A DNA stretch of 64,000 nucleotides from NCBI RefSeq assembly GCF_002831625.1, contig NZ_CP025116.1, positions 3,029,501-3,093,500 on the forward strand, written 5' to 3'. This document shows, piece after piece, positions 1 to 64,000 of the stretch. Source of the DNA: Nonlabens sp. MB-3u-79. Lineage in GTDB: Bacteria > Bacteroidota > Bacteroidia > Flavobacteriales > Flavobacteriaceae. The translations under genes and the position numbers were made by a program. The notes under the pieces are model-generated. The model was given only the letters and a program-made list of their open reading frames with translations. It searched no databases and was not told the origin of the DNA. The first letter of the stretch is position 1; each line of letters opens with the position of its first letter.

Positions 1-2
1 TT

Positions 3-566
3 AAAAATATTGAAGAAGGCCTTTTAAAAGACCCAGTAGTTATAGAAATTGAAGAGGAAGAGCAAGACTACTCGTTGATCAAACAATTGGGTTACAGAGT
101 TACTGAAGAGAAAAAAGGAGTGCTTCTAAGACATTTGATTGAAGAACATGATATGCAGCAAGTGTTGATTTTCTGTTCTTCTACTTATCAAGTGGAACAT
201 GTCAATGACAAACTCAATACCAATGGAATCAAATCAAAAGCCATTCACGGTAAAAAAGCACAAGGAGTTAGAAACACCAATCTAGCCGACTTTAAAAACA
301 GTGCCGAAACTGGGGTGCGATGCCTGGTCACTACCGACTTACTTTCTCGTGGTATAGACATTGAATTCCTTCCTTATGTGATCAATTATGAATTGCCTCG
401 ATCTCCTAAAGATTACATTCACCGTATAGGTAGAACTGGTCGAGCAGAAAATCCTGGAACAGCCATTTCTTTGGTGACTAAAGAGGAAGCCAACCATATG
501 CGTATCATCCAAAAAAAGACCAAGTTAAAAGTCTGGATGGAAGATTTACCGGAGTGGAATTCTTGA
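3..566 (+). CDS. DEAD-box RNA helicase, C-terminal part (5' end outside window)
   Basis: This is the C-terminal RecA-like domain of an ATP-dependent RNA helicase that remodels RNA duplexes in the cytoplasm. The frame is open from the window edge, so the N-terminal ATP-binding domain lies upstream. Visible motifs are IV (VLIFCSS), V (VTTDLLSRGID) and VI (HRIGRTGR), in the right order and spacing. The protein ends soon after the helicase core (PEWNS) with no long basic tail, so it is a short DEAD-box protein. RhlE-type is likely but cannot be settled without the N-terminus. Downstream lies about 300 bp of spacer with repeats. Confidence 0.93.
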   Translation, partial: KNIEEGLLKDPVVIEIEEEEQDYSLIKQLGYRVTEEKKGVLLRHLIEEHDMQQVLIFCSSTYQVEHVNDKLNTNGIKSKAIHGKKAQGVRNTNLADFKNSAETGVRCLVTTDLLSRGIDIEFLPYVINYELPRSPKDYIHRIGRTGRAENPGTAISLVTKEEANHMRIIQKKTKLKVWMEDLPEWNS

Positions 567-594
567 TTAGTTTTCAGTCCCAGCAGCAGTTTTT

Positions 595-619
595 CAGTAG
601 GCAGTAGGCAGTAGGCAGG
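595..619. repeat. CAGTAGG heptamer tandem repeat, left arm of a 19-bp inverted repeat
   Basis: About three and a half copies of the 7-bp unit CAGTAGG. The 19 bases GCAGTAGGCAGTAGGCAGG (601-619) recur as a perfect reverse complement at 1877-1895, so the pair brackets the decayed locus between them. Single units in the reverse orientation also occur near 1792 and 1837. Confidence 0.8.
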
Positions 620-621
620 TT

Positions 622-644
622 CATACCGAATTTCATTCGGTATG
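622..644. terminator. Hairpin with a 9-bp perfect stem
   Basis: CATACCGAA and TTCGGTATG are perfect complements around a 5-base loop. It lies 56 bases past the helicase stop, so it may end that transcript, but no clear T-run follows. A dispersed repeat unit is an alternative. Confidence 0.4.
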
Positions 645-868
645 TGAGCAGGCAGTCTTAGTTTTTTGAAATTTTACACTAGCAATAAGGGATCCTGAAT
701 ATATCTAGAAGTTACTTCTACCTATTTTTTGAGTTTTTAGCCTAATTTTTCAGATTGATAAGATCGAATAAAACAACCTTATTTTTAGGCATCTACAGAG
801 TTTATCGAAATAGCTAAGCAAAAGGTTTCTACTTTATGCTAAGGTATAAAGATTGATAAGACTTTAAC

Positions 869-1188
869 ATGAAAACACTACCAGCCTTTTTATTACTAGA
901 TGCTCTAATATTAGTCTCTTGTAAAACAGAAACTGAATCTCTTTCTGAAGAAAAAGCTCCCTTTGATTATAGAACTTATTTGTTGAAAGATAAGGATACT
1001 AGTATTCCCACTTTTGACTTTCCTTTAAATGCGACTAATGAAGAAGTCTTTAAGATTGTGGATAATTACACACAACAAGACTGTTTTGACACTTTCATTT
1101 CAATTACAAAATAGCTGGCTATGAAGTACAAAGTGTTACAGCAGAGTATTGTCATAGATTACCCCCAGCATGTAATCCTAGAATTTAA
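869..1188 (+). pseudogene. Lipoprotein gene, probably frameshifted
   Basis: The first frame encodes an 81-residue product starting with a lipoprotein signal whose lipobox is LVSC, so the mature protein would be anchored to a membrane after Cys18. That frame stops at 1112. Directly across the stop, the +2 frame is open and protein-like, with Cys residues (AEYCHRLPPACNPRI), to a stop at 1186. The first frame past the stop is also open and protein-like (IVIDYPQHVILEFKD). This looks like a longer lipoprotein gene damaged by a frameshift or stop. The family is not recognised. A genuine 81-residue lipoprotein cannot be excluded. Confidence 0.45.
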
Positions 1189-1201
1189 AGATTGAAAATA
1201 A

Positions 1202-1582
1202 ATGAGAACGGTGAGTTATTCTGGAATTATACAATATGACACGGTTAAAAAGCAAACGTTGCGTTTTCTTAATAAAATTGAAAGAGACAATAAACGTTTC
1301 CTCATACGTTACGAAATAGATAAAAACGTAAATAGCAGAATTACTGAGAAAATATTACAAGATATAATCGAAGCCTATCTTGAATTTGCAACTACATTAT
1401 ATCAAAAAGAGAACGATATCAAAATAGATCTTGCAACCAAAGGACAACTGGATAACTTTAGGAGTAAACATGCCATAAGGATTTTATTTGACGATTGGGA
1501 TCATTTTCAAATCCCACCACCCATTTTAAAGGAAACTGAAGAGGTAAACCTTGATTTTGATAAAGAGCTGAATGAAAATTGA
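1202..1582 (+). pseudogene. Hypothetical protein, possibly the 3' part of the decayed locus (weak ExbD/TolR resemblance)
   Basis: A 126-residue frame with no signal peptide or membrane segment. Another frame just upstream and overlapping its start (1189-1239) reads KINENGELFWNYT, and joining it to this frame gives a series resembling the periplasmic part of ExbD/TolR proteins: hydrophobic strand, NGELFWN turn, helix, then RFLIRYEIDKNV. That resemblance is by eye and uncertain. The likely reading is one ancestral gene now split over two frames, so the start at 1202 may be accidental. The acidic C-terminus (KETEEVNLDFDKELNEN) follows a PPP motif. Confidence 0.35.
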
Positions 1583-1904
1583 AGTGAAAAAACATTGTGA
1601 TGACACTCGAAGATCCTGAACAAATTTGGGATGCACTCTAGATCTTGATTCAAAAATGTCAATCTAAAATTTTCAAGATGACAAGTCGCATTCCATGAAA
1701 GTTAGAGAAAGGCACCAACAGATCTTAGACAAATTTGGAAAAGCATTCCATCCTCTTAGCCATTTGGTTAGCCAAATTTTTTGAGATAATACTGCCTACT
1801 CAAATATGCAAGCAAAGCGAGCAAATCAAACAAGTCACTGCCTACTCCTATTGCTAAGCGACAGCGTAGAAATCAACCTGCCTACTGCCTACTGCGACTA
1901 TATA
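1583..1904. other. Non-coding spacer, probably gene debris
   Basis: No convincing gene. Short open frames carry no recognisable motif. The right part contains three blocks of the reverse-oriented TGCCTACT repeat, the last forming the right arm of the inverted repeat. Confidence 0.4.
1877..1895. repeat. Right arm of the 19-bp inverted repeat
   Basis: CCTGCCTACTGCCTACTGC is the exact reverse complement of bases 601-619. The arm ends about ten bases before the stop codon of the following msrB. Confidence 0.85.
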
Positions 1905-2282
1905 CTAATCCTCTTTCTTAAAATCCAGACTCAAACTATTCACACAATGTCTGATTCCAGTCGGGGTAGGTCCGTCGTTAAAAACATGTCCTAGATGGCT
2001 CCCACAATTGGAACACATGATTTCTGTTCGCATCATACCGTGAGTCGTATCTCTCTTGCGCTCGATGGCTCCTTCTACTTCATCATCAAATGAAGGCCAG
2101 CCGCAACCAGAATCGAATTTTTGATCTGATTTAAAGAGTTCATTACCGCATGCCGCACAGCTGTAAACTCCCTTGTCATAATGCGTATTGTACTCTCCGG
2201 TAAAAGGTCGTTCAGTTCCTTTTTCTCTAAGAATGTGGTATTGGTCTGGAGTCAGTTTTTCTTTATATTCTTTTTCTTTCAT
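1905..2282 (-). CDS. msrB: Peptide-methionine (R)-S-oxide reductase MsrB, cytosolic
   Basis: Reduces methionine-R-sulfoxide in oxidised proteins, using thioredoxin. The 125-residue product is a complete single MsrB domain without a signal peptide. Two zinc Cys pairs are present (C42/C45 in CAACG, C90/C93 in CSNCG). The catalytic Cys113 sits in [11 protein letters not shown], and Cys60 in SGCGWPSF is a candidate resolving Cys. The neighbouring gene upstream on the same strand is a second MsrB that is exported as a lipoprotein; the two are separated by a strong terminator and a palindrome, so they are probably transcribed separately. Confidence 0.96.
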
Positions 2283-2320
2283 TAGATGGTATTTGAATTC
2301 ATATGATTGATAACTATTCC

Positions 2321-2334
2321 GCTTTCGCGAAAGC
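2321..2334. repeat. GCTTTCGCGAAAGC palindrome, copy 1 (intergenic)
   Basis: Perfect 14-bp palindrome; the dyad extends to 22 bp here (TTCC on the left, GGAA on the right). It lies between the two msrB genes, next to the terminator of the upstream one. Confidence 0.97.
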
Positions 2335-2345
2335 GGAAAAAAAAT

Positions 2346-2374
2346 AAAGCTCCTTAACTAAGTCAGGAGCTTTT
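2346..2374 (-). terminator. Rho-independent terminator of the lipoprotein msrB
   Basis: A 9-bp stem (AAAGCTCCT / AGGAGCTTT) with a 10-base loop. Read on the minus strand it is followed by a long T-rich run, and it begins about 25 bases past the stop of the upstream minus-strand gene. Confidence 0.85.
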
Positions 2375-2397
2375 ATAAATCTTACGTTATACAGCAA

Positions 2398-2928
2398 CTA
2401 TTTTCTTAAGGCTGGCAGCGCTTCTCCTTTAGGAACAAAGTCTAAAGCCACACCATTAATACAATGACGCTTCCCTGTTGTCTTTTTAGGTCCATCATTA
2501 AATTCATGACCTAAATGACTGCCACAAGTATTGCATTTCAACTCTGTACGCGCATAACCTAACTTATAGTCTACATCGCGTTCTACTTGTCCTTCAACAG
2601 CTCTGTCGTAACTAGGCCATCCTGTACCCGAATCAAATTTGTTCTCGTTTTCATAAACAGGTGCAAAACAAGCTCCACAAATAAGGGTTCCTGGAGCATA
2701 CTGTTTATTCAGCGGACTCGTATTTGGTCGTTCTGTCCCTGCTTCTCTTAATACATTATATGCTGCAGGTTCCAAAAGTTCTTTCCACTGGGCGTCTGTT
2801 TTGGTAATTTGATATTTTTTTCCTTGCTGTACTTCTTCATTAGAAGAATTCAAAGCTATCTCTTTAGGAGTGTTTCCACAAGAAACTGCTACAAGTGCTA
2901 TTACGGCGATTACTATCTGTTTGATCAT
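2398..2928 (-). CDS. msrB: Peptide-methionine (R)-S-oxide reductase MsrB, lipoprotein form
   Basis: Same reaction as the neighbouring MsrB, but the product is exported: the start at 2928 gives MIKQIVIAVIALVAVSC, a classic lipoprotein signal with lipobox VSC. A longer frame begins at 3027, but its extra 33 residues carry a second hydrophobic stretch unlike the family and no good ribosome site, so the shorter start is preferred. Zinc pairs CGAC and CNTC are present, with the catalytic Cys in RHCINGVALDF. Expected role is repair of oxidised methionine in periplasmic or surface proteins. The product is about 176 residues, a normal length for an MsrB with a leader. Confidence 0.92.
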   Translation of the reverse strand: MIKQIVIAVIALVAVSCGNTPKEIALNSSNEEVQQGKKYQITKTDAQWKELLEPAAYNVLREAGTERPNTSPLNKQYAPGTLICGACFAPVYENENKFDSGTGWPSYDRAVEGQVERDVDYKLGYARTELKCNTCGSHLGHEFNDGPKKTTGKRHCINGVALDFVPKGEALPALRK

Positions 2929-3325
2929 CCTATTTTTATTTAAAGTAAAAATACGCAGTAAAACAATTGTAGATGTTGCAATAATGTTAAGTATTGTGTC
3001 AATGATATCATAAAGTGCTAGTTCCAAACATTCTATAAATATCTAGGAATTCATGTGCGATACCCTATTGAAACAAGCATAAAGAAGATCTAATTGGAAT
3101 ACCTAGCGATCAATAAACTTGTAAGCTGGCGTCCTATGAGAAAGTTGAAATTAAAAGGCAGGGCTTGTGGGATCTTCTCGTAGGCTATAATCCTTACACT
3201 AAGATCAAATCAAATTAGGTAGCAAAGCCTTTCGGCTAAGACTTCAGGTGATGGAAATATTAGCAATTAATAAATTCAAAAGCAAAGCCTTGAATTTATA
3301 ATAGGCAATTTTGTAATTTTACACA
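2929..3325. other. Intergenic region upstream of purE
   Basis: No gene recognised. An imperfect dyad (AAATTCAA near 3272 and TTGAATTT near 3290) lies about 30 bases before purE. The first 100 bases overlap the rejected N-terminal extension of the minus-strand msrB and should contain its promoter. Confidence 0.4.
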
Positions 3326-3820
3326 ATGAATAAAAAAGTAGCTATTATCATGGGATCTACGAGCGATCTTCCCGTGATGCAAGACGCCATAGATGTTCTT
3401 AAAGAACTAGATATAGAAATTCAAGTAGATGTGGTTAGTGCTCACCGCACCCCAGAAAAGATGTTTGAGTTTGGTAAAACAGCTCATGAAAATGGTATTG
3501 CTGTAATTATAGCAGGGGCTGGTGGAGCAGCGCATTTACCTGGAATGGTAGCGAGCTTATCGCCACTACCAGTAATAGGTGTACCAGTAAAATCCAGCAA
3601 CTCTATAGATGGCTGGGATAGTATTCTTTCTATTTTACAAATGCCAGGTGGCGTTCCTGTGGCAACGGTTGCTCTAAATGGAGCGAAAAATGCTGGAATC
3701 CTTGCCGCACAAATTATAGGTGCTACACAAGAAGATGTGAGGTCTAGAATCATTTCTTATAAACTAAGTCTTAAAGATAAAGTCATTCAGGCTGCTGCAG
3801 AAATGCAAAAAAATGTCTAA
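3326..3820 (+). CDS. purE: N5-carboxyaminoimidazole ribonucleotide mutase (PurE class I)
   Basis: Converts N5-CAIR to CAIR in purine biosynthesis, in the cytoplasm, working after PurK. The 164-residue length matches bacterial PurE. Typical features are the phosphate-binding GSTSDLPVM near the start, the SAHRTPE motif, the glycine-rich AGAGGAAHLPGM segment and the GVPVKSS loop. PurK, often adjacent, is not in this window. The stop overlaps the next small membrane gene by 8 bases, so the two are probably cotranscribed and translationally coupled. Confidence 0.97.
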   Translation: MNKKVAIIMGSTSDLPVMQDAIDVLKELDIEIQVDVVSAHRTPEKMFEFGKTAHENGIAVIIAGAGGAAHLPGMVASLSPLPVIGVPVKSSNSIDGWDSILSILQMPGGVPVATVALNGAKNAGILAAQIIGATQEDVRSRIISYKLSLKDKVIQAAAEMQKNV

Positions 3821-4052
3821 AATCTACCAAGTCGCCTCTGTTATGACCATAGCAGTAACCTTATTATGGTTTTGCTATGCAATGATGCAACGACATCCAG
3901 AGAAATGGCAATTTCTAACCGCTGGTGGCGTTCATTTTTTAATGTCTATCATCATCAATAGGCAGTTTATACAAAAAAACCGCAACTACCTAGGTATCAT
4001 TCACGGCATCTTGATGGTGTCCTTTTTTGGTTTCGGTTATTTCTTCCTTTAA
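3813..4052 (+). CDS. Small membrane protein, function unknown
   Basis: A 79-residue protein with two or three hydrophobic segments (VMTIAVTLLWFCYAMM, FLTAGGVHFLMSIII, GILMVSFFGFGYFFL). The family is not recognised. Its start lies inside the end of purE, which argues for coupled translation and against a chance frame. Nothing in the sequence links it to purine synthesis. Confidence 0.75.
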   Translation: MSKIYQVASVMTIAVTLLWFCYAMMQRHPEKWQFLTAGGVHFLMSIIINRQFIQKNRNYLGIIHGILMVSFFGFGYFFL

Positions 4053-4134
4053 ATAATTTGTTTAACGTTCATGATCAAAAGTTTAACAAAATTGTGATAA
4101 ACAATTGCTCTTGGACCTTTACTTTTACATACAT

Positions 4135-6198
4135 ATGAGCATTCAGAATAATCCATTATTACAAAAGTTTGAAACTTTTAATGACACGGCTCCTTTTTCA
4201 TTGATAAAGGAATCTCATTATGAGTCTGCTTTCGCGAAAGCGATACAACTTGCAAAAAAAGAAATCGATGCCATCACTGAGAATACGGCAAAGCCTACGT
4301 TTGAGAATACGATAGAAGCTTTAGACAGCTCTGCAGAGTTATTAGGACGTATTTCCAGCATCTTTTTCAACCTCAACAGCGCAGAAACCAATGACGAAAT
4401 TCAAAAAATTGCTCGTGATGTAAGTCCGCAATTATCTGAATTTGGTAACGATGTGATCCTTAATGAAGCTCTTTTTAAAAGAGTAAAAACTGTTCATGAA
4501 AATAAAGCTTCCTTAGATTTAACAGAGGAACAAAAGACATTGTTGGACAAAGAGTACAAACGTTTTTCTCGCAATGGGGCCAACCTTACGGAAGATAAAA
4601 AGAAACGTTTAAGAGAAATAGACAACCAGCTTTCACAATTGTCTTTAGATTTTGGAGAGCGCGTTCTTGCAGCAACTAATGTTTATGAACTGCACATAGA
4701 AGAGGACTCCAGATTAACAGGCTTACCAGAAAGTGCTAAAGAAGCTGCTGCCGAAGCAGCAAAGGAAAAAGGTAAAGACGGTTATCTTTTTACTTTAGAT
4801 TACCCAAGCTACATTCCTTTTATGACTTATTTAGACGATAGGAAATTGCGAGAGGAGCTGTCAAAGGCATTTGGTGCAAAAGCTTATAAAGACGAGTATG
4901 ATAATCAAGAAAATGTTTTAAAGATTGCGCAGCTTCGTTACGAAAGAGCACAGTTATTAGGTTATCAAACTCATGCACATTTTGTTTTGGAAGAACGAAT
5001 GGCAAAAACACCTGAAATGGTCAATAATTTTTCTCAAGAGATTCTTGAAAAAGCGACACCTGCAGCACAAAAAGAATTTGATGAGCTTACTAATTTTGCC
5101 ATCTCGGTTTCTAATCAATCAGAAAACTCAGAATCCATTACCAAATTAGAGAAATGGGATGCTGCTTATTATTCAGAAAAATTAAAGCAACGTCTTTTTG
5201 ACTTGGACGATGAGCTGTTAAAACCATATTTTAAATTAGAGAATGTGATCAATGGTGTTTTTGAAATCGCCAGTCGTCTGTACGGACTTAGTTTTGAAGA
5301 AACGACCGAAATAGAAAAATACCATCCAGATGTTTTTACCTATGTGGTAAAAAATGAAGACAATACATTAAACGCTATCTTCTATGCCGACTTTTTCCCG
5401 CGCAAAGGAAAACGCAACGGTGCCTGGATGACTTCTTTTAAAAACCAGTGGCATGATGAGGATGGTCACAACATAAGACCACATATATCTAACGTATGTA
5501 ATTTCACTAAACCTACAGCTACTAAGCCGTCACTCCTTACTTTTAATGAAGTAACTACTTTATTTCATGAATTTGGCCATGCTCTTCACGGTATGCTAGC
5601 AGACACGAAGTACAGAAGTCTATCGGGAACATCAGTATTCTGGGATTTTGTTGAACTACCGAGTCAAATTTTAGAAAACTGGTGCTATGAAAAAGAAGCT
5701 CTAGAAATTTTTGCAAGACATTACGAGACAGACGAAGTGATACCATCAACATATATTGATAAAATAAAAGCTGCGGCAAACTTTCAAGAAGGTTTACAAA
5801 CGTTGAGACAACTTTCTTTTGGAATGATGGATATGAGTTGGCACGGAATTGATCCTACAGGGATTACAGATGTCAAAGCTCATGAGAGAAAAACATTTGA
5901 TCAAACCGATCTATACCCAGATGTAGCAAGCAGTTGTATGAGTACTGCTTTTGCACATATTTTTCAAGGGGGGTACAGTGCAGGATATTACAGTTATAAA
6001 TGGGCAGAGGTACTCGATGCAGATGCTTTTGAAGTATTCCAAGAAAAGGGAATTTTTGACAGAACAACGGCAAAGAAATTTAGAGATAACGTACTCTCTA
6101 GAGGAGGAACTGAAGACCCAATGTTATTGTATACTCGTTTCCGTGGAAGCGAACCTAAAATAGATGCTTTATTAAAAAGAGCTGGATTAGTGGCTTGA
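4135..6198 (+). CDS. M3 family metallopeptidase (oligopeptidase A / dipeptidyl carboxypeptidase type)
   Basis: A zinc endo-oligopeptidase that cleaves short peptides, probably in the cytoplasm because no signal peptide is present. The zinc site HEFGHALHG lies near residue 479, with a downstream Glu (WDFVELPSQILENW) as third ligand. The 687-residue length matches Dcp/OpdA. An upstream start exists at 4105, but the Met at 4135 gives MSIQNNPLLQKFETF, the usual family N-terminus. A copy of the GCTTTCGCGAAAGC palindrome (4228-4241) is embedded early in the gene and encodes SAFAKAI at a position where the family usually has an AFxKA helix. Confidence 0.95.
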   Translation: MSIQNNPLLQKFETFNDTAPFSLIKESHYESAFAKAIQLAKKEIDAITENTAKPTFENTIEALDSSAELLGRISSIFFNLNSAETNDEIQKIARDVSPQLSEFGNDVILNEALFKRVKTVHENKASLDLTEEQKTLLDKEYKRFSRNGANLTEDKKKRLREIDNQLSQLSLDFGERVLAATNVYELHIEEDSRLTGLPESAKEAAAEAAKEKGKDGYLFTLDYPSYIPFMTYLDDRKLREELSKAFGAKAYKDEYDNQENVLKIAQLRYERAQLLGYQTHAHFVLEERMAKTPEMVNNFSQEILEKATPAAQKEFDELTNFAISVSNQSENSESITKLEKWDAAYYSEKLKQRLFDLDDELLKPYFKLENVINGVFEIASRLYGLSFEETTEIEKYHPDVFTYVVKNEDNTLNAIFYADFFPRKGKRNGAWMTSFKNQWHDEDGHNIRPHISNVCNFTKPTATKPSLLTFNEVTTLFHEFGHALHGMLADTKYRSLSGTSVFWDFVELPSQILENWCYEKEALEIFARHYETDEVIPSTYIDKIKAAANFQEGLQTLRQLSFGMMDMSWHGIDPTGITDVKAHERKTFDQTDLYPDVASSCMSTAFAHIFQGGYSAGYYSYKWAEVLDADAFEVFQEKGIFDRTTAKKFRDNVLSRGGTEDPMLLYTRFRGSEPKIDALLKRAGLVA
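4228..4241. repeat. GCTTTCGCGAAAGC palindrome, copy 2 (inside the M3 peptidase gene)
   Basis: Perfect 14-bp copy read in frame as GCT TTC GCG AAA GC, giving AFAKA. Confidence 0.97.
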
Positions 6199-6227
6199 TG
6201 ACATGTATAAGTGATCAATTATAACTA

Positions 6228-6249
6228 AACAACGACTTAGATCGTTGTT
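6228..6249 (+). terminator. Hairpin after the M3 peptidase gene
   Basis: Stem AACAACGA / TCGTTGTT (8 bp) with a 6-base loop, about 30 bases after the stop. The sequence after it is A-rich rather than a clean T-run, so it is only a possible terminator. Confidence 0.45.
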
Positions 6250-6352
6250 ATAAAAAGAATGCTGGAGGTGGGATTTATTCAGCCTCTAATAAAATCAATG
6301 CCGAACAACTCGATTGAAAAATTGATAAAAATTTAAATAGATTCCGTAAAGA

Positions 6353-6940
6353 ATGCGGGGAAAAATAGAAAACCAATTGCCAGAAGTTAAATTAATACCA
6401 GAAAAATGGGTAGACCGTTACGGTGATTACCTTTTCAACTTTACCATAAGTAGGGTCAATGACCCTATTATGGCCCAAGATCTTGTGTCTGAAACTTTTC
6501 TTGCTGGTTTAAAAAGTGCCCACCGATTTAAAGGAAATTCTACAGAGCGCACTTGGTTAATTTCTATTCTCAAACGTAAAATAATCGACTATTATCGCAA
6601 GATTAATTCCAATAAGGGTAAGTCTGAAGTGCGCATGAGTTATCTTTCCAGTAGTGATCAAGAAGGCGACTGGATGGAAGAACAAGCGGCAGACCTACGC
6701 AATCCTAATGTGGAAGATATGATTGAACAACGAGAGCTAGGTGATGCTCTTGAAGAATGTATCGCTTGTTTACCTGAGCGATATGCCACTATCTTTGTCC
6801 AAAAAACCATTGATAATTTGGAAACCGAAACAATATGTAAGGAACATAATATCACGGCGTCCAATCTTTGGGTGATCATTCACAGAGCTCGAGTACAGCT
6901 TATGGAATGTCTCAATAATAAATGGCACAAGAATAGTTAA
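6353..6940 (+). CDS. RNA polymerase sigma-70 family factor, ECF type
   Basis: An alternative sigma factor of 195 residues. Region 2 spans about residues 18-90 (WVDRYGDYLFNFTISRV, AQDLVSETFLAGL, TWLISILKRKIIDYYR). Region 4 spans about 130-190 (LEECIACLPERYATIF, then a helix-turn-helix with ASNLWVIIHRARVQLMECL). The linker is acidic. A small Cys/His protein follows after 4 bases and is the likely anti-sigma factor or sensor. The regulon cannot be read from the sequence. The gene stands alone upstream, with an AT-rich leader. Confidence 0.93.
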   Translation: MRGKIENQLPEVKLIPEKWVDRYGDYLFNFTISRVNDPIMAQDLVSETFLAGLKSAHRFKGNSTERTWLISILKRKIIDYYRKINSNKGKSEVRMSYLSSSDQEGDWMEEQAADLRNPNVEDMIEQRELGDALEECIACLPERYATIFVQKTIDNLETETICKEHNITASNLWVIIHRARVQLMECLNNKWHKNS

Positions 6941-6944
6941 TCTA

Positions 6945-7190
6945 ATGAGTAGATTTTTCATCAATTGCGATCAAGCAAGTATATTAAGTACACGAGAACA
7001 ATATGGCGACCTTAATCCTAAGGAAGCTTTTCGTCACAAACTACACAGAGGTCACTGTATAGGCTGTCGCTCTTTTCATAAAAACAACCAAGGTTTCCAA
7101 CGCAAACTGAAAGGTCTTAGATGGGTGGCTTTAACAATAGCTCAAAAACAATCTATTAAAAAATGTCTTGCTGAGGCCCTTTTGAAGTAG
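6945..7190 (+). CDS. Small zinc-binding protein, probable anti-sigma (ZAS-like) partner
   Basis: 81 residues without a membrane segment. It carries H-x3-C-x2-C (HRGHCIGC) plus an N-terminal Cys (NCDQASIL), the layout of zinc-binding anti-sigma domains that hold ECF factors in check and may sense thiol stress. It begins 4 bases after the sigma gene stop, so the two form an operon. Unlike many anti-sigma factors it has no transmembrane anchor, which suggests a cytoplasmic signal. Function is inferred from motif and position. Confidence 0.75.
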   Translation: MSRFFINCDQASILSTREQYGDLNPKEAFRHKLHRGHCIGCRSFHKNNQGFQRKLKGLRWVALTIAQKQSIKKCLAEALLK

Positions 7191-7305
7191 TTTTAATTCC
7201 TGTATTCTTACCTAATGATTTCGTAGACATTCCTGCATTGGAAGCATCTAATTAAATTACTTTTGAGAGCGTTCATTCTAACGCTGCTCAGCAATAGAGC
7301 CGCCT

Positions 7306-8160
7306 TTAATTTAATAAGAGCAGCAATCCGAGCCACAAAACCGGAATTGCCTCCACAAAGAAACTGGTGTAATAATCAGATTTAAATACATCAGAAAACC
7401 AGATGGATACAGCTATAATTGGCACTACTATATAGGTACTTACAGCCCATATATTTGTTGCAAACCCAAACTGTATAATCTCCATTACTAAGTAAATTAT
7501 ACATAGGGAAACGCCTAATAATTTGGTGCGATGAATCCCTATCAGTTGTGGAAGTGTTTTAAGCTGAGGAGAATCATATTGCAAATCCCTTATTTCAAAA
7601 GGAATACATAGAGCTATGATCAATAAGAATAATTGAACTATATCTAGTCCATAAAGCCACTTGACAGAATCTGTAATAGGAGAAGCTAGAGAGTCATACG
7701 AATACTCAAAATTTACATAAACTGATTTCAAAGGAAGAAAACAAATTATAATGACCCATGAAATCGCTACCAGTACCAACTTGATAATAGGTACTTGTCT
7801 TAAGTTGTGATGCCTTATCAATGGAAATGCATAGAAAACAGAAAAAGCACTGGCTATAAAAACCATCACAGCAGTCCATAAACTATCGCTAATAATTAAA
7901 TAAGCCGCAATACCACTAGCGGTTGCTGTAATAGTTATGATAGCTGTTTTAAAACGGAAATATTTTCTTTCCAAAAGCAGCGCTGCATATTTTATAATGT
8001 TATAGCCTATAACCACTCCACAAAAAATAAGAAGTAGCATCGCATCATCCAACTTTATAAAGTTCCTAAAATGGAACGCTAGAAACAAGGCCACAAAGCA
8101 AAAAGCCACATGAAAACTACTCCTTATATAAAAATCTAATAGCGTTTGAAACCCCTTCAT
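7306..8160 (-). CDS. UbiA-like integral membrane protein
   Basis: 284 residues with about eight hydrophobic segments, arranged as in the UbiA prenyltransferase superfamily. A motif like the second Asp-rich loop is present (IPFEIRDLQYD). The first Asp motif expected near residues 55-65 is not intact (IGYNIIKYAALLLERK), so prenyl transfer activity is uncertain and substrate cannot be named. It is convergent with the anti-sigma gene and divergent from gcvP. It is probably a monocistronic inner-membrane protein. Confidence 0.7.
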   Translation of the reverse strand: MKGFQTLLDFYIRSSFHVAFCFVALFLAFHFRNFIKLDDAMLLLIFCGVVIGYNIIKYAALLLERKYFRFKTAIITITATASGIAAYLIISDSLWTAVMVFIASAFSVFYAFPLIRHHNLRQVPIIKLVLVAISWVIIICFLPLKSVYVNFEYSYDSLASPITDSVKWLYGLDIVQLFLLIIALCIPFEIRDLQYDSPQLKTLPQLIGIHRTKLLGVSLCIIYLVMEIIQFGFATNIWAVSTYIVVPIIAVSIWFSDVFKSDYYTSFFVEAIPVLWLGLLLLLN

Positions 8161-8259
8161 ACGGCAAATGTAAACCTGATAGTTAATAACTAAGCAAAAA
8201 GCGTTGAGAAATCATTTATTTAGTAACTAACTCTTGTTAGTTAGGCCATCATAAACGAC

Positions 8260-8267
8260 TACTTTTG
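8260..8267 (+). promoter_or_regulatory. Probable promoter of gcvP (-7 box TACTTTTG)
   Basis: TACTTTTG matches the Bacteroidota -7 consensus TAnnTTTG. A TTG lies 23 bases upstream (8234-8236) as a candidate -33 element. The box is about 50 bases before the chosen gcvP start, which argues against the TTG codon at 8265 as the true start. Confidence 0.6.
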
Positions 8268-8318
8268 CAGAGAATTCAGCAAGAATTCAATATCTTAAAT
8301 ATAGACCACATAAGTACT

Positions 8319-11159
8319 ATGAATACAGATCGTTTTGCCCTAAGACATATCGGACCTCGCGAGGAAGACCTTGCCTCCATGCTTGAAACAATAGGTGTTG
8401 AATCTATTGACCAACTAGTTTATGAAACTGTACCAGAAAACATACGCCTTCAACAGGATTTACAATTAGATCCAGCGATGAGTGAGTATGAATTCCTGAG
8501 TCATATCAATAAATTAGGTAGTAAAAATAAACAATTTAGAACCTATATAGGTCTTGGTTATCACGCCCCTATTACACCGGCTGTTATCCAAAGAAATGTT
8601 TTAGAAAATCCAGGTTGGTATACCGCTTACACTCCTTATCAGGCAGAGATTGCCCAAGGACGTCTAGAGGCTTTATTGAATTACCAGACCATGATATCAG
8701 ACCTTACTGGTATGGAATTATCTAATGCATCCCTACTAGATGAATCTACAGCTGCTGCTGAGGCGATGACCTTACTTTTCTCTGTTCGTGACCGTGCTCA
8801 GAAGAAAGAAAATATAGTAAAGTTCTTTGTAGATCAAGATACTTTACCACAAACTAAGGAACTTTTGAAAACTCGTGCTATTCCTCTAGGAATTGAGTTG
8901 GTAGAAGGAAACCCTGAAGACATGGATTTTAATGATGGTTATTATGCCATTTTATTACAATATCCTGGTGCGAGTGGAAATGTCGTAGACTATACCGCTT
9001 TCGCGAAAACTTGCCAAGAAAATGATATCCGTATAGCAGTAGCTGCAGATATACTTTCCCTTGCATTACTAGAAGCTCCAGGACATTGGGGAGCAGATGT
9101 AGTAGTAGGAACAACACAACGTTTTGGTATTCCATTAGGTTATGGTGGACCACACGCAGCCTACTTTGCAACACGTGAAGAATTTAAAAGACAAATTCCA
9201 GGACGTATCATAGGTGTAACTAAAGACACCGATGGAAAACGTGCCTTACGCATGGCGTTACAAACGCGTGAGCAACACATTAAAAGAGATAAAGCGACTT
9301 CAAATATTTGTACCGCACAAGTATTACTTGCTGTAATGGCCGGTATGTATGGAGTATATCATGGCCCACGTGGCTTGAAGTTTATTGCAAACAAAGTTCA
9401 CGCTCAAACAGCTACTCTTGCAGACGCTGTTGAAAAATTGGGTATTTACCAAACCAATACTAACTTCTTTGACACCTTGAGTTTCAAAGTAGATGCGGCA
9501 GCGGTTGAAAAAGAAGCCTTGAAATTAGAAATTAATTTCTATTATCCTGATGCCAACACGGTTCAAGTTTCTTTAAATGAAACTACTTCTTTGGCAGACG
9601 TGAATGATATTGTTTCCGCTTTCGCGAAAGCGGTCAACAAAGACTTCTCTCCTATCACAGAGTTATTAGAGAAAACACATTTAGGAACAGGTCGTCAAAC
9701 GGAATTCATGACCTATAAAGTATTCAACTCTTATCATTCTGAAACAGAGTTGATGCGTTACATCAAAAAATTAGAGCGCAAAGATTTAGCATTGAATCAC
9801 TCGATGATTGCACTAGGTTCTTGTACGATGAAATTGAACGCTGCAGCCGAAATGTTGCCTCTTTCAAATCCGCAATGGGGAAATATTCACCCATTTGTAC
9901 CCCTAGATCAGGCCGAAGGTTATCAGCAAATGTTGAAGAAACTAGAATTGCAATTGAATGAAGCAACTGGTTTTGCTGGAACTTCACTGCAACCTAATTC
10001 TGGAGCGCAAGGAGAGTTTGCAGGTTTAATGACCATACGTGCCTATCATATATCACGAGGTGATGAACACAGAAACATCTGTTTGATTCCGTCAAGTGCT
10101 CATGGAACAAATCCGGCGAGTGCAGTAATGGCTGGAATGAAAGTAGTTGTGACTAAAGCACTAGAAAACGGAAACATCGACGTAAAAGATTTGCGTGAAA
10201 AAGCAGAGAAATACAAAGACAACTTAAGTGCGTTGATGGTGACTTACCCATCTACTCATGGAGTTTATGAAAGTGCCATTCAAGAAATTACAGGACTCAT
10301 CCATGAAAATGGTGGTCAAGTATACATGGATGGAGCTAATATGAATGCACAAGTAGGATTAACAAACCCTGGAAACATTGGTGCAGACGTTTGTCACTTA
10401 AATTTACACAAAACTTTTGCCATCCCTCATGGTGGTGGTGGACCTGGTGTAGGACCTATATGTGTGGCACCACAACTGGTTCCTTTCTTACCTACTAACC
10501 CTATCATACCTACTGGTGGTGCTCAAGCAATCTCTCCTATTAGTGCAGCCCCTTTCGGTAGTGCGCTAGCCTGTTTGATTTCTTATGGTTACATCTGTAT
10601 GTTAGGCGCTGAGGGCTTAAAAAGCTCTACCGAATATGCTATTGTAAACGCCAATTATATCAAGGAACGTCTGGAAGGTAGTTATGCTTGTTTATATGTA
10701 GGCGAAAAAGGTCGTGCTGCTCACGAAATGATTATTGACTGTCGTCCATTTAAAGACCACGGTATTGAAGTAGTAGATATTGCAAAACGTTTGATGGATT
10801 ATGGCTTCCACTCTCCTACCGTATCTTTCCCAGTAGCGGGAACAATGATGATTGAGCCTACAGAATCAGAATCTAAAGAAGAAATGGATCGTTTCTGTGA
10901 CGCGATGATTTCCATTAAAAAAGAGATTGATGCAACTTCTGCAGACGAGCCTAACAACCTGCTTAAGAACAGTCCGCATACCTTACAAATGATCACTGCA
11001 GACGAGTGGGATTTCCCATACACAAGAAGTCAAGCGGCATATCCTTTAGAATATGTCTCTGACAATAAATTCTGGCCTACCGTACGTCGTGCAGACGATG
11101 CTTATGGAGACCGTAATTTGATGTGTACTTGTGCTCCTATGGAGGAGTATATGGATTAA
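8319..11159 (+). CDS. gcvP: Glycine dehydrogenase (decarboxylating), P protein of the glycine cleavage system
   Basis: Decarboxylates glycine and loads the aminomethyl group on the H protein lipoyl arm. The 946-residue single-chain form carries both halves of the P protein. The PLP lysine is in HLNLHKTFAIPHGGG near residue 698. The start MNTDRFALRHIGPRE is the family norm; an upstream TTG start overlaps the predicted promoter. A perfect palindrome copy (9618-9631) encodes SAFAKAV, and a degenerate copy (8997-9010) encodes TAFAKT. The T and H proteins are not adjacent. A strong terminator follows. Confidence 0.98.
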   Translation: MNTDRFALRHIGPREEDLASMLETIGVESIDQLVYETVPENIRLQQDLQLDPAMSEYEFLSHINKLGSKNKQFRTYIGLGYHAPITPAVIQRNVLENPGWYTAYTPYQAEIAQGRLEALLNYQTMISDLTGMELSNASLLDESTAAAEAMTLLFSVRDRAQKKENIVKFFVDQDTLPQTKELLKTRAIPLGIELVEGNPEDMDFNDGYYAILLQYPGASGNVVDYTAFAKTCQENDIRIAVAADILSLALLEAPGHWGADVVVGTTQRFGIPLGYGGPHAAYFATREEFKRQIPGRIIGVTKDTDGKRALRMALQTREQHIKRDKATSNICTAQVLLAVMAGMYGVYHGPRGLKFIANKVHAQTATLADAVEKLGIYQTNTNFFDTLSFKVDAAAVEKEALKLEINFYYPDANTVQVSLNETTSLADVNDIVSAFAKAVNKDFSPITELLEKTHLGTGRQTEFMTYKVFNSYHSETELMRYIKKLERKDLALNHSMIALGSCTMKLNAAAEMLPLSNPQWGNIHPFVPLDQAEGYQQMLKKLELQLNEATGFAGTSLQPNSGAQGEFAGLMTIRAYHISRGDEHRNICLIPSSAHGTNPASAVMAGMKVVVTKALENGNIDVKDLREKAEKYKDNLSALMVTYPSTHGVYESAIQEITGLIHENGGQVYMDGANMNAQVGLTNPGNIGADVCHLNLHKTFAIPHGGGGPGVGPICVAPQLVPFLPTNPIIPTGGAQAISPISAAPFGSALACLISYGYICMLGAEGLKSSTEYAIVNANYIKERLEGSYACLYVGEKGRAAHEMIIDCRPFKDHGIEVVDIAKRLMDYGFHSPTVSFPVAGTMMIEPTESESKEEMDRFCDAMISIKKEIDATSADEPNNLLKNSPHTLQMITADEWDFPYTRSQAAYPLEYVSDNKFWPTVRRADDAYGDRNLMCTCAPMEEYMD
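9618..9631. repeat. GCTTTCGCGAAAGC palindrome, copy 3 (inside gcvP)
   Basis: Perfect copy with an extended dyad CCGCTTTCGCGAAAGCGG. It is read in frame as AFAKA. A second, imperfect copy with AAAAC at its right end lies in the same gene at 8997. Confidence 0.97.
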
Positions 11160-11258
11160 TCGAACTTGAACATCTGATTTTCCTCACTCGATGCGGAAAC
11201 TGCTAGTATAAGATTCAGTGTTCGGAAACGTTCTCGACTCTCGCTCGAACTGACATTA

Positions 11259-11292
11259 AAAACCGAATCAACTTTTGTTGATTCGGTTTTTT
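11259..11292 (+). terminator. Rho-independent terminator after gcvP
   Basis: A 12-bp perfect stem (AACCGAATCAAC / GTTGATTCGGTT) with a TTTT loop, flanked by A-run and T-run, so it may work in both directions. It lies about 100 bases after the gcvP stop. Confidence 0.92.
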
Positions 11293-11378
11293 ATTATCTT
11301 CATTTAATTAGGAATTGGAATTATGGTTTAGCTCATCGTTGTTTAGCTAAAAGAAACTATTTTAAGTGGTTTATTTAT

Positions 11379-11614
11379 CATTAGTGTCCGATAAAGTTTT
11401 TCCAATACCGTTAAACATGCTGCCATTGAAGAGTTTCAAAAAAAACATTTATACAACCACCATGCTTTTGTCGTTCTTCATTATTTATGAAATGAATGCG
11501 CTTAGAATAGGAATAAATCAAATGATGATTACTGTTTTTTAGTTAGTTATAGTGTAGTCTATATGCTATAATCTTAGAGCGCAGCGATCTATGATCTTTT
11601 CTCAGACATTAGTG
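11379..11614. mobile_element. Transposon relic or MITE, copy A
   Basis: About 235 bp, nearly identical to the reverse complement of 42961-43189, with a few substitutions and one 5-base difference. The ends are imperfect inverted repeats: left CATTAGTGTCCGATAAA, right (reverse complement) CACTAATGTCTGAGAAA. No transposase gene is intact. Short open frames inside (such as AAIEEFQKKHLYNHHAF) could be a transposase C-terminal scrap. The parent insertion-sequence family is not recognised. Confidence 0.8.
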
Positions 11615-11637
11615 TTTATTTAGATACCTTACCGATT

Positions 11638-11766
11638 ATGATACTTTTCATAATTATTGCCCTTGCTTTAATTTCTGTTACAACCGCAACTTTACAGAGT
11701 TGTGAAGAAATCATTGAATTTGTCGAATCAGAAGATTATGGAGTAGTAATCGTTATTCGAATTTGA
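11638..11766 (+). CDS. Possible small exported peptide
   Basis: 42 codons. A strongly hydrophobic N-terminus (MILFIIIALALISV) leads to TLQSCEEIIEF, which could act as a lipoprotein-like leader, with an acidic tail. It starts 24 bases after the transposon relic. No family recognised; a chance frame is possible. Confidence 0.3.
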   Translation: MILFIIIALALISVTTATLQSCEEIIEFVESEDYGVVIVIRI

Positions 11767-12070
11767 AAGGATGAATTTAAAAATTCTAGCAGCAGTTGAT
11801 CATCTATTTTAAATGGTTAAGCGAACCAAAAAAGCTCAAAAAATGTACTCTATCAAAACATAAAAAGCGTGTTGCTTTCTTTAGCTTTTATACCGATAAT
11901 TCTCAAATAGCGTCTTTACTATTCATTGCATTATATAATTCTCAATAAAACCACTTGAAAATTTGATGATTCTCAATAAAATAAAAAACACCACATATTC
12001 CATGGGATTTTATTAGGAACAAACCATATAAATCACTTTTTTTGTTACTTCTAAGATAGAAAACGGCTGC
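11767..12070. other. Intergenic region upstream of the KASIII gene
   Basis: No gene or clear structure beyond a direct repeat of TTCTCAATAAAA at about 11938 and 11970. The promoter of the following gene should lie here; no perfect TAnnTTTG box was identified. Confidence 0.35.
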
Positions 12071-13129
12071 ATGAGAGCAAAAATTACTGGAGTGGGAAGT
12101 CACATTCCTGATGTTGTGAGAAAAAACGAGGAGTTCATGAATCATGAATTCTTGAATAATGATGGAAGTTCCTTTGGTAGCGATAACGCTATCATCATAC
12201 AAAAATTTGTAGCAATCACAGGTATTGAAGAGCGCAGGTACATGAGCAAAGAACTCCTGACCAGCGATATCGCTACCTTTGCCGCGCAAAAAGCAATTGC
12301 AGATGCTCATTGTGATCCAGAAACTATTGATTTTATAATCGTAGCACATAATTATGGTGACGTAAAACCAGATGGCGGTTCTAGTGATATGGTTCCTAGT
12401 CTTGCCAGTCGCGTAAAGAACAAACTGGGAATAAATAATCCTAAATGTGTTGCTTATGACCTCTTATTTGGTTGTCCTGGCTGGATTCTAGGTGTTACTC
12501 AAGCAGACTCTTTTATCAAATCTGGACTTGCTAAAAAAGTACTAGTCATAGGTGCTGAAGCTTTATCTCGCGTCGTAGATCCTCATGATAGAGATTCTAT
12601 GATCTATTCTGATGGTGCTGGAGCAGCTGTATTAGAACCTAGTCATGATGAACATGGTATTTTAGGACAGGCAACAGCTACTTATACAGAAGAAGAAACC
12701 TATTTTATCTTCAATGAGATTTCTTATAATAAAGTTCTAGAAAACAAAACCAAGTACATTAAAATGCACGGGCGTCGTATTTACAACTTTGCGCTTTCTA
12801 AAGTCCCTGAGGGAATGAAAGAAGCAATGGATCAAGCTGGTGTAGATATTAAAGATCTTAAAAAGATTTTTATTCATCAGGCTAATGAAAAAATGGACGA
12901 AGCTATCGTCCATCGTTTCTACAAACTCTACGGTATGGAAGTACCTAAAGACATTATGCCTATGGTCATTCACAAATTAGGAAACAGCTCTGTAGCAACA
13001 GTTCCTACGGTGATGGATCTTGTTATACGTGGAAAAATGCCACAACACAAAGTAGAAAAAGGAGATGTAGTTATGTTTGCTAGTGTAGGTGCTGGTATGA
13101 ATATCAATGCGATCGTGTACAGGTATTAG
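12071..13129 (+). CDS. 3-oxoacyl-ACP synthase III family protein (KASIII-like)
   Basis: A 352-residue thiolase-fold condensing enzyme that joins an acyl-CoA starter to a malonyl-ACP or similar extender. The catalytic triad is visible: Cys in LLFGCPGWI (about residue 135), His in IHQANEKM (about 268) and Asn in KLGNSSVAT (about 303). It is longer than housekeeping FabH and stands alone, without plsX, acpP or fabD nearby, so it is probably an accessory KASIII. The substrate is unknown. Divergent starts were not found, and ATG 12071 gives a normal N-terminus (MRAKITGVGSHIP). Confidence 0.88.
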   Translation: MRAKITGVGSHIPDVVRKNEEFMNHEFLNNDGSSFGSDNAIIIQKFVAITGIEERRYMSKELLTSDIATFAAQKAIADAHCDPETIDFIIVAHNYGDVKPDGGSSDMVPSLASRVKNKLGINNPKCVAYDLLFGCPGWILGVTQADSFIKSGLAKKVLVIGAEALSRVVDPHDRDSMIYSDGAGAAVLEPSHDEHGILGQATATYTEEETYFIFNEISYNKVLENKTKYIKMHGRRIYNFALSKVPEGMKEAMDQAGVDIKDLKKIFIHQANEKMDEAIVHRFYKLYGMEVPKDIMPMVIHKLGNSSVATVPTVMDLVIRGKMPQHKVEKGDVVMFASVGAGMNINAIVYRY

Positions 13130-13314
13130 GTTTGTTTTTCTGTTGTTCTGGAAATTTAGCTAACTGTAGCCCCTTTTTATCTGTGAAAAGTCATTTTAAA
13201 GGAATCCTATTAGATGCAAAGACAGGTTCTAAAACAGGTTCTAAAAATAAAATATTAACATTTATTTAAACCTTTTCATGAATTGGAGGTCTGATCTATA
13301 AAGACCCCTTTTTT

Positions 13315-14490
13315 ATGAAAACTATACAGTTGTTTGCATTCCTAATACTAAGCACTTCTTTCATAACTTCTTGCAGTGAAGAATCAGATTATACCCCTAT
13401 CAACGCGTCCAGTATATTAAACTTACCTGAAGCTCCCTATAATTACACCGATATAAATATACCTAATCACTTGTCCAATAATGTACTTATGGGTATGGGA
13501 CAAAATGCAGCGATTGATAATGACAATACGCCTACTACTAATCCGACGACTAACGAGGGGGCTACGCTAGGACGGGTTTTGTTTTATGATAAAAACCTAA
13601 GCACCAATGGAACTATCGCCTGTGCCTCTTGTCACATACAAGCTGAAGGGTTTTCAGATAGCAGAGTTCTCAGTATAGGTTTTGACATAGCAAGTACAAG
13701 AAGGCATTCTATGAGTCTCATTAATGCGCGGTGGTATGCGAGAGGACGTTTTTTCTGGGATGAAAGAGCAGCTACTCTGGAAGAACAAGTCTTAGAACCA
13801 TTTCAAGATCCAGTAGAAATGGGAATGACCTTAGCAGAAGTTGTGACCAATGTTCAAAATCAAGAATTCTATCCACAACTTTTTACGAATGCATTTGGCA
13901 CTGAAGAGATCACATCAGATAAAATATCAAAAGCCTTATCTCAATTTATTAGAAGTATAGTGAGTGTTTCTAGTAAATACGATACTGGTAGGGCTACAGT
14001 TAATATACCTAATACCAACTTCGCTAATTTTACTCCAAGTGAAAATAATGGTAAGAGTTTATTCTTTAGACCCAAAGCGGCTGGGGGCTTAAGCTGTATA
14101 GGCTGTCATTCTACGGAGGCTTTTATTAATCCTAGTGCAGGAGCCACTAATAATGGTCTGGACTTAGTCTCCACTGACGATTTAGGTGTTTTTGAGGCTA
14201 TAGCTAATCCTCAGTTTTTAGGGGCATTCAAAGTACCCTCATTAAAGAATATTGAACTCACCGCACCATACATGCATGACGGCAGGTTTGCCACACTTCA
14301 AGAAGTAGTGGAGCATTATAATAGTGGTGTACAAGACCACCCTAATTTAAGTAACAGCTTGAAAGATCCAAATGGAATGCCGCAGCGTCTCAACCTTACA
14401 GATCAACAAATAACAGATGTTGTGAATTTTCTAAAAACCTTAACCGATACCGATATTACTGCAGACCCAAAGTTTAGCGATCCATTTTAA
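13315..14490 (+). CDS. Di-haem cytochrome c peroxidase family lipoprotein
   Basis: A 391-residue periplasmic or surface lipoprotein (lipobox ITSC, Cys20) with two c-type haem sites, CASCH (residues 103-107) and CIGCH (about 260-264), as in bacterial cytochrome c peroxidases and MauG relatives. It should reduce hydrogen peroxide with electrons from small cytochromes, or oxidise a partner protein. The conserved YMHDGRFATLQEVVEHY block typical of the family lies near the C-terminus. It follows an AT-rich leader and appears monocistronic. Confidence 0.93.
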   Translation: MKTIQLFAFLILSTSFITSCSEESDYTPINASSILNLPEAPYNYTDINIPNHLSNNVLMGMGQNAAIDNDNTPTTNPTTNEGATLGRVLFYDKNLSTNGTIACASCHIQAEGFSDSRVLSIGFDIASTRRHSMSLINARWYARGRFFWDERAATLEEQVLEPFQDPVEMGMTLAEVVTNVQNQEFYPQLFTNAFGTEEITSDKISKALSQFIRSIVSVSSKYDTGRATVNIPNTNFANFTPSENNGKSLFFRPKAAGGLSCIGCHSTEAFINPSAGATNNGLDLVSTDDLGVFEAIANPQFLGAFKVPSLKNIELTAPYMHDGRFATLQEVVEHYNSGVQDHPNLSNSLKDPNGMPQRLNLTDQQITDVVNFLKTLTDTDITADPKFSDPF

Positions 14491-14595
14491 TACAATACGG
14501 ACTAACTTCAATGATTGACCTCCATATACCTGTAGAAGGAGCCTCCCCTATTTTTAAACTAAACGTTGATCCTATCAGTATAACAGGGAAAGAAT

Positions 14596-15321
14596 CTAAT
14601 AAACGACCTCCATATCTATAAAAATATCATCTTTAGGCCAGTCGCTATCATCCCTCGGCACTCTCGCAATTTGATCTGCGATTTCCATTCCTTTTGTAAC
14701 CCTACCAAATATGGTATGCTCCTTATCCAGATGTGGCGAGGAATTTAAAGTGATAAAAAAATCAAACGGATCGTGCCAGTTCTGAGGATTATCAATCCAT
14801 TGTTTGGCACTGCTTAAAGAACCTCTTTCATGCTTCACCCCTGGCAAAAAATGTGGTGGCAATTTATAATTACCCGCACTCGCTCTTTTCAAAGACGGTA
14901 AGACTTCATCACTATTTCCAGCTTGTATTACAAAGTCTTCTACTACTCGATGAACATAAGTACCATTAAAATATCCGTTTTTTACTAGGAAAATAAAGCT
15001 ACCCCTGTAAATAGGAGTCTCTGTAAACAGCTCCATTTCTATGATTCCATAGGTGGTTATTAAACGTACTCTGGTCTCGGGGTTTTCTTTAGCATACCTC
15101 GTAAAAAACACCTGTACACTGTCTTGTGGTATGTACGCAAGCAAGGTGTCACCGCTGGTAGAAATCTGGCGTTTGTATGTTTTTTCTAGAATACGCTGCT
15201 CCTTTGTTAATCGTTTTACCGTATCCTGTGCTTCTTCTTTTATGATTTTTTGAACTTGTGGAGTATCTTTACAAGAGAAACAACACCACACCAGTATTAA
15301 AACGAGGAAAATTGACTTCAT
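14596..15321 (-). CDS. Cyclophilin-type peptidyl-prolyl cis-trans isomerase, lipoprotein
   Basis: Catalyses proline isomerisation to assist folding of exported proteins. The start at 15321 gives MKSIFLVLILVWCCFSC, a lipoprotein signal; an upstream start would place 21 unrelated residues before it. The cyclophilin domain begins with RLITTYGIIEMELFTETP, followed by GTYVHRVVEDFVIQAG and HTIFGRVTKGMEIADQI. About 90 residues between leader and domain are charged. It is divergent from the NUDIX gene, with start codons overlapping or nearly so. The N-terminal block is closely matched by the truncated cyclophilin at 60050. Confidence 0.9.
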   Translation of the reverse strand: MKSIFLVLILVWCCFSCKDTPQVQKIIKEEAQDTVKRLTKEQRILEKTYKRQISTSGDTLLAYIPQDSVQVFFTRYAKENPETRVRLITTYGIIEMELFTETPIYRGSFIFLVKNGYFNGTYVHRVVEDFVIQAGNSDEVLPSLKRASAGNYKLPPHFLPGVKHERGSLSSAKQWIDNPQNWHDPFDFFITLNSSPHLDKEHTIFGRVTKGMEIADQIARVPRDDSDWPKDDIFIDMEVVY

Positions 15322-15959
15322 TTGATGATTTTTTGAATCAGCTATCAAAGCTAAAGAAATTACCACTTCCAGGCATAGAATCACAGCTTAAAATGGCTGC
15401 GGTACAACGCTTGGATGAAATGCAGCGCATTACTTTAGAGGATCGCACTCCAAAAGAAGCCTCTGTAATGATGTTGATTTACCCAAAAGGTGATATTCCG
15501 CATTTTGTTCTTATTGAGCGCACAACATCTACTGGCAAGCACAGCGGTCAGATTGCTTTTCCTGGCGGTAGAAAGGAGAGGAGTGATCATGACCACAGTG
15601 TGACCGCTTTACGTGAAACAGAGGAGGAAATTGGAATAGACAGGAACGATCAACACTTGATCATGCCGTTGACTTCTATTTACATTCCTCCAAGCAATTA
15701 TATGGTTTATCCTTATCTCGCTTTCGCGAAAGCGGAATTAAAATTCACCCCTCAAATAAGCGAAGTAAAATCTGTGATCGAAATAAAACTTTCAGAATTG
15801 CTGGACCATAAAAACCAAAAACGTACGGTATTATCAACCAGTTATATGAAAGAAGTGAGTGTGCCTTGCTTTTACTTCGGGGAGGTGATGGTCTGGGGAG
15901 CCACGGCAATGATGTTACAAGAAATAAAAGATGCTTTTATCGCTGCGGAGTTTGAGTAG
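15312..15959 (+). CDS. NUDIX hydrolase, CoA pyrophosphatase type
   Basis: Hydrolyses CoA or a related nucleotide diphosphate to phosphopantetheine and adenosine bisphosphate. The NUDIX region reads SGQIAFPGGRKER, then TALRETEEEIGI, the spacing of NudL-type CoA pyrophosphatases. The start is uncertain: TTG 15312 (MTSFDDFLNQLSK) fits the family N-terminus and nearly abuts the divergent cyclophilin start; ATG 15258 adds 18 unlikely residues. A perfect GCTTTCGCGAAAGC palindrome (15720-15733) encodes LAFAKAE in the C-terminal half. Confidence 0.9.
   Translation: MTSFDDFLNQLSKLKKLPLPGIESQLKMAAVQRLDEMQRITLEDRTPKEASVMMLIYPKGDIPHFVLIERTTSTGKHSGQIAFPGGRKERSDHDHSVTALRETEEEIGIDRNDQHLIMPLTSIYIPPSNYMVYPYLAFAKAELKFTPQISEVKSVIEIKLSELLDHKNQKRTVLSTSYMKEVSVPCFYFGEVMVWGATAMMLQEIKDAFIAAEFE
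15720..15733. repeat. GCTTTCGCGAAAGC palindrome, copy 4 (inside the NUDIX gene)
   Basis: Perfect copy read in frame as AFAKA. Confidence 0.97.
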
Positions 15960-16020
15960 GCACTGCCTTAATTTAAAAAGCTATTCTTATATTTGTTAAT
16001 TCTATAAAATTTAAAATTAC

Positions 16021-16824
16021 ATGGGATTATTTAAAGAAAATCCTTTTGGCCATATCTTATTTTTAAAAAAATGGCTTATACGTATTGCTGGAGTATTATC
16101 TCACCGACGTTATCGAGGCTTTAACGAGATGGAAATTGAAGGCAGCGAGATTATCAGAAACCTACCAGAAACGGGGGTTTTGTTTGTTTCTAATCATCAA
16201 ACCTATTTTGCTGATGTGGTCAGCATGTTTCATGTTTTCAATGCTTCTTTAAAAGGAAGGGATGACAGCATTAAAAACGTAGGCTACCTCTGGAATCCTA
16301 AACTTAATATCTATTACGTTGCTGCCAAGGAAACCATGCAAAGTGGCTTATTACCTAAAATATTTGCCTATGCTGGTGCCATTACCGTAGAGAGAACATG
16401 GAGAGCAAAAGGAGAAGAAGTGAGTCGCTCTGTAAATCCAGACGACACTAAAAATATAGGCATTGCATTAGAGGATGGTTGGGTGATCACTTTCCCACAA
16501 GGAACTACCAAACCTTTTAAACCCATCAGAAAAGGTACTGCCCACATTATTAAACAATACAAACCTATTGTTGTGCCTATCGTAATTGACGGTTTCCGTA
16601 GGAGTTTTGACAAAAAAGGACTGCGCATCAAAAAGCGTAATATTCTTCAATCCATGGTAATTAAGGAACCTCTTGAAATCGATTATGAAAACGACTCTAT
16701 TGAGAAGATTGTAGAGCAGTTGGAATATTCCATCGAGCAACACCAGTCGTTCTTAAAAGTGATTCCTCTAGAAGAAGTTGAGGCACAAGAAGAATTGAAC
16801 AAAATGCGTAAGTGGGAGTACTAG
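16021..16824 (+). CDS. 1-acyl-sn-glycerol-3-phosphate acyltransferase family protein
   Basis: A PlsC-type acyltransferase of 267 residues, acting at the inner membrane in phospholipid synthesis or remodelling. The acceptor motif is NHQTYFAD (N-H-x4-D, about residue 58) and the second block is FPQGTTKPF (about residue 158). It lies 61 bases after the NUDIX gene on the same strand, so an operon is possible. The acyl-group and lysophospholipid specificity cannot be told from sequence. Confidence 0.9.
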   Translation: MGLFKENPFGHILFLKKWLIRIAGVLSHRRYRGFNEMEIEGSEIIRNLPETGVLFVSNHQTYFADVVSMFHVFNASLKGRDDSIKNVGYLWNPKLNIYYVAAKETMQSGLLPKIFAYAGAITVERTWRAKGEEVSRSVNPDDTKNIGIALEDGWVITFPQGTTKPFKPIRKGTAHIIKQYKPIVVPIVIDGFRRSFDKKGLRIKKRNILQSMVIKEPLEIDYENDSIEKIVEQLEYSIEQHQSFLKVIPLEEVEAQEELNKMRKWEY

Positions 16825-16892
16825 AACTCTGTTAATGATCTGATCGCTTTAACACTATACTATAGGTATAAAAGCATACTTTCAATCCTACT

Positions 16893-18530
16893 CTATTGCA
16901 TCAAATTAATGTCTGCTATACTCTTGATTCTATTGCGTTCTAAAAAGGCATCTATAGTTTCAAAATGCTCCATCACTCGTTGTTGTTTAAATTCAAACAC
17001 CTTTTCAGAAAGTCCTTGAAGAAAATCACGGTCATGAGAAACTAAAATCAATGTCCCATCGTAGGTGGAGAGTGCTTCTTTGAGCACGTCTTTAGACTTG
17101 AGGTCCAAGTGGTTGGTAGGTTCATCGAGAATAAGCAAGTTCACAGGCTCTAGAAGTAACTTTACCATGGCGAGTCTTGTCTTTTCACCTCCAGAAAGAA
17201 CACCCACTTTCTTTTCTAGATCATCACCACTGAACATAAAGCGACCCAAAATATTCTTCATTTGAGTGCGTATATCACCTTCTGCTACTTCATCAACCGT
17301 TTGAAAAATAGTAAGGTCTTTAGCTAGCAACGCCGCTTGGTTTTGTGCAAAATACCCCACCTTAATATTATGTCCTAACTGGCAGGTTCCATCTACTTCT
17401 ATTTCTCCTAAAATCGCTTTTATCATGGTAGATTTCCCTTCACCATTGCGGCCTACAAAAGATACTTTCTCCCCTCGAGCAATAGACATGTTAGCATCCT
17501 TAAAAACCACATGATTCTCATAAGACATGGACACATCTTTTACGGTCACTGGATAATCTCCAGATCGAGGCGAGGGAGGAAAACGCAGCTTTAAAGCACT
17601 GGTATCTACCTCATCAATTTCGATAATTTGTAATTTATCCAACATCTTCTCACGAGAAGATACTTGATTTGTTTTGGAATAAGTTCCTTTAAAACGCTCT
17701 ATAAAAGTCTTATTATCGGCAATGAATTTTTGCTGTTCTTGATAAGCCTTTATCTGGTGAACTCTACGCTCTTCTCGCAATACCAAGTAATGAGAATAGG
17801 TGGCTTTATAATCAAAAATACGCCCCATAGTTACTTCAATAGTACGATTGGTAATCGCATCAATAAATGCTCTATCGTGAGAGATAACCATTACTGCATT
17901 AGCTTTATGGACCAAAAAATCTTCTAGCCATATCACCGATTCAATGTCGATATGATTGGTAGGCTCATCGAGTAAAATCAAATCTGGTTTTTGAAGCAAT
18001 ATTTTAGCCAGCTCCATACGCATGCGCCATCCACCACTAAACTCGGCAGTCTGCCTAGTGAAATCTTCTTGTTTAAAGCCTAATCCTTTGAGCGCTTTTT
18101 CAACTTCAGCATCATAATTGACCTCTTCTAGAGCATAGAATTTGTCTCCTAACTCGGTCACCTTTTCTATGATTGCCATGTACTGATCACTTTCATAATC
18201 TGTTCTTACGGTAAGCTCGGTATTGAGACGCTCCATCTCTTCCTTCATAGCAAAGACTTGTTTAAAGGCTTTGGCAGCTTCTTCAAAAACAGTACAATCG
18301 TCTTCAGTGAGCAAATGCTGTGGTAAGTAAGCGATCACCATATCTTTAGGGGCTCGTACATGTCCACGAGTGGCTGTTTGTTCCCCGGCGATGATCTTCA
18401 TCATCGTAGATTTTCCTGCGCCGTTTTTCCCCATCAATGCTATTTTATCGGTAGGATTGATAACAAAGGAAACATCGCTAAATAAGGTAGTACCGCTAAA
18501 TGCTACGGCAAGATTATCTACTGTGATCAT
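16893..18530 (-). CDS. ABC-F family ATP-binding protein (ribosome-associated)
   Basis: A soluble 545-residue protein with two ABC ATPase domains and no membrane segments. Walker A motifs are GKNGAGKST (about residue 35) and GRNGEGKST. Signature motifs are FSGGWRMRMELA and LSGGEKTRLAMV, with Walker B LILLDEPTNH twice. The linker between them is a charged helical segment (LREERRVHQIKAYQEQ). It is closest in layout to YbiT-type ABC-F proteins, which act on stalled ribosomes. It is convergent with the acyltransferase gene. Confidence 0.93.
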   Translation of the reverse strand: MITVDNLAVAFSGTTLFSDVSFVINPTDKIALMGKNGAGKSTMMKIIAGEQTATRGHVRAPKDMVIAYLPQHLLTEDDCTVFEEAAKAFKQVFAMKEEMERLNTELTVRTDYESDQYMAIIEKVTELGDKFYALEEVNYDAEVEKALKGLGFKQEDFTRQTAEFSGGWRMRMELAKILLQKPDLILLDEPTNHIDIESVIWLEDFLVHKANAVMVISHDRAFIDAITNRTIEVTMGRIFDYKATYSHYLVLREERRVHQIKAYQEQQKFIADNKTFIERFKGTYSKTNQVSSREKMLDKLQIIEIDEVDTSALKLRFPPSPRSGDYPVTVKDVSMSYENHVVFKDANMSIARGEKVSFVGRNGEGKSTMIKAILGEIEVDGTCQLGHNIKVGYFAQNQAALLAKDLTIFQTVDEVAEGDIRTQMKNILGRFMFSGDDLEKKVGVLSGGEKTRLAMVKLLLEPVNLLILDEPTNHLDLKSKDVLKEALSTYDGTLILVSHDRDFLQGLSEKVFEFKQQRVMEHFETIDAFLERNRIKSIADINLMQ

Positions 18531-18722
18531 GATCTGTTTTTAGAAGCTGCAAAAGTAAGAACAAAAGAAGAGAGAATATATAGCGCTAACTAAAAGAAAC
18601 GATAAACAAGAGACGAGAGACGAGAGTAAAGTTAATGAAGCAGCCTTATCATTTTTGAGAAGTCAAGGATGCAAAGTATGAAAAAGCACCAACTCTTCAA
18701 GCGGCTATGTCTCCAAAAAAAC

Positions 18723-19892
18723 TCAAACTTTAACAGCCTCAATAACAATAGCTCCTAATTCCTGCGCACTTGTAAAAAACAAATAGTCACTTTCGTGTTC
18801 AGAAAACCGGTATTTCTTGCGCAGCTGCGCTACCGTTTCTTTGTTGTTGCGAGTGACGATTGCTCTAGCACTTTTAGCATAAAGCCTTTTTAATATTTTG
18901 GGTTTGTTTTGAGAAACCTTTTTAATTTCAAAAACGCGACCAGGGAAATCAAATAAGTTTTCTGAAGTAAATAAGTGGGCATCTTGATCCAACTTTTGCA
19001 AGGCATATTGCTGCATTAGGGAATCAAACTGTTGGGATTTCATAACAGCAGCGTTAGGCTCATACAGGTATTTTTGAGGCTTGGAGTAAGTAGTACTGTA
19101 CTGTACTTCCAGAATGCTTTTAAAAATGGGTTGATCTGTCAAAAGGTTGACACAGGTTAAACTGACCTGACTTACCTCTTCCTTGGTTAAAACCCAAAGC
19201 AATTCTTTGACTTCATTTTTTACCGCCACGATATGTAAAGAGCTCACCTTTTCTAATTGTAAGATACCTGCGGTAATATCTAGCATGGGAGATGTTTTGA
19301 TCATGACCCTTTTACCTCTATCGAGTAATAACTCTAAGTTTTCAATCACATTAGGCTCGTAGTCTTTTAACAAGATTGCCTTCGTGTGTGTCGCTGTTTT
19401 TCTACTGGGATCTAAGTAAATTAAATCATAAAACTCTTGATTTGCTCTAACAAATTGAATTCCGTCACCTTGAAATGACATCGTTTGAAGTTCTTGTACT
19501 TTAAATGAATGTTGTGCGTATTCCTGCAAAGATTTAGAAAGTTCTATATGGGTTGTTGAGGAGCAGGCTTTCGCGAAAGCGGAAACGTCAATACCAAATC
19601 CACCCGTAAGATCAATCATGCTATCGATCTGATACAGTTGCGATTTGTAGACAGCCGTTATTTCGGAACTGGTTTGCTCTAAATTTACTTTAGGCGGATA
19701 CATGATTTGATGATTCTCAAAAAGAGAAGGGAATTTATGACGCGCCTTCTGCAAGCCTACTAATTGCTGTGTGAGTTCCTGATTGGAGACCCTGTCAAAA
19801 GGATGCTTCTGGAGCATAAAAGCCGCTGCAGTCTCTTGCAAATGAGCTTTTAAATAAGTGTCTATTTCTGTTCTTATGACAGCCTGATTCAT
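18723..19892 (-). CDS. Class I SAM-dependent methyltransferase with THUMP-like C-terminal domain
   Basis: 389 residues. The SAM-binding loop is IDLTGGFGIDVSAFAKA, and the acidic catalytic strand reads YDLIYLDPSRK (D-P-S rather than NPPY). The C-terminus resembles the THUMP-like domain of Bacteroidota methyltransferases, so an RNA substrate is likely but unproven. It starts directly after the stop of the AI-2E transporter gene (TAG then ATG), which shows operon organisation. Its palindrome copy (19567-19580) lies in the SAM loop region and encodes AFAKA. Confidence 0.87.
   Translation of the reverse strand: MNQAVIRTEIDTYLKAHLQETAAAFMLQKHPFDRVSNQELTQQLVGLQKARHKFPSLFENHQIMYPPKVNLEQTSSEITAVYKSQLYQIDSMIDLTGGFGIDVSAFAKACSSTTHIELSKSLQEYAQHSFKVQELQTMSFQGDGIQFVRANQEFYDLIYLDPSRKTATHTKAILLKDYEPNVIENLELLLDRGKRVMIKTSPMLDITAGILQLEKVSSLHIVAVKNEVKELLWVLTKEEVSQVSLTCVNLLTDQPIFKSILEVQYSTTYSKPQKYLYEPNAAVMKSQQFDSLMQQYALQKLDQDAHLFTSENLFDFPGRVFEIKKVSQNKPKILKRLYAKSARAIVTRNNKETVAQLRKKYRFSEHESDYLFFTSAQELGAIVIEAVKV
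19567..19580. repeat. GCTTTCGCGAAAGC palindrome, copy 5 (inside the methyltransferase gene)
   Basis: Perfect copy. On the minus strand it reads TCC GCT TTC GCG AAA GCC, giving SAFAKA immediately after the SAM-binding glycine loop. Confidence 0.97.
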
Positions 19893-20993
19893 CTATAAAT
19901 TTTGAGTCAGTTTCTTAACGATCTTGTATTCGCTTAAAAACTCCTTAGAGATCACTTTAATAGCGGTATACGTAGGCACAGCTAAAACTAAGCCTAGAAT
20001 ACCAAATAAAATTCCAGCCACCAGAATGATGATGAAAATCTCTAGAGGATGTGATTTTACACTTTTTCCAAATATCAACGGCTGATTTAAAAAATTATCG
20101 ATCGCCTGTACAAATCCGTAGCCTATAACTATAATGATTAATTTAGGAAGAATGATATCAGAAAAATTAGAACCTAGATTATCACTAATCACAAAAGCAG
20201 ACATCAATACATATCCGATTGCAGGACCCAAATAAGGGACTAGGTTAAGCAATGCACAGAAAAAGGCGATAATGATCGCATTCTCCACTCCTACGATAAA
20301 CAAAATGATGCTGTACAAAACAAATAATATAATGACCTGAAAAACCAATCCTATAAAATATCTAGAAAGCAGTTGCTTTATTTTAGTAAATGCTCTTAAA
20401 AACTGACTTTCATTTCCTTTTTTAGAAAACACTAAAACTCCTTCTAATAACAGTCGGCTGTCCTTAAGAAGGAAAAATGTAATGAATAATATGGAGAATA
20501 GCCCTATTGCAAAACTACCTAAAGTTCCAAAAAAACCATTTACAAACTGTGGAATAAGATCTATGTTCAGATTCTCATAATAATCCATTTGTTGAAGTCG
20601 CTCCAGAATATTAACTCTTTGAATACCAAAATAATCACTGATTTGCTGATTGAGAATTTCTACATTTACTTGCAGCTCTTCAAGATCTATTTGACTTAAG
20701 TTTTCACTTTGCTCCGTAATCACTGGTATCATCAATAGTATAGCTCCTATAATGATCATAAAGAGTATCAATAGAGTCACTATGACAGCAATTGTATTAT
20801 GAAGTTTCAACCTATCGCGCAATAGTAGCACAATAGGCCTTCCTATCAATGAAAGTACCGCCGCAACACCTATATAGGCTAGTACTGACTGTATCTCCCA
20901 CAGGAACCAAAAAAGGATTAAGGTTCCAAAAATAATTCCTAAGGCTCTTAGAATACCAAAAGCTATTGATTTTGAATGTAATGCTTTGCTCAT
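19893..20993 (-). CDS. AI-2E family transporter (multi-pass membrane protein)
   Basis: 366 residues with about eight membrane helices, in the AI-2E (PerM/TqsA) layout: two N-terminal hydrophobic pairs, a soluble segment (LEELQVNVEILNQQISDYF), then a C-terminal helix block with LVPYLGPAIGYVL and a GILGLVLAVP motif. Members export small molecules or act as antiporters; the substrate here is not evident. It is the middle gene of a minus-strand operon, 3 bases after the DUF4159 gene and directly abutting the methyltransferase. Confidence 0.92.
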   Translation of the reverse strand: MSKALHSKSIAFGILRALGIIFGTLILFWFLWEIQSVLAYIGVAAVLSLIGRPIVLLLRDRLKLHNTIAVIVTLLILFMIIIGAILLMIPVITEQSENLSQIDLEELQVNVEILNQQISDYFGIQRVNILERLQQMDYYENLNIDLIPQFVNGFFGTLGSFAIGLFSILFITFFLLKDSRLLLEGVLVFSKKGNESQFLRAFTKIKQLLSRYFIGLVFQVIILFVLYSIILFIVGVENAIIIAFFCALLNLVPYLGPAIGYVLMSAFVISDNLGSNFSDIILPKLIIIVIGYGFVQAIDNFLNQPLIFGKSVKSHPLEIFIIILVAGILFGILGLVLAVPTYTAIKVISKEFLSEYKIVKKLTQNL

Positions 20994-20996
20994 AGC

Positions 20997-21638
20997 TTAG
21001 TTGGTAAAAACGTATTTGATAATATTTGCTCCCATATCTAGGGCTTTTTTGCGTACCTCGGGTGGATCGTTATGTACTTCTGGACTTTCCCATCCATCAC
21101 CTAAATCACTCTCATAGGTAAACAATAAAACTAACCTTCCCTCATGAAACAGACCTTTAGCTTGCGGTCGTTGGCCTTCATGCTCATGAATTTTAGGCAA
21201 GCCTTTAGGGAATTTTACATACGTACTAAAAATAAGATGTGAGGCGGGTAATTCCACTAATTCTTTTTGAGGGAATAATTTAATAAGCTCTTTATTCAGA
21301 TAAGGTTCCATTCCATAATTATCGTCTATGTGAAGGAAACCTCCACTTAAAAGGTAATTTCTCAAGTTTTGAACATCTGCTTCATTAAAAACAAGGTTAC
21401 CATGTCCTGTCATATGAATAAATGGGTACTGAAAGATATCTATACTACTGGATTCTACGGTTGCTACCTCTGTATTTAATCGGGTGCCTATATGATCGTT
21501 ACAATAGCTTATTAAATTAGGAACCGCAGTAGGGTTAGCGTACCAGTCGCCACCACCGTTGTATTTTAATACCGCTAGTTGTTGCGCATAAACATTACTC
21601 AGAAGCAACAGGCAGATGAAAAGGAATGCTTTTTTCAT
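20997..21638 (-). CDS. DUF4159 domain-containing secreted protein
   Basis: 213 residues with a cleavable signal peptide (MKKAFLFICLLLLSNVYAQ). The body carries the DUF4159 pattern: LKYNGGGDWYANP, FIHMTGHGNLVF, LLSGGFLHIDDNYG and GDGWESPEVHND. The fold resembles the glutamine amidotransferase-like superfamily, but function is unknown. It is the first gene of the operon with the AI-2E transporter and the methyltransferase; the leader to 21765 separates it from a divergent gene. Confidence 0.9.
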   Translation of the reverse strand: MKKAFLFICLLLLSNVYAQQLAVLKYNGGGDWYANPTAVPNLISYCNDHIGTRLNTEVATVESSSIDIFQYPFIHMTGHGNLVFNEADVQNLRNYLLSGGFLHIDDNYGMEPYLNKELIKLFPQKELVELPASHLIFSTYVKFPKGLPKIHEHEGQRPQAKGLFHEGRLVLLFTYESDLGDGWESPEVHNDPPEVRKKALDMGANIIKYVFTN

Positions 21639-21765
21639 AAGTTAGCAAATTACAAACTTATCTGACATTAATAATTAATGTTGATTATTAATGTGTAAAT
21701 AAAACATAATTTAATATGATCACAAGGTTAAGTTTTTATATTTAAGGTTCACATATCCCTTTGTT

Positions 21766-22530
21766 ATGTATCTACTACCATCTTATAAAGTATTTATTCC
21801 CCTATTAAGCTTATTTGGAGCTTTTACTATACTGGCATTTCAACATGCTGAAAATAGTTCAGAGCCTATCACAGGGACTCCACAAAAGAACCCAATCGTT
21901 TTAGAGCTATTTACTTCTCAAAGTTGTCCAACTTGCGAAAATGCTGACATTCTTGCTAATACCATTAAAGATTATAAGAACGTAATCGTCTTGTCATATC
22001 ATATAGATTACTGGAATCAACTAGGGTGGATAGATACATTTTCAGACGCAAGCCATACCGATTACCAACGCAATTATGAAAGAAGATTTGATCGCAATTC
22101 TTACGCGCCTCAGATGGTATTGAACGGTAGATCTGAATTTGATGGAGCAAATGTTAGGTTACTTAACTCTTCTTTAAAAGAACAAAGTACTACAGAAAAA
22201 CTACGTACTCCTCAAATTAATAGAAATGAGAATAAATCTGTAAGCGTGTCTTATGATTTTTTTACAGAAAAAAAATATGATAAAGCTTACGCATTGCTCA
22301 TCATAGATTCTTATGATGTAGCGATTGATAATGGTCCCAACATAGGTAAATTGATGACCAATACCAATATTGTTATTAACCGAGCACCTCTTCAACTGGA
22401 CAGCTCTAAGGGGAATTATACTTTTGAATTAGCTCCCAATGTAAAAGAAACTGATCAATTTAAAGTTGCTATTATTCTACAGGATAACAACTTGAATATT
22501 GTAGGAGCCTCTGTATCTAAGATTCAGTAA
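21766..22530 (+). CDS. DUF1223 thioredoxin-fold secreted protein
   Basis: 254 residues with an N-terminal hydrophobic anchor or signal segment (VFIPLLSLFGAFTILAF). The DUF1223 core contains the redox-like motif SQSCPTCENAD and YHIDYWNQLGWIDTFS. Members are periplasmic proteins with a thioredoxin fold; the C-P-T-C pair suggests redox activity, but the partner is unknown. The 3' end overlaps the convergent rsmE by 14 bases. Confidence 0.88.
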   Translation: MYLLPSYKVFIPLLSLFGAFTILAFQHAENSSEPITGTPQKNPIVLELFTSQSCPTCENADILANTIKDYKNVIVLSYHIDYWNQLGWIDTFSDASHTDYQRNYERRFDRNSYAPQMVLNGRSEFDGANVRLLNSSLKEQSTTEKLRTPQINRNENKSVSVSYDFFTEKKYDKAYALLIIDSYDVAIDNGPNIGKLMTNTNIVINRAPLQLDSSKGNYTFELAPNVKETDQFKVAIILQDNNLNIVGASVSKIQ

Positions 22531-23224
22531 TACTATTAAAAATAGCAGCGGTGTAAACACCTGCGGTCTCTGTACGCAGCCTTTTAGTTCCTAAAGATGT
22601 AGGTATAAAGCCGTTTTTTAAGGCCATTTCTATTTCGATTAATGATAAGTCTCCTTCTGGACCTATAATCATGGTGAGATCTTGATCTTTATGTAAGAGT
22701 TGAGAAAGCATCTTCTTATCTGTTTCTTCACAATGCGCAATACCTTTTACTCCCTTTAGATCTGCTTTTATAAAATCAGTAAATGGAGTAAGCTCTTCTA
22801 AAACTGGAAGATAAAACTGATTGCTTTGTTTCATTGCACTGATTAAAATCTTCTGAAATCGAGCTGAATTTATTTTTTTACGTTCGCTATGCTCACATAG
22901 TAAAGGGGTTATTTTTGAAATCCCCATTTCTGTAGCTTTTTCTAGAAACCACTCCATACGATCGTTCATTTTAGTGGGTGCAATAGCGATATGTAACTGT
23001 GACGTTGGTGGAGGATACGCTTTCGCGAAAGCGACATCTATATTACATTTACTACTGGTCACAAGGCTTATCGTGCCATGGAATAGATTTCCTACTCCAT
23101 CTGTGATATGAACTTGATCACCTGCTTTTTTACGCAACACCTTAGTCATATGGGTGGCTTGTTCCTTATCAAGTTCCAGGCTGTTGGATTCTGGAGATAT
23201 ACTGGAATAATAAAATAATTGCAT
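22517..23224 (-). CDS. rsmE: 16S rRNA (uracil-1498-N3)-methyltransferase
   Basis: Methylates U1498 of 16S rRNA using SAM. The 235-residue SPOUT-fold protein shows the family blocks: LEKATEMGISKITPLLCEHSE, IIGPEGDLSLIEIE and SLGTKRLRTETAGVYTA. Its ATG overlaps the stop of tsaD by one base (TAATG), so translation is coupled. A palindrome copy (23019-23032) encodes VAFAKAY in the N-terminal region. Confidence 0.95.
   Translation of the reverse strand: MQLFYYSSISPESNSLELDKEQATHMTKVLRKKAGDQVHITDGVGNLFHGTISLVTSSKCNIDVAFAKAYPPPTSQLHIAIAPTKMNDRMEWFLEKATEMGISKITPLLCEHSERKKINSARFQKILISAMKQSNQFYLPVLEELTPFTDFIKADLKGVKGIAHCEETDKKMLSQLLHKDQDLTMIIGPEGDLSLIEIEMALKNGFIPTSLGTKRLRTETAGVYTAAIFNSITES
23019..23032. 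repeat. GCTTTCGCGAAAGC palindrome, copy 6 (inside rsmE)
   Basis: Perfect copy. On the minus strand it is read in frame as AFAKA. Confidence 0.97.
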
Positions 23225-24240
23225 TAGAGCTCTATTCTAGGTGAAGCAGCAGTTTCCATTCCTGCGGTGTAACCTTCTAAAAATTTATAATATCCAGAAA
23301 TCCCTATCATAGCGGCATTATCTGTGGTATATTCAAATGGAGGGATAAAGGTATTCCAGCCCATTTTATCATAAGACACCAACTTAGCTCTTATTCCAGT
23401 ATTAGCACTCACACCACCACCTATAGCAACAGTTTTTATTCCAGTTTGCTGCACTGCCTTTTCGACTTTTTGGAACAATATCTTTATTAAAGTAAATTGA
23501 ATACTGGCGCAAATATCATAGAGGTTTTCTTTGATAAAATCAGGATTATTCTTTTGCTCTCGTTGTATGAAATACAATACAGCAGTTTTAAACCCACTGA
23601 AACTGTAATTTAAATCCGGCGCTTTAGGAACAGGGAATGGAAACTTCTTAGGATCCCCTAGTTTTGCAAGTTGATCTATTTGTGGGCCTGCAGGATATCC
23701 CAATCCCAGCATCTTACCACTTTTATCAAAAGCCTCTCCTATCGCATCGTCTTGTGTAGTTCCTATCACTTCCATTTCATGGTAATCGGTCACTTTTACA
23801 ATTTGAGTATGTCCACCACTTATAGTCACTGCAAGAAAAGGAAATGTAGGTTTTTCTTGACCAGTATCAATAAAGTGTGCTAAAATATGCCCCTGCATGT
23901 GATGTACATCGATAAGAGGTATATCTAGTGCCAGCGCTAAAGACTTTGCAAAACTCGTTCCTACCAGAAGACTCCCCATAAGTCCAGGACCTCTTGTAAA
24001 AGCAATAGCGCTTAAATCTTCTTTTGTGATACCTGCCTTTTTTAATGCTTGATCTACCACTGGAACTATATGCGATTGATGCGCCCTAGAAGCAAGCTCA
24101 GGTACTACTCCTCCGTACTGTCGGTGTATTTCTTGACCAGCAACTACGTTGGATAAGACTTGATCATTTTTAAGAATAGCGCAAGCAGTATCATCGCAGG
24201 AGGATTCAATTGCAAGAATGTAAGAATTTTGTGTCTGCAT
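23224..24240 (-). CDS. tsaD: tRNA N6-adenosine threonylcarbamoyltransferase
   Basis: Transfers threonylcarbamoyl to A37 of ANN-decoding tRNAs, as part of the TsaBDE complex in the cytoplasm. The 338-residue protein begins MQTQNSYILAIESSCDDT, the family N-terminus; a longer frame upstream has no family similarity. The metal and nucleotide motifs are HHMQGHILAHF, TISGGHTQI, YPAGPQID and GGGVSANTGIR. It is followed by coupled rsmE and is divergent from tamB, with the two start codons sharing the bases CATG. Confidence 0.96.
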   Translation of the reverse strand: MQTQNSYILAIESSCDDTACAILKNDQVLSNVVAGQEIHRQYGGVVPELASRAHQSHIVPVVDQALKKAGITKEDLSAIAFTRGPGLMGSLLVGTSFAKSLALALDIPLIDVHHMQGHILAHFIDTGQEKPTFPFLAVTISGGHTQIVKVTDYHEMEVIGTTQDDAIGEAFDKSGKMLGLGYPAGPQIDQLAKLGDPKKFPFPVPKAPDLNYSFSGFKTAVLYFIQREQKNNPDFIKENLYDICASIQFTLIKILFQKVEKAVQQTGIKTVAIGGGVSANTGIRAKLVSYDKMGWNTFIPPFEYTTDNAAMIGISGYYKFLEGYTAGMETAASPRIEL

Positions 24241-27200
24241 GAAGGCTTTAAGGCATAAAAATTGTAATCTTTGCAAAAGTAAAGGATATATCATTAGGAA
24301 ACTTCTTAAAATACTAATCAAAACCATGATGGTGCTGCTTATATTATTCATAATATTAGCAGTAACATTCTCATTTCCAAGAGTTCAAACAGCGGCAGCA
24401 CAGTATACCACTTCTTATCTTAATGAGAAATACGGTACCGATATAGAGATTAAAGCCATAGACATTTCCTTTTCTGGAGATGTCATCCTTAAGGAAACCA
24501 GAGCTTTAGACGGTCGTAAAGACACAATTATTTACTTTAAAGAGCTCCGATCTTCCATTCTTGGTTTTGGAGACATGATCGCTGGACATCCAGATCTAGG
24601 AGATACTTCCATAGATGGACTGTACCTCAACATGAAAAAATACAAAGGTGATAAAGATGATAACCTCAATGAATTTATAAATAAATTTGGAACAAGTCAG
24701 GGAAGCTCTTCCACACCTTTTATACTTACCACAGACGACTTAAATATCACCAATTCCAGGATTAGTATCATAGATGAAAATCTTAAATACCCAGAAACAT
24801 TCATTGCAAAGAACTTGAACCTACAATCTGATGGACTTACCATAGAAGGCTCTGACGTAAGTGCTGAAATAAAAGACGCTAATTTTGACATGTATACAGG
24901 TGTCATGAAAGCAGATGCAAACGGCAATAAAAACTTAAGAATTAAAAATTTAAAAGCAGACTTCTCCTACACACCTGCTCAAATTCTTGCTCATGACTTA
25001 GTCATCAATACGGCGGGTTCAAAATTAGAGGGGGATCTTAATTTATCCTATAATAGAGAAGATTTTGCCGATTTCATAAAAAAAGTAGCATGGGATTTCG
25101 ATATTAAAAACGCCAATTTATCTACTAACGAGCTTAGAAAATTCTACGATGAAATTGTAGAGAATGATAAGGTGAATTTAAAAGGGCGCTTAAAAGGAAC
25201 GCTCAACGATTTTGTAGTAGAAGATCTTGTTGCAACTACCTTAGGTGATATTACTGTAGATGGAGAAATGCACTTTAAAAACCTTATCGAGAACGAAGAT
25301 GATTTTTTTATAGAAGGTGACTTTAACAACCTGCAAGTCAGCAATACCGATCTTAAAAAATTCTTACCTAACATTTTAGGCGATAATTTACCAACAAAGT
25401 TAAATCAACTAGGGACTATAAAAGCAACAGGTTATGCGAGCGTTAATGCCAACCAAGTAGTTACTAGGCTTTCTGGGAGTAGTCGTAAAGGAAATTTTAA
25501 TTCAGATCTGGTGCTCAACAATATACAGAGTGGCACTATTGCATACAACGGAAACATAAAATTACAACGCGTTGATCTGGGTTCTTTACTTGGTCTTGAA
25601 GAGCTTGGTAAAGTGAGCTTAGATCTTGATGTCAATGGTCGCGGCTTTGATCCTGAAAATGCCAATGCTACATTAAAAGGAAGAATCGCTCAACTAGATT
25701 TCAACGGGTATTCCTATCGCAATATTAAAGTAAATGGCGAGTTCAAAAAACCCATATTTAACGGTAAGGTATCTGTAAATGATCCTAACCTTCAAATGGA
25801 TTTTGACGGTCTTGCAGACCTTACTGCTGCTGTAAACACCTACGACTTTAAGGCAAAAATCAAGTATGCTGACTTAAATGCTATCAATGTTTTTAAACGT
25901 GATTCTCTCGCTATTCTCCAAGGAGATATCGTGATGAACATGCAAGGTACTACCCTAGATGATGCCGTAGGAACTATAGACATTAATGATGCTAGTTATA
26001 AAAACCCTAACGATACTTATGTTTTTGCTGACTTCAGTATTGTTTCCAGCTTTAAAAACAAAGAGCGTTTTATTTCTATAAACAGTACAGATATCATTGA
26101 AGGAGAACTATCTGGGGTCTTTAAAATTGCTGAAATCCCCGAATTATTTAAAAATAGTATTGGTAATGTCTATACCAATTACAAATCAGAAAATATTACG
26201 CAAGATCAATATTTAGATTATGAATTTAAGATTTATGATAAAATAGTAGATCTTGTTTTTCCTGATATCGCTCTAGGCGAAAACACGATTTTAAAAGGCC
26301 AAGTAGCCAGTAACGAGGCACAATTCCGTATGACCTTTAGATCGCCAGACATTAAGATTTACGATATAAAACTGGATCAGGTTAATGTGCAAATCAATAA
26401 CCAAAACCCTTTATTCAACACATTTATTAAGATAGATGGAGTTAAAAATGGTGTTTATGACATCAATGACTTCCAGCTTATTAATGTTACTAATAAAGAT
26501 ACCTTGCTCTTCCGTACCAAATTTAATAGCTCTTCTAGAGATACCGATAAGTTCAACCTAAGCTTTTACCACACGATAAATAACCTGAATCAATCTGTGA
26601 TAGGAATTAGAAAAAGCGACGTTGTTTTTCAAGGTCAAAAATGGTTTTTAAACAAAGCAGATAAAGAGGTGCAACTTAAATTTGATCACGACTTTAAAAC
26701 CTTTAAAATAGACAGCTTGGTAGCCAAACACCAAGAAGAACTGATTACTCTTGCAGGGGATATTACTGGTAAGGATGATAAAGACTTGCATTTAAACTTT
26801 AAAGATGTCAGGGTTTCTAGCCTTACCTCACCTATTGACAGTTTAAAACTCAAAGGCTATATTGATGGTGTATTATCCTTAAAACAAACCAATGGTAATT
26901 ATGCTCCTACCAGTGAATTTACAGTAAAAGGTTTTGAAGTCAATGGGACTCCTTTAGGAGATTTTGAACTATCGCTTGCTGGTAACGAAGATTTAAGCCT
27001 TTACAATGTAAAAGCTCAGCTCAAAGACGAGGTTCAAAAAACATTTACCGCACAAGGAAATATAAATACCAGTGGGGAAAATAGTGAAGTCAATGTAACC
27101 GCTGTTTTCAAAGATTTTAACCTCTTAGCCTTAAGTCCGTTAGGAGGAGAGGTATTAGATAATATAAGAGGATTCACCTCTGGACAAGCACGACTTACCG

Positions 27201-28738
27201 GAGACCTCGCTGCTCCTGATATCAATGGATCTTTAAGATTAAGAGATGCCGGGCTGCGTATTCCATATTTAAATACCGATTTTGATATCGAGAATGGCTC
27301 ACAAGTCAGCATCACTTCTACAGCTTTTAATTTTAATAATTTACAACTCAAGGATACCAAATACGATACTCGAGGACTATTATCTGGAGCCATCAACCAC
27401 AAAAACTTCGGCTTTTGGGATCTGGACTTGAAAGTAGAATCAGAAAGATTGTTAGCCTTAGACACCGAGTTGACACCAGAAGCCTTGTACTATGGAACTG
27501 CATTTATAGATGGCCAAGCAACCATTACAGGACCTGTAAAAGAGCTTTTTATCAATGTAATTGCTACGACTGGAGAAGCAACTGTTTTTAAAGTACCTAT
27601 TGATGATGGAGAATCTCTGGGAGATACATCAGCTATATACTTCTTAAGTCCCGAAGAAAAGAAAGCGCGCATCTCTGGTGAAACCGTCATTACAGATAAA
27701 ATAAGCGGCCTAGAGCTCCGATTTGAACTACAGGTGACACCAGCAGCAGAGGTAGAAATAACCGTAGATCCAACTAACGGGAGTTACATACGAGGAAGAG
27801 GTGTTGGGAATTTACTTATGGAAATCAATACCAATGGTAAATTCATTATGAATGGGGATTTCATTGTTACAGAGGGAATTTATAATTTCAAATACGCCGG
27901 CATAGTAAATAAAAACTTTACTATTCAGCCTGGTGGGACTATGGACTGGAACGGAAACCCTACTAATGCAAATATAGATGTAGAAGCGGTTTATACCACT
28001 AGAGCAAATCCATCCATACTTCTAGACAACCCTAACCTGAACGCTCAAGTTCCAGTAGAAGTATTGACCAAGTTGCAAGGTGATCTCAGTTTCTTTGACC
28101 CAGAATTTTTTATCAGATTCCCTAACACCAACTCTGTGGTGAGCTCTGAGCTGCAATACCGATTAGAGGATAAGTCGCAAAGACAATTACAAGCCTTATC
28201 CTTAGTAGCCACAGGTTCTTTTTACAACCCTAATAGTATAGGACAAAATGCCGTAACTGGAAATGTAGTAGAAAGTGTTACCGGAATTGTAAATGATTTG
28301 GTGAGTCGCGAGGACAGTAAATTCGACTTCGGAGTGAGTTACGAAGCTTCAGAACGCAACCCCAACTCTGATTTACAACGTTCAGACCGTTTTGGAATAA
28401 CGCTAAGTACACAAATAACAGATCGTGTTTTAATCAATGGTAAACTAGGGGTTCCTGTAGGTTCTACGAGTTCTAGTGAACGCGCGGTCATAGGAAATGT
28501 AGAGATTGAATTTCTTATCAATGAAGATGGTACGTTGCGATTAAAACTATTTAATCGAGAAAACACGCTTCAGCAATTAGGACAACAAGAAGATTACACC
28601 CAAGGCCTAGGCTTGCAATACCGCATAGACTTTAATAGTCTTAAAGAACTTTATGAGCGTATTTTCAAAAAGGAAATGGTGAAACAAAGAGACATTAAAG
28701 CAATTGAAGAAGTGGACAGTGCCCCTGTGAAATTTTAG
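24239..28738 (+). CDS. tamB: Translocation/assembly module protein TamB (AsmA-like, DUF490)
   Basis: A very large protein (1499 residues from the first ATG) anchored by one N-terminal helix (MMVLLILFIILAVTF) and spanning the periplasm as repeated beta-strand modules, involved in outer-membrane protein or lipid transport. The C-terminal TamB domain is visible, with LLMEINTNGKFIMNGDF, YNFKYAGIVNKNF and a final beta-strand region. The true start is uncertain: ATG 24239 lies over the tsaD start, whereas ATG 24326 directly precedes the membrane helix. No TamA homologue is adjacent. Confidence 0.9.
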   Translation: MKALRHKNCNLCKSKGYIIRKLLKILIKTMMVLLILFIILAVTFSFPRVQTAAAQYTTSYLNEKYGTDIEIKAIDISFSGDVILKETRALDGRKDTIIYFKELRSSILGFGDMIAGHPDLGDTSIDGLYLNMKKYKGDKDDNLNEFINKFGTSQGSSSTPFILTTDDLNITNSRISIIDENLKYPETFIAKNLNLQSDGLTIEGSDVSAEIKDANFDMYTGVMKADANGNKNLRIKNLKADFSYTPAQILAHDLVINTAGSKLEGDLNLSYNREDFADFIKKVAWDFDIKNANLSTNELRKFYDEIVENDKVNLKGRLKGTLNDFVVEDLVATTLGDITVDGEMHFKNLIENEDDFFIEGDFNNLQVSNTDLKKFLPNILGDNLPTKLNQLGTIKATGYASVNANQVVTRLSGSSRKGNFNSDLVLNNIQSGTIAYNGNIKLQRVDLGSLLGLEELGKVSLDLDVNGRGFDPENANATLKGRIAQLDFNGYSYRNIKVNGEFKKPIFNGKVSVNDPNLQMDFDGLADLTAAVNTYDFKAKIKYADLNAINVFKRDSLAILQGDIVMNMQGTTLDDAVGTIDINDASYKNPNDTYVFADFSIVSSFKNKERFISINSTDIIEGELSGVFKIAEIPELFKNSIGNVYTNYKSENITQDQYLDYEFKIYDKIVDLVFPDIALGENTILKGQVASNEAQFRMTFRSPDIKIYDIKLDQVNVQINNQNPLFNTFIKIDGVKNGVYDINDFQLINVTNKDTLLFRTKFNSSSRDTDKFNLSFYHTINNLNQSVIGIRKSDVVFQGQKWFLNKADKEVQLKFDHDFKTFKIDSLVAKHQEELITLAGDITGKDDKDLHLNFKDVRVSSLTSPIDSLKLKGYIDGVLSLKQTNGNYAPTSEFTVKGFEVNGTPLGDFELSLAGNEDLSLYNVKAQLKDEVQKTFTAQGNINTSGENSEVNVTAVFKDFNLLALSPLGGEVLDNIRGFTSGQARLTGDLAAPDINGSLRLRDAGLRIPYLNTDFDIENGSQVSITSTAFNFNNLQLKDTKYDTRGLLSGAINHKNFGFWDLDLKVESERLLALDTELTPEALYYGTAFIDGQATITGPVKELFINVIATTGEATVFKVPIDDGESLGDTSAIYFLSPEEKKARISGETVITDKISGLELRFELQVTPAAEVEITVDPTNGSYIRGRGVGNLLMEINTNGKFIMNGDFIVTEGIYNFKYAGIVNKNFTIQPGGTMDWNGNPTNANIDVEAVYTTRANPSILLDNPNLNAQVPVEVLTKLQGDLSFFDPEFFIRFPNTNSVVSSELQYRLEDKSQRQLQALSLVATGSFYNPNSIGQNAVTGNVVESVTGIVNDLVSREDSKFDFGVSYEASERNPNSDLQRSDRFGITLSTQITDRVLINGKLGVPVGSTSSSERAVIGNVEIEFLINEDGTLRLKLFNRENTLQQLGQQEDYTQGLGLQYRIDFNSLKELYERIFKKEMVKQRDIKAIEEVDSAPVKF
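24274..24281 (-). promoter_or_regulatory. Probable -7 box of the tsaD-rsmE operon
   Basis: On the minus strand it reads TACTTTTG, a full match to TAnnTTTG, about 34 bases before the tsaD ATG. The neighbouring plus-strand bases TAATCTTTG are a weaker box that could serve the divergent gene, so the two promoters may overlap. Confidence 0.6.
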
Positions 28739-28781
28739 TCAAACATATACTCTACTCTGAGCGCAAAAACCTAATAAATTT

Positions 28782-29081
28782 TTATCTCAACACTAATTTT
28801 TCTATCATTTCACGATCTAGATGATCATTGAGGTTTTTAATTATTTTAGCTCGGCCGTAAAGCAATTCCTGTCTTAATACAGAAGAAGAAAGACTTATAA
28901 ACAAGGTACCTGTTGTGAACTTTATTTGAGTGGTGTAATTAGCGACACCGCTTCCCATAACCGTTTTCCAAGCACCTTCTACATCTACCTTCTCAAAACC
29001 TTTTTGCAGCTTGTCTTGAGCTTTAAAATCACTCAACACATCGCTCATGCGTACAAAATCTTCTTTTTTATTATTCCTCAT
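28782..29081 (-). CDS. DUF721 domain-containing protein (DciA-like)
   Basis: About 99 residues when started at the Met giving [16 protein letters not shown]; a longer frame adds 12 residues that overlap the upstream gene further. The DUF721 pattern is seen in VEGAWKTVMGSGVANYT, LFISLSSSVLRQELLYGR and IIKNLNDHL. DciA-type members help load the replicative helicase, and the operon with recF supports a DNA-metabolism role, though this short form may only be a relative. It overlaps the preceding lipoprotein gene by 11 bases. Confidence 0.85.
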   Translation of the reverse strand: MRNNKKEDFVRMSDVLSDFKAQDKLQKGFEKVDVEGAWKTVMGSGVANYTTQIKFTTGTLFISLSSSVLRQELLYGRAKIIKNLNDHLDREMIEKLVLR

Positions 29082-29478
29082 TAGGGGTGTATGCTTTGTA
29101 AGTGTAACGCGTCCCATTCTCGTGTAGAAGGACGAGTATATCTTTAGTTGCTTTTTCTACCGTTTGTGTGTATGCGCCATCGCCTTTTTGAAAGGTAAGG
29201 CTTAAATCACCATCTTTCTCCTCCCATTGAAAATATATAGGGTTTCCATAGTTTACAAAACTACCGTCGTAAGTTGGACTTACTCTGTTTTTAACGCCTT
29301 TAAATCCATCGACCTCAAAGTGATCCATATGATTAGAAAAAGGAAATTCACGCTCGCTTCCATTTGGTAAAATTACTTCATCTATATTCCAATAGCCTTC
29401 TAAGGCTTTTATTTTCTCTTCATTACTCGTGCAAGAAATAAGGACTAGTGAAAGTAATAGGTAAATGATGTTTTTCAT
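29071..29478 (-). CDS. Lipoprotein, lipocalin-like
   Basis: 135 residues with a lipoprotein signal ([16 protein letters not shown]). The start of the mature part ([18 protein letters not shown]) and the later aromatic and charged strands resemble small lipocalin-like beta-barrels of Bacteroidota. The ligand is unknown. It lies between recF (4-base overlap) and the DUF721 gene (11-base overlap), so the three are cotranscribed. Its link to DNA repair is positional only. Confidence 0.75.
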
Positions 29479-30554
29479 AACTTAAAAATCTTATAAGATT
29501 GCTGTGTTTGCTTGATCACGGCCTCGGTTCTTTCAGGATGCGTATCGCTTATAAACAACTGACCAAATTGATCATCATTCACCATATCAATGATCTGAGC
29601 AACTCTAGAGGCGTCTAATTTATCAAAAATATCATCGAGAAGCAAGATAGGAACCGTTCCACTTTCTTGTTTGATAAATTCAAACTGTGCTAATTTTAAA
29701 GCGGTTAAAAAGCTCTTTTGTTGTCCTTGACTACCGAATTTCTTCACCGCATGATCATCCAGCAAAAACAACAAATCGTCTTTATGGGTCCCTACACTGG
29801 TATATTGCAGCTGCATATCTTTTTGTTGCGCATCTTTTAAAACTTGAGCAGGATCCGTATGGTTAAAATCGGCTTTATAGTAAATATCTACGACCTCTTC
29901 TGAACGAGAAATTTGCTTGTAATACTTTCTAAAAATAGGAATAAATGATTCTAAAAAAGCAGTTCGAGTGACATGGATATAACTCCCTAAATCAACCAAT
30001 TGCTCGTCATATACCGACAGAGCTGTACTGTCAAAAGTACGGTTGATATAAAAGTATTTGAGCAAAGCATTACGTTGTTGAAGCAATTTATTATAGGTGA
30101 TCAACTTATTCAAATACTTTGAATTACTCAAAGAAATCACACCATCTAGAAACTTACGTCGGGTATCGCTTCCTTCAACGATCAAATCGCGATCTGTAGG
30201 AGAAATGATCACCAGCGGAATCAATCCTATATGATCACTGACCCTATCGTATATTTTACCGTTGCGCTTCACGACACGTTTAACACCTTTTTTAGCACTA
30301 ACGACAATTTTTTCTTCTCGTTCATTTTTGAAAAAGTTCCCGTTCACCACAAAAAACTCTTCGTCATGCTTGATATTTTGTACCGTTATAGGATTGAAGT
30401 AGCTTTTTGCAAAAGCAAGGTGATAAATAGCGTCCAAAACGTTGGTTTTTCCGACACCATTGTTTCCCACAAAGCAATTTATCTTCTCATCGAACTCAAA
30501 ATCAGCTGAGGAGAAACTTTTATAGTTGATAAGACTTATGGAATTAAGTTGCAT
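29475..30554 (-). CDS. recF: DNA replication and repair protein RecF
   Basis: An SMC-like ATPase that helps load RecA at gaps. The 359-residue length is typical. Walker A is GNNGVGKTN (about residue 30), with signature [18 protein letters not shown], Walker [18 protein letters not shown] and [10 protein letters not shown]. It heads a minus-strand operon with the lipoprotein and DUF721 genes. The intergenic space before it holds a palindrome copy and the start region of the divergent TPR gene. Confidence 0.96.
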
Positions 30555-30600
30555 AAAATATTTTGTAACTATTTATGGATTAGGTATTTGTAGACGATTT

Positions 30601-30614
30601 GCTTTCGCGAAAGC
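30601..30614. repeat. GCTTTCGCGAAAGC palindrome, copy 7 (intergenic)
   Basis: Perfect copy between the divergent recF and TPR genes. Confidence 0.97.
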
Positions 30615-30740
30615 GAGATAACCAGCAGCCGGATAACCCAGTTGCAAATTTAACCTAACAAAAGGTAGAGAATAAAGCTTTCACACATTTTTATATACGG
30701 ATAAAAATTATATTTTTACGCGCTCAATTTAAAGACTATT

Positions 30741-31532
30741 ATGGCTACTTATAACAAACGAGGATACAAACCGAAATCAAAACCAGAAAAGGATGATCAG
30801 GATGAACTTTTTAATGATTCTGACTCGACTACGGCTGAAGTATTTAGCACCCTTGATGAAGGTGCTAGTAAAACCGAAAAATGGTTAGAGAAAAACCAAA
30901 AGTTTATTATTATAGTGGTCGCTCTTATAGCGATAAGTGCTGTAGGTGCATGGGCGTACAATCAATTTGTAATGAAGCCGAAGCAAATAGAAGCTTTTTC
31001 AGAGACTACTGAAGCAAACAAGTATTATGATCTTGCGCTTAATTCTACTGGAAAAGAAAAGGACTCTTTATATAACGTTGCACTGCAAGGGGCAAATGGA
31101 AAATACGGTCTTCTTCAAATAGCTGAAGAATATAAAGGTACTGACGCAGGAAACCTTGCTACTTACCAAGCGGGAATGGCTTATCTTAACATAGGTGGTG
31201 ATCAACTTCAAAACGCAATTGATTATTTAAAAGCATATGAAGGCGGAGACTCTGTTCTGAAATCTATAGCGCAAGCAGGAATAGGTGATGCCCTAGTACA
31301 AGCAGGACAAACTGGCGATGCTATTTCTTATTACATGGATGCAGCCAATACCAACCAGAATGAGTTTTCTACTCCTAAATACCTTCTTAAAGCGGCACAG
31401 GCAGCTATAACCACTGGAGATTACAGCACAGCAATTACTGCCTTAGAGCAAATTGAGGAAAAGTATCCAGATGCCGTTGAAGCAAAAACAGCACAAGTTC
31501 TTTTAGGACAAGCTCAAGCAGCTTCTAACTAA
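30741..31532 (+). CDS. Membrane-anchored tetratricopeptide repeat protein (YfgM-like)
   Basis: 263 residues. A hydrophilic N-terminus is followed by one transmembrane helix (KFIIIVVALIAISAVGAWAYNQF), and TPR-like helix pairs fill the C-terminal half (AGMAYLNIGGDQLQNAIDYL, GDALVQAGQTGDAISYY). YfgM-like proteins assist periplasmic chaperones and Sec-translocon quality control. ribH begins 6 bases after the stop, so the pair forms an operon with no obvious functional link. Confidence 0.85.
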   Translation: MATYNKRGYKPKSKPEKDDQDELFNDSDSTTAEVFSTLDEGASKTEKWLEKNQKFIIIVVALIAISAVGAWAYNQFVMKPKQIEAFSETTEANKYYDLALNSTGKEKDSLYNVALQGANGKYGLLQIAEEYKGTDAGNLATYQAGMAYLNIGGDQLQNAIDYLKAYEGGDSVLKSIAQAGIGDALVQAGQTGDAISYYMDAANTNQNEFSTPKYLLKAAQAAITTGDYSTAITALEQIEEKYPDAVEAKTAQVLLGQAQAASN

Positions 31533-31538
31533 TAACTC

Positions 31539-32060
31539 ATGGCTACTGTAGGTAAAGATTTATCGCATTACGACAAGGAAAGTCTTCCAGACGCTTCACA
31601 GATGCGTATAGGTATCGTTGTTTCTGAATGGAACGACGATATCACTGAAAATCTTTTTAAAGGAGCCCAAGAGACCTTATTGGATTGTGGTATAGATGCA
31701 GATCGCATCTTCCGCATGGATGTTCCTGGTTCTTTTGAATTGATCTACGGATGCAAAAACATGCAGTATGCTTCTTATCCGGTAAAAAATAGTAAATTAA
31801 GAAAAGGCTTAGATGCTATAATTGCTATAGGTAATGTCATCCGTGGCGAAACAGCTCACTTTGATTTTGTATGCCAAGGTGTTACCAATGGCATCAAGGA
31901 TTTGAATCTCAATAAATCTAGAGTTCCCGTTATTTTTTGCGTCTTAACAGACGACACTCATGCACAGTCGGTCGCTCGTAGCGGTGGCGTTCATGGTAAT
32001 AAAGGTAGTGAAGCAGCCGTTGCATCGATTAAAATGGCTGCGATAAAGCAAGGCTTATAA
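31539..32060 (+). CDS. ribH: 6,7-dimethyl-8-ribityllumazine synthase
   Basis: Condenses the ribityl-pyrimidine and dihydroxybutanone phosphate to lumazine, the penultimate step of riboflavin synthesis. The 173-residue protein has the family blocks IGIVVSEWNDDIT, DVPGSFELIYG, IAIGNVIRGETAHFDFV (catalytic His) and VIFCVLTDDTHAQ. It is cotranscribed with the TPR gene and followed by a clear terminator. Confidence 0.97.
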   Translation: MATVGKDLSHYDKESLPDASQMRIGIVVSEWNDDITENLFKGAQETLLDCGIDADRIFRMDVPGSFELIYGCKNMQYASYPVKNSKLRKGLDAIIAIGNVIRGETAHFDFVCQGVTNGIKDLNLNKSRVPVIFCVLTDDTHAQSVARSGGVHGNKGSEAAVASIKMAAIKQGL

Positions 32061-32082
32061 ATAAGCTATAGTATTAAAATAT

Positions 32083-32123
32083 AAATCGGCTCACAAATTA
32101 AAGTTTGTAAGCCGATTTTTTTT
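32083..32123 (+). terminator. Rho-independent terminator of the TPR-ribH operon
   Basis: A long stem, AATCGGCT-C-ACAAA with TTTGT-A-AGCCGATT (one mismatch), about 25 bases after the ribH stop, followed by a run of eight T. Confidence 0.92.
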
Positions 32124-32136
32124 ATTTCAAGAGTAT

Positions 32137-32373
32137 TTGAGAACCTTAGAAACGATACCTGCGCTTTGCAATGTAATGATGATCAACTATTACTTCACAC
32201 AGCCTTTAGCTTTTGGCATAAATGACTTTTTATATACCTATTGCATTCCTATACTTCCTCTTAACAAAGAGCGTAGATGCAGCCAAATAAATCTTATTGT
32301 AACTCCTGAGCGCTTTAAAGAGATGCTCCTGCATGGCTTAAAAAAGTGCCCAAAGAGTCTTTTAAAATACTAA
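32137..32373 (+). CDS. Doubtful small ORF or gene fragment
   Basis: 78 codons from a TTG. The C-terminal half (INLIVTPERFKEMLLHGLKKCP) looks protein-like and recalls the last strand and helix of a bacterial PH domain, while the first half does not. It could be a remnant of a longer gene. There is no ribosome site that stands out. Confidence 0.22.
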   Translation: MRTLETIPALCNVMMINYYFTQPLAFGINDFLYTYCIPILPLNKERRCSQINLIVTPERFKEMLLHGLKKCPKSLLKY

Positions 32374-32381
32374 GAAGACCA

Positions 32382-32582
32382 CTATTTCTTTCTCAGACCT
32401 ATCAATTGATACACTCCTAAAACAACAAGTCCCGCAGCAAGAATCCATTGGTAACTTTCCACCTCTTTTTCTTGAACAAATTTATCGTACAACTTCCAAG
32501 CACCTATTGCTATAAATGCAATAGAAAGCAATAACGTATAATTGCGCTTATTTGAATTGGGTTCAGGCATCTTTTTGAGCAA
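32382..32582 (-). CDS. Small two-helix membrane protein
   Basis: 66 residues with two hydrophobic helices (YTLLLSIAFIAIGAWKLY, WILAAGLVVLGVYQLIGL). Its start lies 20 bases inside the end of the next gene upstream, and the two proteins share the same layout, so they are probably a duplicated, cotranscribed pair of unknown function. Confidence 0.7.
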   Translation of the reverse strand: MLKKMPEPNSNKRNYTLLLSIAFIAIGAWKLYDKFVQEKEVESYQWILAAGLVVLGVYQLIGLRKK

Positions 32583-32757
32583 TTAAGGCATATACCAAGT
32601 ACAGTCCATAAGCGACAATACCATAACCCAATACCAGCTGCCAGCCAGGCATCTCCTCTCCTAGGCCGTAATACCTATATAACCTGTAACTTCCAAAACC
32701 TATAAAAGCTGCTGCCATTAATCCGCCTAGAATCGGATTTCTTTTTCTTACTGCCAT
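32563..32757 (-). CDS. Small two-helix membrane protein
   Basis: 64 residues with helices PILGGLMAAAFIGFGSYRLY and LVLGYGIVAYGLYLVYAL. The pattern FGSYRLYRYYG parallels the GAWKLYDKFVQ of its downstream neighbour, which suggests an old duplication. The family is not recognised. A terminator separates it from the upstream gene. Confidence 0.7.
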   Translation of the reverse strand: MAVRKRNPILGGLMAAAFIGFGSYRLYRYYGLGEEMPGWQLVLGYGIVAYGLYLVYALIAQKDA

Positions 32758-32789
32758 AATATTATTTTATAATGGTAAAGATAAATAAA

Positions 32790-32822
32790 AAGCGCTCCAT
32801 AGATTCATCTAGGAGCGCTTCA
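32790..32822 (-). terminator. Rho-independent terminator
   Basis: Stem AAGCGCTCC / GGAGCGCTT extended by TAGAT/TCTA pairing; on the minus strand it is followed by TTTTTATTTAT. It ends the transcript of the membrane protein gene at 32846-33565. Confidence 0.88.
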
Positions 32823-32845
32823 AATAATGTCATGTAACGACCTGC

Positions 32846-33565
32846 TTAGGCGTTGAAATATTTAGAATTCCAGATAGCTGTATTAAAATTCTTTCCTGCT
32901 GCAAAAGAATAGTACAGCACCATACTTGCTATAGACTTAAACGTAAAAAAGAAAATCAGTAAAAACTCTACTCCTGTCGGGTTCTTTGAAAAGATACCGT
33001 TAGGAATTAAATAGGAAGCTAGTAAACTTACTAGAACAGTGGAAAATATGAGGTTTTCAAAACTTTTAAAATTCCATGCCCATATCTTTCTAAAGGCATT
33101 CAAATCATTTCCCCATTTGTGGATCAAATAGAAATACCCGTTCCCTATAGGCGCAAAAAGAAGTGGATCATCAGCATTTTCTAATTTGAACAATTTTGAT
33201 GGTGCAACGATTTTAAAACCACGCATTTCTAAATCGTGGGCTTTTTCCATGTCTTTAATTTTCATCAAAGCTTCGTAAGGGATTTCGTTTTTGAAATATT
33301 TGGTGTCCAGAAATCTAAGACGATAAGTAACACAAATATCTCGTATTTGATCTACGTGATAAATACGATCTGTTTCTAAAAGGTCAATGTTAAAATGATT
33401 GCGAGGAGTAGGTTTCTGTGGGCTTTTCATACGCGCCATGATCTCATCTTCCTTGCGATCTTCTTCTTTTAGAATAGCCGTTACCTGATCAAGAATGTCG
33501 TTTCCTTTGAAAGCTTTAGCTTTAGACTTCTTGAGTTTATCTTCAATATTGGTGCGTTTCAACAT
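32846..33565 (-). CDS. Conserved membrane protein, function unknown
   Basis: 239 residues. The first 150 are soluble and charged (KKSKAKAFKGNDILDQV; LLETDRIYHVDQIRDICVTYR), then two or three transmembrane helices follow (FENLIFSTVLVSLLASYLI, FLLIFFFTFKSIASMVLYY). No catalytic motif was recognised. It is transcribed alone and ends at a strong terminator. Confidence 0.75.
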   Translation of the reverse strand: MLKRTNIEDKLKKSKAKAFKGNDILDQVTAILKEEDRKEDEIMARMKSPQKPTPRNHFNIDLLETDRIYHVDQIRDICVTYRLRFLDTKYFKNEIPYEALMKIKDMEKAHDLEMRGFKIVAPSKLFKLENADDPLLFAPIGNGYFYLIHKWGNDLNAFRKIWAWNFKSFENLIFSTVLVSLLASYLIPNGIFSKNPTGVEFLLIFFFTFKSIASMVLYYSFAAGKNFNTAIWNSKYFNA

Positions 33566-34086
33566 AATTAGTGTCTGGTTAAACTTTTTAAATTCTAAGG
33601 AGCCGTTTTAAAATAAAAGCTCCAACACCCTATAGGTCGTAAAGGAGTTTTAATTATTTCAAAAAGAAGATGTTAAATTTTTTATTGCTTTCGCGAAAGC
33701 GAAACTGATCACCAGCTATATCAATACTTGTTGGAACCAGCAAGGGTTTTTCAAATACTGCTATTTCATTTGATCATAACGTTCTAAGAATAAATGTACT
33801 TATCCTTTAAAAAAACTAAAAGCTCTAGCTATTATCCAAAATATAAAAGGGAGTAAAAGAACTCGTAATCGATTCCATTAAAAAACAGGATTGTGCTTAA
33901 TAACATACCAACTAACAAGCTAATAGTTAATACATATGTCCGTGTTAGATTCCTGAAATCATTACTAACTACCTAGTGATGATCCATAGAAGTTCTTAAA
34001 CAAAATTTAAAATTGGCCTTAGCCCATTTTAAAATCTGAAAACCTATCGACAAAACGAAAATCGAGATTTTTCGTTTTGACAAATA
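33566..34086. other. Gene-free stretch upstream of the membrane protein and downstream of pheT
   Basis: About 520 bases without a supported gene. It contains palindrome copy 8 and, just before the pheT stop, an imperfect dyad around CGAAAATCGAGATTTTTCG (34053-34071) that may be the pheT terminator. Confidence 0.5.
33687..33700. repeat. GCTTTCGCGAAAGC palindrome, copy 8 (intergenic)
   Basis: Perfect copy in the gene-free stretch between pheT and the minus-strand membrane protein gene. Confidence 0.97.
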
Positions 34087-36510
34087 TTACCTCAACACGG
34101 CACCAGCTTGATTCTCTAGCTGCTGCTGTATCTTATTCATAGTCTTATCAATTTGCTTATCAGTAAGTGTTTTGCTGGTATCTTGAAGTGTAAAATTCAA
34201 GGCATAAGACTTCTTGCCTTCAGGCAATTTATTCCCTTCATAAACGTCAAATAACTGCACTGATTTCAATAGCTTCTTTTCAGAATTAAATGCTATTTCT
34301 CTCAGTTCTTTAAAGCTTACCGCATGATCCACAAGAAGTGCAAAATCCCTACTTACTTCAGGGAATTTAGGAATCTGGTTTACTGGAGCATGTTTCTTAG
34401 AAACCAATTTTAAAACCTCACCCCAATAAATATTGGCAAAGTGTACCGTTACTTCTACCCCAAAATGTTTAGCTACCTTCTTTTTTACTACTCCTAAATC
34501 AGCAATTTTTGTCCCACTACTCAATGCAATTCCTTCACTTAAAAATTCTAATTTAGTGGGGTTTTCATTTACCGTATTGATCCCTAGTCGTTTCAAAATA
34601 GAAATCACAGCTCCTTTTAAATAAAAGAAATCGGCAGGCTGGGAAGCGCTATTCCAACTTTGATCACCTGTATTTCCAGCAGTGATGATACTTAGGTGTT
34701 TGTTTTCTGTAAACTGACGTTCTTGATATTGATGATAAGAGCTACCGAATTCAAATAATCTTAAATTCTCTTGTTTCCTATTTAAATTATGTGCTACTGC
34801 TTCAAGACCACCATAAATCAAGCTCTGTCGCATCACAGCAAGATCACTACTCAAGGGGTTCAACATACGTACTTCGTTTTTAGGCGAGATATGATCTGTC
34901 AGCGTATGATTCTTTTCTGATGTCAGACTATTGGCCATCATCTCTACAAAACCTTGCCCTACGAGTTGTTGCGCTACAATATTTTGTAATTTATTACTTT
35001 CTAATCTAGACGAGGTTGCAACGGTAGCATTCAGTTTAGAAGATCCTTTTATACGATCGTACCCATAAACCCTTAGAATCTCTTCAATCACATCTACCGG
35101 ACGAGTCACATCATTTCTATAAGCAGGGATAGTGAGTCCTAAACCAGATTCAGTAACATTATTCACATTGATATCAAGCGTTCTTAAAATACTCTTGATT
35201 TCCTCACGAGGAATTTCTTGTCCTATCAAGGAGTCTACTTTTTCAAAAGGAAGAAATACTTGTTGGTCTTCAATTTTCTGAGGGTACACATCGGTAATAT
35301 CACTGGAGATTTCTCCTCCAGCAGTTTCTTGAATAAGCAAGGCTGCCCTTTTCAAAGCATACTCCGTAATATTAGGATCGATACCGCGTTCAAATCTAAA
35401 AGAAGCATCGGTATTAAAGTTATGCCTTTTGGCAGTTTTACGTACGCTCACGGGATTGAAATAAGCACTTTCTAAAAATATAGAAGTTGTACCTTCAGTA
35501 ACGCCGCTATTTTCACCACCATAAACTCCAGCAATACACAAAGGTTTCTCTGTATCACAGATCATTAAATCTTCTTCGTGCAACAGGTGTTCCACGCCAT
35601 CTAAAGTTGTAAAAGGAGTGTCTTTTGCCAGTGTTTTAACGATTATTTTATTGCCTGTTATTTTGTTTAAGTCAAAAGCATGTAAGGGCTGCCCTAATTC
35701 GTGCATCACGTAATTGGTAACATCAACCACATTATTTTTAGGGACCAGACCTATAGCTTTCAATCTGTTTTTAATCCACTCAGGAGATTCTTTTATTTTT
35801 ATCCCAGTAAGGGTTACTCCACAATAACGGGGTGCCAACTCTATATTCTCTACTTCTATATCGACTCTTCCAGAACGGTTATCTACTTGAAAACCACTTA
35901 CTGACGGAGTAATGAATTCTATGGCGTCTGCCTTTACAGCAAGACCAGCTCTTAAATCACGAGCAACACCCATATGCGACATCGCATCAGAGCGGTTAGG
36001 TGTTAAACCTATTTCAATCACTTGATCATTTTCTATAGAAAACACGTCTTTAAGTAAGGTGCCTACCTCTAGATTTTCATCCAGCACCATGATTCCTGCA
36101 TGAGAAATTCCCAAGCCTAATTCGTCTTCAGCACAGATCATCCCGTGGCTTTCTTCACCTCGTATTTTACCTTTTTTAATCTTCCAGGCTTCGCCTTTAT
36201 CGTCGTAGAGCGTAGTTCCTATGGTAGCTACAGGCACCTTTTGACCAACAGCAACATTAGGGGCTCCACATACAATTTGTAGCGTCTCGGTTCCTATGTT
36301 GACTCTGGTCACTTTAAGCTTATCGGCATTAGTATGTTGTTCACAAGATTCTATATGACCTACAACGATGCCTTCTAGGCCGCCTTTGACACTTTCAAAT
36401 TTTTCCACGCCTTCCACTTCTAAGCCTAAAGAAGTCAGTAATGCGGTATGATCTTCTAGCGCTTCTGGGACGTTGATAAATTGCTTGATCCAGTTATAGG
36501 AAACTTTCAT
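34087..36510 (-). CDS. pheT: Phenylalanine-tRNA ligase beta subunit
   Basis: Beta subunit of the (alpha beta)2 synthetase that charges tRNA-Phe. The 807-residue length is typical. Domains run in order: N-terminal tRNA-binding OB-fold (VVGHIESCEQHTNADKL, QIVCGAPNV), B3/B4 editing domain (ENSGVTEGTTSIFLESAYF), B5 domain with a DVIEEILRVYGYD motif, the catalytic-like core (LNPLSSDLAVMRQSL) and a C-terminal anticodon-binding FDX-ACB domain (KFPEVSRDFALLV). pheS is not adjacent. The upstream region holds palindrome copy 9. Confidence 0.97.
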   Translation of the reverse strand: MKVSYNWIKQFINVPEALEDHTALLTSLGLEVEGVEKFESVKGGLEGIVVGHIESCEQHTNADKLKVTRVNIGTETLQIVCGAPNVAVGQKVPVATIGTTLYDDKGEAWKIKKGKIRGEESHGMICAEDELGLGISHAGIMVLDENLEVGTLLKDVFSIENDQVIEIGLTPNRSDAMSHMGVARDLRAGLAVKADAIEFITPSVSGFQVDNRSGRVDIEVENIELAPRYCGVTLTGIKIKESPEWIKNRLKAIGLVPKNNVVDVTNYVMHELGQPLHAFDLNKITGNKIIVKTLAKDTPFTTLDGVEHLLHEEDLMICDTEKPLCIAGVYGGENSGVTEGTTSIFLESAYFNPVSVRKTAKRHNFNTDASFRFERGIDPNITEYALKRAALLIQETAGGEISSDITDVYPQKIEDQQVFLPFEKVDSLIGQEIPREEIKSILRTLDINVNNVTESGLGLTIPAYRNDVTRPVDVIEEILRVYGYDRIKGSSKLNATVATSSRLESNKLQNIVAQQLVGQGFVEMMANSLTSEKNHTLTDHISPKNEVRMLNPLSSDLAVMRQSLIYGGLEAVAHNLNRKQENLRLFEFGSSYHQYQERQFTENKHLSIITAGNTGDQSWNSASQPADFFYLKGAVISILKRLGINTVNENPTKLEFLSEGIALSSGTKIADLGVVKKKVAKHFGVEVTVHFANIYWGEVLKLVSKKHAPVNQIPKFPEVSRDFALLVDHAVSFKELREIAFNSEKKLLKSVQLFDVYEGNKLPEGKKSYALNFTLQDTSKTLTDKQIDKTMNKIQQQLENQAGAVLR

Positions 36511-36553
36511 AAAATCGTTGCTTTTTAAGGTGGGTAAAGATACTATTATGTAC

Positions 36554-36567
36554 GCTTTCGCGAAAGC
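36554..36567. repeat. GCTTTCGCGAAAGC palindrome, copy 9 (intergenic)
   Basis: Perfect copy about 45 bases upstream of the pheT start, in its leader or promoter region. Confidence 0.97.
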
Positions 36568-36754
36568 GGAACTTTAACAAACCTCTCTTTTAAATTTGCC
36601 GCCTGAGAAGTCAGTAGACAGTGGGGAAATTGGCCCCAAACTGAGTTCTCGATCTCAGTATGCCTTAAAATGTCATTACCCTGTAACTAAGAAACGGTCC
36701 GAGTAATTTCAAAGTTATTGGAAAACCCCTATTTTTATACCTAAAACAATTTCT

Positions 36755-37429
36755 ATGAAAAATCTAGTCGTCCTCTCTGGAGCTGGCGTCAGCGCCGAAA
36801 GTGGTATTTCTACCTTTAGAGATGCTGGCGGTCTCTGGGAAGGGCACGATATTATGGAAGTAGCTTCTCCTGAAGGATTTGCAGCAAACCCAACTTTAGT
36901 GCTCGATTTTTACAACAAGCGCCGTGCACAACTGCACCAAGTACAGCCTAATGAAGCGCATTTTTGCATTGCTGGACTGGAACGAAATTACCAAGTGCAT
37001 GTAATCACACAAAATGTAGATGATCTTCATGAACGCGCTGGGTCTTCTCAAGTAACGCATCTACATGGCGAGTTGAGAAAAGCACGTAGTACTGAGAATA
37101 GTTATGAGATTCAAGACTGTAATGGCGACATCAATTTAGGTGATTTAAGTCCCGATGGATCGCAACTGCGCCCACATATTGTATGGTTTGGTGAAGAAGT
37201 TCCTGCCATGGATCAAGCTATAGAAGTGGTATCAAAAGCAGATGTGTTGCTCATTGTAGGAACTTCTTTGCAAGTCTATCCAGCGGCTGGACTAAAAGAT
37301 TTTGCTCCCAGCAACACACCTATTTATTTTGTAGATCCAGCGCCGTCTATAGATTCTCATGGCCGTCTACAGGTAATTAAAGAAAAAGCTGGAAAAGGAG
37401 TTCAAATGGTAGCCGATTTACTTTCTTAA
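36755..37429 (+). CDS. NAD-dependent protein deacylase, sirtuin family, without the usual zinc cysteines
   Basis: Removes acyl groups from lysines using NAD. NAD motifs are clear: GAGVSAESGISTFRDAGG, TQNVDDLHERAG and the catalytic His in HLHGELRK; later GTSLQVYPAAGL. A YxxR pair (FYNKRR) is like class III desuccinylases. The segment that normally carries four zinc Cys (between HLHGEL and LRPHIVWFGE) has a single Cys (QDCNGD), so the structural zinc site is absent. The protein is 224 residues, slightly short. It stands alone between pheT and the purB cluster. Confidence 0.92.
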   Translation: MKNLVVLSGAGVSAESGISTFRDAGGLWEGHDIMEVASPEGFAANPTLVLDFYNKRRAQLHQVQPNEAHFCIAGLERNYQVHVITQNVDDLHERAGSSQVTHLHGELRKARSTENSYEIQDCNGDINLGDLSPDGSQLRPHIVWFGEEVPAMDQAIEVVSKADVLLIVGTSLQVYPAAGLKDFAPSNTPIYFVDPAPSIDSHGRLQVIKEKAGKGVQMVADLLS

Positions 37430-37656
37430 CTACGAAAAAGGAATCTAAAAGATTTTAAATTTTGACGGTATAAGTTTTTTGAAAGCACTTAAAAAGGGAA
37501 TGCGATGGAGCGATATAACAATGACCTGAATAAAGGGTAGAGCAGAATTCCCAGGAGAACTAACTAAAGGTGCCGACAACTCAGTATACACTAATGTCGT
37601 TACAAAATCTAGCAACTTGAATTATTAAATCGCTTTTTAATGCCGTACCTATATTT

Positions 37657-38217
37657 ATGACTTCCAAAGATCTAAAGCAAGAACTTCAAAATCTAAAAGC
37701 TTATAAACAAGAGCGTGTACGAATAGGAGAAGCTGTGGTGCAACACCAGTTATTACCAGATTTAATCGCTTTTTGCCGTCCAGAAAGCGGCGTTTCTCAC
37801 CAAGCATGTTGGAGTCTGGAGCAATCTTTTTTATTACAGGAAGAAGCTTGTTATCCTTTTCTTAAAGAAATATGCGAACTCTACACACGGAATATTAATT
37901 CTTCTGGAAAACGTCCCTTGTGTAAAATCTCTGGGATACTGACTAAAAAGTACTACTGCAATAAAGACAACTTAATAAAGAAAATACTGCACCAATCCAT
38001 GAGAGAACAAATAGTCGAAGGTTGTTTTCAAGAATTGATAAGCACTGATAGAACAGCTAATATGGCTTACTCGGTGTACAGCCTTTATGAATTGGGGAAA
38101 GAATTTGATTGGATCTATCCAGAACTCATTCCTGTATTACAGCAAAAACTTCAAGAAAATTACGGAAATGGATTCAAGTCGAGTGCCAGAAGAATCTTGG
38201 CAAAAATAGAAGGTTAA
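37657..38217 (+). CDS. Hypothetical helical protein upstream of purB
   Basis: 186 residues, no signal peptide or membrane helix. Repeated helical segments (VSHQACWSLEQSFLLQEE, NMAYSVYSLYELGKEFDWI, IPVLQQKLQENYGNGFKSSARRIL shown here only in part) suggest a HEAT/ARM-like fold. The partner and function are unknown. It lies 57 bases before purB on the same strand and is probably cotranscribed. Confidence 0.75.
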   Translation: MTSKDLKQELQNLKAYKQERVRIGEAVVQHQLLPDLIAFCRPESGVSHQACWSLEQSFLLQEEACYPFLKEICELYTRNINSSGKRPLCKISGILTKKYYCNKDNLIKKILHQSMREQIVEGCFQELISTDRTANMAYSVYSLYELGKEFDWIYPELIPVLQQKLQENYGNGFKSSARRILAKIEG

Positions 38218-38274
38218 ATTAATGTTTTCACACCTTAAAAAACCGTAATTTAGCAGGCTTTAAAGACATAAACT

Positions 38275-39615
38275 ATGCCTACTGCTTTACAAGCTATTTC
38301 TCCTATCGATGGACGCTACCGTTCTAAAGTCGAGCCCCTTGCCAATTACTTTTCTGAGTCTGCCTTGATACGTTACCGCGTTCTTGTAGAAGTGGAGTAT
38401 TTTATCGCTTTAAGCGAAAGCGGAATTAAACAACTGCAGCCCCTCCCTGAGCCTACTCAAGAACAATTAAGAGACTTATACCGCAAGTTTACAGATAAGG
38501 ATGCACAGGCTATCAAGGACATAGAAAAGGTGACCAACCACGATGTCAAAGCCGTAGAATATTTTCTAAAAGAACAATTTGATCTTTTGGGCTTATCGGC
38601 TCATAAAGAATTTATCCATTTTGGATTGACTTCACAAGACATCAATAACACGGCTATCCCGCTTTCTATAAAAGATGCCATAGAAAACGTATACCTACCA
38701 GAATTAGAGGAAGTACGCGATGAAATCTACCGTCTGTCCAACAACTGGAAGGACATCCCATTGTTAGCTCGCACCCATGGACAGCCAGCTTCTCCTACAC
38801 GTTTAGGTAAAGAATTCTATGTATTTGTAGTGCGTATAGAAGAGCAAATGAATATGCTGGAACAAGTAAAGCATGCAGCAAAATTTGGTGGAGCAACAGG
38901 AAATTACAACGCTCATCATGTGGCATTCCCGCAAGTGAACTGGCAAAAATTTGGTCAGGACTTTGTAGAAAACAGTCTAGGTCTTAAACACAGTTTTCCA
39001 ACAACTCAAATCGAGCATTACGACCATATGGCATCTCTTTTTGATAACCTAAAGAGAATCAATACCATTTTTATAGATTTAGATAGAGATATCTGGACCT
39101 ATATATCAATGGATTACTTCAAGCAAAAAATTAAAGCTGGTGAGATAGGTTCTAGCGCAATGCCACATAAAGTGAACCCTATAGATTTTGAAAACTCTGA
39201 AGGGAACTTAGGAATTGCAAATGCTCTTTTTGAGCACCTATCTGCAAAATTACCGATCTCTAGATTACAACGCGATTTAACCGATTCTACTGTATTAAGA
39301 AATGTAGGAGTGCCATTAGCACATACTATTATTGCCTTTAAAGCCACTTTGAAAGGACTTAGCAAGCTTTTATTAAATGAAGCCAAAATCGCTCAAGACT
39401 TAGAGAATAATTGGGCTGTAGTTGCAGAAGCTATTCAAACTATTTTACGTCGTGAGGCTTATCCTAATCCGTATGAAGCTTTAAAAGAACTGACGCGCAC
39501 TAACGAAAAGATCACTGGAAAAAGCATTGCTAATTTTATTGAAACTTTAGAGATAAGCGAAGACATCAAAGCAGAAATGAGAGTCATCACTCCAAGTACC
39601 TTTACGGGTATTTAA
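38275..39615 (+). CDS. purB: Adenylosuccinate lyase
   Basis: Cleaves SAICAR and adenylosuccinate, two steps of purine synthesis. The 446-residue protein of the fumarase/aspartase superfamily has the signature GSSAMPHKVNPIDFEN, the HFGLTSQDINN block and RTHGQPASPT. The start MPTALQAISPIDGRYRSK is the family N-terminus. A degenerate form of the palindrome (CGCTTTAAGCGAAAGCGG, 38406-38423) occurs early in the gene. A terminator follows. Confidence 0.97.
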   Translation: MPTALQAISPIDGRYRSKVEPLANYFSESALIRYRVLVEVEYFIALSESGIKQLQPLPEPTQEQLRDLYRKFTDKDAQAIKDIEKVTNHDVKAVEYFLKEQFDLLGLSAHKEFIHFGLTSQDINNTAIPLSIKDAIENVYLPELEEVRDEIYRLSNNWKDIPLLARTHGQPASPTRLGKEFYVFVVRIEEQMNMLEQVKHAAKFGGATGNYNAHHVAFPQVNWQKFGQDFVENSLGLKHSFPTTQIEHYDHMASLFDNLKRINTIFIDLDRDIWTYISMDYFKQKIKAGEIGSSAMPHKVNPIDFENSEGNLGIANALFEHLSAKLPISRLQRDLTDSTVLRNVGVPLAHTIIAFKATLKGLSKLLLNEAKIAQDLENNWAVVAEAIQTILRREAYPNPYEALKELTRTNEKITGKSIANFIETLEISEDIKAEMRVITPSTFTGI

Positions 39616-39641
39616 TAATAAATCTTAATTCACTTAAAAAA

Positions 39642-39673
39642 AAACCGATGCGCTTTAAGGCATCGGTTTTTTT
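39642..39673 (+). terminator. Rho-independent terminator after purB
   Basis: Stem AAACCGATGC / GCATCGGTTT with an 8-base loop, flanked by A-run and T-run, 27 bases after the purB stop. Confidence 0.92.
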
Positions 39674-39856
39674 TATGTGTACTGATCTTAAATCAATGGT
39701 AACCAGCCTACTAAAAAGAAATCTGAAATCAACTTACCTTCCTGAAGACACAATTCCAGATAATACATAAAAAAAAGTTATTCATCCTATAAAAATGACT
39801 TATACCTGATTAATATTTTTTTTAGCTTAAAACACATGATAAATGGTTGTTTATTA

Positions 39857-39864
39857 TATTTTTG
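39857..39864 (+). promoter_or_regulatory. Probable -7 box of the Pmp3-like gene
   Basis: TATTTTTG matches TAnnTTTG, 13 bases before the proposed TTG start. A GTTG lies upstream near 39846. Confidence 0.4.
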
Positions 39865-39876
39865 TAAGAAAAAACT

Positions 39877-40047
39877 TTGAATACATCAACTATAATTTTA
39901 AATATAGTCGCACCACCGGTAAGCATCTTTAGGAAAAGAGGTATAGACAATGATTTAGCCATAAATATACTGCTCACCATGCTCTTTTTTTTTCCAGGGA
40001 TTATTCATGCCTTTTATTTGACATCAAGAAAGAATGAGATTCTATAA
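39877..40047 (+). CDS. YqaE/Pmp3 family membrane protein (UPF0057)
   Basis: A 56-residue two-helix proteolipid. The sequence shows the family plan: a first helix ending in the diproline (LNIVAPPVSIF), a short charged loop (RKRGIDNDLA), and a second helix INILLTMLFFFPGIIHAFYL with the PGIIHA motif. Relatives help stabilise membranes under salt or cold stress. The proposed start is a TTG codon, since no ATG precedes the first helix in frame; the frame is closed by a stop 15 bases upstream. Confidence 0.75.
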   Translation: MNTSTIILNIVAPPVSIFRKRGIDNDLAINILLTMLFFFPGIIHAFYLTSRKNEIL

Positions 40048-40079
40048 GTAATTAAGATGCATGGTATTTAGTTGAGGCA

Positions 40080-40253
40080 TTAATCTTTAGTATGCTCAAA
40101 AAGTACTTCTAATTCGATTTCTGGTGCATGATGTTCTAGAAACGCCATAAGTTGAAGTACATCTCCATCGCTCATTAGATATCCGCCTAATCGATCACGG
40201 CGACCATCCATACCAATAAAGACAAAATGACCAATAGCATGTCTTTTAAGGAT
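40080..40253 (-). pseudogene. 3' fragment of a gene
   Basis: 58 codons ending in TAA that read as convincing protein (GHFVFIGMDGRRDRLGGYL, then DGDVLQLMAFLEHHAPEIE). There is no start codon or ribosome site, and the frame is closed upstream by a stop at 40254-40256, so this looks like the surviving C-terminus of a deleted gene. The family is not recognised. Confidence 0.45.
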
Positions 40254-40295
40254 CTATTATCCGACTTCAAAAATCGATTAGAATTCCACATCAAC

Positions 40296-41069
40296 CTACA
40301 CCTTCTTAGCCTCTTCCCAGTACACATCCATCTCAGCAAGAGTCATATCCCGCAATTCCTTACCTATTTCTTTAGCTTTGGACTCTAGGTATTGAAAGCG
40401 TTTGATGAACTTTTTATTGGTGCGTTCTAAGGCGTTTTCTGGATTCACTCCTAAATGTTTACCGTAGTTCACTAAGGAAAACAACACATCACCAAATTCG
40501 GCTTCCATTTTATCATGATCCCCCGCGTCTACCTCTACTTGCAACTCAGCCAGTTCTTCCTCTAGTTTTTCTTTAACCTGTTCTGGCCGTTCCCAATCAA
40601 AGCCTATTCCAGCGACTTTGTCTTGGATGCGCTGGCTTTTGACTAAGGCTGGCAAAGATTTAGGCACACCTTCCAACACACTGGTTTTCCCTTCCTTCAG
40701 TTTCAGCGCTTCCCAGTTGGCTTTTACCTCTTCTTCATCCTTCACTTTTACATCCCCATAAATATGTGGATGCCTGGAGATAAGCTTGTCGCAAATACCA
40801 TTTGCTACACTTGCCATGTCGAAGTGGTTGGTCTCTGAACCTATTTTAGCATAAAAAACAATGTGCAACAACAAATCACCTAACTCCTTAGGAATCTCTT
40901 CCATGTCCTTATCTAGAATTGCATCGCCCAGCTCATAAGTTTCTTCAATGGTCAGGTGACGCAAAGATTCTAAGGTTTGCTTTTTATCCCATGGACATTG
41001 CTCCCGCAATTCCTCCATAATGGTTAACAATCGGTCTATAGCGGCAAGCTGTTCTTTTCTATTATTCAT
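40296..41069 (-). CDS. mazG: Nucleoside triphosphate pyrophosphohydrolase MazG
   Basis: Hydrolyses NTPs to NMP and pyrophosphate, cleaning up damaged or excess nucleotides. The 257-residue product carries two MazG domains. The first has CPWDKKQTLESLRHLTIEETYEL with the metal-binding EExxE-like pattern, then LGDLLLHIVFYAKIG. The second has EFGDVLFSLVNYGKHLG. The stop lies about 40 bases past the 3' side of the gene fragment. It is probably a single-gene transcript. Confidence 0.95.
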   Translation of the reverse strand: MNNRKEQLAAIDRLLTIMEELREQCPWDKKQTLESLRHLTIEETYELGDAILDKDMEEIPKELGDLLLHIVFYAKIGSETNHFDMASVANGICDKLISRHPHIYGDVKVKDEEEVKANWEALKLKEGKTSVLEGVPKSLPALVKSQRIQDKVAGIGFDWERPEQVKEKLEEELAELQVEVDAGDHDKMEAEFGDVLFSLVNYGKHLGVNPENALERTNKKFIKRFQYLESKAKEIGKELRDMTLAEMDVYWEEAKKV

Positions 41070-41253
41070 TTATGTATTTTAAAACGTATCAATTTTGAAA
41101 ATAACTCTATTCTATAAAGAACTATTTTGTGAGCTTTGAAGTTTATATTTGTCTTGCTTTCACGCCCTACAAGACCGCAGGTGAAAAAGCGACATTATCC
41201 TCCAACAATAATACTGGCATAAAACTAGTTAGTATAAAAAGAAAAACAGCCCC

Positions 41254-42006
41254 ATGCGAATTCTATTTATAATTACTTTTTCACTTTTATTAACGACGGC
41301 TTCCTACGCACAAGAATATGTAACCGATGCGACAATGGAAGAAACCCTAATGGCAAAGGATGACCAGATCAAAGTCCTCTATTTTACCGCGCCTTGGTGT
41401 GGCCCTTGTAAATATATGGCACCAGTTATCAAATCCATTTCAGAAGATAAAACCATAGATGTGACCATCTATAAAATGAATACAGACGATAATATCACAG
41501 ACGATATTCTTAAAGTCAATTCCATTCCTACTTACTTTTTCATAAAAAACGGTCGTAAATTAGGACATAGCAGCAGTGTCATGCGCCGCAATAAAATGGT
41601 CGAATTGATAGAAAAACACGATGCCATGGAGGTGAAAGGAGGCCTTCTACCCTACCGCGGAAAACCTTCTAAATATAAAATCGTAGCAGGTGCCCATGAA
41701 AATTTAACCAAAAAAAACATAGAGCAACTGTGGCACAACCCACAAGAATTAAATGAATTGAGCTGGAAGATCTATAAAAATCTAACCACTCAAAAAGACC
41801 TCAAATGTGCCCTAAGCCTTGTGAACCGTTCTATTGAGTTGGAAGAAAAAGGTTATAACCTTCAGACTAAGGCACATGTACTTTATAAAATGAAAGATCA
41901 TAAAGAGTCCTTAAAAACGGCTCAAAAGGCAAAAAAACGAGCTGCTCGTAGCGGCACCTCCACCACGATTATAGAAGAGTTAATTAAAAAATTAGAAGCC
42001 GAATAA
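41254..42006 (+). CDS. Secreted thioredoxin-domain protein
   Basis: 250 residues with a signal peptide (MRILFIITFSLLLTTASYAQ). A thioredoxin domain covers about residues 25-130 with active site APWCGPCKYMAP and the cis-proline loop VNSIPTYFF. The C-terminal part is helical and lysine-rich (CALSLVNRSIELEEKG, HKESLKTAQKAKKRA), resembling a TPR tail. It is likely a periplasmic thiol-disulfide reductase; its substrate is unknown. Confidence 0.88.
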   Translation: MRILFIITFSLLLTTASYAQEYVTDATMEETLMAKDDQIKVLYFTAPWCGPCKYMAPVIKSISEDKTIDVTIYKMNTDDNITDDILKVNSIPTYFFIKNGRKLGHSSSVMRRNKMVELIEKHDAMEVKGGLLPYRGKPSKYKIVAGAHENLTKKNIEQLWHNPQELNELSWKIYKNLTTQKDLKCALSLVNRSIELEEKGYNLQTKAHVLYKMKDHKESLKTAQKAKKRAARSGTSTTIIEELIKKLEAE

Positions 42007-42049
42007 CACGCGTTTTTAAGGCATCTTTGCTCCGGTAAAAAACTAAAAA

Positions 42050-42829
42050 TTGTTTCACTTTATATTTACTTATTTTTCTCACCTCATCAAGTCATTTCAC
42101 TTGCATGGCATACACTCCCCTTTTGTTTTTCAATTGGAAAAAAAGTGTCTTAGAGATGCTGGATCCTATGTGGATTATGTAAAATTATCTCGCTTTCGCG
42201 AAAGCTTACACCACAACAACAGCAGCTTACATATAGAAGATCACGGTGCGGGAAGTAGGGTTTTTAAATCTAATGACAGAACGGTAAGCCAAATTCTCCA
42301 GCACAATTGCAGTACTAAAAAAGACGCTCAATTGCTGTACCGATTGTGTACTTATTTTAAAGTGAACAGGGTTCTGGAATTAGGCACCTCTTTAGGAGTA
42401 GCGACTCATGCTATGGCAACCTCAAGACCTCAAGCACAAATTACGACTGTAGAAGGAAGTCCTGAAGTTTATGAATTTGCAAAAAAAACGTTTGAAAAAG
42501 AAGGCGTGCAACAGGTGAATCTTGTGAATGCTACTTTTAAAAAATTCTTTAAAAAACAAAATACTCCTTCTCCTGTTTACGATCTGATTTATATAGATGG
42601 CCATCACAATGGTGCCGCTACCTGTTCTTACTTTGAGAGCATTTTGAATCAAGTACATAATGATACGGTCGTGATCTTTGACGACATCTACTGGTCTAAA
42701 GACATGACTCGTGCGTGGAATCAAATTTGCCATCATCCACAAGTGACGGCAAGCGTGGACTGTTTTGATTTTGGACTGATTTTCTTTAGAAAAGAACAGA
42801 AGCAAGAGCGATTTTATGTGAAGTTGTAA
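42050..42829 (+). CDS. Class I SAM-dependent methyltransferase (O-methyltransferase-like)
   Basis: 259 residues. The N-terminus FHLHGIHSPFVFQLEKKC is the usual start of this Bacteroidota family, so the TTG start at 42050 is preferred although no ATG is available. The SAM loop reads VLELGTSLGVATHAMA, with acidic residue TVEGSPEVYEFAKK and the DLIYIDGHHNG strand. The substrate is unknown. A palindrome copy (42192-42205) is read here in another frame (RFRES), unlike the other genic copies. Confidence 0.88.
   Translation: MFHFIFTYFSHLIKSFHLHGIHSPFVFQLEKKCLRDAGSYVDYVKLSRFRESLHHNNSSLHIEDHGAGSRVFKSNDRTVSQILQHNCSTKKDAQLLYRLCTYFKVNRVLELGTSLGVATHAMATSRPQAQITTVEGSPEVYEFAKKTFEKEGVQQVNLVNATFKKFFKKQNTPSPVYDLIYIDGHHNGAATCSYFESILNQVHNDTVVIFDDIYWSKDMTRAWNQICHHPQVTASVDCFDFGLIFFRKEQKQERFYVKL
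42192..42205. repeat. GCTTTCGCGAAAGC palindrome, copy 10 (inside a methyltransferase gene)
   Basis: Perfect 14-bp copy, followed by T rather than the usual G. It is read as CGC TTT CGC GAA AGC, giving RFRES, the only genic copy not encoding AFAKA. Confidence 0.97.
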
Positions 42830-43400
42830 ATCTTTGAATTGGAAGTTCCAAAGGCTAATTTATTCATTTGAATCAAACACTCCTAGAAACCAAGACCAGG
42901 TACAGCTGTAAAATAATTATGCCGACTTATTTTATTAGCTGGATTCAAGTTATTTTAATTCACAAATGTCCGAGAAAAGATCATAGATCGCTGCGCTCTA
43001 AGATTATAGACTACACTATAACTAACTGAAAAACAGTAATTATCAGTTGATTTATTCCTATTCTAAGCGCATGCATTTCATAAATAATGAAGAACGACAA
43101 AAGCATGGTGGTTGTATAAATGTTTCTTTTTAAACTCTTCAATGGCAGCATGTTGAACGGTATTGGAAAAACTTTATCGGACACTAATGATTTTAATTGA
43201 GGAAAAACAGCTTACAACGTGTGTCAAAATTAGTTTTTGATTTGGTGAAATGACAGACTTGCGCTGAGTTTGTCGGTTTGCGGACAATGAACTACAATTC
43301 CAGAACATCATTTTTTAAATACCAAAAATTGTAACTAAATAACCATCGTTGCGTCATACACATAAGATTCTTTCAAATCAAAAATTCATAATTTAGTCGC
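42830..43400. other. Gene-free stretch holding transposon relic copy B
   Basis: About 570 bases between a methyltransferase gene and the LolD-type gene. The centre is the repeat copy; no intact gene is visible. The right part should contain the LolD promoter. Confidence 0.6.
42961..43189. mobile_element. Transposon relic or MITE, copy B (inverted relative to copy A)
   Basis: The reverse complement of this segment matches 11379-11614 almost base for base, with scattered substitutions and a 5-base difference near the TAGTCTATA tract. Terminal inverted repeats are present (AATGTCCGAGAAAAG at the left; CTTTATCGGACACTAATG at the right). It carries no intact transposase. Confidence 0.8.
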
Positions 43401-44102
43401 ATGAGTGAAAATGTTATCGAAGTACGCAATATTATTCGCGATTTTAAACTAGGTCAAGAAATCGTTCACGTTCTTAAGGGAATAGATTTAGACATCAAAA
43501 AAGGAGACTACGTTGCATTTATGGGGCCTTCTGGTTCTGGTAAATCTACTTTAATGAATTTATTAGGCTGTCTAGACACAGCTACTGCAGGTAGTTACAA
43601 ACTCAATGGTACTGACGTTTCTAGCTTGAGTGATGATCAACTGGCCGATATTAGAAATACAGAAATAGGTTTTGTTTTCCAGACCTTTAACCTCTTACCC
43701 AGAACCACAGCCTTAGATAATGTCGCCTTACCTATGATTTATGCAGGAATGTCTAAAAAGGACCGAGTGGCAAGAGCAAAAGAAGTTCTAACTAGTGTAG
43801 GACTAGCAGACCGTATGGACCATCAACCCAGCCAGCTTTCTGGTGGACAGCGCCAGCGTGTTGCCGTAGGTAGAGCCCTGGTAAACAATCCGTCTATTAT
43901 TCTAGCCGATGAACCTACAGGAAATCTAGATTCCAAAACTGGTGTAGAAATTATGGCCCTTTTTGAAAAAATCCATGAAAACGGTAATACAGTTATAGTA
44001 GTAACTCACGAAGAAGAAATTGCAGAGCATGCGCATCGAGTGATTAGACTGCGTGATGGCGTTATAGAAAGTGATATAAGAAATCAACCATGGAAATCTT
44101 AA
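43401..44102 (+). CDS. ABC transporter ATP-binding protein, LolD/MacB type
   Basis: 233-residue ATPase: Walker [11 protein letters not shown]-loop [17 protein letters not shown], signature [15 protein letters not shown], Walker [13 protein letters not shown] and a switch His in [14 protein letters not shown]. The [14 protein letters not shown] spacing and MacB/LolD style point to lipoprotein release or macrolide-type export. No permease is adjacent; the next gene is a small single-helix protein overlapping its 3' end. Confidence 0.9.
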
Positions 44103-44254
44103 GCGAACATAAAGACTGGGTTTATATAGGAGCTGTTTTACTGGCTTTTGTCATATTCTTGTTTTGGAACAGAGGCAAACAAGGAAGTGTCAAGGACCGA
44201 AAACGAAGAAATTTTAAGCAACGTCTTAAGGACAAACGAGAAGGACGTGACTAG
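44090..44254 (+). CDS. Small single-helix membrane protein
   Basis: 54 residues: [14 protein letters not shown], a transmembrane helix ([12 protein letters not shown]), then a basic tail ([20 protein letters not shown]). It overlaps the end of the LolD-type gene by 13 bases, which points to coupled translation. The family is not named; it is likely inner-membrane with a cytoplasmic basic tail. Confidence 0.6.
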
Positions 44255-44506
44255 ACATAGTAAAGAGTTGTAACTCCTTTTTATAAAGGACCGTCTTAGT
44301 TTGAAATCAATTCAGATTTTTTTTTTTAAACTCTAAGCTTGTCCTATAGGGCAATAGCGCATCATTCCTATTCTTTAAAAATACAAGGCTTTAATAAATA
44401 GAGCAACAGGTATGGAGATGATCTTCTTTTAGCTTAAAAAAAGAGATGCTTTTATAGATAAACGAACTGCATATACAAATATACTTAGTAGTTGTAAAGA
44501 ATTCTT

Positions 44507-45310
44507 CTAATTATTCAGAACCTTCTTTAATTGAAATAAAGCCTCCGCATTACCAGCCAAGTTATTATGTCCTTGATCGGTTAACTTATATAAAGGAAGA
44601 TCAAACTCCGTACTCAACAGCTCTGAAGATTCTACAGGAATTAAACCATCATCAACTCCATGAAAAAGGTATACGGGCATCTTGCACTTTTTTAAATAGA
44701 TATTGGTAGCCAGGTCGTATTTTAAAATAAATGTGGGTATGTACGAATAATTAAGTCGCATCATATAAGTCATGCTATAATAAGGAGCATGTAAAACCAA
44801 TTTATCAGGACGGTTATTAGAGGCAAGCTTTGCCGCAAGGCCAGTACCTAAAGAATAACCTAAAACTACTATGCTGTTTTCTGAATATACTTTTTTAAGG
44901 TCGTTGTAAACATCTTGAATATCTTCAAAAAGCTCATCTTGATCTGTAATTACTGAAGAACTCTTTCCATAACCAGGATAATCGATCATAAAAACATCGT
45001 AGCCTAAAGGCAAGAAGTGCTGAGAAACATCCCCTACAGACCTCAAACTACCCCCATTTCCATGCAAATAAAATATAACTCCTTTTGAATTCTCTTTCTT
45101 AAATAACAGCGTATTAATAATATGGCCCGAGCCTGCAACAATATCCCTTTCTTCAAAATCATTTTGAAACTCAAACCGATATCCTGCTTTTAATTTCTCC
45201 GGAAAGAAAAGCAGGCTTTCTTGATAAAAGTATAGCAGGCCACAAATCAATAGGTAGCCTGCCATTACTAATATAAATAGTAGTTTAAAAAATCTCTTTA
45301 AAAATTTCAT
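44507..45310 (-). CDS. Alpha/beta hydrolase, membrane-anchored (BEM46/ABHD-like)
   Basis: 267 residues with an N-terminal transmembrane anchor (LFILVMAGYLLICGLLYFY). The hydrolase core shows FYLHGNGGSLRSVG (oxyanion region), nucleophile GYSLGTGLAAK, an Asp in FHGVDDGLIPVESS and a His in DQGHNNLAG. The substrate is unknown. It is the gene after the carboxylase on the same strand, about 28 bases away, so it may be cotranscribed. Confidence 0.88.
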   Translation of the reverse strand: MKFLKRFFKLLFILVMAGYLLICGLLYFYQESLLFFPEKLKAGYRFEFQNDFEERDIVAGSGHIINTLLFKKENSKGVIFYLHGNGGSLRSVGDVSQHFLPLGYDVFMIDYPGYGKSSSVITDQDELFEDIQDVYNDLKKVYSENSIVVLGYSLGTGLAAKLASNNRPDKLVLHAPYYSMTYMMRLNYSYIPTFILKYDLATNIYLKKCKMPVYLFHGVDDGLIPVESSELLSTEFDLPLYKLTDQGHNNLAGNAEALFQLKKVLNN

Positions 45311-45338
45311 AAGTACCTATTTCAAAAGATTCAAATTC

Positions 45339-46967
45339 TTAAGTCTGTATAACACCAAGGTTAAAGTCCTTAGTAATAGGAGCGTGATTTGCCGCTTTTA
45401 TTCCCATAGAAATCCATTTTCTTGTATCTCTAGGGTCTATGATCGCATCGGTCCAGATTCTAGAAGCTGCGTAATAAGGAGATACTTGCTTATCGTACCT
45501 ATCTTTAGTTTTAGCAAACAGCGCTTTCTCTTCTTCTTCCGTTAGTTTTTTTCCTGCTTTTTCTAATGATGCTTTTTCTATTTGCATCAATACTTTTGCC
45601 GCACTATTACCACTCATTACAGCAAGCTCTGCCGATGGCCATGCAACTATTAATCTCGGGTCATATGCTTTACCACACATCGCATAATTTCCTGCCCCAT
45701 AGCTATTCCCTATAATAACCGTAAACTTAGGAACTACAGAATTAGAAACAGCGTTCACCATTTTTGCTCCATCCTTAATAATACCGCCATGTTCTGATTT
45801 AGAACCAACCATAAAGCCTGTAACATCTTGTAAAAATACTAAAGGAATTTTCTTTTGATTACAATTGGCTATAAATCTCGTTGCTTTATCTGCGCTGTCG
45901 CTATAAATTACACCACCGAATTGCATTTCACCTTTCTTTGTTTTTACGATTTTTCTTTGGTTAGCTACAATACCAACTGCCCAACCGTCCATACGAGCAT
46001 AACCTGTAATGAGCGTCTGTCCATAACCGTCTTTATAGGCCTCAAAGGAGTCTGCGTCTACCATACGGTTAATAAGTTCCATCATGTCGTATTGTGCATT
46101 GCGTGCTCTAGGAAGCGCACCAAACAATCCTTCTGGATCTAACGCTGGTTTTTTAGCCTCTACTCTATTAAAACCAGCTTTGTCACTAGCACCTATTTTA
46201 TCAAAAATCTTTTTGATCTTATCTAATGCGTCTTTATCATCCTTTGCTTTGTAATCAGTCACACCACTGATCTCACAATGCGTTGTCGCTCCACCTAAAG
46301 TTTCATTGTCAATTGTTTCTCCTATGGCTGCTTTTACTAGGTAAGAACCCGCTAAGAAAATACTTCCTGTTTTATCCACTATCAATGCTTCATCGCTCAT
46401 GATAGGTAGGTAAGCTCCACCGGCAACACAACTACCCATAACCGCAGCTATTTGAGTGATCCCCATACTACTCATCACGGCATTATTTCTAAAAATACGG
46501 CCGAAGTGTTCTTTATCTGGAAAGATCTCGTCCTGCAAAGGCAAATAAACTCCTGCACTATCTACTAGATAAATAATTGGCAGTCTGTTTTCTATTGAAA
46601 TTTCTTGAGCTCGCAGGTTTTTCTTTCCTGTAATAGGAAACCAGGCACCCGCTTTTACGGTTGCATCATTGGCAACAACAATAACTTGTCGACCTTGAAC
46701 ATATCCGATTTTCACCACAACGCCACCGCTCGGGCAACCGCCGTGTTCTTCATACATACCATCTCCAGCAAAGGCTCCTATTTCTATAGCATCATCAGCT
46801 TTATCAAGCAGGTAGTCGATACGTTCACGAGCCGTCATTTTACCCTTTGCATGTAGTTTTTCAATGCGGCTTTTACCTCCACCTAGAGCTACTTGGGCAA
46901 ACTTTCTTCTCAGGTCAGAAAGCAGCATTTTATTGTGATCTTCGTTTTTATTGAAGTCTAAATCCAT
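45339..46967 (-). CDS. Acyl-CoA carboxylase beta subunit (carboxyltransferase)
   Basis: 542-residue carboxyltransferase of the propionyl-/methylcrotonyl-CoA carboxylase family, moving carboxyl from carboxybiotin to an acyl-CoA. Crotonase-fold halves are seen in IYLVDSAGVYLPLQDE, ITQIAAVMGSCVAGGAYLP and VFLQDVTGFMVGSKSE. The biotin carboxylase/carrier subunit is not adjacent, so the substrate (propionyl- or methylcrotonyl-CoA) cannot be fixed. A palindrome copy lies just upstream. Confidence 0.93.
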   Translation of the reverse strand: MDLDFNKNEDHNKMLLSDLRRKFAQVALGGGKSRIEKLHAKGKMTARERIDYLLDKADDAIEIGAFAGDGMYEEHGGCPSGGVVVKIGYVQGRQVIVVANDATVKAGAWFPITGKKNLRAQEISIENRLPIIYLVDSAGVYLPLQDEIFPDKEHFGRIFRNNAVMSSMGITQIAAVMGSCVAGGAYLPIMSDEALIVDKTGSIFLAGSYLVKAAIGETIDNETLGGATTHCEISGVTDYKAKDDKDALDKIKKIFDKIGASDKAGFNRVEAKKPALDPEGLFGALPRARNAQYDMMELINRMVDADSFEAYKDGYGQTLITGYARMDGWAVGIVANQRKIVKTKKGEMQFGGVIYSDSADKATRFIANCNQKKIPLVFLQDVTGFMVGSKSEHGGIIKDGAKMVNAVSNSVVPKFTVIIGNSYGAGNYAMCGKAYDPRLIVAWPSAELAVMSGNSAAKVLMQIEKASLEKAGKKLTEEEEKALFAKTKDRYDKQVSPYYAASRIWTDAIIDPRDTRKWISMGIKAANHAPITKDFNLGVIQT

Positions 46968-47026
46968 TTCATAAATCTTTGTTCAAAAATAAGGATTTTG
47001 AATTGTAAATGATAGGGAATTATTTC

Positions 47027-47040
47027 GCTTTCGCGAAAGC
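47027..47040. repeat. GCTTTCGCGAAAGC palindrome, copy 11 (intergenic)
   Basis: Perfect copy between the carboxylase start and the M23 peptidase stop, both on the minus strand. Confidence 0.97.
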
Positions 47041-47076
47041 GAGACACTGCTCCAATTCCGCGCTGAAAACCAGCCT

Positions 47077-47886
47077 TTAAGGTTTGCGATAACTGCGATT
47101 TTCTACCAGCAAACTTGAAATAACATCAGTACCTATTTGGAATCGAACAGGCAGCGTTTTACTTTTCTTTCCAAAACACGGCTGGTACACTGTAAAATGA
47201 AGATGTGGCCCTGTAGTCCACCCCGTATTGCCACTATAAGCAATACGATCGTCTTGCTTTACAAAATCGCCTTTCTTCACTATAGAACCGTTTTGTTTTA
47301 AATGCGTGTACTCGGCAATAGTACCGTCTTTATGTAGGATTCTAATAAAGTTGGCTTTTTCCAAACATTTAAGAGCGTTACAACCTATGGCTTCATTCTC
47401 CTTGACTTGAATAACCGTGCCGCTGCGAGAGGCATGAATTGCTGTACCTATAGGCATCGTAAAATCTATAGCATAGGTGTTTTTATGAGTACTGCTGCCA
47501 TTATAACCTTGAGAAACACGCCAAGAAGCACTTTTCGCATAAGGTAAATGATAGTTGAATAGCTCGTCATACTGCAGTTCTCGTTGATCGCCCCATAAAT
47601 AGGAAGCCGTCACTTGATAAGCATACCTTCCTTTCTTAATTCTTGTGAAATCGAGAATTTTATAATTCACAGCATGAGCTGGAATGACAAAAATTTGATC
47701 TGTTCTAAGACTGGATCTAAGGTTGATAAGTTCTAAGTCCAGCTTTACAGAAATAGAAACCGGCTCCCCATTAGTAACGTAATAAGAATAACCCGTATCC
47801 GTCTTTACCGCACCACTATGCACCTGCGGACTTTGAGCCGAGAGCAACGAGTAAATAAATAAACTTAAAAAAACACTTAACCGCAT
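47077..47886 (-). CDS. M23 family metallopeptidase, secreted
   Basis: 269 residues from the Met giving MRLSVFLSLFIYSLLSAQ, a signal peptide; a frame 10 residues longer begins before it. The LytM/M23 domain (about residues 130-260) has the zinc residues in HKNTYAIDFTMP (H, D) and TGPHLHFTVYQP (HxH). It is a peptidoglycan endopeptidase or a related zinc protein in the periplasm. The N-terminal 100 residues form a beta-rich domain of unknown role. Confidence 0.9.
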   Translation of the reverse strand: MRLSVFLSLFIYSLLSAQSPQVHSGAVKTDTGYSYYVTNGEPVSISVKLDLELINLRSSLRTDQIFVIPAHAVNYKILDFTRIKKGRYAYQVTASYLWGDQRELQYDELFNYHLPYAKSASWRVSQGYNGSSTHKNTYAIDFTMPIGTAIHASRSGTVIQVKENEAIGCNALKCLEKANFIRILHKDGTIAEYTHLKQNGSIVKKGDFVKQDDRIAYSGNTGWTTGPHLHFTVYQPCFGKKSKTLPVRFQIGTDVISSLLVENRSYRKP

Positions 47887-48107
47887 ATATAGGGACCCTT
47901 TCGTGAATCCTATCATTCACAATATGATAACGATAGCCTCCTGTAAAATAGTGCCCTAAAAAGTTTTAAAAAGTACTGAAAATAAAAACAGGAAACAGAT
48001 GTACCTGTCATACTATGATGGACCCCTTGATTATTTCATAACACCATCAGATAATGCGCTACAGAGGTTATATCAAGTAGCAAAAATCATTTAAGACTCG
48101 TAAAACA

Positions 48108-49748
48108 CTAAACTTCTGCGTCTAATAAATCTGTAGCAATATGATAACGCGGATCTTCGATACTGCTTTCTATAATCGTATCAAATTCTGGATTATGACG
48201 CATCAGTAATTCTTTACATTCTGGGCTTAAGTGCGTGAGTTTGATTTTTTTTCCTAAATCCAAATATTTATTTGCTACACCTCTTAAAGCCTCAATACCA
48301 GAATGATCTTGTACTCTTGATTCAATAAAGTCTATTTCTATTTTATCTGGATCGCTTTTAGGATCAAATTTCTTATTAAAATCTGTTACCGAACCAAAGA
48401 ATAACGGCCCCCAAATTTCGTACACTTTAGTTCCATCTTCTTTGATGCTTTTGCGAGCTCTAATGCGTTTTGCACTTTCCCAAGCAAATACTAATGCCGA
48501 AATAATTACTCCTACAAATACAGCTATAGCAAGATCAAAAATAACAGTCACTACAGAAACAATAACTAAAACAACTGCATCTGATTTGGGTATTTTGCCT
48601 AAAATTCTAAAACTAGACCAAGCAAAAGTCTCAATAACCATCATAAACATCACACCTATCAAAGCAGCTATAGGCACTTGCTCGATGAGCTTATCTGTAA
48701 ACAATAGAAAGGTTAATAAGGTCACTGACGTCATGACACCAGATAAACGACCACGTCCACCAGCATTGATATTAATTACGGTCTGACCTATCATACCACA
48801 ACCACCTGTCCCACCAAACAATCCGCTAATGATGTTTCCTGCGCCTTGAGCCACACATTCTCGGTTACCACTACCTCGAGTTTCTGTTAATTCATCGACC
48901 AGATTCATGGTCATTAATGATTCAATAAGACCTACAGCTGCAGCAAGAAAGGCATAGGGTAAGATGAACAAAAAGGTATCATAACCTATAGGTAAATTCT
49001 CCCAAAGCTCCATATTAGGCGTTGGCAGCTCCCCTTTCAGCCCAGTTCCTCCACCTTCTATAATATAAGAACCTACCGTACTTGCATCCATACCACTAAA
49101 AATAACTACCGCTGTGGTCACTAATATAGCCGTAAGTGCCGCTGGAATTTTCTTAGTTAATTTAGGCAATAACCATATGATCGCCATGGTTAGAGCAACC
49201 AGACCTATCATGATCCACAACTCTGTTCCTTGCATGTAAGTAGAGGTGTATTTGTCTATACCATCTGCTCCTACTTCTAGTTTTTTATGGGTAAACATTT
49301 TTACCTGTGCGATAAAAATGACAATGGCTAGACCATTTACAAATCCCATCATTACAGGATGCGGAATCAGTCGTACAAATTTCCCTATTTTAAAAACACC
49401 TGCTAAAATCTGGATCAATCCCATAAGAATTACAGCACCGAAGAGGTAATAAAAACCCATATTCTCCACTGGTGTTTCCATCAACATTCCTCTCTCATGT
49501 CCTTTGATGATCAAATCCACAAAAATAACGGCCACTGCTCCAGCAGCTCCTGAAATCAATCCAGGTCTACCACCGAAAAGTGCTGTGATCAAACCAATAA
49601 TAAAAGCACCAGAAAGCGCCACTAAAGGATCTATTCCTGCTACAAATGCAAAGGCAACTACCTCTGGTATCATTGCTAGAGAAACAGTGATTCCCGCCAG
49701 AATATCGTCCTTCGGATTTTTACTGAAATTATTGAAGATCTTGCGCAT
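48108..49748 (-). CDS. SulP family anion transporter with STAS domain
   Basis: 546 residues. A transport domain with about 12 membrane helices begins FSKNPKDDILAGITVSLAM and contains the conserved VAFAFVAGIDPLVALSGAF and GLFGGTGGCGMIGQT motifs of the SulP/BicA group. A C-terminal STAS domain covers the last 100 residues (IEIDFIESRVQDHSGIEAL). Substrate may be bicarbonate or sulfate; the GCGMIGQ loop recalls bicarbonate-type members. A palindrome copy lies just upstream of the start. Confidence 0.93.
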   Translation of the reverse strand: MRKIFNNFSKNPKDDILAGITVSLAMIPEVVAFAFVAGIDPLVALSGAFIIGLITALFGGRPGLISGAAGAVAVIFVDLIIKGHERGMLMETPVENMGFYYLFGAVILMGLIQILAGVFKIGKFVRLIPHPVMMGFVNGLAIVIFIAQVKMFTHKKLEVGADGIDKYTSTYMQGTELWIMIGLVALTMAIIWLLPKLTKKIPAALTAILVTTAVVIFSGMDASTVGSYIIEGGGTGLKGELPTPNMELWENLPIGYDTFLFILPYAFLAAAVGLIESLMTMNLVDELTETRGSGNRECVAQGAGNIISGLFGGTGGCGMIGQTVININAGGRGRLSGVMTSVTLLTFLLFTDKLIEQVPIAALIGVMFMMVIETFAWSSFRILGKIPKSDAVVLVIVSVVTVIFDLAIAVFVGVIISALVFAWESAKRIRARKSIKEDGTKVYEIWGPLFFGSVTDFNKKFDPKSDPDKIEIDFIESRVQDHSGIEALRGVANKYLDLGKKIKLTHLSPECKELLMRHNPEFDTIIESSIEDPRYHIATDLLDAEV

Positions 49749-49806
49749 AGTGCTTGATTTTTAAGCGTGCAAAAGTACGGCTTTTTAAAAGATATATGAG
49801 TGTTCC

Positions 49807-49820
49807 GCTTTCGCGAAAGC
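49807..49820. repeat. GCTTTCGCGAAAGC palindrome, copy 12 (intergenic)
   Basis: Perfect copy with the dyad extended (TTCC left, GGAA right), between divergent SulP and beta-barrel genes. Confidence 0.97.
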
Positions 49821-49896
49821 GGAATCAAAATCATAGCTCTAGAACAAATTTAACAGAAGTGCTATTTCTAACTTAGGAAAACAATATTTTTACCAC

Positions 49897-51138
49897 ATGA
49901 GTAGCAATCCTTTCTTCTTATCAAAAAAGCATGTATGCTTTAGCGTTTGGATAGTCCTATTTTGTAGCGCTCTATGCCTCGCACAAAAGGATTCCTTAAA
50001 AGTAGAGGTCAATGGGCTACTCAAACCACATTTAGCATCTACGCATCATTTTGGATTGTTCTCTTCTCGCATGACACAAAATTTTAAAGTGCGCGCAAGT
50101 ACTACCCCTCAATTGCATCTAGAGACACAATCAGGAAATAATTTTCATGCTCCTGTACAGGCCTTTCTTCCTGATGACCCAGGCCTAAGAGCTCAATTTG
50201 CTGACCAAATCTGGTATTTTAGAGTTTTTGATTTTGTAGATCAAGAAACAACTCCTGCGCAGGTAATGGATATAGAAATCGATGCGGTTTACAAAGTCTA
50301 TCGTCCAGCACTAACTTTGCCTTTAAACGATCGCAACGAGATAAGAATAGGCTTGCGAGCTTTTCAAACGCTAAAAGGTAATTTCGTTAATTCCCCTTTT
50401 ACCAATGATGCCTCTATTGAATGGTTTCACAGCAATATTGCTGGTGGTGAAGATCCTTTTGGCAGGAAGTTTTATGGGGTGAATGAAGTGGCAGTAAACT
50501 ACACAGATCGCAATGGTAAGACGTTGAATATGCAAGCTGGCGATATCATTTTAGGAGGTGTCGAACTGGCACACACTTATTATCCCGAATTGCAAAAATG
50601 GAACGAGCGCAATCTGTTTTTTAACTTGCAGTCACAGATAGGCTGGAACACCAGTGCCTACAATAATTCACTGGACTTAGGGGTAGGAATTAATGCGGTA
50701 AAAAAATACCGCTTAAACACTAAAAGTGATCTTTGGTTCGGTTTGGGATATAGTGTATTGTATAAAAATGCTATTGATGGACGTGATAATCTCGATCTAG
50801 GAAACAACAGGTTTTTAGGCTCTGGAGAGGTCATGGCACAATGGACCCATCAAAGCTCCAAAGGAAACCAAAACATCATAGGCGTAAATTATCAAAATCA
50901 GACCTCTTACTTTAAAAAAGAAGAAGCTGACTATTTTCATCTCAAAGGAGATTATGCTGCCATCAATCAAGGCTGGCATTATGGCTATACCACGCTTATT
51001 GAAAATTTAAGCAGCTGGTCTTTGTTATACACACATGCACGACCTAAAATATCTTATACCATTTATGTCAAAGAAGACCTTAACGTCAATAATGCCCCTG
51101 ATGTAGAAACAGGTATTTCTGTGCAAATTCCATTGTAA
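49897..51138 (+). CDS. Putative outer-membrane beta-barrel protein
   Basis: 413 residues with an N-terminal hydrophobic leader (VWIVLFCSALCLAQ). The rest is a series of alternating amphipathic strands rich in aromatics (YFRVFDF, IWYFRVFD, FYGVNEVAVNYTD) and ends in IPL, a typical barrel C-terminus pattern. The family is not recognised: no lipid A deacylase (LpxR) or porin signature was seen. It is transcribed alone. Confidence 0.6.
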   Translation: MSSNPFFLSKKHVCFSVWIVLFCSALCLAQKDSLKVEVNGLLKPHLASTHHFGLFSSRMTQNFKVRASTTPQLHLETQSGNNFHAPVQAFLPDDPGLRAQFADQIWYFRVFDFVDQETTPAQVMDIEIDAVYKVYRPALTLPLNDRNEIRIGLRAFQTLKGNFVNSPFTNDASIEWFHSNIAGGEDPFGRKFYGVNEVAVNYTDRNGKTLNMQAGDIILGGVELAHTYYPELQKWNERNLFFNLQSQIGWNTSAYNNSLDLGVGINAVKKYRLNTKSDLWFGLGYSVLYKNAIDGRDNLDLGNNRFLGSGEVMAQWTHQSSKGNQNIIGVNYQNQTSYFKKEEADYFHLKGDYAAINQGWHYGYTTLIENLSSWSLLYTHARPKISYTIYVKEDLNVNNAPDVETGISVQIPL

Positions 51139-51292
51139 TGAATACGAGCGGGTTTACTAGAAAAATTAGTGCTTGACACAAAAAGAAAGCCTACCAGTTC
51201 CAAATTTACCTGGACTCTAATAAGCTTTCTATAGTTCTAATCTGTAGTTAACGCTTTCAGGTACTGAGAATGCGTTAGCGCAATTTTGTTGA

Positions 51293-51631
51293 TCAAGCCT
51301 TCGTATCTAGCATTAATACTTGATCACATACTACTTCGGTGGTATACTGTTTTTCGCCGTCTTTGTCTTCCCACTGTCTATGAACTAGTTTTCCTTGAAC
51401 GCATATTTTACTCCCTTTCTTTACATACTCAGAAATAATGTTTGCCGTAGCATTAAAGGCTAGGAGACGATGCCATTGTGTGTCGGTCACCTTCTCGCCT
51501 AGCTTATTGGTATAACGATCTGAGGTGGCAAGTGAGAACTTTACTAGTATTTTGTCATCGTTTAAATTTACGATTTCTGGATCCTGACCTAGGTGTCCGA
51601 TTAACTGTACTCTGTTGCTTAGATTGCTCAT
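51293..51631 (-). CDS. ssb: Single-stranded DNA-binding protein
   Basis: 112 residues forming one OB-fold: NRVQLIGHLGQDPEI, KFSLATSDRY, DTQWHRLLAFNATANIISEYV, GSKICVQGKL. It is short and lacks the acidic C-terminal tip (usually DDIPF-like) that recruits partner proteins in housekeeping SSB, so it may be an accessory form. It marks the right end of the compact housekeeping part of the window. Confidence 0.92.
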   Translation of the reverse strand: MSNLSNRVQLIGHLGQDPEIVNLNDDKILVKFSLATSDRYTNKLGEKVTDTQWHRLLAFNATANIISEYVKKGSKICVQGKLVHRQWEDKDGEKQYTTEVVCDQVLMLDTKA

Positions 51632-51848
51632 AATAAATTAGTTTGTATGGGTTAAAAAAAAAGTTGCTGCCATCTATTGTTTTTGATGACGGTACAAAGA
51701 TGAGCAGGCTTGAAATCTACAATCGACTATTAACCGTTTGTTTACGTTTATTTTCGTTTGTACTTGATTGATAATAATAAACCAAGCGCCATTACCCAAG
51801 AAGGGCCATTGGTATCTGTTATAAAAAAGCGCCTGTGGTAGCAGCTAG

Positions 51849-52697
51849 CATTGTTGTAGTACTGCAGCATTTGGTCAAAAATTAGAGCCAAAAGACAGAA
51901 AAACAGAGCCAGACCATACCGTATTCTCCAAGATTAGAGGAAGAAATTATCAATTGTACATTTCTTTTCCTACAAATTATTCGACAAAAGACACAATTAC
52001 TTATCCCGTTTTGTATATTTTGGACGGTGAGTATGCTTTTCCCACAACCAGAGGAACAAGAGAAATTTTGGATTGGGGAAACAAAATAGAAGATCTAATC
52101 ATAGTAGGAATTGGTTCAGGACTTAATTTTCTTTCTTGGTACAATGATAGATTTGACGACTACACGACGTCAAGAGATACTGTTTGGGAAAATGACGCGA
52201 ATTATGGTAAAAATGCAATTCTAAAAGGATCTTTCACAACTGGTGGCGCAGCTGAATTTCTTAAATCAATTAAAACCGAAATAATCCCATTCGTAGATAA
52301 TAATTATAAAACTAATTCTGATAGAGGTATTACAGGACACTCAGCTGGGGGCCTTTTTACAGCTTATTGTTTAATAAATTCAGATGGCTATTTTACTCGA
52401 TTTGGCATCAGTAGTCCTTCATTTTGGTGGGATAATAATAAATTATTAAACCAATCCGTTACTCAATTCAGAAAAAATAAAACTTGGAATATACCGCAAA
52501 CTAAAATTTTTATTTCTTGTGGTGAATATGAAGGGATAAGATTTATTCCCTCAATGCAAAAGATACAAACATCTCTTGAAAATGCTGATTATCAAAATAT
52601 CGAATTAAGTTGTCAAATATTTGATGGCGAATCACATCTTTCCGTATGGCCTGCCAATATAAGTAAAACCCTTATCACCTTGTATGGTAAAAAATAA
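51849..52697 (+). CDS. Alpha/beta hydrolase, esterase-like (damaged or mis-started N-terminus)
   Basis: A secreted-type serine esterase resembling the IroE/Fes group: YPVLYILDGEYAFP, nucleophile in GITGHSAGGLFTAY, then SCGEYEG and a C-terminal His in DGESHLSVWP. The TTG at 51954 would cut the first strand; the frame is open upstream to 51849 (STAAFGQKLEPKDRK, then HTVFSKIRGRNYQLY) and this extension fits a signal-peptide end plus the first strand. A frameshift in the signal-peptide region seems likely, so the gene may be inactive or use an unseen start. Confidence 0.7.
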   Translation, partial: HCCSTAAFGQKLEPKDRKTEPDHTVFSKIRGRNYQLYISFPTNYSTKDTITYPVLYILDGEYAFPTTRGTREILDWGNKIEDLIIVGIGSGLNFLSWYNDRFDDYTTSRDTVWENDANYGKNAILKGSFTTGGAAEFLKSIKTEIIPFVDNNYKTNSDRGITGHSAGGLFTAYCLINSDGYFTRFGISSPSFWWDNNKLLNQSVTQFRKNKTWNIPQTKIFISCGEYEGIRFIPSMQKIQTSLENADYQNIELSCQIFDGESHLSVWPANISKTLITLYGKK

Positions 52698-52817
52698 AGG
52701 AATTATAAAGTATATTTACAAAACACTACAGCAACCAGCGTTAATAGCAAACAATACCTCGCGAAATGCTACAGCACACGAATCTAACCTTAAAAGAATT
52801 TAAGACAAACTTTACCA

Positions 52818-52967
52818 ATGAAAAAAATTACTATCCTTACAATGATGCTCTTTGCGGTACTACTTTTACCTTCTTGTGAACCAGAATCCGGTGGTCCCTG
52901 CGATGAAACTTTCTATACGGTAGACGGACCGCAGCTAATAGAATTTCCTTGTGCAACTACTGATTAA
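52818..52967 (+). CDS. Small lipoprotein
   Basis: 49 residues: MKKITILTMMLFAVLLLPSC, then a short Cys-containing tail (GGPCDETFYTVDGPQ; EFPCATTD). The signal and lipobox are clear, so it is a real small lipoprotein or the surviving N-terminus of a longer one. No family recognised. Confidence 0.6.
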   Translation: MKKITILTMMLFAVLLLPSCEPESGGPCDETFYTVDGPQLIEFPCATTD

Positions 52968-53142
52968 AACAAAAGCTTTTTATTAAACAAAATGGGCCAA
53001 AACCATTCATTATATGTTCTATCAGAATTTTATTGATGCAATCCAGAAGCATAATAAATAACATGCAAACAGCAACGCATAGCACACATTAAAACGTTTT
53101 GTTATACTTCACGTTAACCCTAGTTATCCGATAAATAAAATT

Positions 53143-54150
53143 ATGAATAAGAAAGTCTTGCTAATCATTATAGTATCTCTAGGTGTCGGAGTAATTGTTG
53201 AAAATCAGTTTAATCTATTACCGAATTTCCTGAATGAAGAAGACCAAAATGTTGAAATCAGGGAAACTCCAAAATGGAGTGATGAATTTAATATTGTGGA
53301 AATTAAATCTCCCATAGATGAAACGCTGCAATCTGCCTATTTTCACAAAACTAAATCGTCTGACCCACAACCCTTAATAGTTAGTCTCCACACATGGAGC
53401 GCTACTTACACTCAGTACGATTCAATAAATGAGTTCTCATTTGAAAAAGACTACAACTACATCCACCCAAATTTTAGAGGTATGAACAATACGAAAGATG
53501 CTTGTTGCAGTGAAATGGTAATATCAGACATTGATGCGTCAATAGATTTTGCTATAGAAAATGCAAACGTAGATACAACAAGAATTTATGTGATTGGAAT
53601 GAGCGGAGGCGGGTATGCAACTTTAGCAATGTTTATGAAATCGAAACATAAAATTAAAAAATTCTCGTCTTGGGTTCCTTTGGTAGATTTGATACAATGG
53701 CATGAAGAAACTAAAACTCTCAAGCTTAAATATGCTGCTGAAATTCTTGCTTGCACCCAATCTAAAGGTGACGTTTTAAATGAGGAAATTGCGAAACAGA
53801 AATCACCAATATTCTGGAAAACACCTATTGATAAATTGAATTATTCAACATTAGAAATATCAACAGGAATATATGATGGCATGATTGGGAATGGTGTTAT
53901 TCCTATTACACATTCCATTAACTTTTATAATAAATTACTTAAGGATCTCAGTGTTACTGATAGTACTAAGTATGTATCAGATACCGAAAAATTAGCACTC
54001 CTTGAATTCAGAAAACCGCTAGGTGACTTTGGACAAATTTCAGGAAGAGAAGTAATACTTCGTAAGGAAACGAATAATATCAAACTAACATTATTCGAAG
54101 GAGGCCATGAAATACTCACAAAATACGCTTTTGAAGAATTAATAAAATAA
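53143..54150 (+). CDS. Alpha/beta hydrolase / prolyl oligopeptidase-like protein
   Basis: 335 residues with an N-terminal anchor (KVLLIIIVSLGVGVIV). The fold shows PLIVSLHTWSATYTQYD (oxyanion strand), nucleophile in VIGMSGGGYATLAMF, and a late His in LFEGGHEIL. It resembles the peptidase S9-type hydrolases that act on peptides or esters in the periplasm. It is flanked by long AT-rich spacers, not in an operon. Confidence 0.85.
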   Translation: MNKKVLLIIIVSLGVGVIVENQFNLLPNFLNEEDQNVEIRETPKWSDEFNIVEIKSPIDETLQSAYFHKTKSSDPQPLIVSLHTWSATYTQYDSINEFSFEKDYNYIHPNFRGMNNTKDACCSEMVISDIDASIDFAIENANVDTTRIYVIGMSGGGYATLAMFMKSKHKIKKFSSWVPLVDLIQWHEETKTLKLKYAAEILACTQSKGDVLNEEIAKQKSPIFWKTPIDKLNYSTLEISTGIYDGMIGNGVIPITHSINFYNKLLKDLSVTDSTKYVSDTEKLALLEFRKPLGDFGQISGREVILRKETNNIKLTLFEGGHEILTKYAFEELIK

Positions 54151-54604
54151 CTACCACTAACAAAACATAAAGTGCATTTTATCAAAATCGCTATCGGTAA
54201 GCTAAAAAAAATGGGCATTTAGACTTGACAGATACCCAATACCTTTATGCAAAAGAGATCGTTACAACCTCCTATAGGACTATCAAATAGCTGTTTCTGC
54301 GGCAAACCCAAATTAATTAAAAAAATCATAGCCACGCAGTGGTAAAAGCGAGCTAGACCAAAAACTAAATTACAGTAGCCATCCTAACAAGTAACAGCAG
54401 CAACTCCGTCAAATACAGCAAGTGCCTTAAAGATAAACAGCTTCTAATAAATTACTTAAGGTATTCCTCAGATTTATCGTACAAAAAGTACCGCTCATTT
54501 TTTTTTACCCAAGCAAAGACTATATATTCGCGGCCGACATAAAAATTTGTAAGTCATTAAAAAAGACATACGACAAGTATTATAAAAAATAACGAGCTCT
54601 TTAG
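54151..54604. other. Spacer with repeat copy 1
   Basis: No intact gene. It holds the first copy of the diverged direct repeat (54381-54506) and, beyond it, short plus-strand protein-like stretches (KDYIFAADIKICKSLKKTY) without a start, probably gene debris. Confidence 0.45.
54381..54506 (-). repeat. Diverged direct repeat, copy 1 (gene tail plus 3' region)
   Basis: About 125 bases similar to 60855-60980. Identical blocks include CCTTAAAGATAAACAGCT and AGATTTATCGTACAA. On the minus strand both copies encode the C-terminal peptide LYDKS, ending YLK here, then a stop and conserved 3' sequence, so both look like the remnant ends of one gene family. Confidence 0.7.
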
Positions 54605-54850
54605 TTTCTTGATAATTTCTATTTAGAACCCGGAGACACTCTAATAACCATTAATGAAACAAGCTTAGATGGCTCAAAAGTGTTTTATAATAATGATAGC
54701 CATATTATCATAGTGAATACTGCGAGCTTAGAAATAAATACTTTGTTAGCTCACAATACTTTAGGAAAAAAGTTGCTTCGTAGAAAGAATTTAAGAAAAG
54801 AAAGAAATTCAATTTCACAAACCAAAATAGGTATATGTTATTGTTGTTGA
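54605..54850 (+). pseudogene. Gene fragment without a start
   Basis: An 81-codon frame that opens right after a stop and reads as protein (NFYLEPGDTLITINETSL, NNDSHIIIVNTASLEIN), ending in a basic tail and TGA. No start codon with a plausible ribosome site is present. The family is not recognised. It is likely the C-terminal remnant of a lost gene upstream of the surface-protein gene. Confidence 0.35.
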
Positions 54851-54902
54851 AAAAGAAAAAGGAAAAAAAATCATATTATACTATCAATTAACCTATAAAG
54901 TT

Positions 54903-55895
54903 ATGTTCAAAAATGCAATTGTAGTTGTTATTTTAATTATTTTAAGTTGCCATACGAGGCTAATGGCACAGGTAGGAATAAACACTACTACTCCAGACCC
55001 AAGTTCCATGCTCGATATTCAATCTACAGATAAAGGGTTGCTCATACCAAGGATGACACTAGTTGAACGAGGTAATATACCCAATCCTTCACAAGGCTTA
55101 ATGGTTTATCAAACCGATAATACTCCAGGGTTTTATTACTTTAATGGCAGCACATGGAATGCCATAGCGGTTGCTGAAGCTGATAAATGGACTTTTGATG
55201 GTAACAACATGTACAATGCCAACAGCAGCAATGTTGGTATTGGAACTACTGCGCCAGATGAGCTACTTCACGTGAGCGGCACCTCAGTTGGTACGGGAGC
55301 ACATCTGGGGAATTTATTTGCGGGGGTGTGGGAAACAAACAGCGCTTATGCTGTAATTACTCACAATGACGTTAAATTTGATACTAATGGCTATGCGCTG
55401 ATACAACGTAATGATGGTACAACCTTTTTAAATTCTGTTGCCGGAAAAAAATTGGGTCTTAGAATTGGCAATTCAGAGAAAATAACAATTCTTTCAGATG
55501 GGAAAGTAGGTATTGGAACTACTGCGCCTACTGCTAAGTTAGAGGTTAATGGTACTCTTGTGGTTGGTAATATAACAGATAATGCTGATGTTAGTATGAT
55601 CATGCAAAACAATTGGGTTACGTACTCAAATGGTTGGTCTTTTCCAGAATACTACAAGGATAAACTAGGTAGGGTTCATTTACAAGGATTAATTAAAAAT
55701 GGTACCTTAGGTAATTACGCGACCATTTTGCCAGCTGGCTATAGACCGATAAGAAGTCGGATTTTCACCGTTGAAACTAAAGGTGGAGAACGATGTAGGG
55801 TTGATGTTAGGTATTCAGGCGGTGTTTTTATAAGTCAAGGCTGTGATAATGATTGGGTCTCATTAGAAGGTATTTCATTTAGAGCAGAACGATAG
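54903..55895 (+). CDS. Secreted surface protein with GIGTTxP repeats
   Basis: 330 residues with a signal peptide ending in RLMAQ. The mature part begins VGINTTTPDPSSMLDIQST, followed by the KGLLIPRMTLVERGNI block common in Bacteroidota surface proteins, then two NVGIGTTAP / KVGIGTTAP units that mark beta-rich, tail-fibre-like repeats. The C-terminal part (LGRVHLQGLIKNGTLGNY; GYRPIRSRIF) resembles the head of phage-like or adhesin proteins. The role may be adhesion or surface structure. It is followed by a 490-base gene-free stretch. Confidence 0.8.
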   Translation: MFKNAIVVVILIILSCHTRLMAQVGINTTTPDPSSMLDIQSTDKGLLIPRMTLVERGNIPNPSQGLMVYQTDNTPGFYYFNGSTWNAIAVAEADKWTFDGNNMYNANSSNVGIGTTAPDELLHVSGTSVGTGAHLGNLFAGVWETNSAYAVITHNDVKFDTNGYALIQRNDGTTFLNSVAGKKLGLRIGNSEKITILSDGKVGIGTTAPTAKLEVNGTLVVGNITDNADVSMIMQNNWVTYSNGWSFPEYYKDKLGRVHLQGLIKNGTLGNYATILPAGYRPIRSRIFTVETKGGERCRVDVRYSGGVFISQGCDNDWVSLEGISFRAER

Positions 55896-56385
55896 TCTCA
55901 ATTATTATTTTGCTAGAGTCTTTTACACGAGCCATTTATTGAAGCATAAAAACAAAAAACCGATACCTATAAAAAACTCTCCGCACTAGAAACAAAACTA
56001 AACGCCCCGTTATCACTAAATAGAAAGTTCCAGTTTTAACAGTTGAGAAGTAATTTAACGTTGTAATACTTGCTGTTAGTAGTCTTTAAATAAACGGTGC
56101 AATACGATTTATCCTTTAAAGACCGTGGCACCGAACCAATCCAAAAGCAATAGGAAAACAAACTTCCTAAAAAAGACTAGCTAACAATTTCAAAATAAGC
56201 ATGAAACAAAATTGAACTTTTTGAAAATTAGAAAAAAGTAAGCTGGATTTCTTTGGTTCACACAATGGGTAAAAGCCATTCGTCGACAGTAAATTGTATC
56301 CCAACGTTGTCCGTTTTGCATCAATCGAAAATTGAAAAATGACCTGTATTTGTAGTATACTTTCGCAGCATAAATAAATGAGGTC
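55896..56385. other. Gene-free stretch upstream of the ice-binding protein
   Basis: No supported gene. A minus-strand frame of 75 codons is present but shows no protein-like features. The right end carries the promoter of the ice-binding gene. Confidence 0.45.
56358..56365 (+). promoter_or_regulatory. Probable promoter of the ice-binding protein gene
   Basis: TACTTTCG is one base from the TAnnTTTG consensus, 20 bases before the ATG. A TTG lies 23 bases upstream (56332-56334), the same spacing as at gcvP. Confidence 0.45.
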
Positions 56386-59300
56386 ATGAAAATAATATTA
56401 CTATCAATCCTTATCATCGCCTGTAGTTTTAATACAACAGCTCAGAGTAATCAGTCATCAACAGATTTCTATTTTGGTTCTGCGGCTAATTTTATACTGT
56501 TTACAGGAGCTGGAGCAGTAGCCAATACCGGTATTTCTACAGTTACGGGTGATGTTGGTTCTAATATAGGAGCAATATCTGGCTTTGGATCACCTACAGT
56601 TCTAAACGGAACTATAGAAAATGCCAATCCAATTACTACACAAGCCGCTATAGATTTAGCAGCAGCCTGCGTTCAAATTCAAAACACACCAGTCACAATA
56701 TCGAATCATAGTACAATTTATGGCAGTGTTGCCGGGGAGACTATTTACCCGGGAGTGTATACTGCTGGAGCAGCTGCATCCATTCTTGGAACTCTGACAT
56801 TAGATGCTCAGGGAGATCCTGATGCTCTGTTTGTTTTTAAAATTGAAGGAGCGCTTTCTTCAGTGGCTGGCTCGAATATTATTTTAGCAAATGGCGCTTC
56901 GTCTGACAATGTTTTTTGGATTGCCGTTGGCGCAGTTGGTTTGGGGGCAAATACTACCATGGTTGGCACATTTATAGGATATCCAGGAGCAGTTGAATTG
57001 GGAGCCGGAGGAAATCTAGACGGCAGATTATATTCTACTGTTGGCGCGATCGCAATCAATGGAACCGTTGCGACAATTCCATCTTATAATATTCCTTTTG
57101 GTTGCGATTCCAGTGCTTATCTATTCCAGAACAATGATATTTACGCTCTAGATTTAGCATCAGGGAACTCTTATGAAATTGCTGCAGACATTACTACAGG
57201 AAGTATAAATGCAGTAGGATACAATCCAGTAGACGGGTATATTTGGGGTTCTTTAAGTTCTCCAGAAAAAACGATAGTACGTATTGGTGGAAATTTCAAT
57301 ACAACCCGCTTCTATATAAATGAACTACCAACTAGTGATAGAACTATTGGAGATATAAGTGCAGACGGCATCTATTATTTAAAGGGTGAAGGCACTACCT
57401 ACTATAAAATAGATCTTGATCCTAATTCTGCAAATTACACTCAACACCAATCAACAGAAAGTTTATCTCTAAATATAAGTATTGATGATTGGGCTTTTAA
57501 TGCAGTTGACGGAAATTTATACACCGTAGAGAGAAACTCAAATATTTTATATCGCATTGATCCTTCAAACGGAAACGTACAAGCTTTAGGCGAAGTGCCA
57601 ATCTTATCAGGAGTAACCTATACGTATGATGCAACGTACTTCGATGCAGATGGTCGTTTTTATGTATCAGCAAGTGAAACAGGAACAATATATGCCATTC
57701 AAAGTGTACAAAGCGTAATAGTCAATGGTACAATAAATTCGAAACTATTTGCTTTCGGACCCTCAAGCTCTAACAATGATGGTGCACGTTGCCCTACAGC
57801 TATTGTGAGCCAAGAAATTTGTGATAATGGAATTGATGATGATGGTGACGGCCTTATAGATTGTGAAGATCCTTCATGTTCAACTTATGGTGATTGTTCC
57901 CTCTCACTAGATGCAACAACGGGAAGTAGTGACGGTGGTTTAGAAAGTAATAACCGATTATCAGAACAGATCAATAAGCGTAATTTTAATCGTGCAAAAA
58001 CAGGATATACATTCGATAGAAATTCTGCAAGAAGAGTTATTAAAAAGGGGGTATATGCACAACGTGCTACTAATAATAATTTTAGTTTAGAAGATTTTAT
58101 TCCTTTAGATATTATTAATGAAGATGAGGTTATTGATGCTTCACCTTCAGATTTAGTAAGTATTACAAATGCAACTGAGATATATGGTGTAGATTATTTA
58201 AGAAACAACATTCCAGTAGCTTCTATTCTGGCCATAAAAACTGAGAATGGGGTTTATGAACATACTAAATACATTTGTGATCGTTTGTTAGGAGCAGAGT
58301 TAATATCCGTAAATACGATTGACATCAACGGACAATCATTCATTAAGTCTATTATAAAAAATGTAGATGGCACTTATGAGTTTGTATTAAGTCTATCGGC
58401 TAAGGTGGTAAACAATGATGGAAACTTCGCGATAGAGAGTCACTGGAATCTCGATCAATACGAACAAAATGTCACCTTTTATAACTTTCAAATTTGGACG
58501 AACTCAATTGATGATTTATTTAAACTTGGGCAAGAAGTCTTATTTTTACTAGATGTGAAAAAATTAATTTCAACATATAACAACTCAACACCTCCAACAG
58601 TATTTGTTAGAAAAGGAAAGTATGTTAATGGTGCTTTAGATTTACAAATCATCAATATGAATGCTACGGAAACCATACATTTTGATGCTAATCTTAGAAC
58701 CACGGAAACGAGTGAATTTGACAACATGAACTCAACAGTAGCATTGAATGAACAATACATTACAAACCTACAATTAGAAACTGGAAACTTATTTGATATC
58801 GGCTTTAGAATTGGTGATGGCTTTGCAACACCAGACGATTTATTCATGTCTGATGGACCTTGGGGAATTGATTATTCACAAGGAGACACTACAGTAGACA
58901 CCTATGCAATTCTACCAAACGATTTTACCTATGCTCCCAATGATTTCCCGATAGAACGCAACATTGTCTTGAAAGCAACAACAAATAGCTATGTAGCGGC
59001 TTACAGAGCGCTTACCCCAAGATTCAAAGCCGTAGACTTAAGTGACTACAATAGCTTAAAATTTAGTGCAAAAGGGACAGGAAGTTTAGAAATTACATTT
59101 GTAAAAGCAAGTGTTTCTAACTGGGAAGAACAATATAAAAGCAACATTACTTTAGATAATATAACACAAAATTACGTTTTACCCATATCGAGTTTTAAAT
59201 CAGGAAATAGCACCGGTTTAGAATTAAATGATGTCGTGACCGTGGTGTTTACTATGATAAGCGAAGATGGCTCAATTAGTTCAAAGGAATTAACACTAGA

Positions 59301-59607
59301 AAACCTACATTTATCTCAAGACACACCAGGTGTAGAAGACGTAACTCAACAAACAATGAATCTTTTTGCATCACCAAATCCAATAACCTCCGCAACAACG
59401 ATACAATTTACAACGAAGCAAACAGAAACTGTACAACTTGTCGTCTATGACCAATTAGGAAAAGTAATATCCCAAACAACACATAGTACAACACCTGGAG
59501 AAAATAGAATTTCATTAAACAGCAACAACTTAAGCACAGGTATCTATTTCTGTAGCATTGTAAGTCAACAAATATTTTACAATGCCATAAAATTAATAGC
59601 CAGATAA
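56386..59607 (+). CDS. Multidomain ice-binding protein (DUF3494) with T9SS sorting tail
   Basis: 1073 residues, secreted (MKIILLSILIIACSFNTTAQ). Domains in order: DUF3494 ice-binding beta-helix, residues about 24-230 (FILFTGAGAVANTGISTVTG, GVYTAGAAASILGTLTL, DALFVFKIEGALSS, GTFIGYPGAVELGAGG, LDGRLYSTVGAIAI); a DUF6923-like repeat domain, about 238-445 (YNPVDGYIWG, FNAVDGNLYTVERN); a Cys/Asp-rich linker (DNGIDDDGDGLIDCEDP); a long unassigned region; a carbohydrate-binding or CIA30-like beta domain, about 880-980; and a type A T9SS tail (NLFASPNPITSATTIQF; LSTGIYFCSI). It would bind ice outside the cell or at the surface. Confidence 0.92.
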   Translation: MKIILLSILIIACSFNTTAQSNQSSTDFYFGSAANFILFTGAGAVANTGISTVTGDVGSNIGAISGFGSPTVLNGTIENANPITTQAAIDLAAACVQIQNTPVTISNHSTIYGSVAGETIYPGVYTAGAAASILGTLTLDAQGDPDALFVFKIEGALSSVAGSNIILANGASSDNVFWIAVGAVGLGANTTMVGTFIGYPGAVELGAGGNLDGRLYSTVGAIAINGTVATIPSYNIPFGCDSSAYLFQNNDIYALDLASGNSYEIAADITTGSINAVGYNPVDGYIWGSLSSPEKTIVRIGGNFNTTRFYINELPTSDRTIGDISADGIYYLKGEGTTYYKIDLDPNSANYTQHQSTESLSLNISIDDWAFNAVDGNLYTVERNSNILYRIDPSNGNVQALGEVPILSGVTYTYDATYFDADGRFYVSASETGTIYAIQSVQSVIVNGTINSKLFAFGPSSSNNDGARCPTAIVSQEICDNGIDDDGDGLIDCEDPSCSTYGDCSLSLDATTGSSDGGLESNNRLSEQINKRNFNRAKTGYTFDRNSARRVIKKGVYAQRATNNNFSLEDFIPLDIINEDEVIDASPSDLVSITNATEIYGVDYLRNNIPVASILAIKTENGVYEHTKYICDRLLGAELISVNTIDINGQSFIKSIIKNVDGTYEFVLSLSAKVVNNDGNFAIESHWNLDQYEQNVTFYNFQIWTNSIDDLFKLGQEVLFLLDVKKLISTYNNSTPPTVFVRKGKYVNGALDLQIINMNATETIHFDANLRTTETSEFDNMNSTVALNEQYITNLQLETGNLFDIGFRIGDGFATPDDLFMSDGPWGIDYSQGDTTVDTYAILPNDFTYAPNDFPIERNIVLKATTNSYVAAYRALTPRFKAVDLSDYNSLKFSAKGTGSLEITFVKASVSNWEEQYKSNITLDNITQNYVLPISSFKSGNSTGLELNDVVTVVFTMISEDGSISSKELTLENLHLSQDTPGVEDVTQQTMNLFASPNPITSATTIQFTTKQTETVQLVVYDQLGKVISQTTHSTTPGENRISLNSNNLSTGIYFCSIVSQQIFYNAIKLIAR

Positions 59608-60049
59608 TTATAAGTTTTTAAGGTACTCCTAATTCCAAGATACAAGTAATATTTAGTTAAGGTTTGACGCTTTCGCGAAAGCGATATACTCTCGTGAATA
59701 TAGAACAGTCAACATCATCACGAATTGGGCTATTGTTACATAAACATTTGCTACGCAAACCCAAATAGCCTAGTTATAGTGCACATAGCACACAATAAGC
59801 TAGGTAATACAAATCTTACCGTATTAATTGGACTCCCAAATGCTGAGCCTTTGCATCGAAACTAAGGGGGACAACCAAACAGTGTAACACAATTCAATAG
59901 CCTTTGCTTTGACTTTTCAGAAAAACAGGTCAAGAATAACTTCCCTTATTTTGGTGTAATTACTCAATGCTAGCAGGGAATAAAAAATGGCAATACACGA
60001 TATAATCTATTGGTTGAAAGTTGGGCATCATTAACTTAAAAAGATAAAA
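59608..60049. other. Gene-free stretch after the ice-binding gene, with palindrome copy 13
   Basis: About 440 bases. It contains the palindrome and an imperfect dyad (GGCTATT near 59729, AATAGCC near 59765) around a 30-base loop, the kind of structure seen at cassette junctions, but no recognisable integron attachment site. No gene. Confidence 0.45.
59669..59682. repeat. GCTTTCGCGAAAGC palindrome, copy 13 (intergenic)
   Basis: Perfect copy, and the only one right of 50 kb, although the accessory region makes up a fifth of the window. Confidence 0.97.
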
Positions 60050-60304
60050 GTGAAATACTTCGCTACATTATCGTTTCTCACAGTACTTATTCTATCATTC
60101 TGTGGATGCAAGCAGCAAACAGAACTATTAAATTCTCAAGAAGAAAAACGCAAGAAAATTGAAATAATAACCAATTATGGGTCTGTAATTATCGAACTGT
60201 ATAATGAGACACCATTACATCGCGTTGTGCATAATTATGAGAAACATTCTAATCTCAATTTTAATTCTTTGCTTCATCGGAGTCAACGCTCAACATTGGA
60301 GTAA
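60050..60304 (+). pseudogene. Truncated cyclophilin-type lipoprotein (5' remnant)
   Basis: A GTG-started lipoprotein leader (MKYFATLSFLTVLILSF, then CGC) followed by KIEIITNYGSVIIELYNETP, which lines up with RLITTYGIIEMELFTETP of the intact cyclophilin at 14596-15321. The homology ends at LHR; the bases then continue into the leader of the next gene, and the frame's remaining 25 residues are accidental. The catalytic part of the isomerase is missing, so it is inactive. Confidence 0.75.
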
Positions 60305-60849
60305 AATTAATGCGGATTTAAGAGTCTCAGATACTCTTAATAATCCGACCGAAATCAGAATCTATGCAAGTGGCGGAATAAAAAATTATACTTCACTTTT
60401 TAGAATGTACGAAAGTGAGCCTGATAATTGGACTGCTGAATTTCACGAGCATTGGTCAAAAGTTGATGGCATGATGGAAATGAAAACGCAAGAAAGAATA
60501 TTGACTTCAAAAAGTGAAATGGAATATGTTTACTTGAATTTATTTCGGAGCTATATTTTTGACTTACCAAGCAGAAGTGATATAAGCTGAAAATTAATTG
60601 ACCGTGGGGAAATCGAGAAAGCAGAACAATTCCCAAAAAGAAAGATGAAGAACCAATTATGAAATGGGAAGTTTTGGGCAAGCAGTCGATGGCACTTAAT
60701 AGAAAAAGTTATTGTTTTTAAACGAAAAACCCATACAAATCAAACGAATTTGAATCTGGAAATCCATTTTTTTATAAAGACAAATATCCTGAAATTGATG
60801 GGCCGAAATATATTTGCGAACTGATTGAAATAGTACGCTCTGAAGTGTA
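60237..60849 (+). pseudogene. Secreted-protein gene with internal frame damage
   Basis: Starts with a good signal peptide (MRNILISILILCFIGVNAQ) and runs as protein (LRVSDTLNNPTEIRIYASGG; YESEPDNWTAEFHEHWSKVD) to a stop after PSRSDIS. Beyond it, protein-like sequence continues in other frames (EPIMKWEVLGKQSMALNRKS, then NEFESGNPFFYKDKYPEIDG and ICELIEIVRSEV before a stop). At least two frameshifts and stops separate the parts. The family is not recognised. A shortened active product of 117 residues cannot be ruled out. Confidence 0.6.
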
Positions 60850-61199
60850 GAATCCTTCCTAACAATTAACAGTAGCAACTTCATCAATTACAGCTAGCAC
60901 CTTAAAGATAAACAGCTCCTACCGCACCAACTCACGGTATTTGTCAGATTTATCGTACAATAAACGCCGCTGCACCTTTTTCACCTAGCTCCATCCCCTA
61001 TATTTGAGTGTTGATAAGGAGTTACCTGTAATTCCAAAAATGATATTTGATATTTAAACTATATCAAAATTTCTTTTAGTGTTATTAAGGTTACTCTATA
61101 AAATTAGGGAAATTTATTTACACAATTATTCCATTCTTAGTAGCAATTTTTAAACTTTATCGTCATCATTATATATCATATTTAAATAAAAAAACTTTT
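60850..61199. other. Spacer with repeat copy 2 and an AT-rich leader
   Basis: No gene. The left third is the second copy of the diverged direct repeat; the right part is very AT-rich and leads into the next coding region. Confidence 0.45.
60855..60980 (-). repeat. Diverged direct repeat, copy 2
   Basis: Same orientation as 54381-54506. On the minus strand it encodes KKVQRRLLYDKSDKYRELVR, then a stop and the shared 3' sequence. The peptide part and the following non-coding part are both conserved between copies. Confidence 0.7.
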
Positions 61200-61718
61200 A
61201 TGAGATTCAAATTAATTTTTTTTAGTTTTTTCCTTTCTTTCTTTTTTATAAATGCTCAAACAACTAAAGATTCTAAAGCGGAGTTGGAGAAAGTAATTGA
61301 TGTTTTTAGAGTATCAATAATAGAGCGTAATGATTTTGAAAAATTTTCTAATTTATTTTTACACGATTCTATTACTTGGGCAGCAATTATAACAGGAGAG
61401 ACTAAAAAAAGAGTGCTACAACAAAAACCTGATTTTACATTTCAAACTAGTAATTACAAGGCTTTCTTTGAGGAATTGAAAGATGGCAGTGAAGAAAAAT
61501 TTTATAACGTTAAAATAGATGTTCGAAATGAATTTGCAACTATATCATTTGACTACAGTTTCAATGTTAATTCAAAAACTCAAAATTGGGGAACTGAATA
61601 CTGGTCTCTAATTCTAATAAATAATATATGGAAAATCACAAGTGTAACTTGGTCTCAGAATATGCAAAAATTAGAAGCTTGCCCTTTTGAATCTAAGGAT
61701 CTCTTAGAAATGAATTAA
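61200..61718 (+). CDS. Secreted NTF2-like protein
   Basis: 172 residues with a signal peptide (FFSFFLSFFFINAQ). The body looks like a cone-shaped NTF2/DUF4440 fold: an N-terminal helix (AELEKVIDVFRVSIIERND), DSITWAAIITG, and paired strands (FYNVKIDVRNEFATISFDYS; WGTEYWSLILINNIWKITS). Such proteins often bind small molecules or act as scaffolds; the role here is unknown. It is flanked by long spacers. Confidence 0.75.
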   Translation: MRFKLIFFSFFLSFFFINAQTTKDSKAELEKVIDVFRVSIIERNDFEKFSNLFLHDSITWAAIITGETKKRVLQQKPDFTFQTSNYKAFFEELKDGSEEKFYNVKIDVRNEFATISFDYSFNVNSKTQNWGTEYWSLILINNIWKITSVTWSQNMQKLEACPFESKDLLEMN

Positions 61719-61968
61719 TAAAAATAATAGTAATGCAAAGTACAGATAGCACCGTGTATAGTTAATTACTCAGTCACTGCCAACTTACGAACATTCCTTC
61801 GGAATATTCTATCTGTGATTTATTTACTAAATCAGTTGCTTAAACACGAAACTAAGAATACACAAAACCCTTAATTTAATTTACAAATAACGATACGTCC
61901 TTGAATTAGCAAAATTCGGAAAGTAACCGAAGAATTTAAAATTTGAGTTCCATAACAAATCCAACCAA

Positions 61969-62907
61969 ATGAATAAAACATTCCAGATTTTAAAGAAAGT
62001 CCTTTTTACTATAATCCTAATTTTAATAATTTTTACCGTTTCTGGATATACCTATTTATACATTCTTCCTAAAGGCCCAGAATTAACTGAAACAAAAACG
62101 TTAAAAAAAGAAACTGATTCTTTTGTCATGTATGCATATAAAAATAGCGAAAGAAAATCTATTAAAGTTTGGACGTACAAACCTGAAAATTGGAAAAATG
62201 AAGGTAGAATTCTTTTTGTAATGCATGGAGGTGGTAGAAATGCAGATGATTATTTAGACGCATGGAAAGAGCTTGCAGACAGCAACAACATTTTAGTGGT
62301 AGCTCCTGAGTTTGAAAACAAATATTCAAAATATATTACCAACGATTATCAGGAAGGTAACCTATTTACCTTTTTCGGTTCTAAAAACCCAAAAGAAGAA
62401 TGGACATATTCTGTAATTGAAAATATATTCGATGACATTAAGAAAAATAACAATATCACAAATGAAACATATGATATTTTTGGTCATTCCGCAGGTGGCC
62501 AGTTTGTACATAGAATGATCATGCTTATGCCCGAAGCAAGAATTAAAACCGCAATAGCAGCTAATGCTGGGCTCTACACTTTTCCAGATGAAAATCTGGA
62601 ATATCCTTATGGATCAAAGAATACACCTATTACAGATAATTCCATCAAAAATTCTTTTAAAAAGCACTTAATCATTTTATTAGGTGAGAATGATAATGAT
62701 CCAAAATTAGGTACTTTCAGAGAAACCGAGCTTGCTATGAAACAAGGAGCACACAGATTAGAAAGAGGATCTAATTTTTATCAAAAATCACTTGAATTAG
62801 CTACTCAAACATCCTCGATTTTTAATTGGGAAGTTGATACTATTGAAAAGGTTGGTCACAATTACAGAAAAATGTCTTCTCAATCAGTGAAGTACTTGTC
62901 CAACTAA
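61969..62907 (+). CDS. Alpha/beta hydrolase, poly(3-hydroxybutyrate)-depolymerase-like
   Basis: 312 residues with an N-terminal membrane anchor (VLFTIILILIIFTVSGYTYLY). The core shows ILFVMHGGGRNADDYLD (oxyanion loop), nucleophile in YDIFGHSAGGQFVHRM, an Asp in LLGENDNDPKLG and a His in VGHNYRKMS. The layout resembles esterase/depolymerase-like hydrolases, but the substrate is not known. It is the third unrelated hydrolase of this accessory region. Confidence 0.85.
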   Translation: MNKTFQILKKVLFTIILILIIFTVSGYTYLYILPKGPELTETKTLKKETDSFVMYAYKNSERKSIKVWTYKPENWKNEGRILFVMHGGGRNADDYLDAWKELADSNNILVVAPEFENKYSKYITNDYQEGNLFTFFGSKNPKEEWTYSVIENIFDDIKKNNNITNETYDIFGHSAGGQFVHRMIMLMPEARIKTAIAANAGLYTFPDENLEYPYGSKNTPITDNSIKNSFKKHLIILLGENDNDPKLGTFRETELAMKQGAHRLERGSNFYQKSLELATQTSSIFNWEVDTIEKVGHNYRKMSSQSVKYLSN

Positions 62908-63061
62908 AACCTAATCCCGGCACATCGCAAATAGTTGTCAGTTGAGTGAAAAGAGTTGTTTTAGACACCCAGTAAAAACCCACTAAGCCCACAAGGAGGT
63001 TTGCCTTATAGAGGCTGCTTGCGTTAACCAAGACCATTATACGTCATGATATAGGCACCAT

Positions 63062-64000
63062 ATGAAAACAATTTATTTTATTTTACTCATAGTTTCTTTT
63101 CCACTAATTGTGACTGCCCAAATAGGTACAGTAAGTTTTATAGATACATCTGTTCAAACAGCAGGTGTAACAAAGCTCGAATCTATTGATATAGATAATG
63201 ATGGACATAATGAAATTCTCACTTCTACAAATGGCAATTCTGGCAGATTAGGATTTTATCAGAACCTGACAAACAACAGTTTTTCAGCTTTTAACTTAAT
63301 AGAATCATATGATTTTTGTAGAGGGTTTGCTATAGGCGACTTTAATAATGACAATTGGAATGATATTGTTTCTATTGGAGGTATCAACCAAGATGCTAAA
63401 ATTCACCTCAATAATTCTAGTACATTTAGTCCAGGAGTACTTCTAGATACTAATATTTCGATACAAGTAAATGATGTGGTTGTTGCAGATTTTGATCTGA
63501 ACAACTCTGATGACATTGTTATTATCGGACAACACTCTATTGATTTTTATCGAAATAATGGTAGTGGAAGTTTTACCAAAGAGGAAATCTTAAGCACGAG
63601 TACGTCTCCTTTGATCCTGGAGTGTTTAGACTTAGCAGCAAGGGACATGGACAATGATGGTGATATGGATTTAATAAGCGGAGAAACAGCAGGATTAGTA
63701 GTTTATATCAACGATGGAAATGCTGTGTTTACTCCCCACTATTATTCGGTAAACCCCGAAATTTTTGGTCTTATACACCCAATAGATATAGACAATGATG
63801 GCGACTATGATGTGGCAGGCTATAACAGCGCAGGAGAAGTAAAATGGTTTAGTAATAACGGAAATGCTATCATGACATTTGAAGCCACACTACCTCATAT
63901 TCCCGATTTAATATCATTAAGTTCCATAGATTATAATAACAATGGGGTTGAAGATTTATACACTTCCTACGCCAATAACATTTCAATTTTTGAGAATGAT
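63062..64000 (+). CDS. Secreted FG-GAP/VCBS repeat protein (3' end outside window)
   Basis: 313 residues in the window, no stop reached. It has a signal peptide (MKTIYFILLIVSFPLIVTAQ), then a chain of calcium-binding-like repeats with D-x-D-x-D-G cores: IDIDNDGHNEI, GDFNNDNWNDIVS, ADFDLNNSDDIVI, MDNDGDMDLISG, IDNDGDYDVAGY, DYNNNGVEDLYTS. This pattern forms an integrin-alpha-like beta-propeller. A T9SS tail would be expected beyond the window. It is likely a secreted adhesion or carbohydrate-related protein. Confidence 0.85.
   Translation, partial: MKTIYFILLIVSFPLIVTAQIGTVSFIDTSVQTAGVTKLESIDIDNDGHNEILTSTNGNSGRLGFYQNLTNNSFSAFNLIESYDFCRGFAIGDFNNDNWNDIVSIGGINQDAKIHLNNSSTFSPGVLLDTNISIQVNDVVVADFDLNNSDDIVIIGQHSIDFYRNNGSGSFTKEEILSTSTSPLILECLDLAARDMDNDGDMDLISGETAGLVVYINDGNAVFTPHYYSVNPEIFGLIHPIDIDNDGDYDVAGYNSAGEVKWFSNNGNAIMTFEATLPHIPDLISLSSIDYNNNGVEDLYTSYANNISIFEND

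Follow-up and report, generated by a model that had tools for sequence, protein, structure and literature searches.

A perfect 14-bp palindrome, GCTTTCGCGAAAGC, occurs 563 times in the 3.18-Mb genome of Nonlabens sp. MB-3u-79, where base composition predicts 0.0041 copies; its density is 177 per Mb, i.e. one copy per 5.66 kb. The word was enriched in all 23 Nonlabens (Flavobacteriaceae) genomes searched, with 288–857 copies in each. As it remains unchanged while its surroundings drift, some reader probably uses it genome-wide, and hundreds of letter-perfect copies across the genus point to a strongly selected or strongly driven process that reads this DNA. Our tentative reading, rated somewhat short of an even chance, is that the word marks DNA as self across the genome and that a reader with two-fold symmetry recognises it in its entirety when DNA is exchanged. 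No earlier description of the word was found in the open-licence literature, judged mostly by titles and the beginnings of abstracts.

A sequence-only reading of the window (the whole stretch of 64,000 nucleotides that was analysed) had listed 13 exact copies, and all of them are in place; the next base is indeed G in 12 of the 13 and the preceding base C in 9. The G+C content of the window is 36.7% rather than the roughly 40% given there; the expected number of copies, computed as about 0.00008, is near its figure of ∼0.0001 per 64 kb, and 100 dinucleotide shuffles of the window produced zero copies. Two degenerate forms had been proposed as well. One is a genuine one-mismatch form with weak arms, GCTTTCGCGAAAAC at 8997..9010, and it is the single extra site found in the window when two mismatches are allowed; the other, GCTTTAAGCGAAAGC at 38407..38421, is one base longer than the word and thus not a substitution variant. 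The presence of only one copy to the right of 50 kb, singled out in that reading, is unremarkable: gaps of 15–20 kb occur elsewhere, and the window holds 13 copies in 64 kb against a genome average of one per 5.66 kb.

Copies were confirmed both in genes and between genes, by the ORF calls made in this analysis. Three of those within ORFs are read in the SAFAKA frame: 4228..4241, in an ORF resembling oligopeptidase A (family match under the curated cut-off) and not kept in G003 and G008; 9618..9631, in ORF 8265–11159, which we take to be glycine dehydrogenase GcvP, with a word at the same place in G004, G006, G014 and a genome of another genus, G211; and 19567..19580, in the minus-strand ORF 18723–19892. 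The copy at 15720..15733 (ORF 15258–15959) is kept in all seven aligned relatives; that at 23019..23032 (ORF 22517–23224) has one mismatch in G010 and is lost in G014. The copy at 42192..42205, the only one in the window without a following G, is noncoding by the gene call used, yet lies within a TTG-start ORF (42050–42829); it is lost in G022. Among intergenic copies, that at 2321..2334 lies 39 bp upstream of a start codon, has arms extending ∼18 bases further on each side and is kept in G010, G003 and G008 with flank identity as low as 0.56, while the copy at 36554..36567, 44 bp upstream of pheT, is kept in 7 of 7 aligned relatives. Two copies, 30601..30614 and 49807..49820, separate divergent genes; two more are intergenic at 33687..33700 (one mismatch in G022) and 47027..47040. 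The copy at 59669..59682, downstream of ORF 56386–59607, has the weakest arms among the 13, and its site could be aligned in none of seven relatives. Searches against Rfam gave no match in the window or in five word-free loci.

Exact copies form a sharp peak: 384 kb of sequence contained 67 exact, 6 one-off and 4 two-off sites. The proportions in loci L111–L124 were 37:6:7, but this exact-to-near ratio is biased because the loci were chosen for holding exact words. The word read backwards has zero copies in the whole genome. Spacing is more even than random placement would give, with 6 gaps below 0.3 of the mean versus 25.4 expected (position data cover the first 100 of the 563 copies); short gaps are also missing in G001, where the CV alone is not significant. 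Sampled along the chromosome, 15 of 16 stretches of 20 kb contained the word; several long stretches lack it, one of them a glycosyltransferase cluster. Noncoding DNA, as delimited by our own ORF calls, is favoured: 40 of the first 100 copies are noncoding versus about 25% of the DNA, and in relatives 50 of 92 copies versus about 18%.

In alignments of orthologous sites the word was letter-perfect in 47 of 53, with flanks down to 67–90% identity; these cross-relative comparisons are not independent of one another, and the alignments may be anchored partly by the conserved words themselves. Of the 16 columns compared, 9 have no gap beside the word, and protein sequence there has been overwritten, which indicates gain without insertion; in the other 7 a gap adjoined the word in at least one row. 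Insertion as a general route of gain was rejected on the 9 gap-free columns.

In Nonlabens a dyad of ∼50 bp is built around the word. On the outward strand of each arm, G is avoided over ∼15 bases and A is preferred with a period of three, whether the copy is coding or noncoding; the two arms vary independently of each other. The arm pattern is weaker in G227 and hardly present in G211, where G was avoided little and no period of three was seen across 16 copies; arm position +2 is T in 47% (G211) and 58% (G227) of cases versus A or G in Nonlabens. An arm-extended RNA or cruciform hairpin was rejected, as complementarity at offsets 2–6 was no higher than expected (38, 36, 53, 23 and 27 of 101 observed versus 32.1, 41.2, 55.2, 32.4 and 31.6). 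A likeness of the period-3 arms to DnaA-trios was considered and dropped, since in DnaA-trios the conserved A is found on the strand with the opposite polarity. Half-sites outside the palindrome are weakly enriched: CGAAAGCG (12 versus 4.7 expected), CGAAAGCGG (4 versus 0.9), GCGAAAGC (12 versus 7.4) and TTCGCGAA (12 versus 6.3), the remaining half-site words not exceeding about 1.4 times expectation (e.g. AGCGG, 347 versus 308). The palindrome is needed whole.

In a 349-genome sample of the family, hundreds of copies were found in only two further genera (408 and 857), those of G211 and G227, the remainder having 0–19. The word-rich genomes occupy two places in the family tree, as drawn from a quick, single-gene PheT tree in which the G211 branch is long. 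Elsewhere in the Flavobacteriaceae, palindromes of the lengths scanned reached at most 5 copies per locus in 73 loci. Two Nonlabens phages, close relatives of each other, have no copy. New relative to the sequence-only reading are the extended dyad, the regular spacing, the confinement within the family sample to Nonlabens and two other genera, and a parallel with DNA uptake sequences.

If the word is a self-DNA signal, its reader would be a dimeric protein, or else a machine that can reach it from both directions, and recognition would take place when cells exchange DNA, most likely at import. Word-bearing fragments would be preferentially imported and recombined; such a bias would restore damaged copies and raise new ones by point mutation where the protein sequence permits. 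On a fragment of a few kilobases, a further copy would bring little benefit, which could account for the regular intervals between copies. Strand composition at the site, C-poor on the way in and G-poor on the way out, suggests that the Nonlabens arms act on partly single-stranded DNA, e.g. in strand separation or RecA loading; as the word persists in G211 almost without arms, the arms are probably auxiliary. Absence from the two phages and from the long word-free stretches, gain without insertion and the two separate places of word-rich genomes in the tree favour this reading; the near-lack of arms in G211 and the occurrence of the word, with good arms, in some mobile DNA weigh against it. 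We know of no competence in Nonlabens. All 21 genomes tested for a ComEC-family protein (PF03772) have one; as word-poor relatives are among them, it is not diagnostic. In the neighbourhoods of comEC and addB we found no gene common to Nonlabens, G211 and G227 yet missing from word-poor neighbours.

In behaviour the word resembles the uptake sequences of Pasteurellaceae and Neisseriaceae, for which massive over-representation, even spacing, noncoding excess and a steep fall from exact to one-off copies are described in passages of PMC1939737; the small letter differences between Nonlabens and G211/G227 recall the dialects mentioned in part of PMC3630211. Density is similar to that of the Actinobacillus pleuropneumoniae word (438 copies in 2.28 Mb, from the same passages of PMC1939737), though lower than in Haemophilus or Neisseria. 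Known uptake sequences, as far as those passages go, are short, asymmetric and not palindromes, whereas the Nonlabens word is palindromic and needs its whole dyad. Its peak is sharper than in the cases described in PMC1939737 and PMC3630211, which counts against the uptake reading and may indicate that each copy is under direct selection. Riemerella columbina, from the same family, is transformed preferentially by its own DNA; against the uptake reading, Flavobacterium johnsoniae did not become competent under conditions that succeeded with R. columbina (excerpts of PMC7965970). One could speculate further on a new class of signal for DNA identity: a palindromic core recognised by a symmetric machine and flanked by triplet-phased, strand-asymmetric arms that function in single-stranded form, which would serve self-recognition in import or end-processing in at least three marine Flavobacteriaceae genera; this we consider rather unlikely, the more so as G211 has the core almost without arms.

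The main rival, somewhat unlikely but to be taken seriously, is a site for a chromosome-organising protein (nucleoid, segregation or looping, of the Noc or MatP kind) with an anchor about every 5 kb. Noc/ParB and MatP sites are likewise palindromes dispersed along the chromosome for a symmetric protein, and dyad symmetry with independently varying arms, even spacing, presence in nearly all sampled stretches, strong conservation of single copies and the word-free phages all agree with such a role. Chromosome-organising proteins usually tolerate one-off sites, however, and here there are hundreds of copies of which few are degenerate (6 one-off versus 67 exact). The two separate places of word-rich genomes in the tree also speak against an organiser, and G avoidance on one strand would be unusual for a reader of double-stranded DNA. 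A second protein of the ParB family (PF02195) was missing from 9 of 10 word-rich genomes tested, G006 having two; an extra ParB or Noc protein was thus rejected as the reader.

Known Chi sites are short and asymmetric. A two-directional counterpart, stopping an AddAB-type helicase-nuclease from either side with RecA loaded on the C-poor strand, would fit the strand asymmetry and triplet phase beside the core, and the phages lacking the word agree with it as well; we nevertheless think it improbable. A protein of about 920 aa matching PF12705, which we take to be AddB, was found in 16 of 16 genomes tested, so that the host has the required machinery, but word-poor relatives have it equally (a second, weaker match of AddA size occurred in 13 of the 16, not in G000, the genome described here). 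The density is near that of E. coli Chi, which has 1008 copies in 4.64 Mb according to passages of PMC1939737; the word, in contrast, is symmetric and 14 bp long, and its arms are hardly present in G211. A one-strand Chi reading was rejected on the half-sites, which a one-strand reader would need and which are only weakly enriched.

The resemblance to HIP1 of cyanobacteria proposed in the sequence-only reading holds for appearance, and its suggestion of a DNA-binding protein is upheld for the probable reader. Like HIP1 (PMC4390886), the word is a strongly over-represented perfect palindrome with a G+C-rich centre (TCGCGA), iterated in and between genes and clade-wide. HIP1 and the alternate HIPs, by comparison, are 5–8 bp long at 1000–2000 copies per Mb (PMC4390886), far denser than the Nonlabens word, and the long asymmetric arms are a further difference. 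A HIP of Elhai's kind, in which part of the word is the target of a methylase and copies build up through mismatch repair or some other process, seems very improbable here: in a search of two methylase families, PF00145 was absent from 7 and PF01555 from 6 of 13 word-rich genomes, and neither was present in three, G000, G009 and G022, so that the earlier idea of a methylation site is weakened; outside the word, TCGCGA is modestly above order-2 expectation (70 versus 49). The word thus resembles HIP1 in form and uptake sequences in behaviour, while failing tested features of both, and makes a clean test case for what HIP-like words do.

Scarcely credible is a functionless palindrome, either small and mobile or insertion-prone, or a mutational hotspot as the sequence-only reading had allowed: words within and between genes, similar places carried in different reading frames and the 7 columns with adjoining gaps would suit it, but letter-perfect orthologous copies throughout the genus are not expected of a hotspot and contradict it, the 9 gap-free columns lack the insertion with length change of REP- or RPE-type palindromes, and the earlier judgement that the word is not transposon-like is borne out by the absence of any sign of mobility.

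GajA of Gabija sets a precedent for proteins requiring a long, nearly palindromic site, in its case 15 bp with a GC-rich core and AT-rich wings (part of PMC8136825). GajA cuts its site, for which avoidance would be expected, whereas the Nonlabens word is enriched.

In the word-poor genomes of the genera examined, the copies were clustered, one cluster being a metal-resistance island. The word may therefore mark DNA originating from word-rich bacteria.

The palindrome GCTTTCGCGAAAGC has 13 exact copies in the window, against 0 in 100 shuffles. The sequence-only reading had taken it to be enriched, and counts in the complete genome and in relatives bore this out. The single contig of 3,184,776 bp holds 563 copies, with 0.0041 per genome expected from base composition and none of the word read backwards; all 23 Nonlabens genomes searched, this one included, carry 288–857 copies (good assemblies with the word: 20/20). 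In a sample of 349 genomes drawn evenly from 237 genera of the family, the word occurred in 72 but reached hundreds of copies in only five: three Nonlabens and two from other Flavobacteriaceae genera, G211 (408) and G227 (857). The remaining genomes had no more than 19 copies each. Outside the family, 3 of 127 genomes in an order sample of 148 had one copy each.

By PheT, the closest named relatives of the window are Nonlabens (e.g. N. xylanidelens, 89%), and in the PheT tree the window is nested within this genus. G211 and G227 were grouped together (support 93) and placed with Patiriisocius and others (98), not with Nonlabens; the branch of G211 is long. Genes adjacent to comEC were mostly consistent with this tree; in most of them, though not all, G211 was closer to the word-poor relatives g061, g097 and g307 than to Nonlabens. 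The family tree therefore has two places where the word is common, explained either by transfer or by losses in other lineages.

Copies of the window were letter-perfect in 47 of 53 alignments with seven relatives; two of the other six were one letter off and four were 5–7 letters off. Where a copy was intact or differed by a single letter, the word itself was 99–100% identical and flanks at 31–100 bp were 67–90% identical; the copy at 2321 was kept even where flank identity was 0.56. In coding copies the word sets the peptide, mostly AFAKA, more rarely FRES or LSRK. It writes SAFAKA/AFAKA, FRES and LSRK into unrelated proteins (e.g. at 4228, 9618 and 19567), and such shared peptides are no sign of protein homology. 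In 16 word-bearing alignment columns from 10 gene families, words were confined to word-rich genomes; there was no gap beside the word in nine columns (one with a truncated member) and at least one gapped row in seven. Three other Nonlabens (G004, G006, G014) and G211 share the copy at 9618, in a putative glycine dehydrogenase gene; G017, also Nonlabens, has no copy at this site, G017 and G227 have one elsewhere in the gene, and six word-poor relatives have none in it. One place in a 367-aa ORF has the word in one frame in four Nonlabens and in another frame in G211 and G227. Word places common to genera may be inherited or convergent. Upstream of pheT, at a distance of 43–44 bp, a word (36554–36567; loci L031–L035, L252, L256) adjoins a conserved TATCTTTAC, which resembles a flavobacterial promoter; the word may thus overlap the promoter.

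Spacing is more even than random. For the genome's first 100 copies (mean gap 5068, median 4262) the coefficient of variation was 0.69 versus 0.99 for random placement, a value as low being reached in 0 of 20000 simulations, and gaps below 0.3 of the mean numbered 6 versus 25.4 expected. Such short gaps were also scarce in G001, another Nonlabens (94 copies; 6 versus 23.9); a handful of very long gaps, however, kept its coefficient of 0.92 from reaching significance (P 0.25). Among four word-free gaps of 15–20 kb examined in the Nonlabens genome of the window, one contains a glycosyltransferase and Wzt-type cluster, and the other three have secreted proteins and a peptidase among their genes; thus, not all deserts are plainly foreign. 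Of sixteen 20-kb stretches across the chromosome, 15 had 2–6 copies and one had none.

The word is also sharp. In 384 kb of the genome we counted 67 exact, 6 one-off and 4 two-off words; 11 shuffled palindromes with the same letters gave 0 exact and 1 one-off. Passages of PMC1939737 give 5648 exact and 1830 one-off 10-mers for HIP1 in Synechocystis, and 438 and 947 for the Actinobacillus uptake word; a passage of PMC3630211 has the kingDUS count rising by 21% when one change is allowed. Half-sites outside the palindrome were weakly enriched (CGAAAGCG, 12 versus 4.7 expected; TTCGCGAA, 12 versus 6.3; GAAAGCG, 53 versus 39; AGCGG, 347 versus 308), part of these being pieces of near copies. This sharpness, together with the need for the whole symmetric word, favours a specific reader that is itself symmetric.

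Alignment of both flanks (arms) of the genome's own copies revealed that the Nonlabens word is merely the core of a longer element. Counted outward, G occupies +1 in 83–84%, A predominates at +3 and +4, and from +4 to about +18 there is little G. Frequency of G at +4 to +18 versus +36 to +60 was reduced in 40 noncoding (70/1200 versus 336/2000) and 60 coding copies (156/1800 versus 580/3000), as well as in noncoding (59/1500 versus 378/2500) and coding copies (79/1260 versus 377/2100) of relatives; C was not depleted at +4 to +18 in the own noncoding copies (288/1200 versus 329/2000). There is a triplet phase, with A at +4, +7, +10 and +13 exceeding positions in between: 0.68 versus 0.38 (noncoding) and 0.58 versus 0.34 (coding) in own copies, 0.70 versus 0.35 and 0.61 versus 0.33 in those of relatives. 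In G227 (24 copies) G was avoided (37/720 versus 206/1200) and the phase was faint (0.52 versus 0.39, P 0.007); in G211 (16 copies) G avoidance was slight (80/480 versus 171/800, P 0.04) and the phase absent (0.34 versus 0.33). Given this weakening beyond Nonlabens, the arms are a feature of Nonlabens and G227 and probably auxiliary. G211 (L125–L127, L316, L325, L335) has hundreds of core words with long arms nearly missing; core and arms may be separable. The two arms of own copies are not complementary beyond +1, so each is read for itself. Across species arm identity was on the whole not above that of more distant flanks; the constraint is on composition, not on exact letters.

In word-poor genomes of the family sample many copy positions were clustered, and word pairs exactly 933 bp apart occurred in four genera, with a fifth case in the order sample. 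A 405-aa outer-membrane efflux ORF with two words at this distance is found in loci L111, L112, L115 and L120 of word-poor genera. The cluster in L111 encodes an RND pump, an outer-membrane efflux protein, P-type metal ATPases, a multicopper oxidase and an ArsP permease, functions of copper and heavy-metal resistance. We read these clusters, L111 alone being annotated, as islands from word-rich donors. In 35 island copies G was avoided (84/1050 versus 319/1750), with no triplet phase once +4 was dropped (0.47 versus 0.46). Two published Nonlabens phages, close relatives of 71 kb in total, had 0 exact words and 0 TCGCGA, with about 12.6 copies expected at genome density. A scan of viral contigs gave at least 120 word-bearing stretches; among those listed, 8 on 6 contigs had good arms too, some encoding a phage-like primase, helicase, integrase or methylase. 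Some mobile DNA therefore carries the element. The 27-kb viral contig IMGVR_UViG_3300040801_003070 (L243, L177, L173) has four exact words, three with good arms, and encodes a phage-type primase, a mobile element bearing the signal.

None of five candidate reader families separated word-rich from word-poor genomes: ParB (9/10 word-rich genomes have a single protein and G006 has two), PF00145 and PF01555 methylases (6/13 and 7/13 word-rich genomes), PF12705 proteins of AddB size (16/16 genomes) and ComEC (21/21). PF12705 had one match in the own genome, G004 and G121 and two in 13 of 16 genomes; in the addB-like neighbourhood of the own genome (L331) no AddA-sized ORF adjoins the addB-like gene.

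The likeness to HIP1 proposed from sequence alone holds in form, but the word is longer, 6–11 times rarer and equipped with arms, and its genome lacks methylases of the two families searched, PF00145 and PF01555. In passages of Elhai (PMC4390886), a text without the strings ‘flavobacter’ and ‘bacteroid’, every HIP is linked to a methylase. Even spacing, noncoding excess, small dialect-like differences, absence from two phages and occurrence at two places in the family tree are features that uptake sequences can show, according to parts of PMC1939737 and PMC3630211; a passage of PMC7371117 describes location of Neisseriaceae uptake sequences via uneven distribution over mobile elements. A chromosome-organising protein as reader would account for most of these features, though not easily the sharpness of the word peak or its distribution among genera; our confidence in a signal akin to DNA uptake sequences is therefore modest. 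In its palindrome and arms the word is unlike the known uptake sequences. We file the word as a variant of a wider kind, the genome-wide iterated signal word, outside the HIP, uptake-sequence and Chi families.

A different iterated dyad, approximately TTAGA-nn-CTGAA-n5-TTCAG-nn-TGACG, was seen in Salegentibacter, with 14 copies in four loci (L065, L078, L092, L095). Its inner stem bases tend to covary (atc/gat, aac/gtt, act/agt, aag/ctt), and it looks like a REP-type hairpin family.
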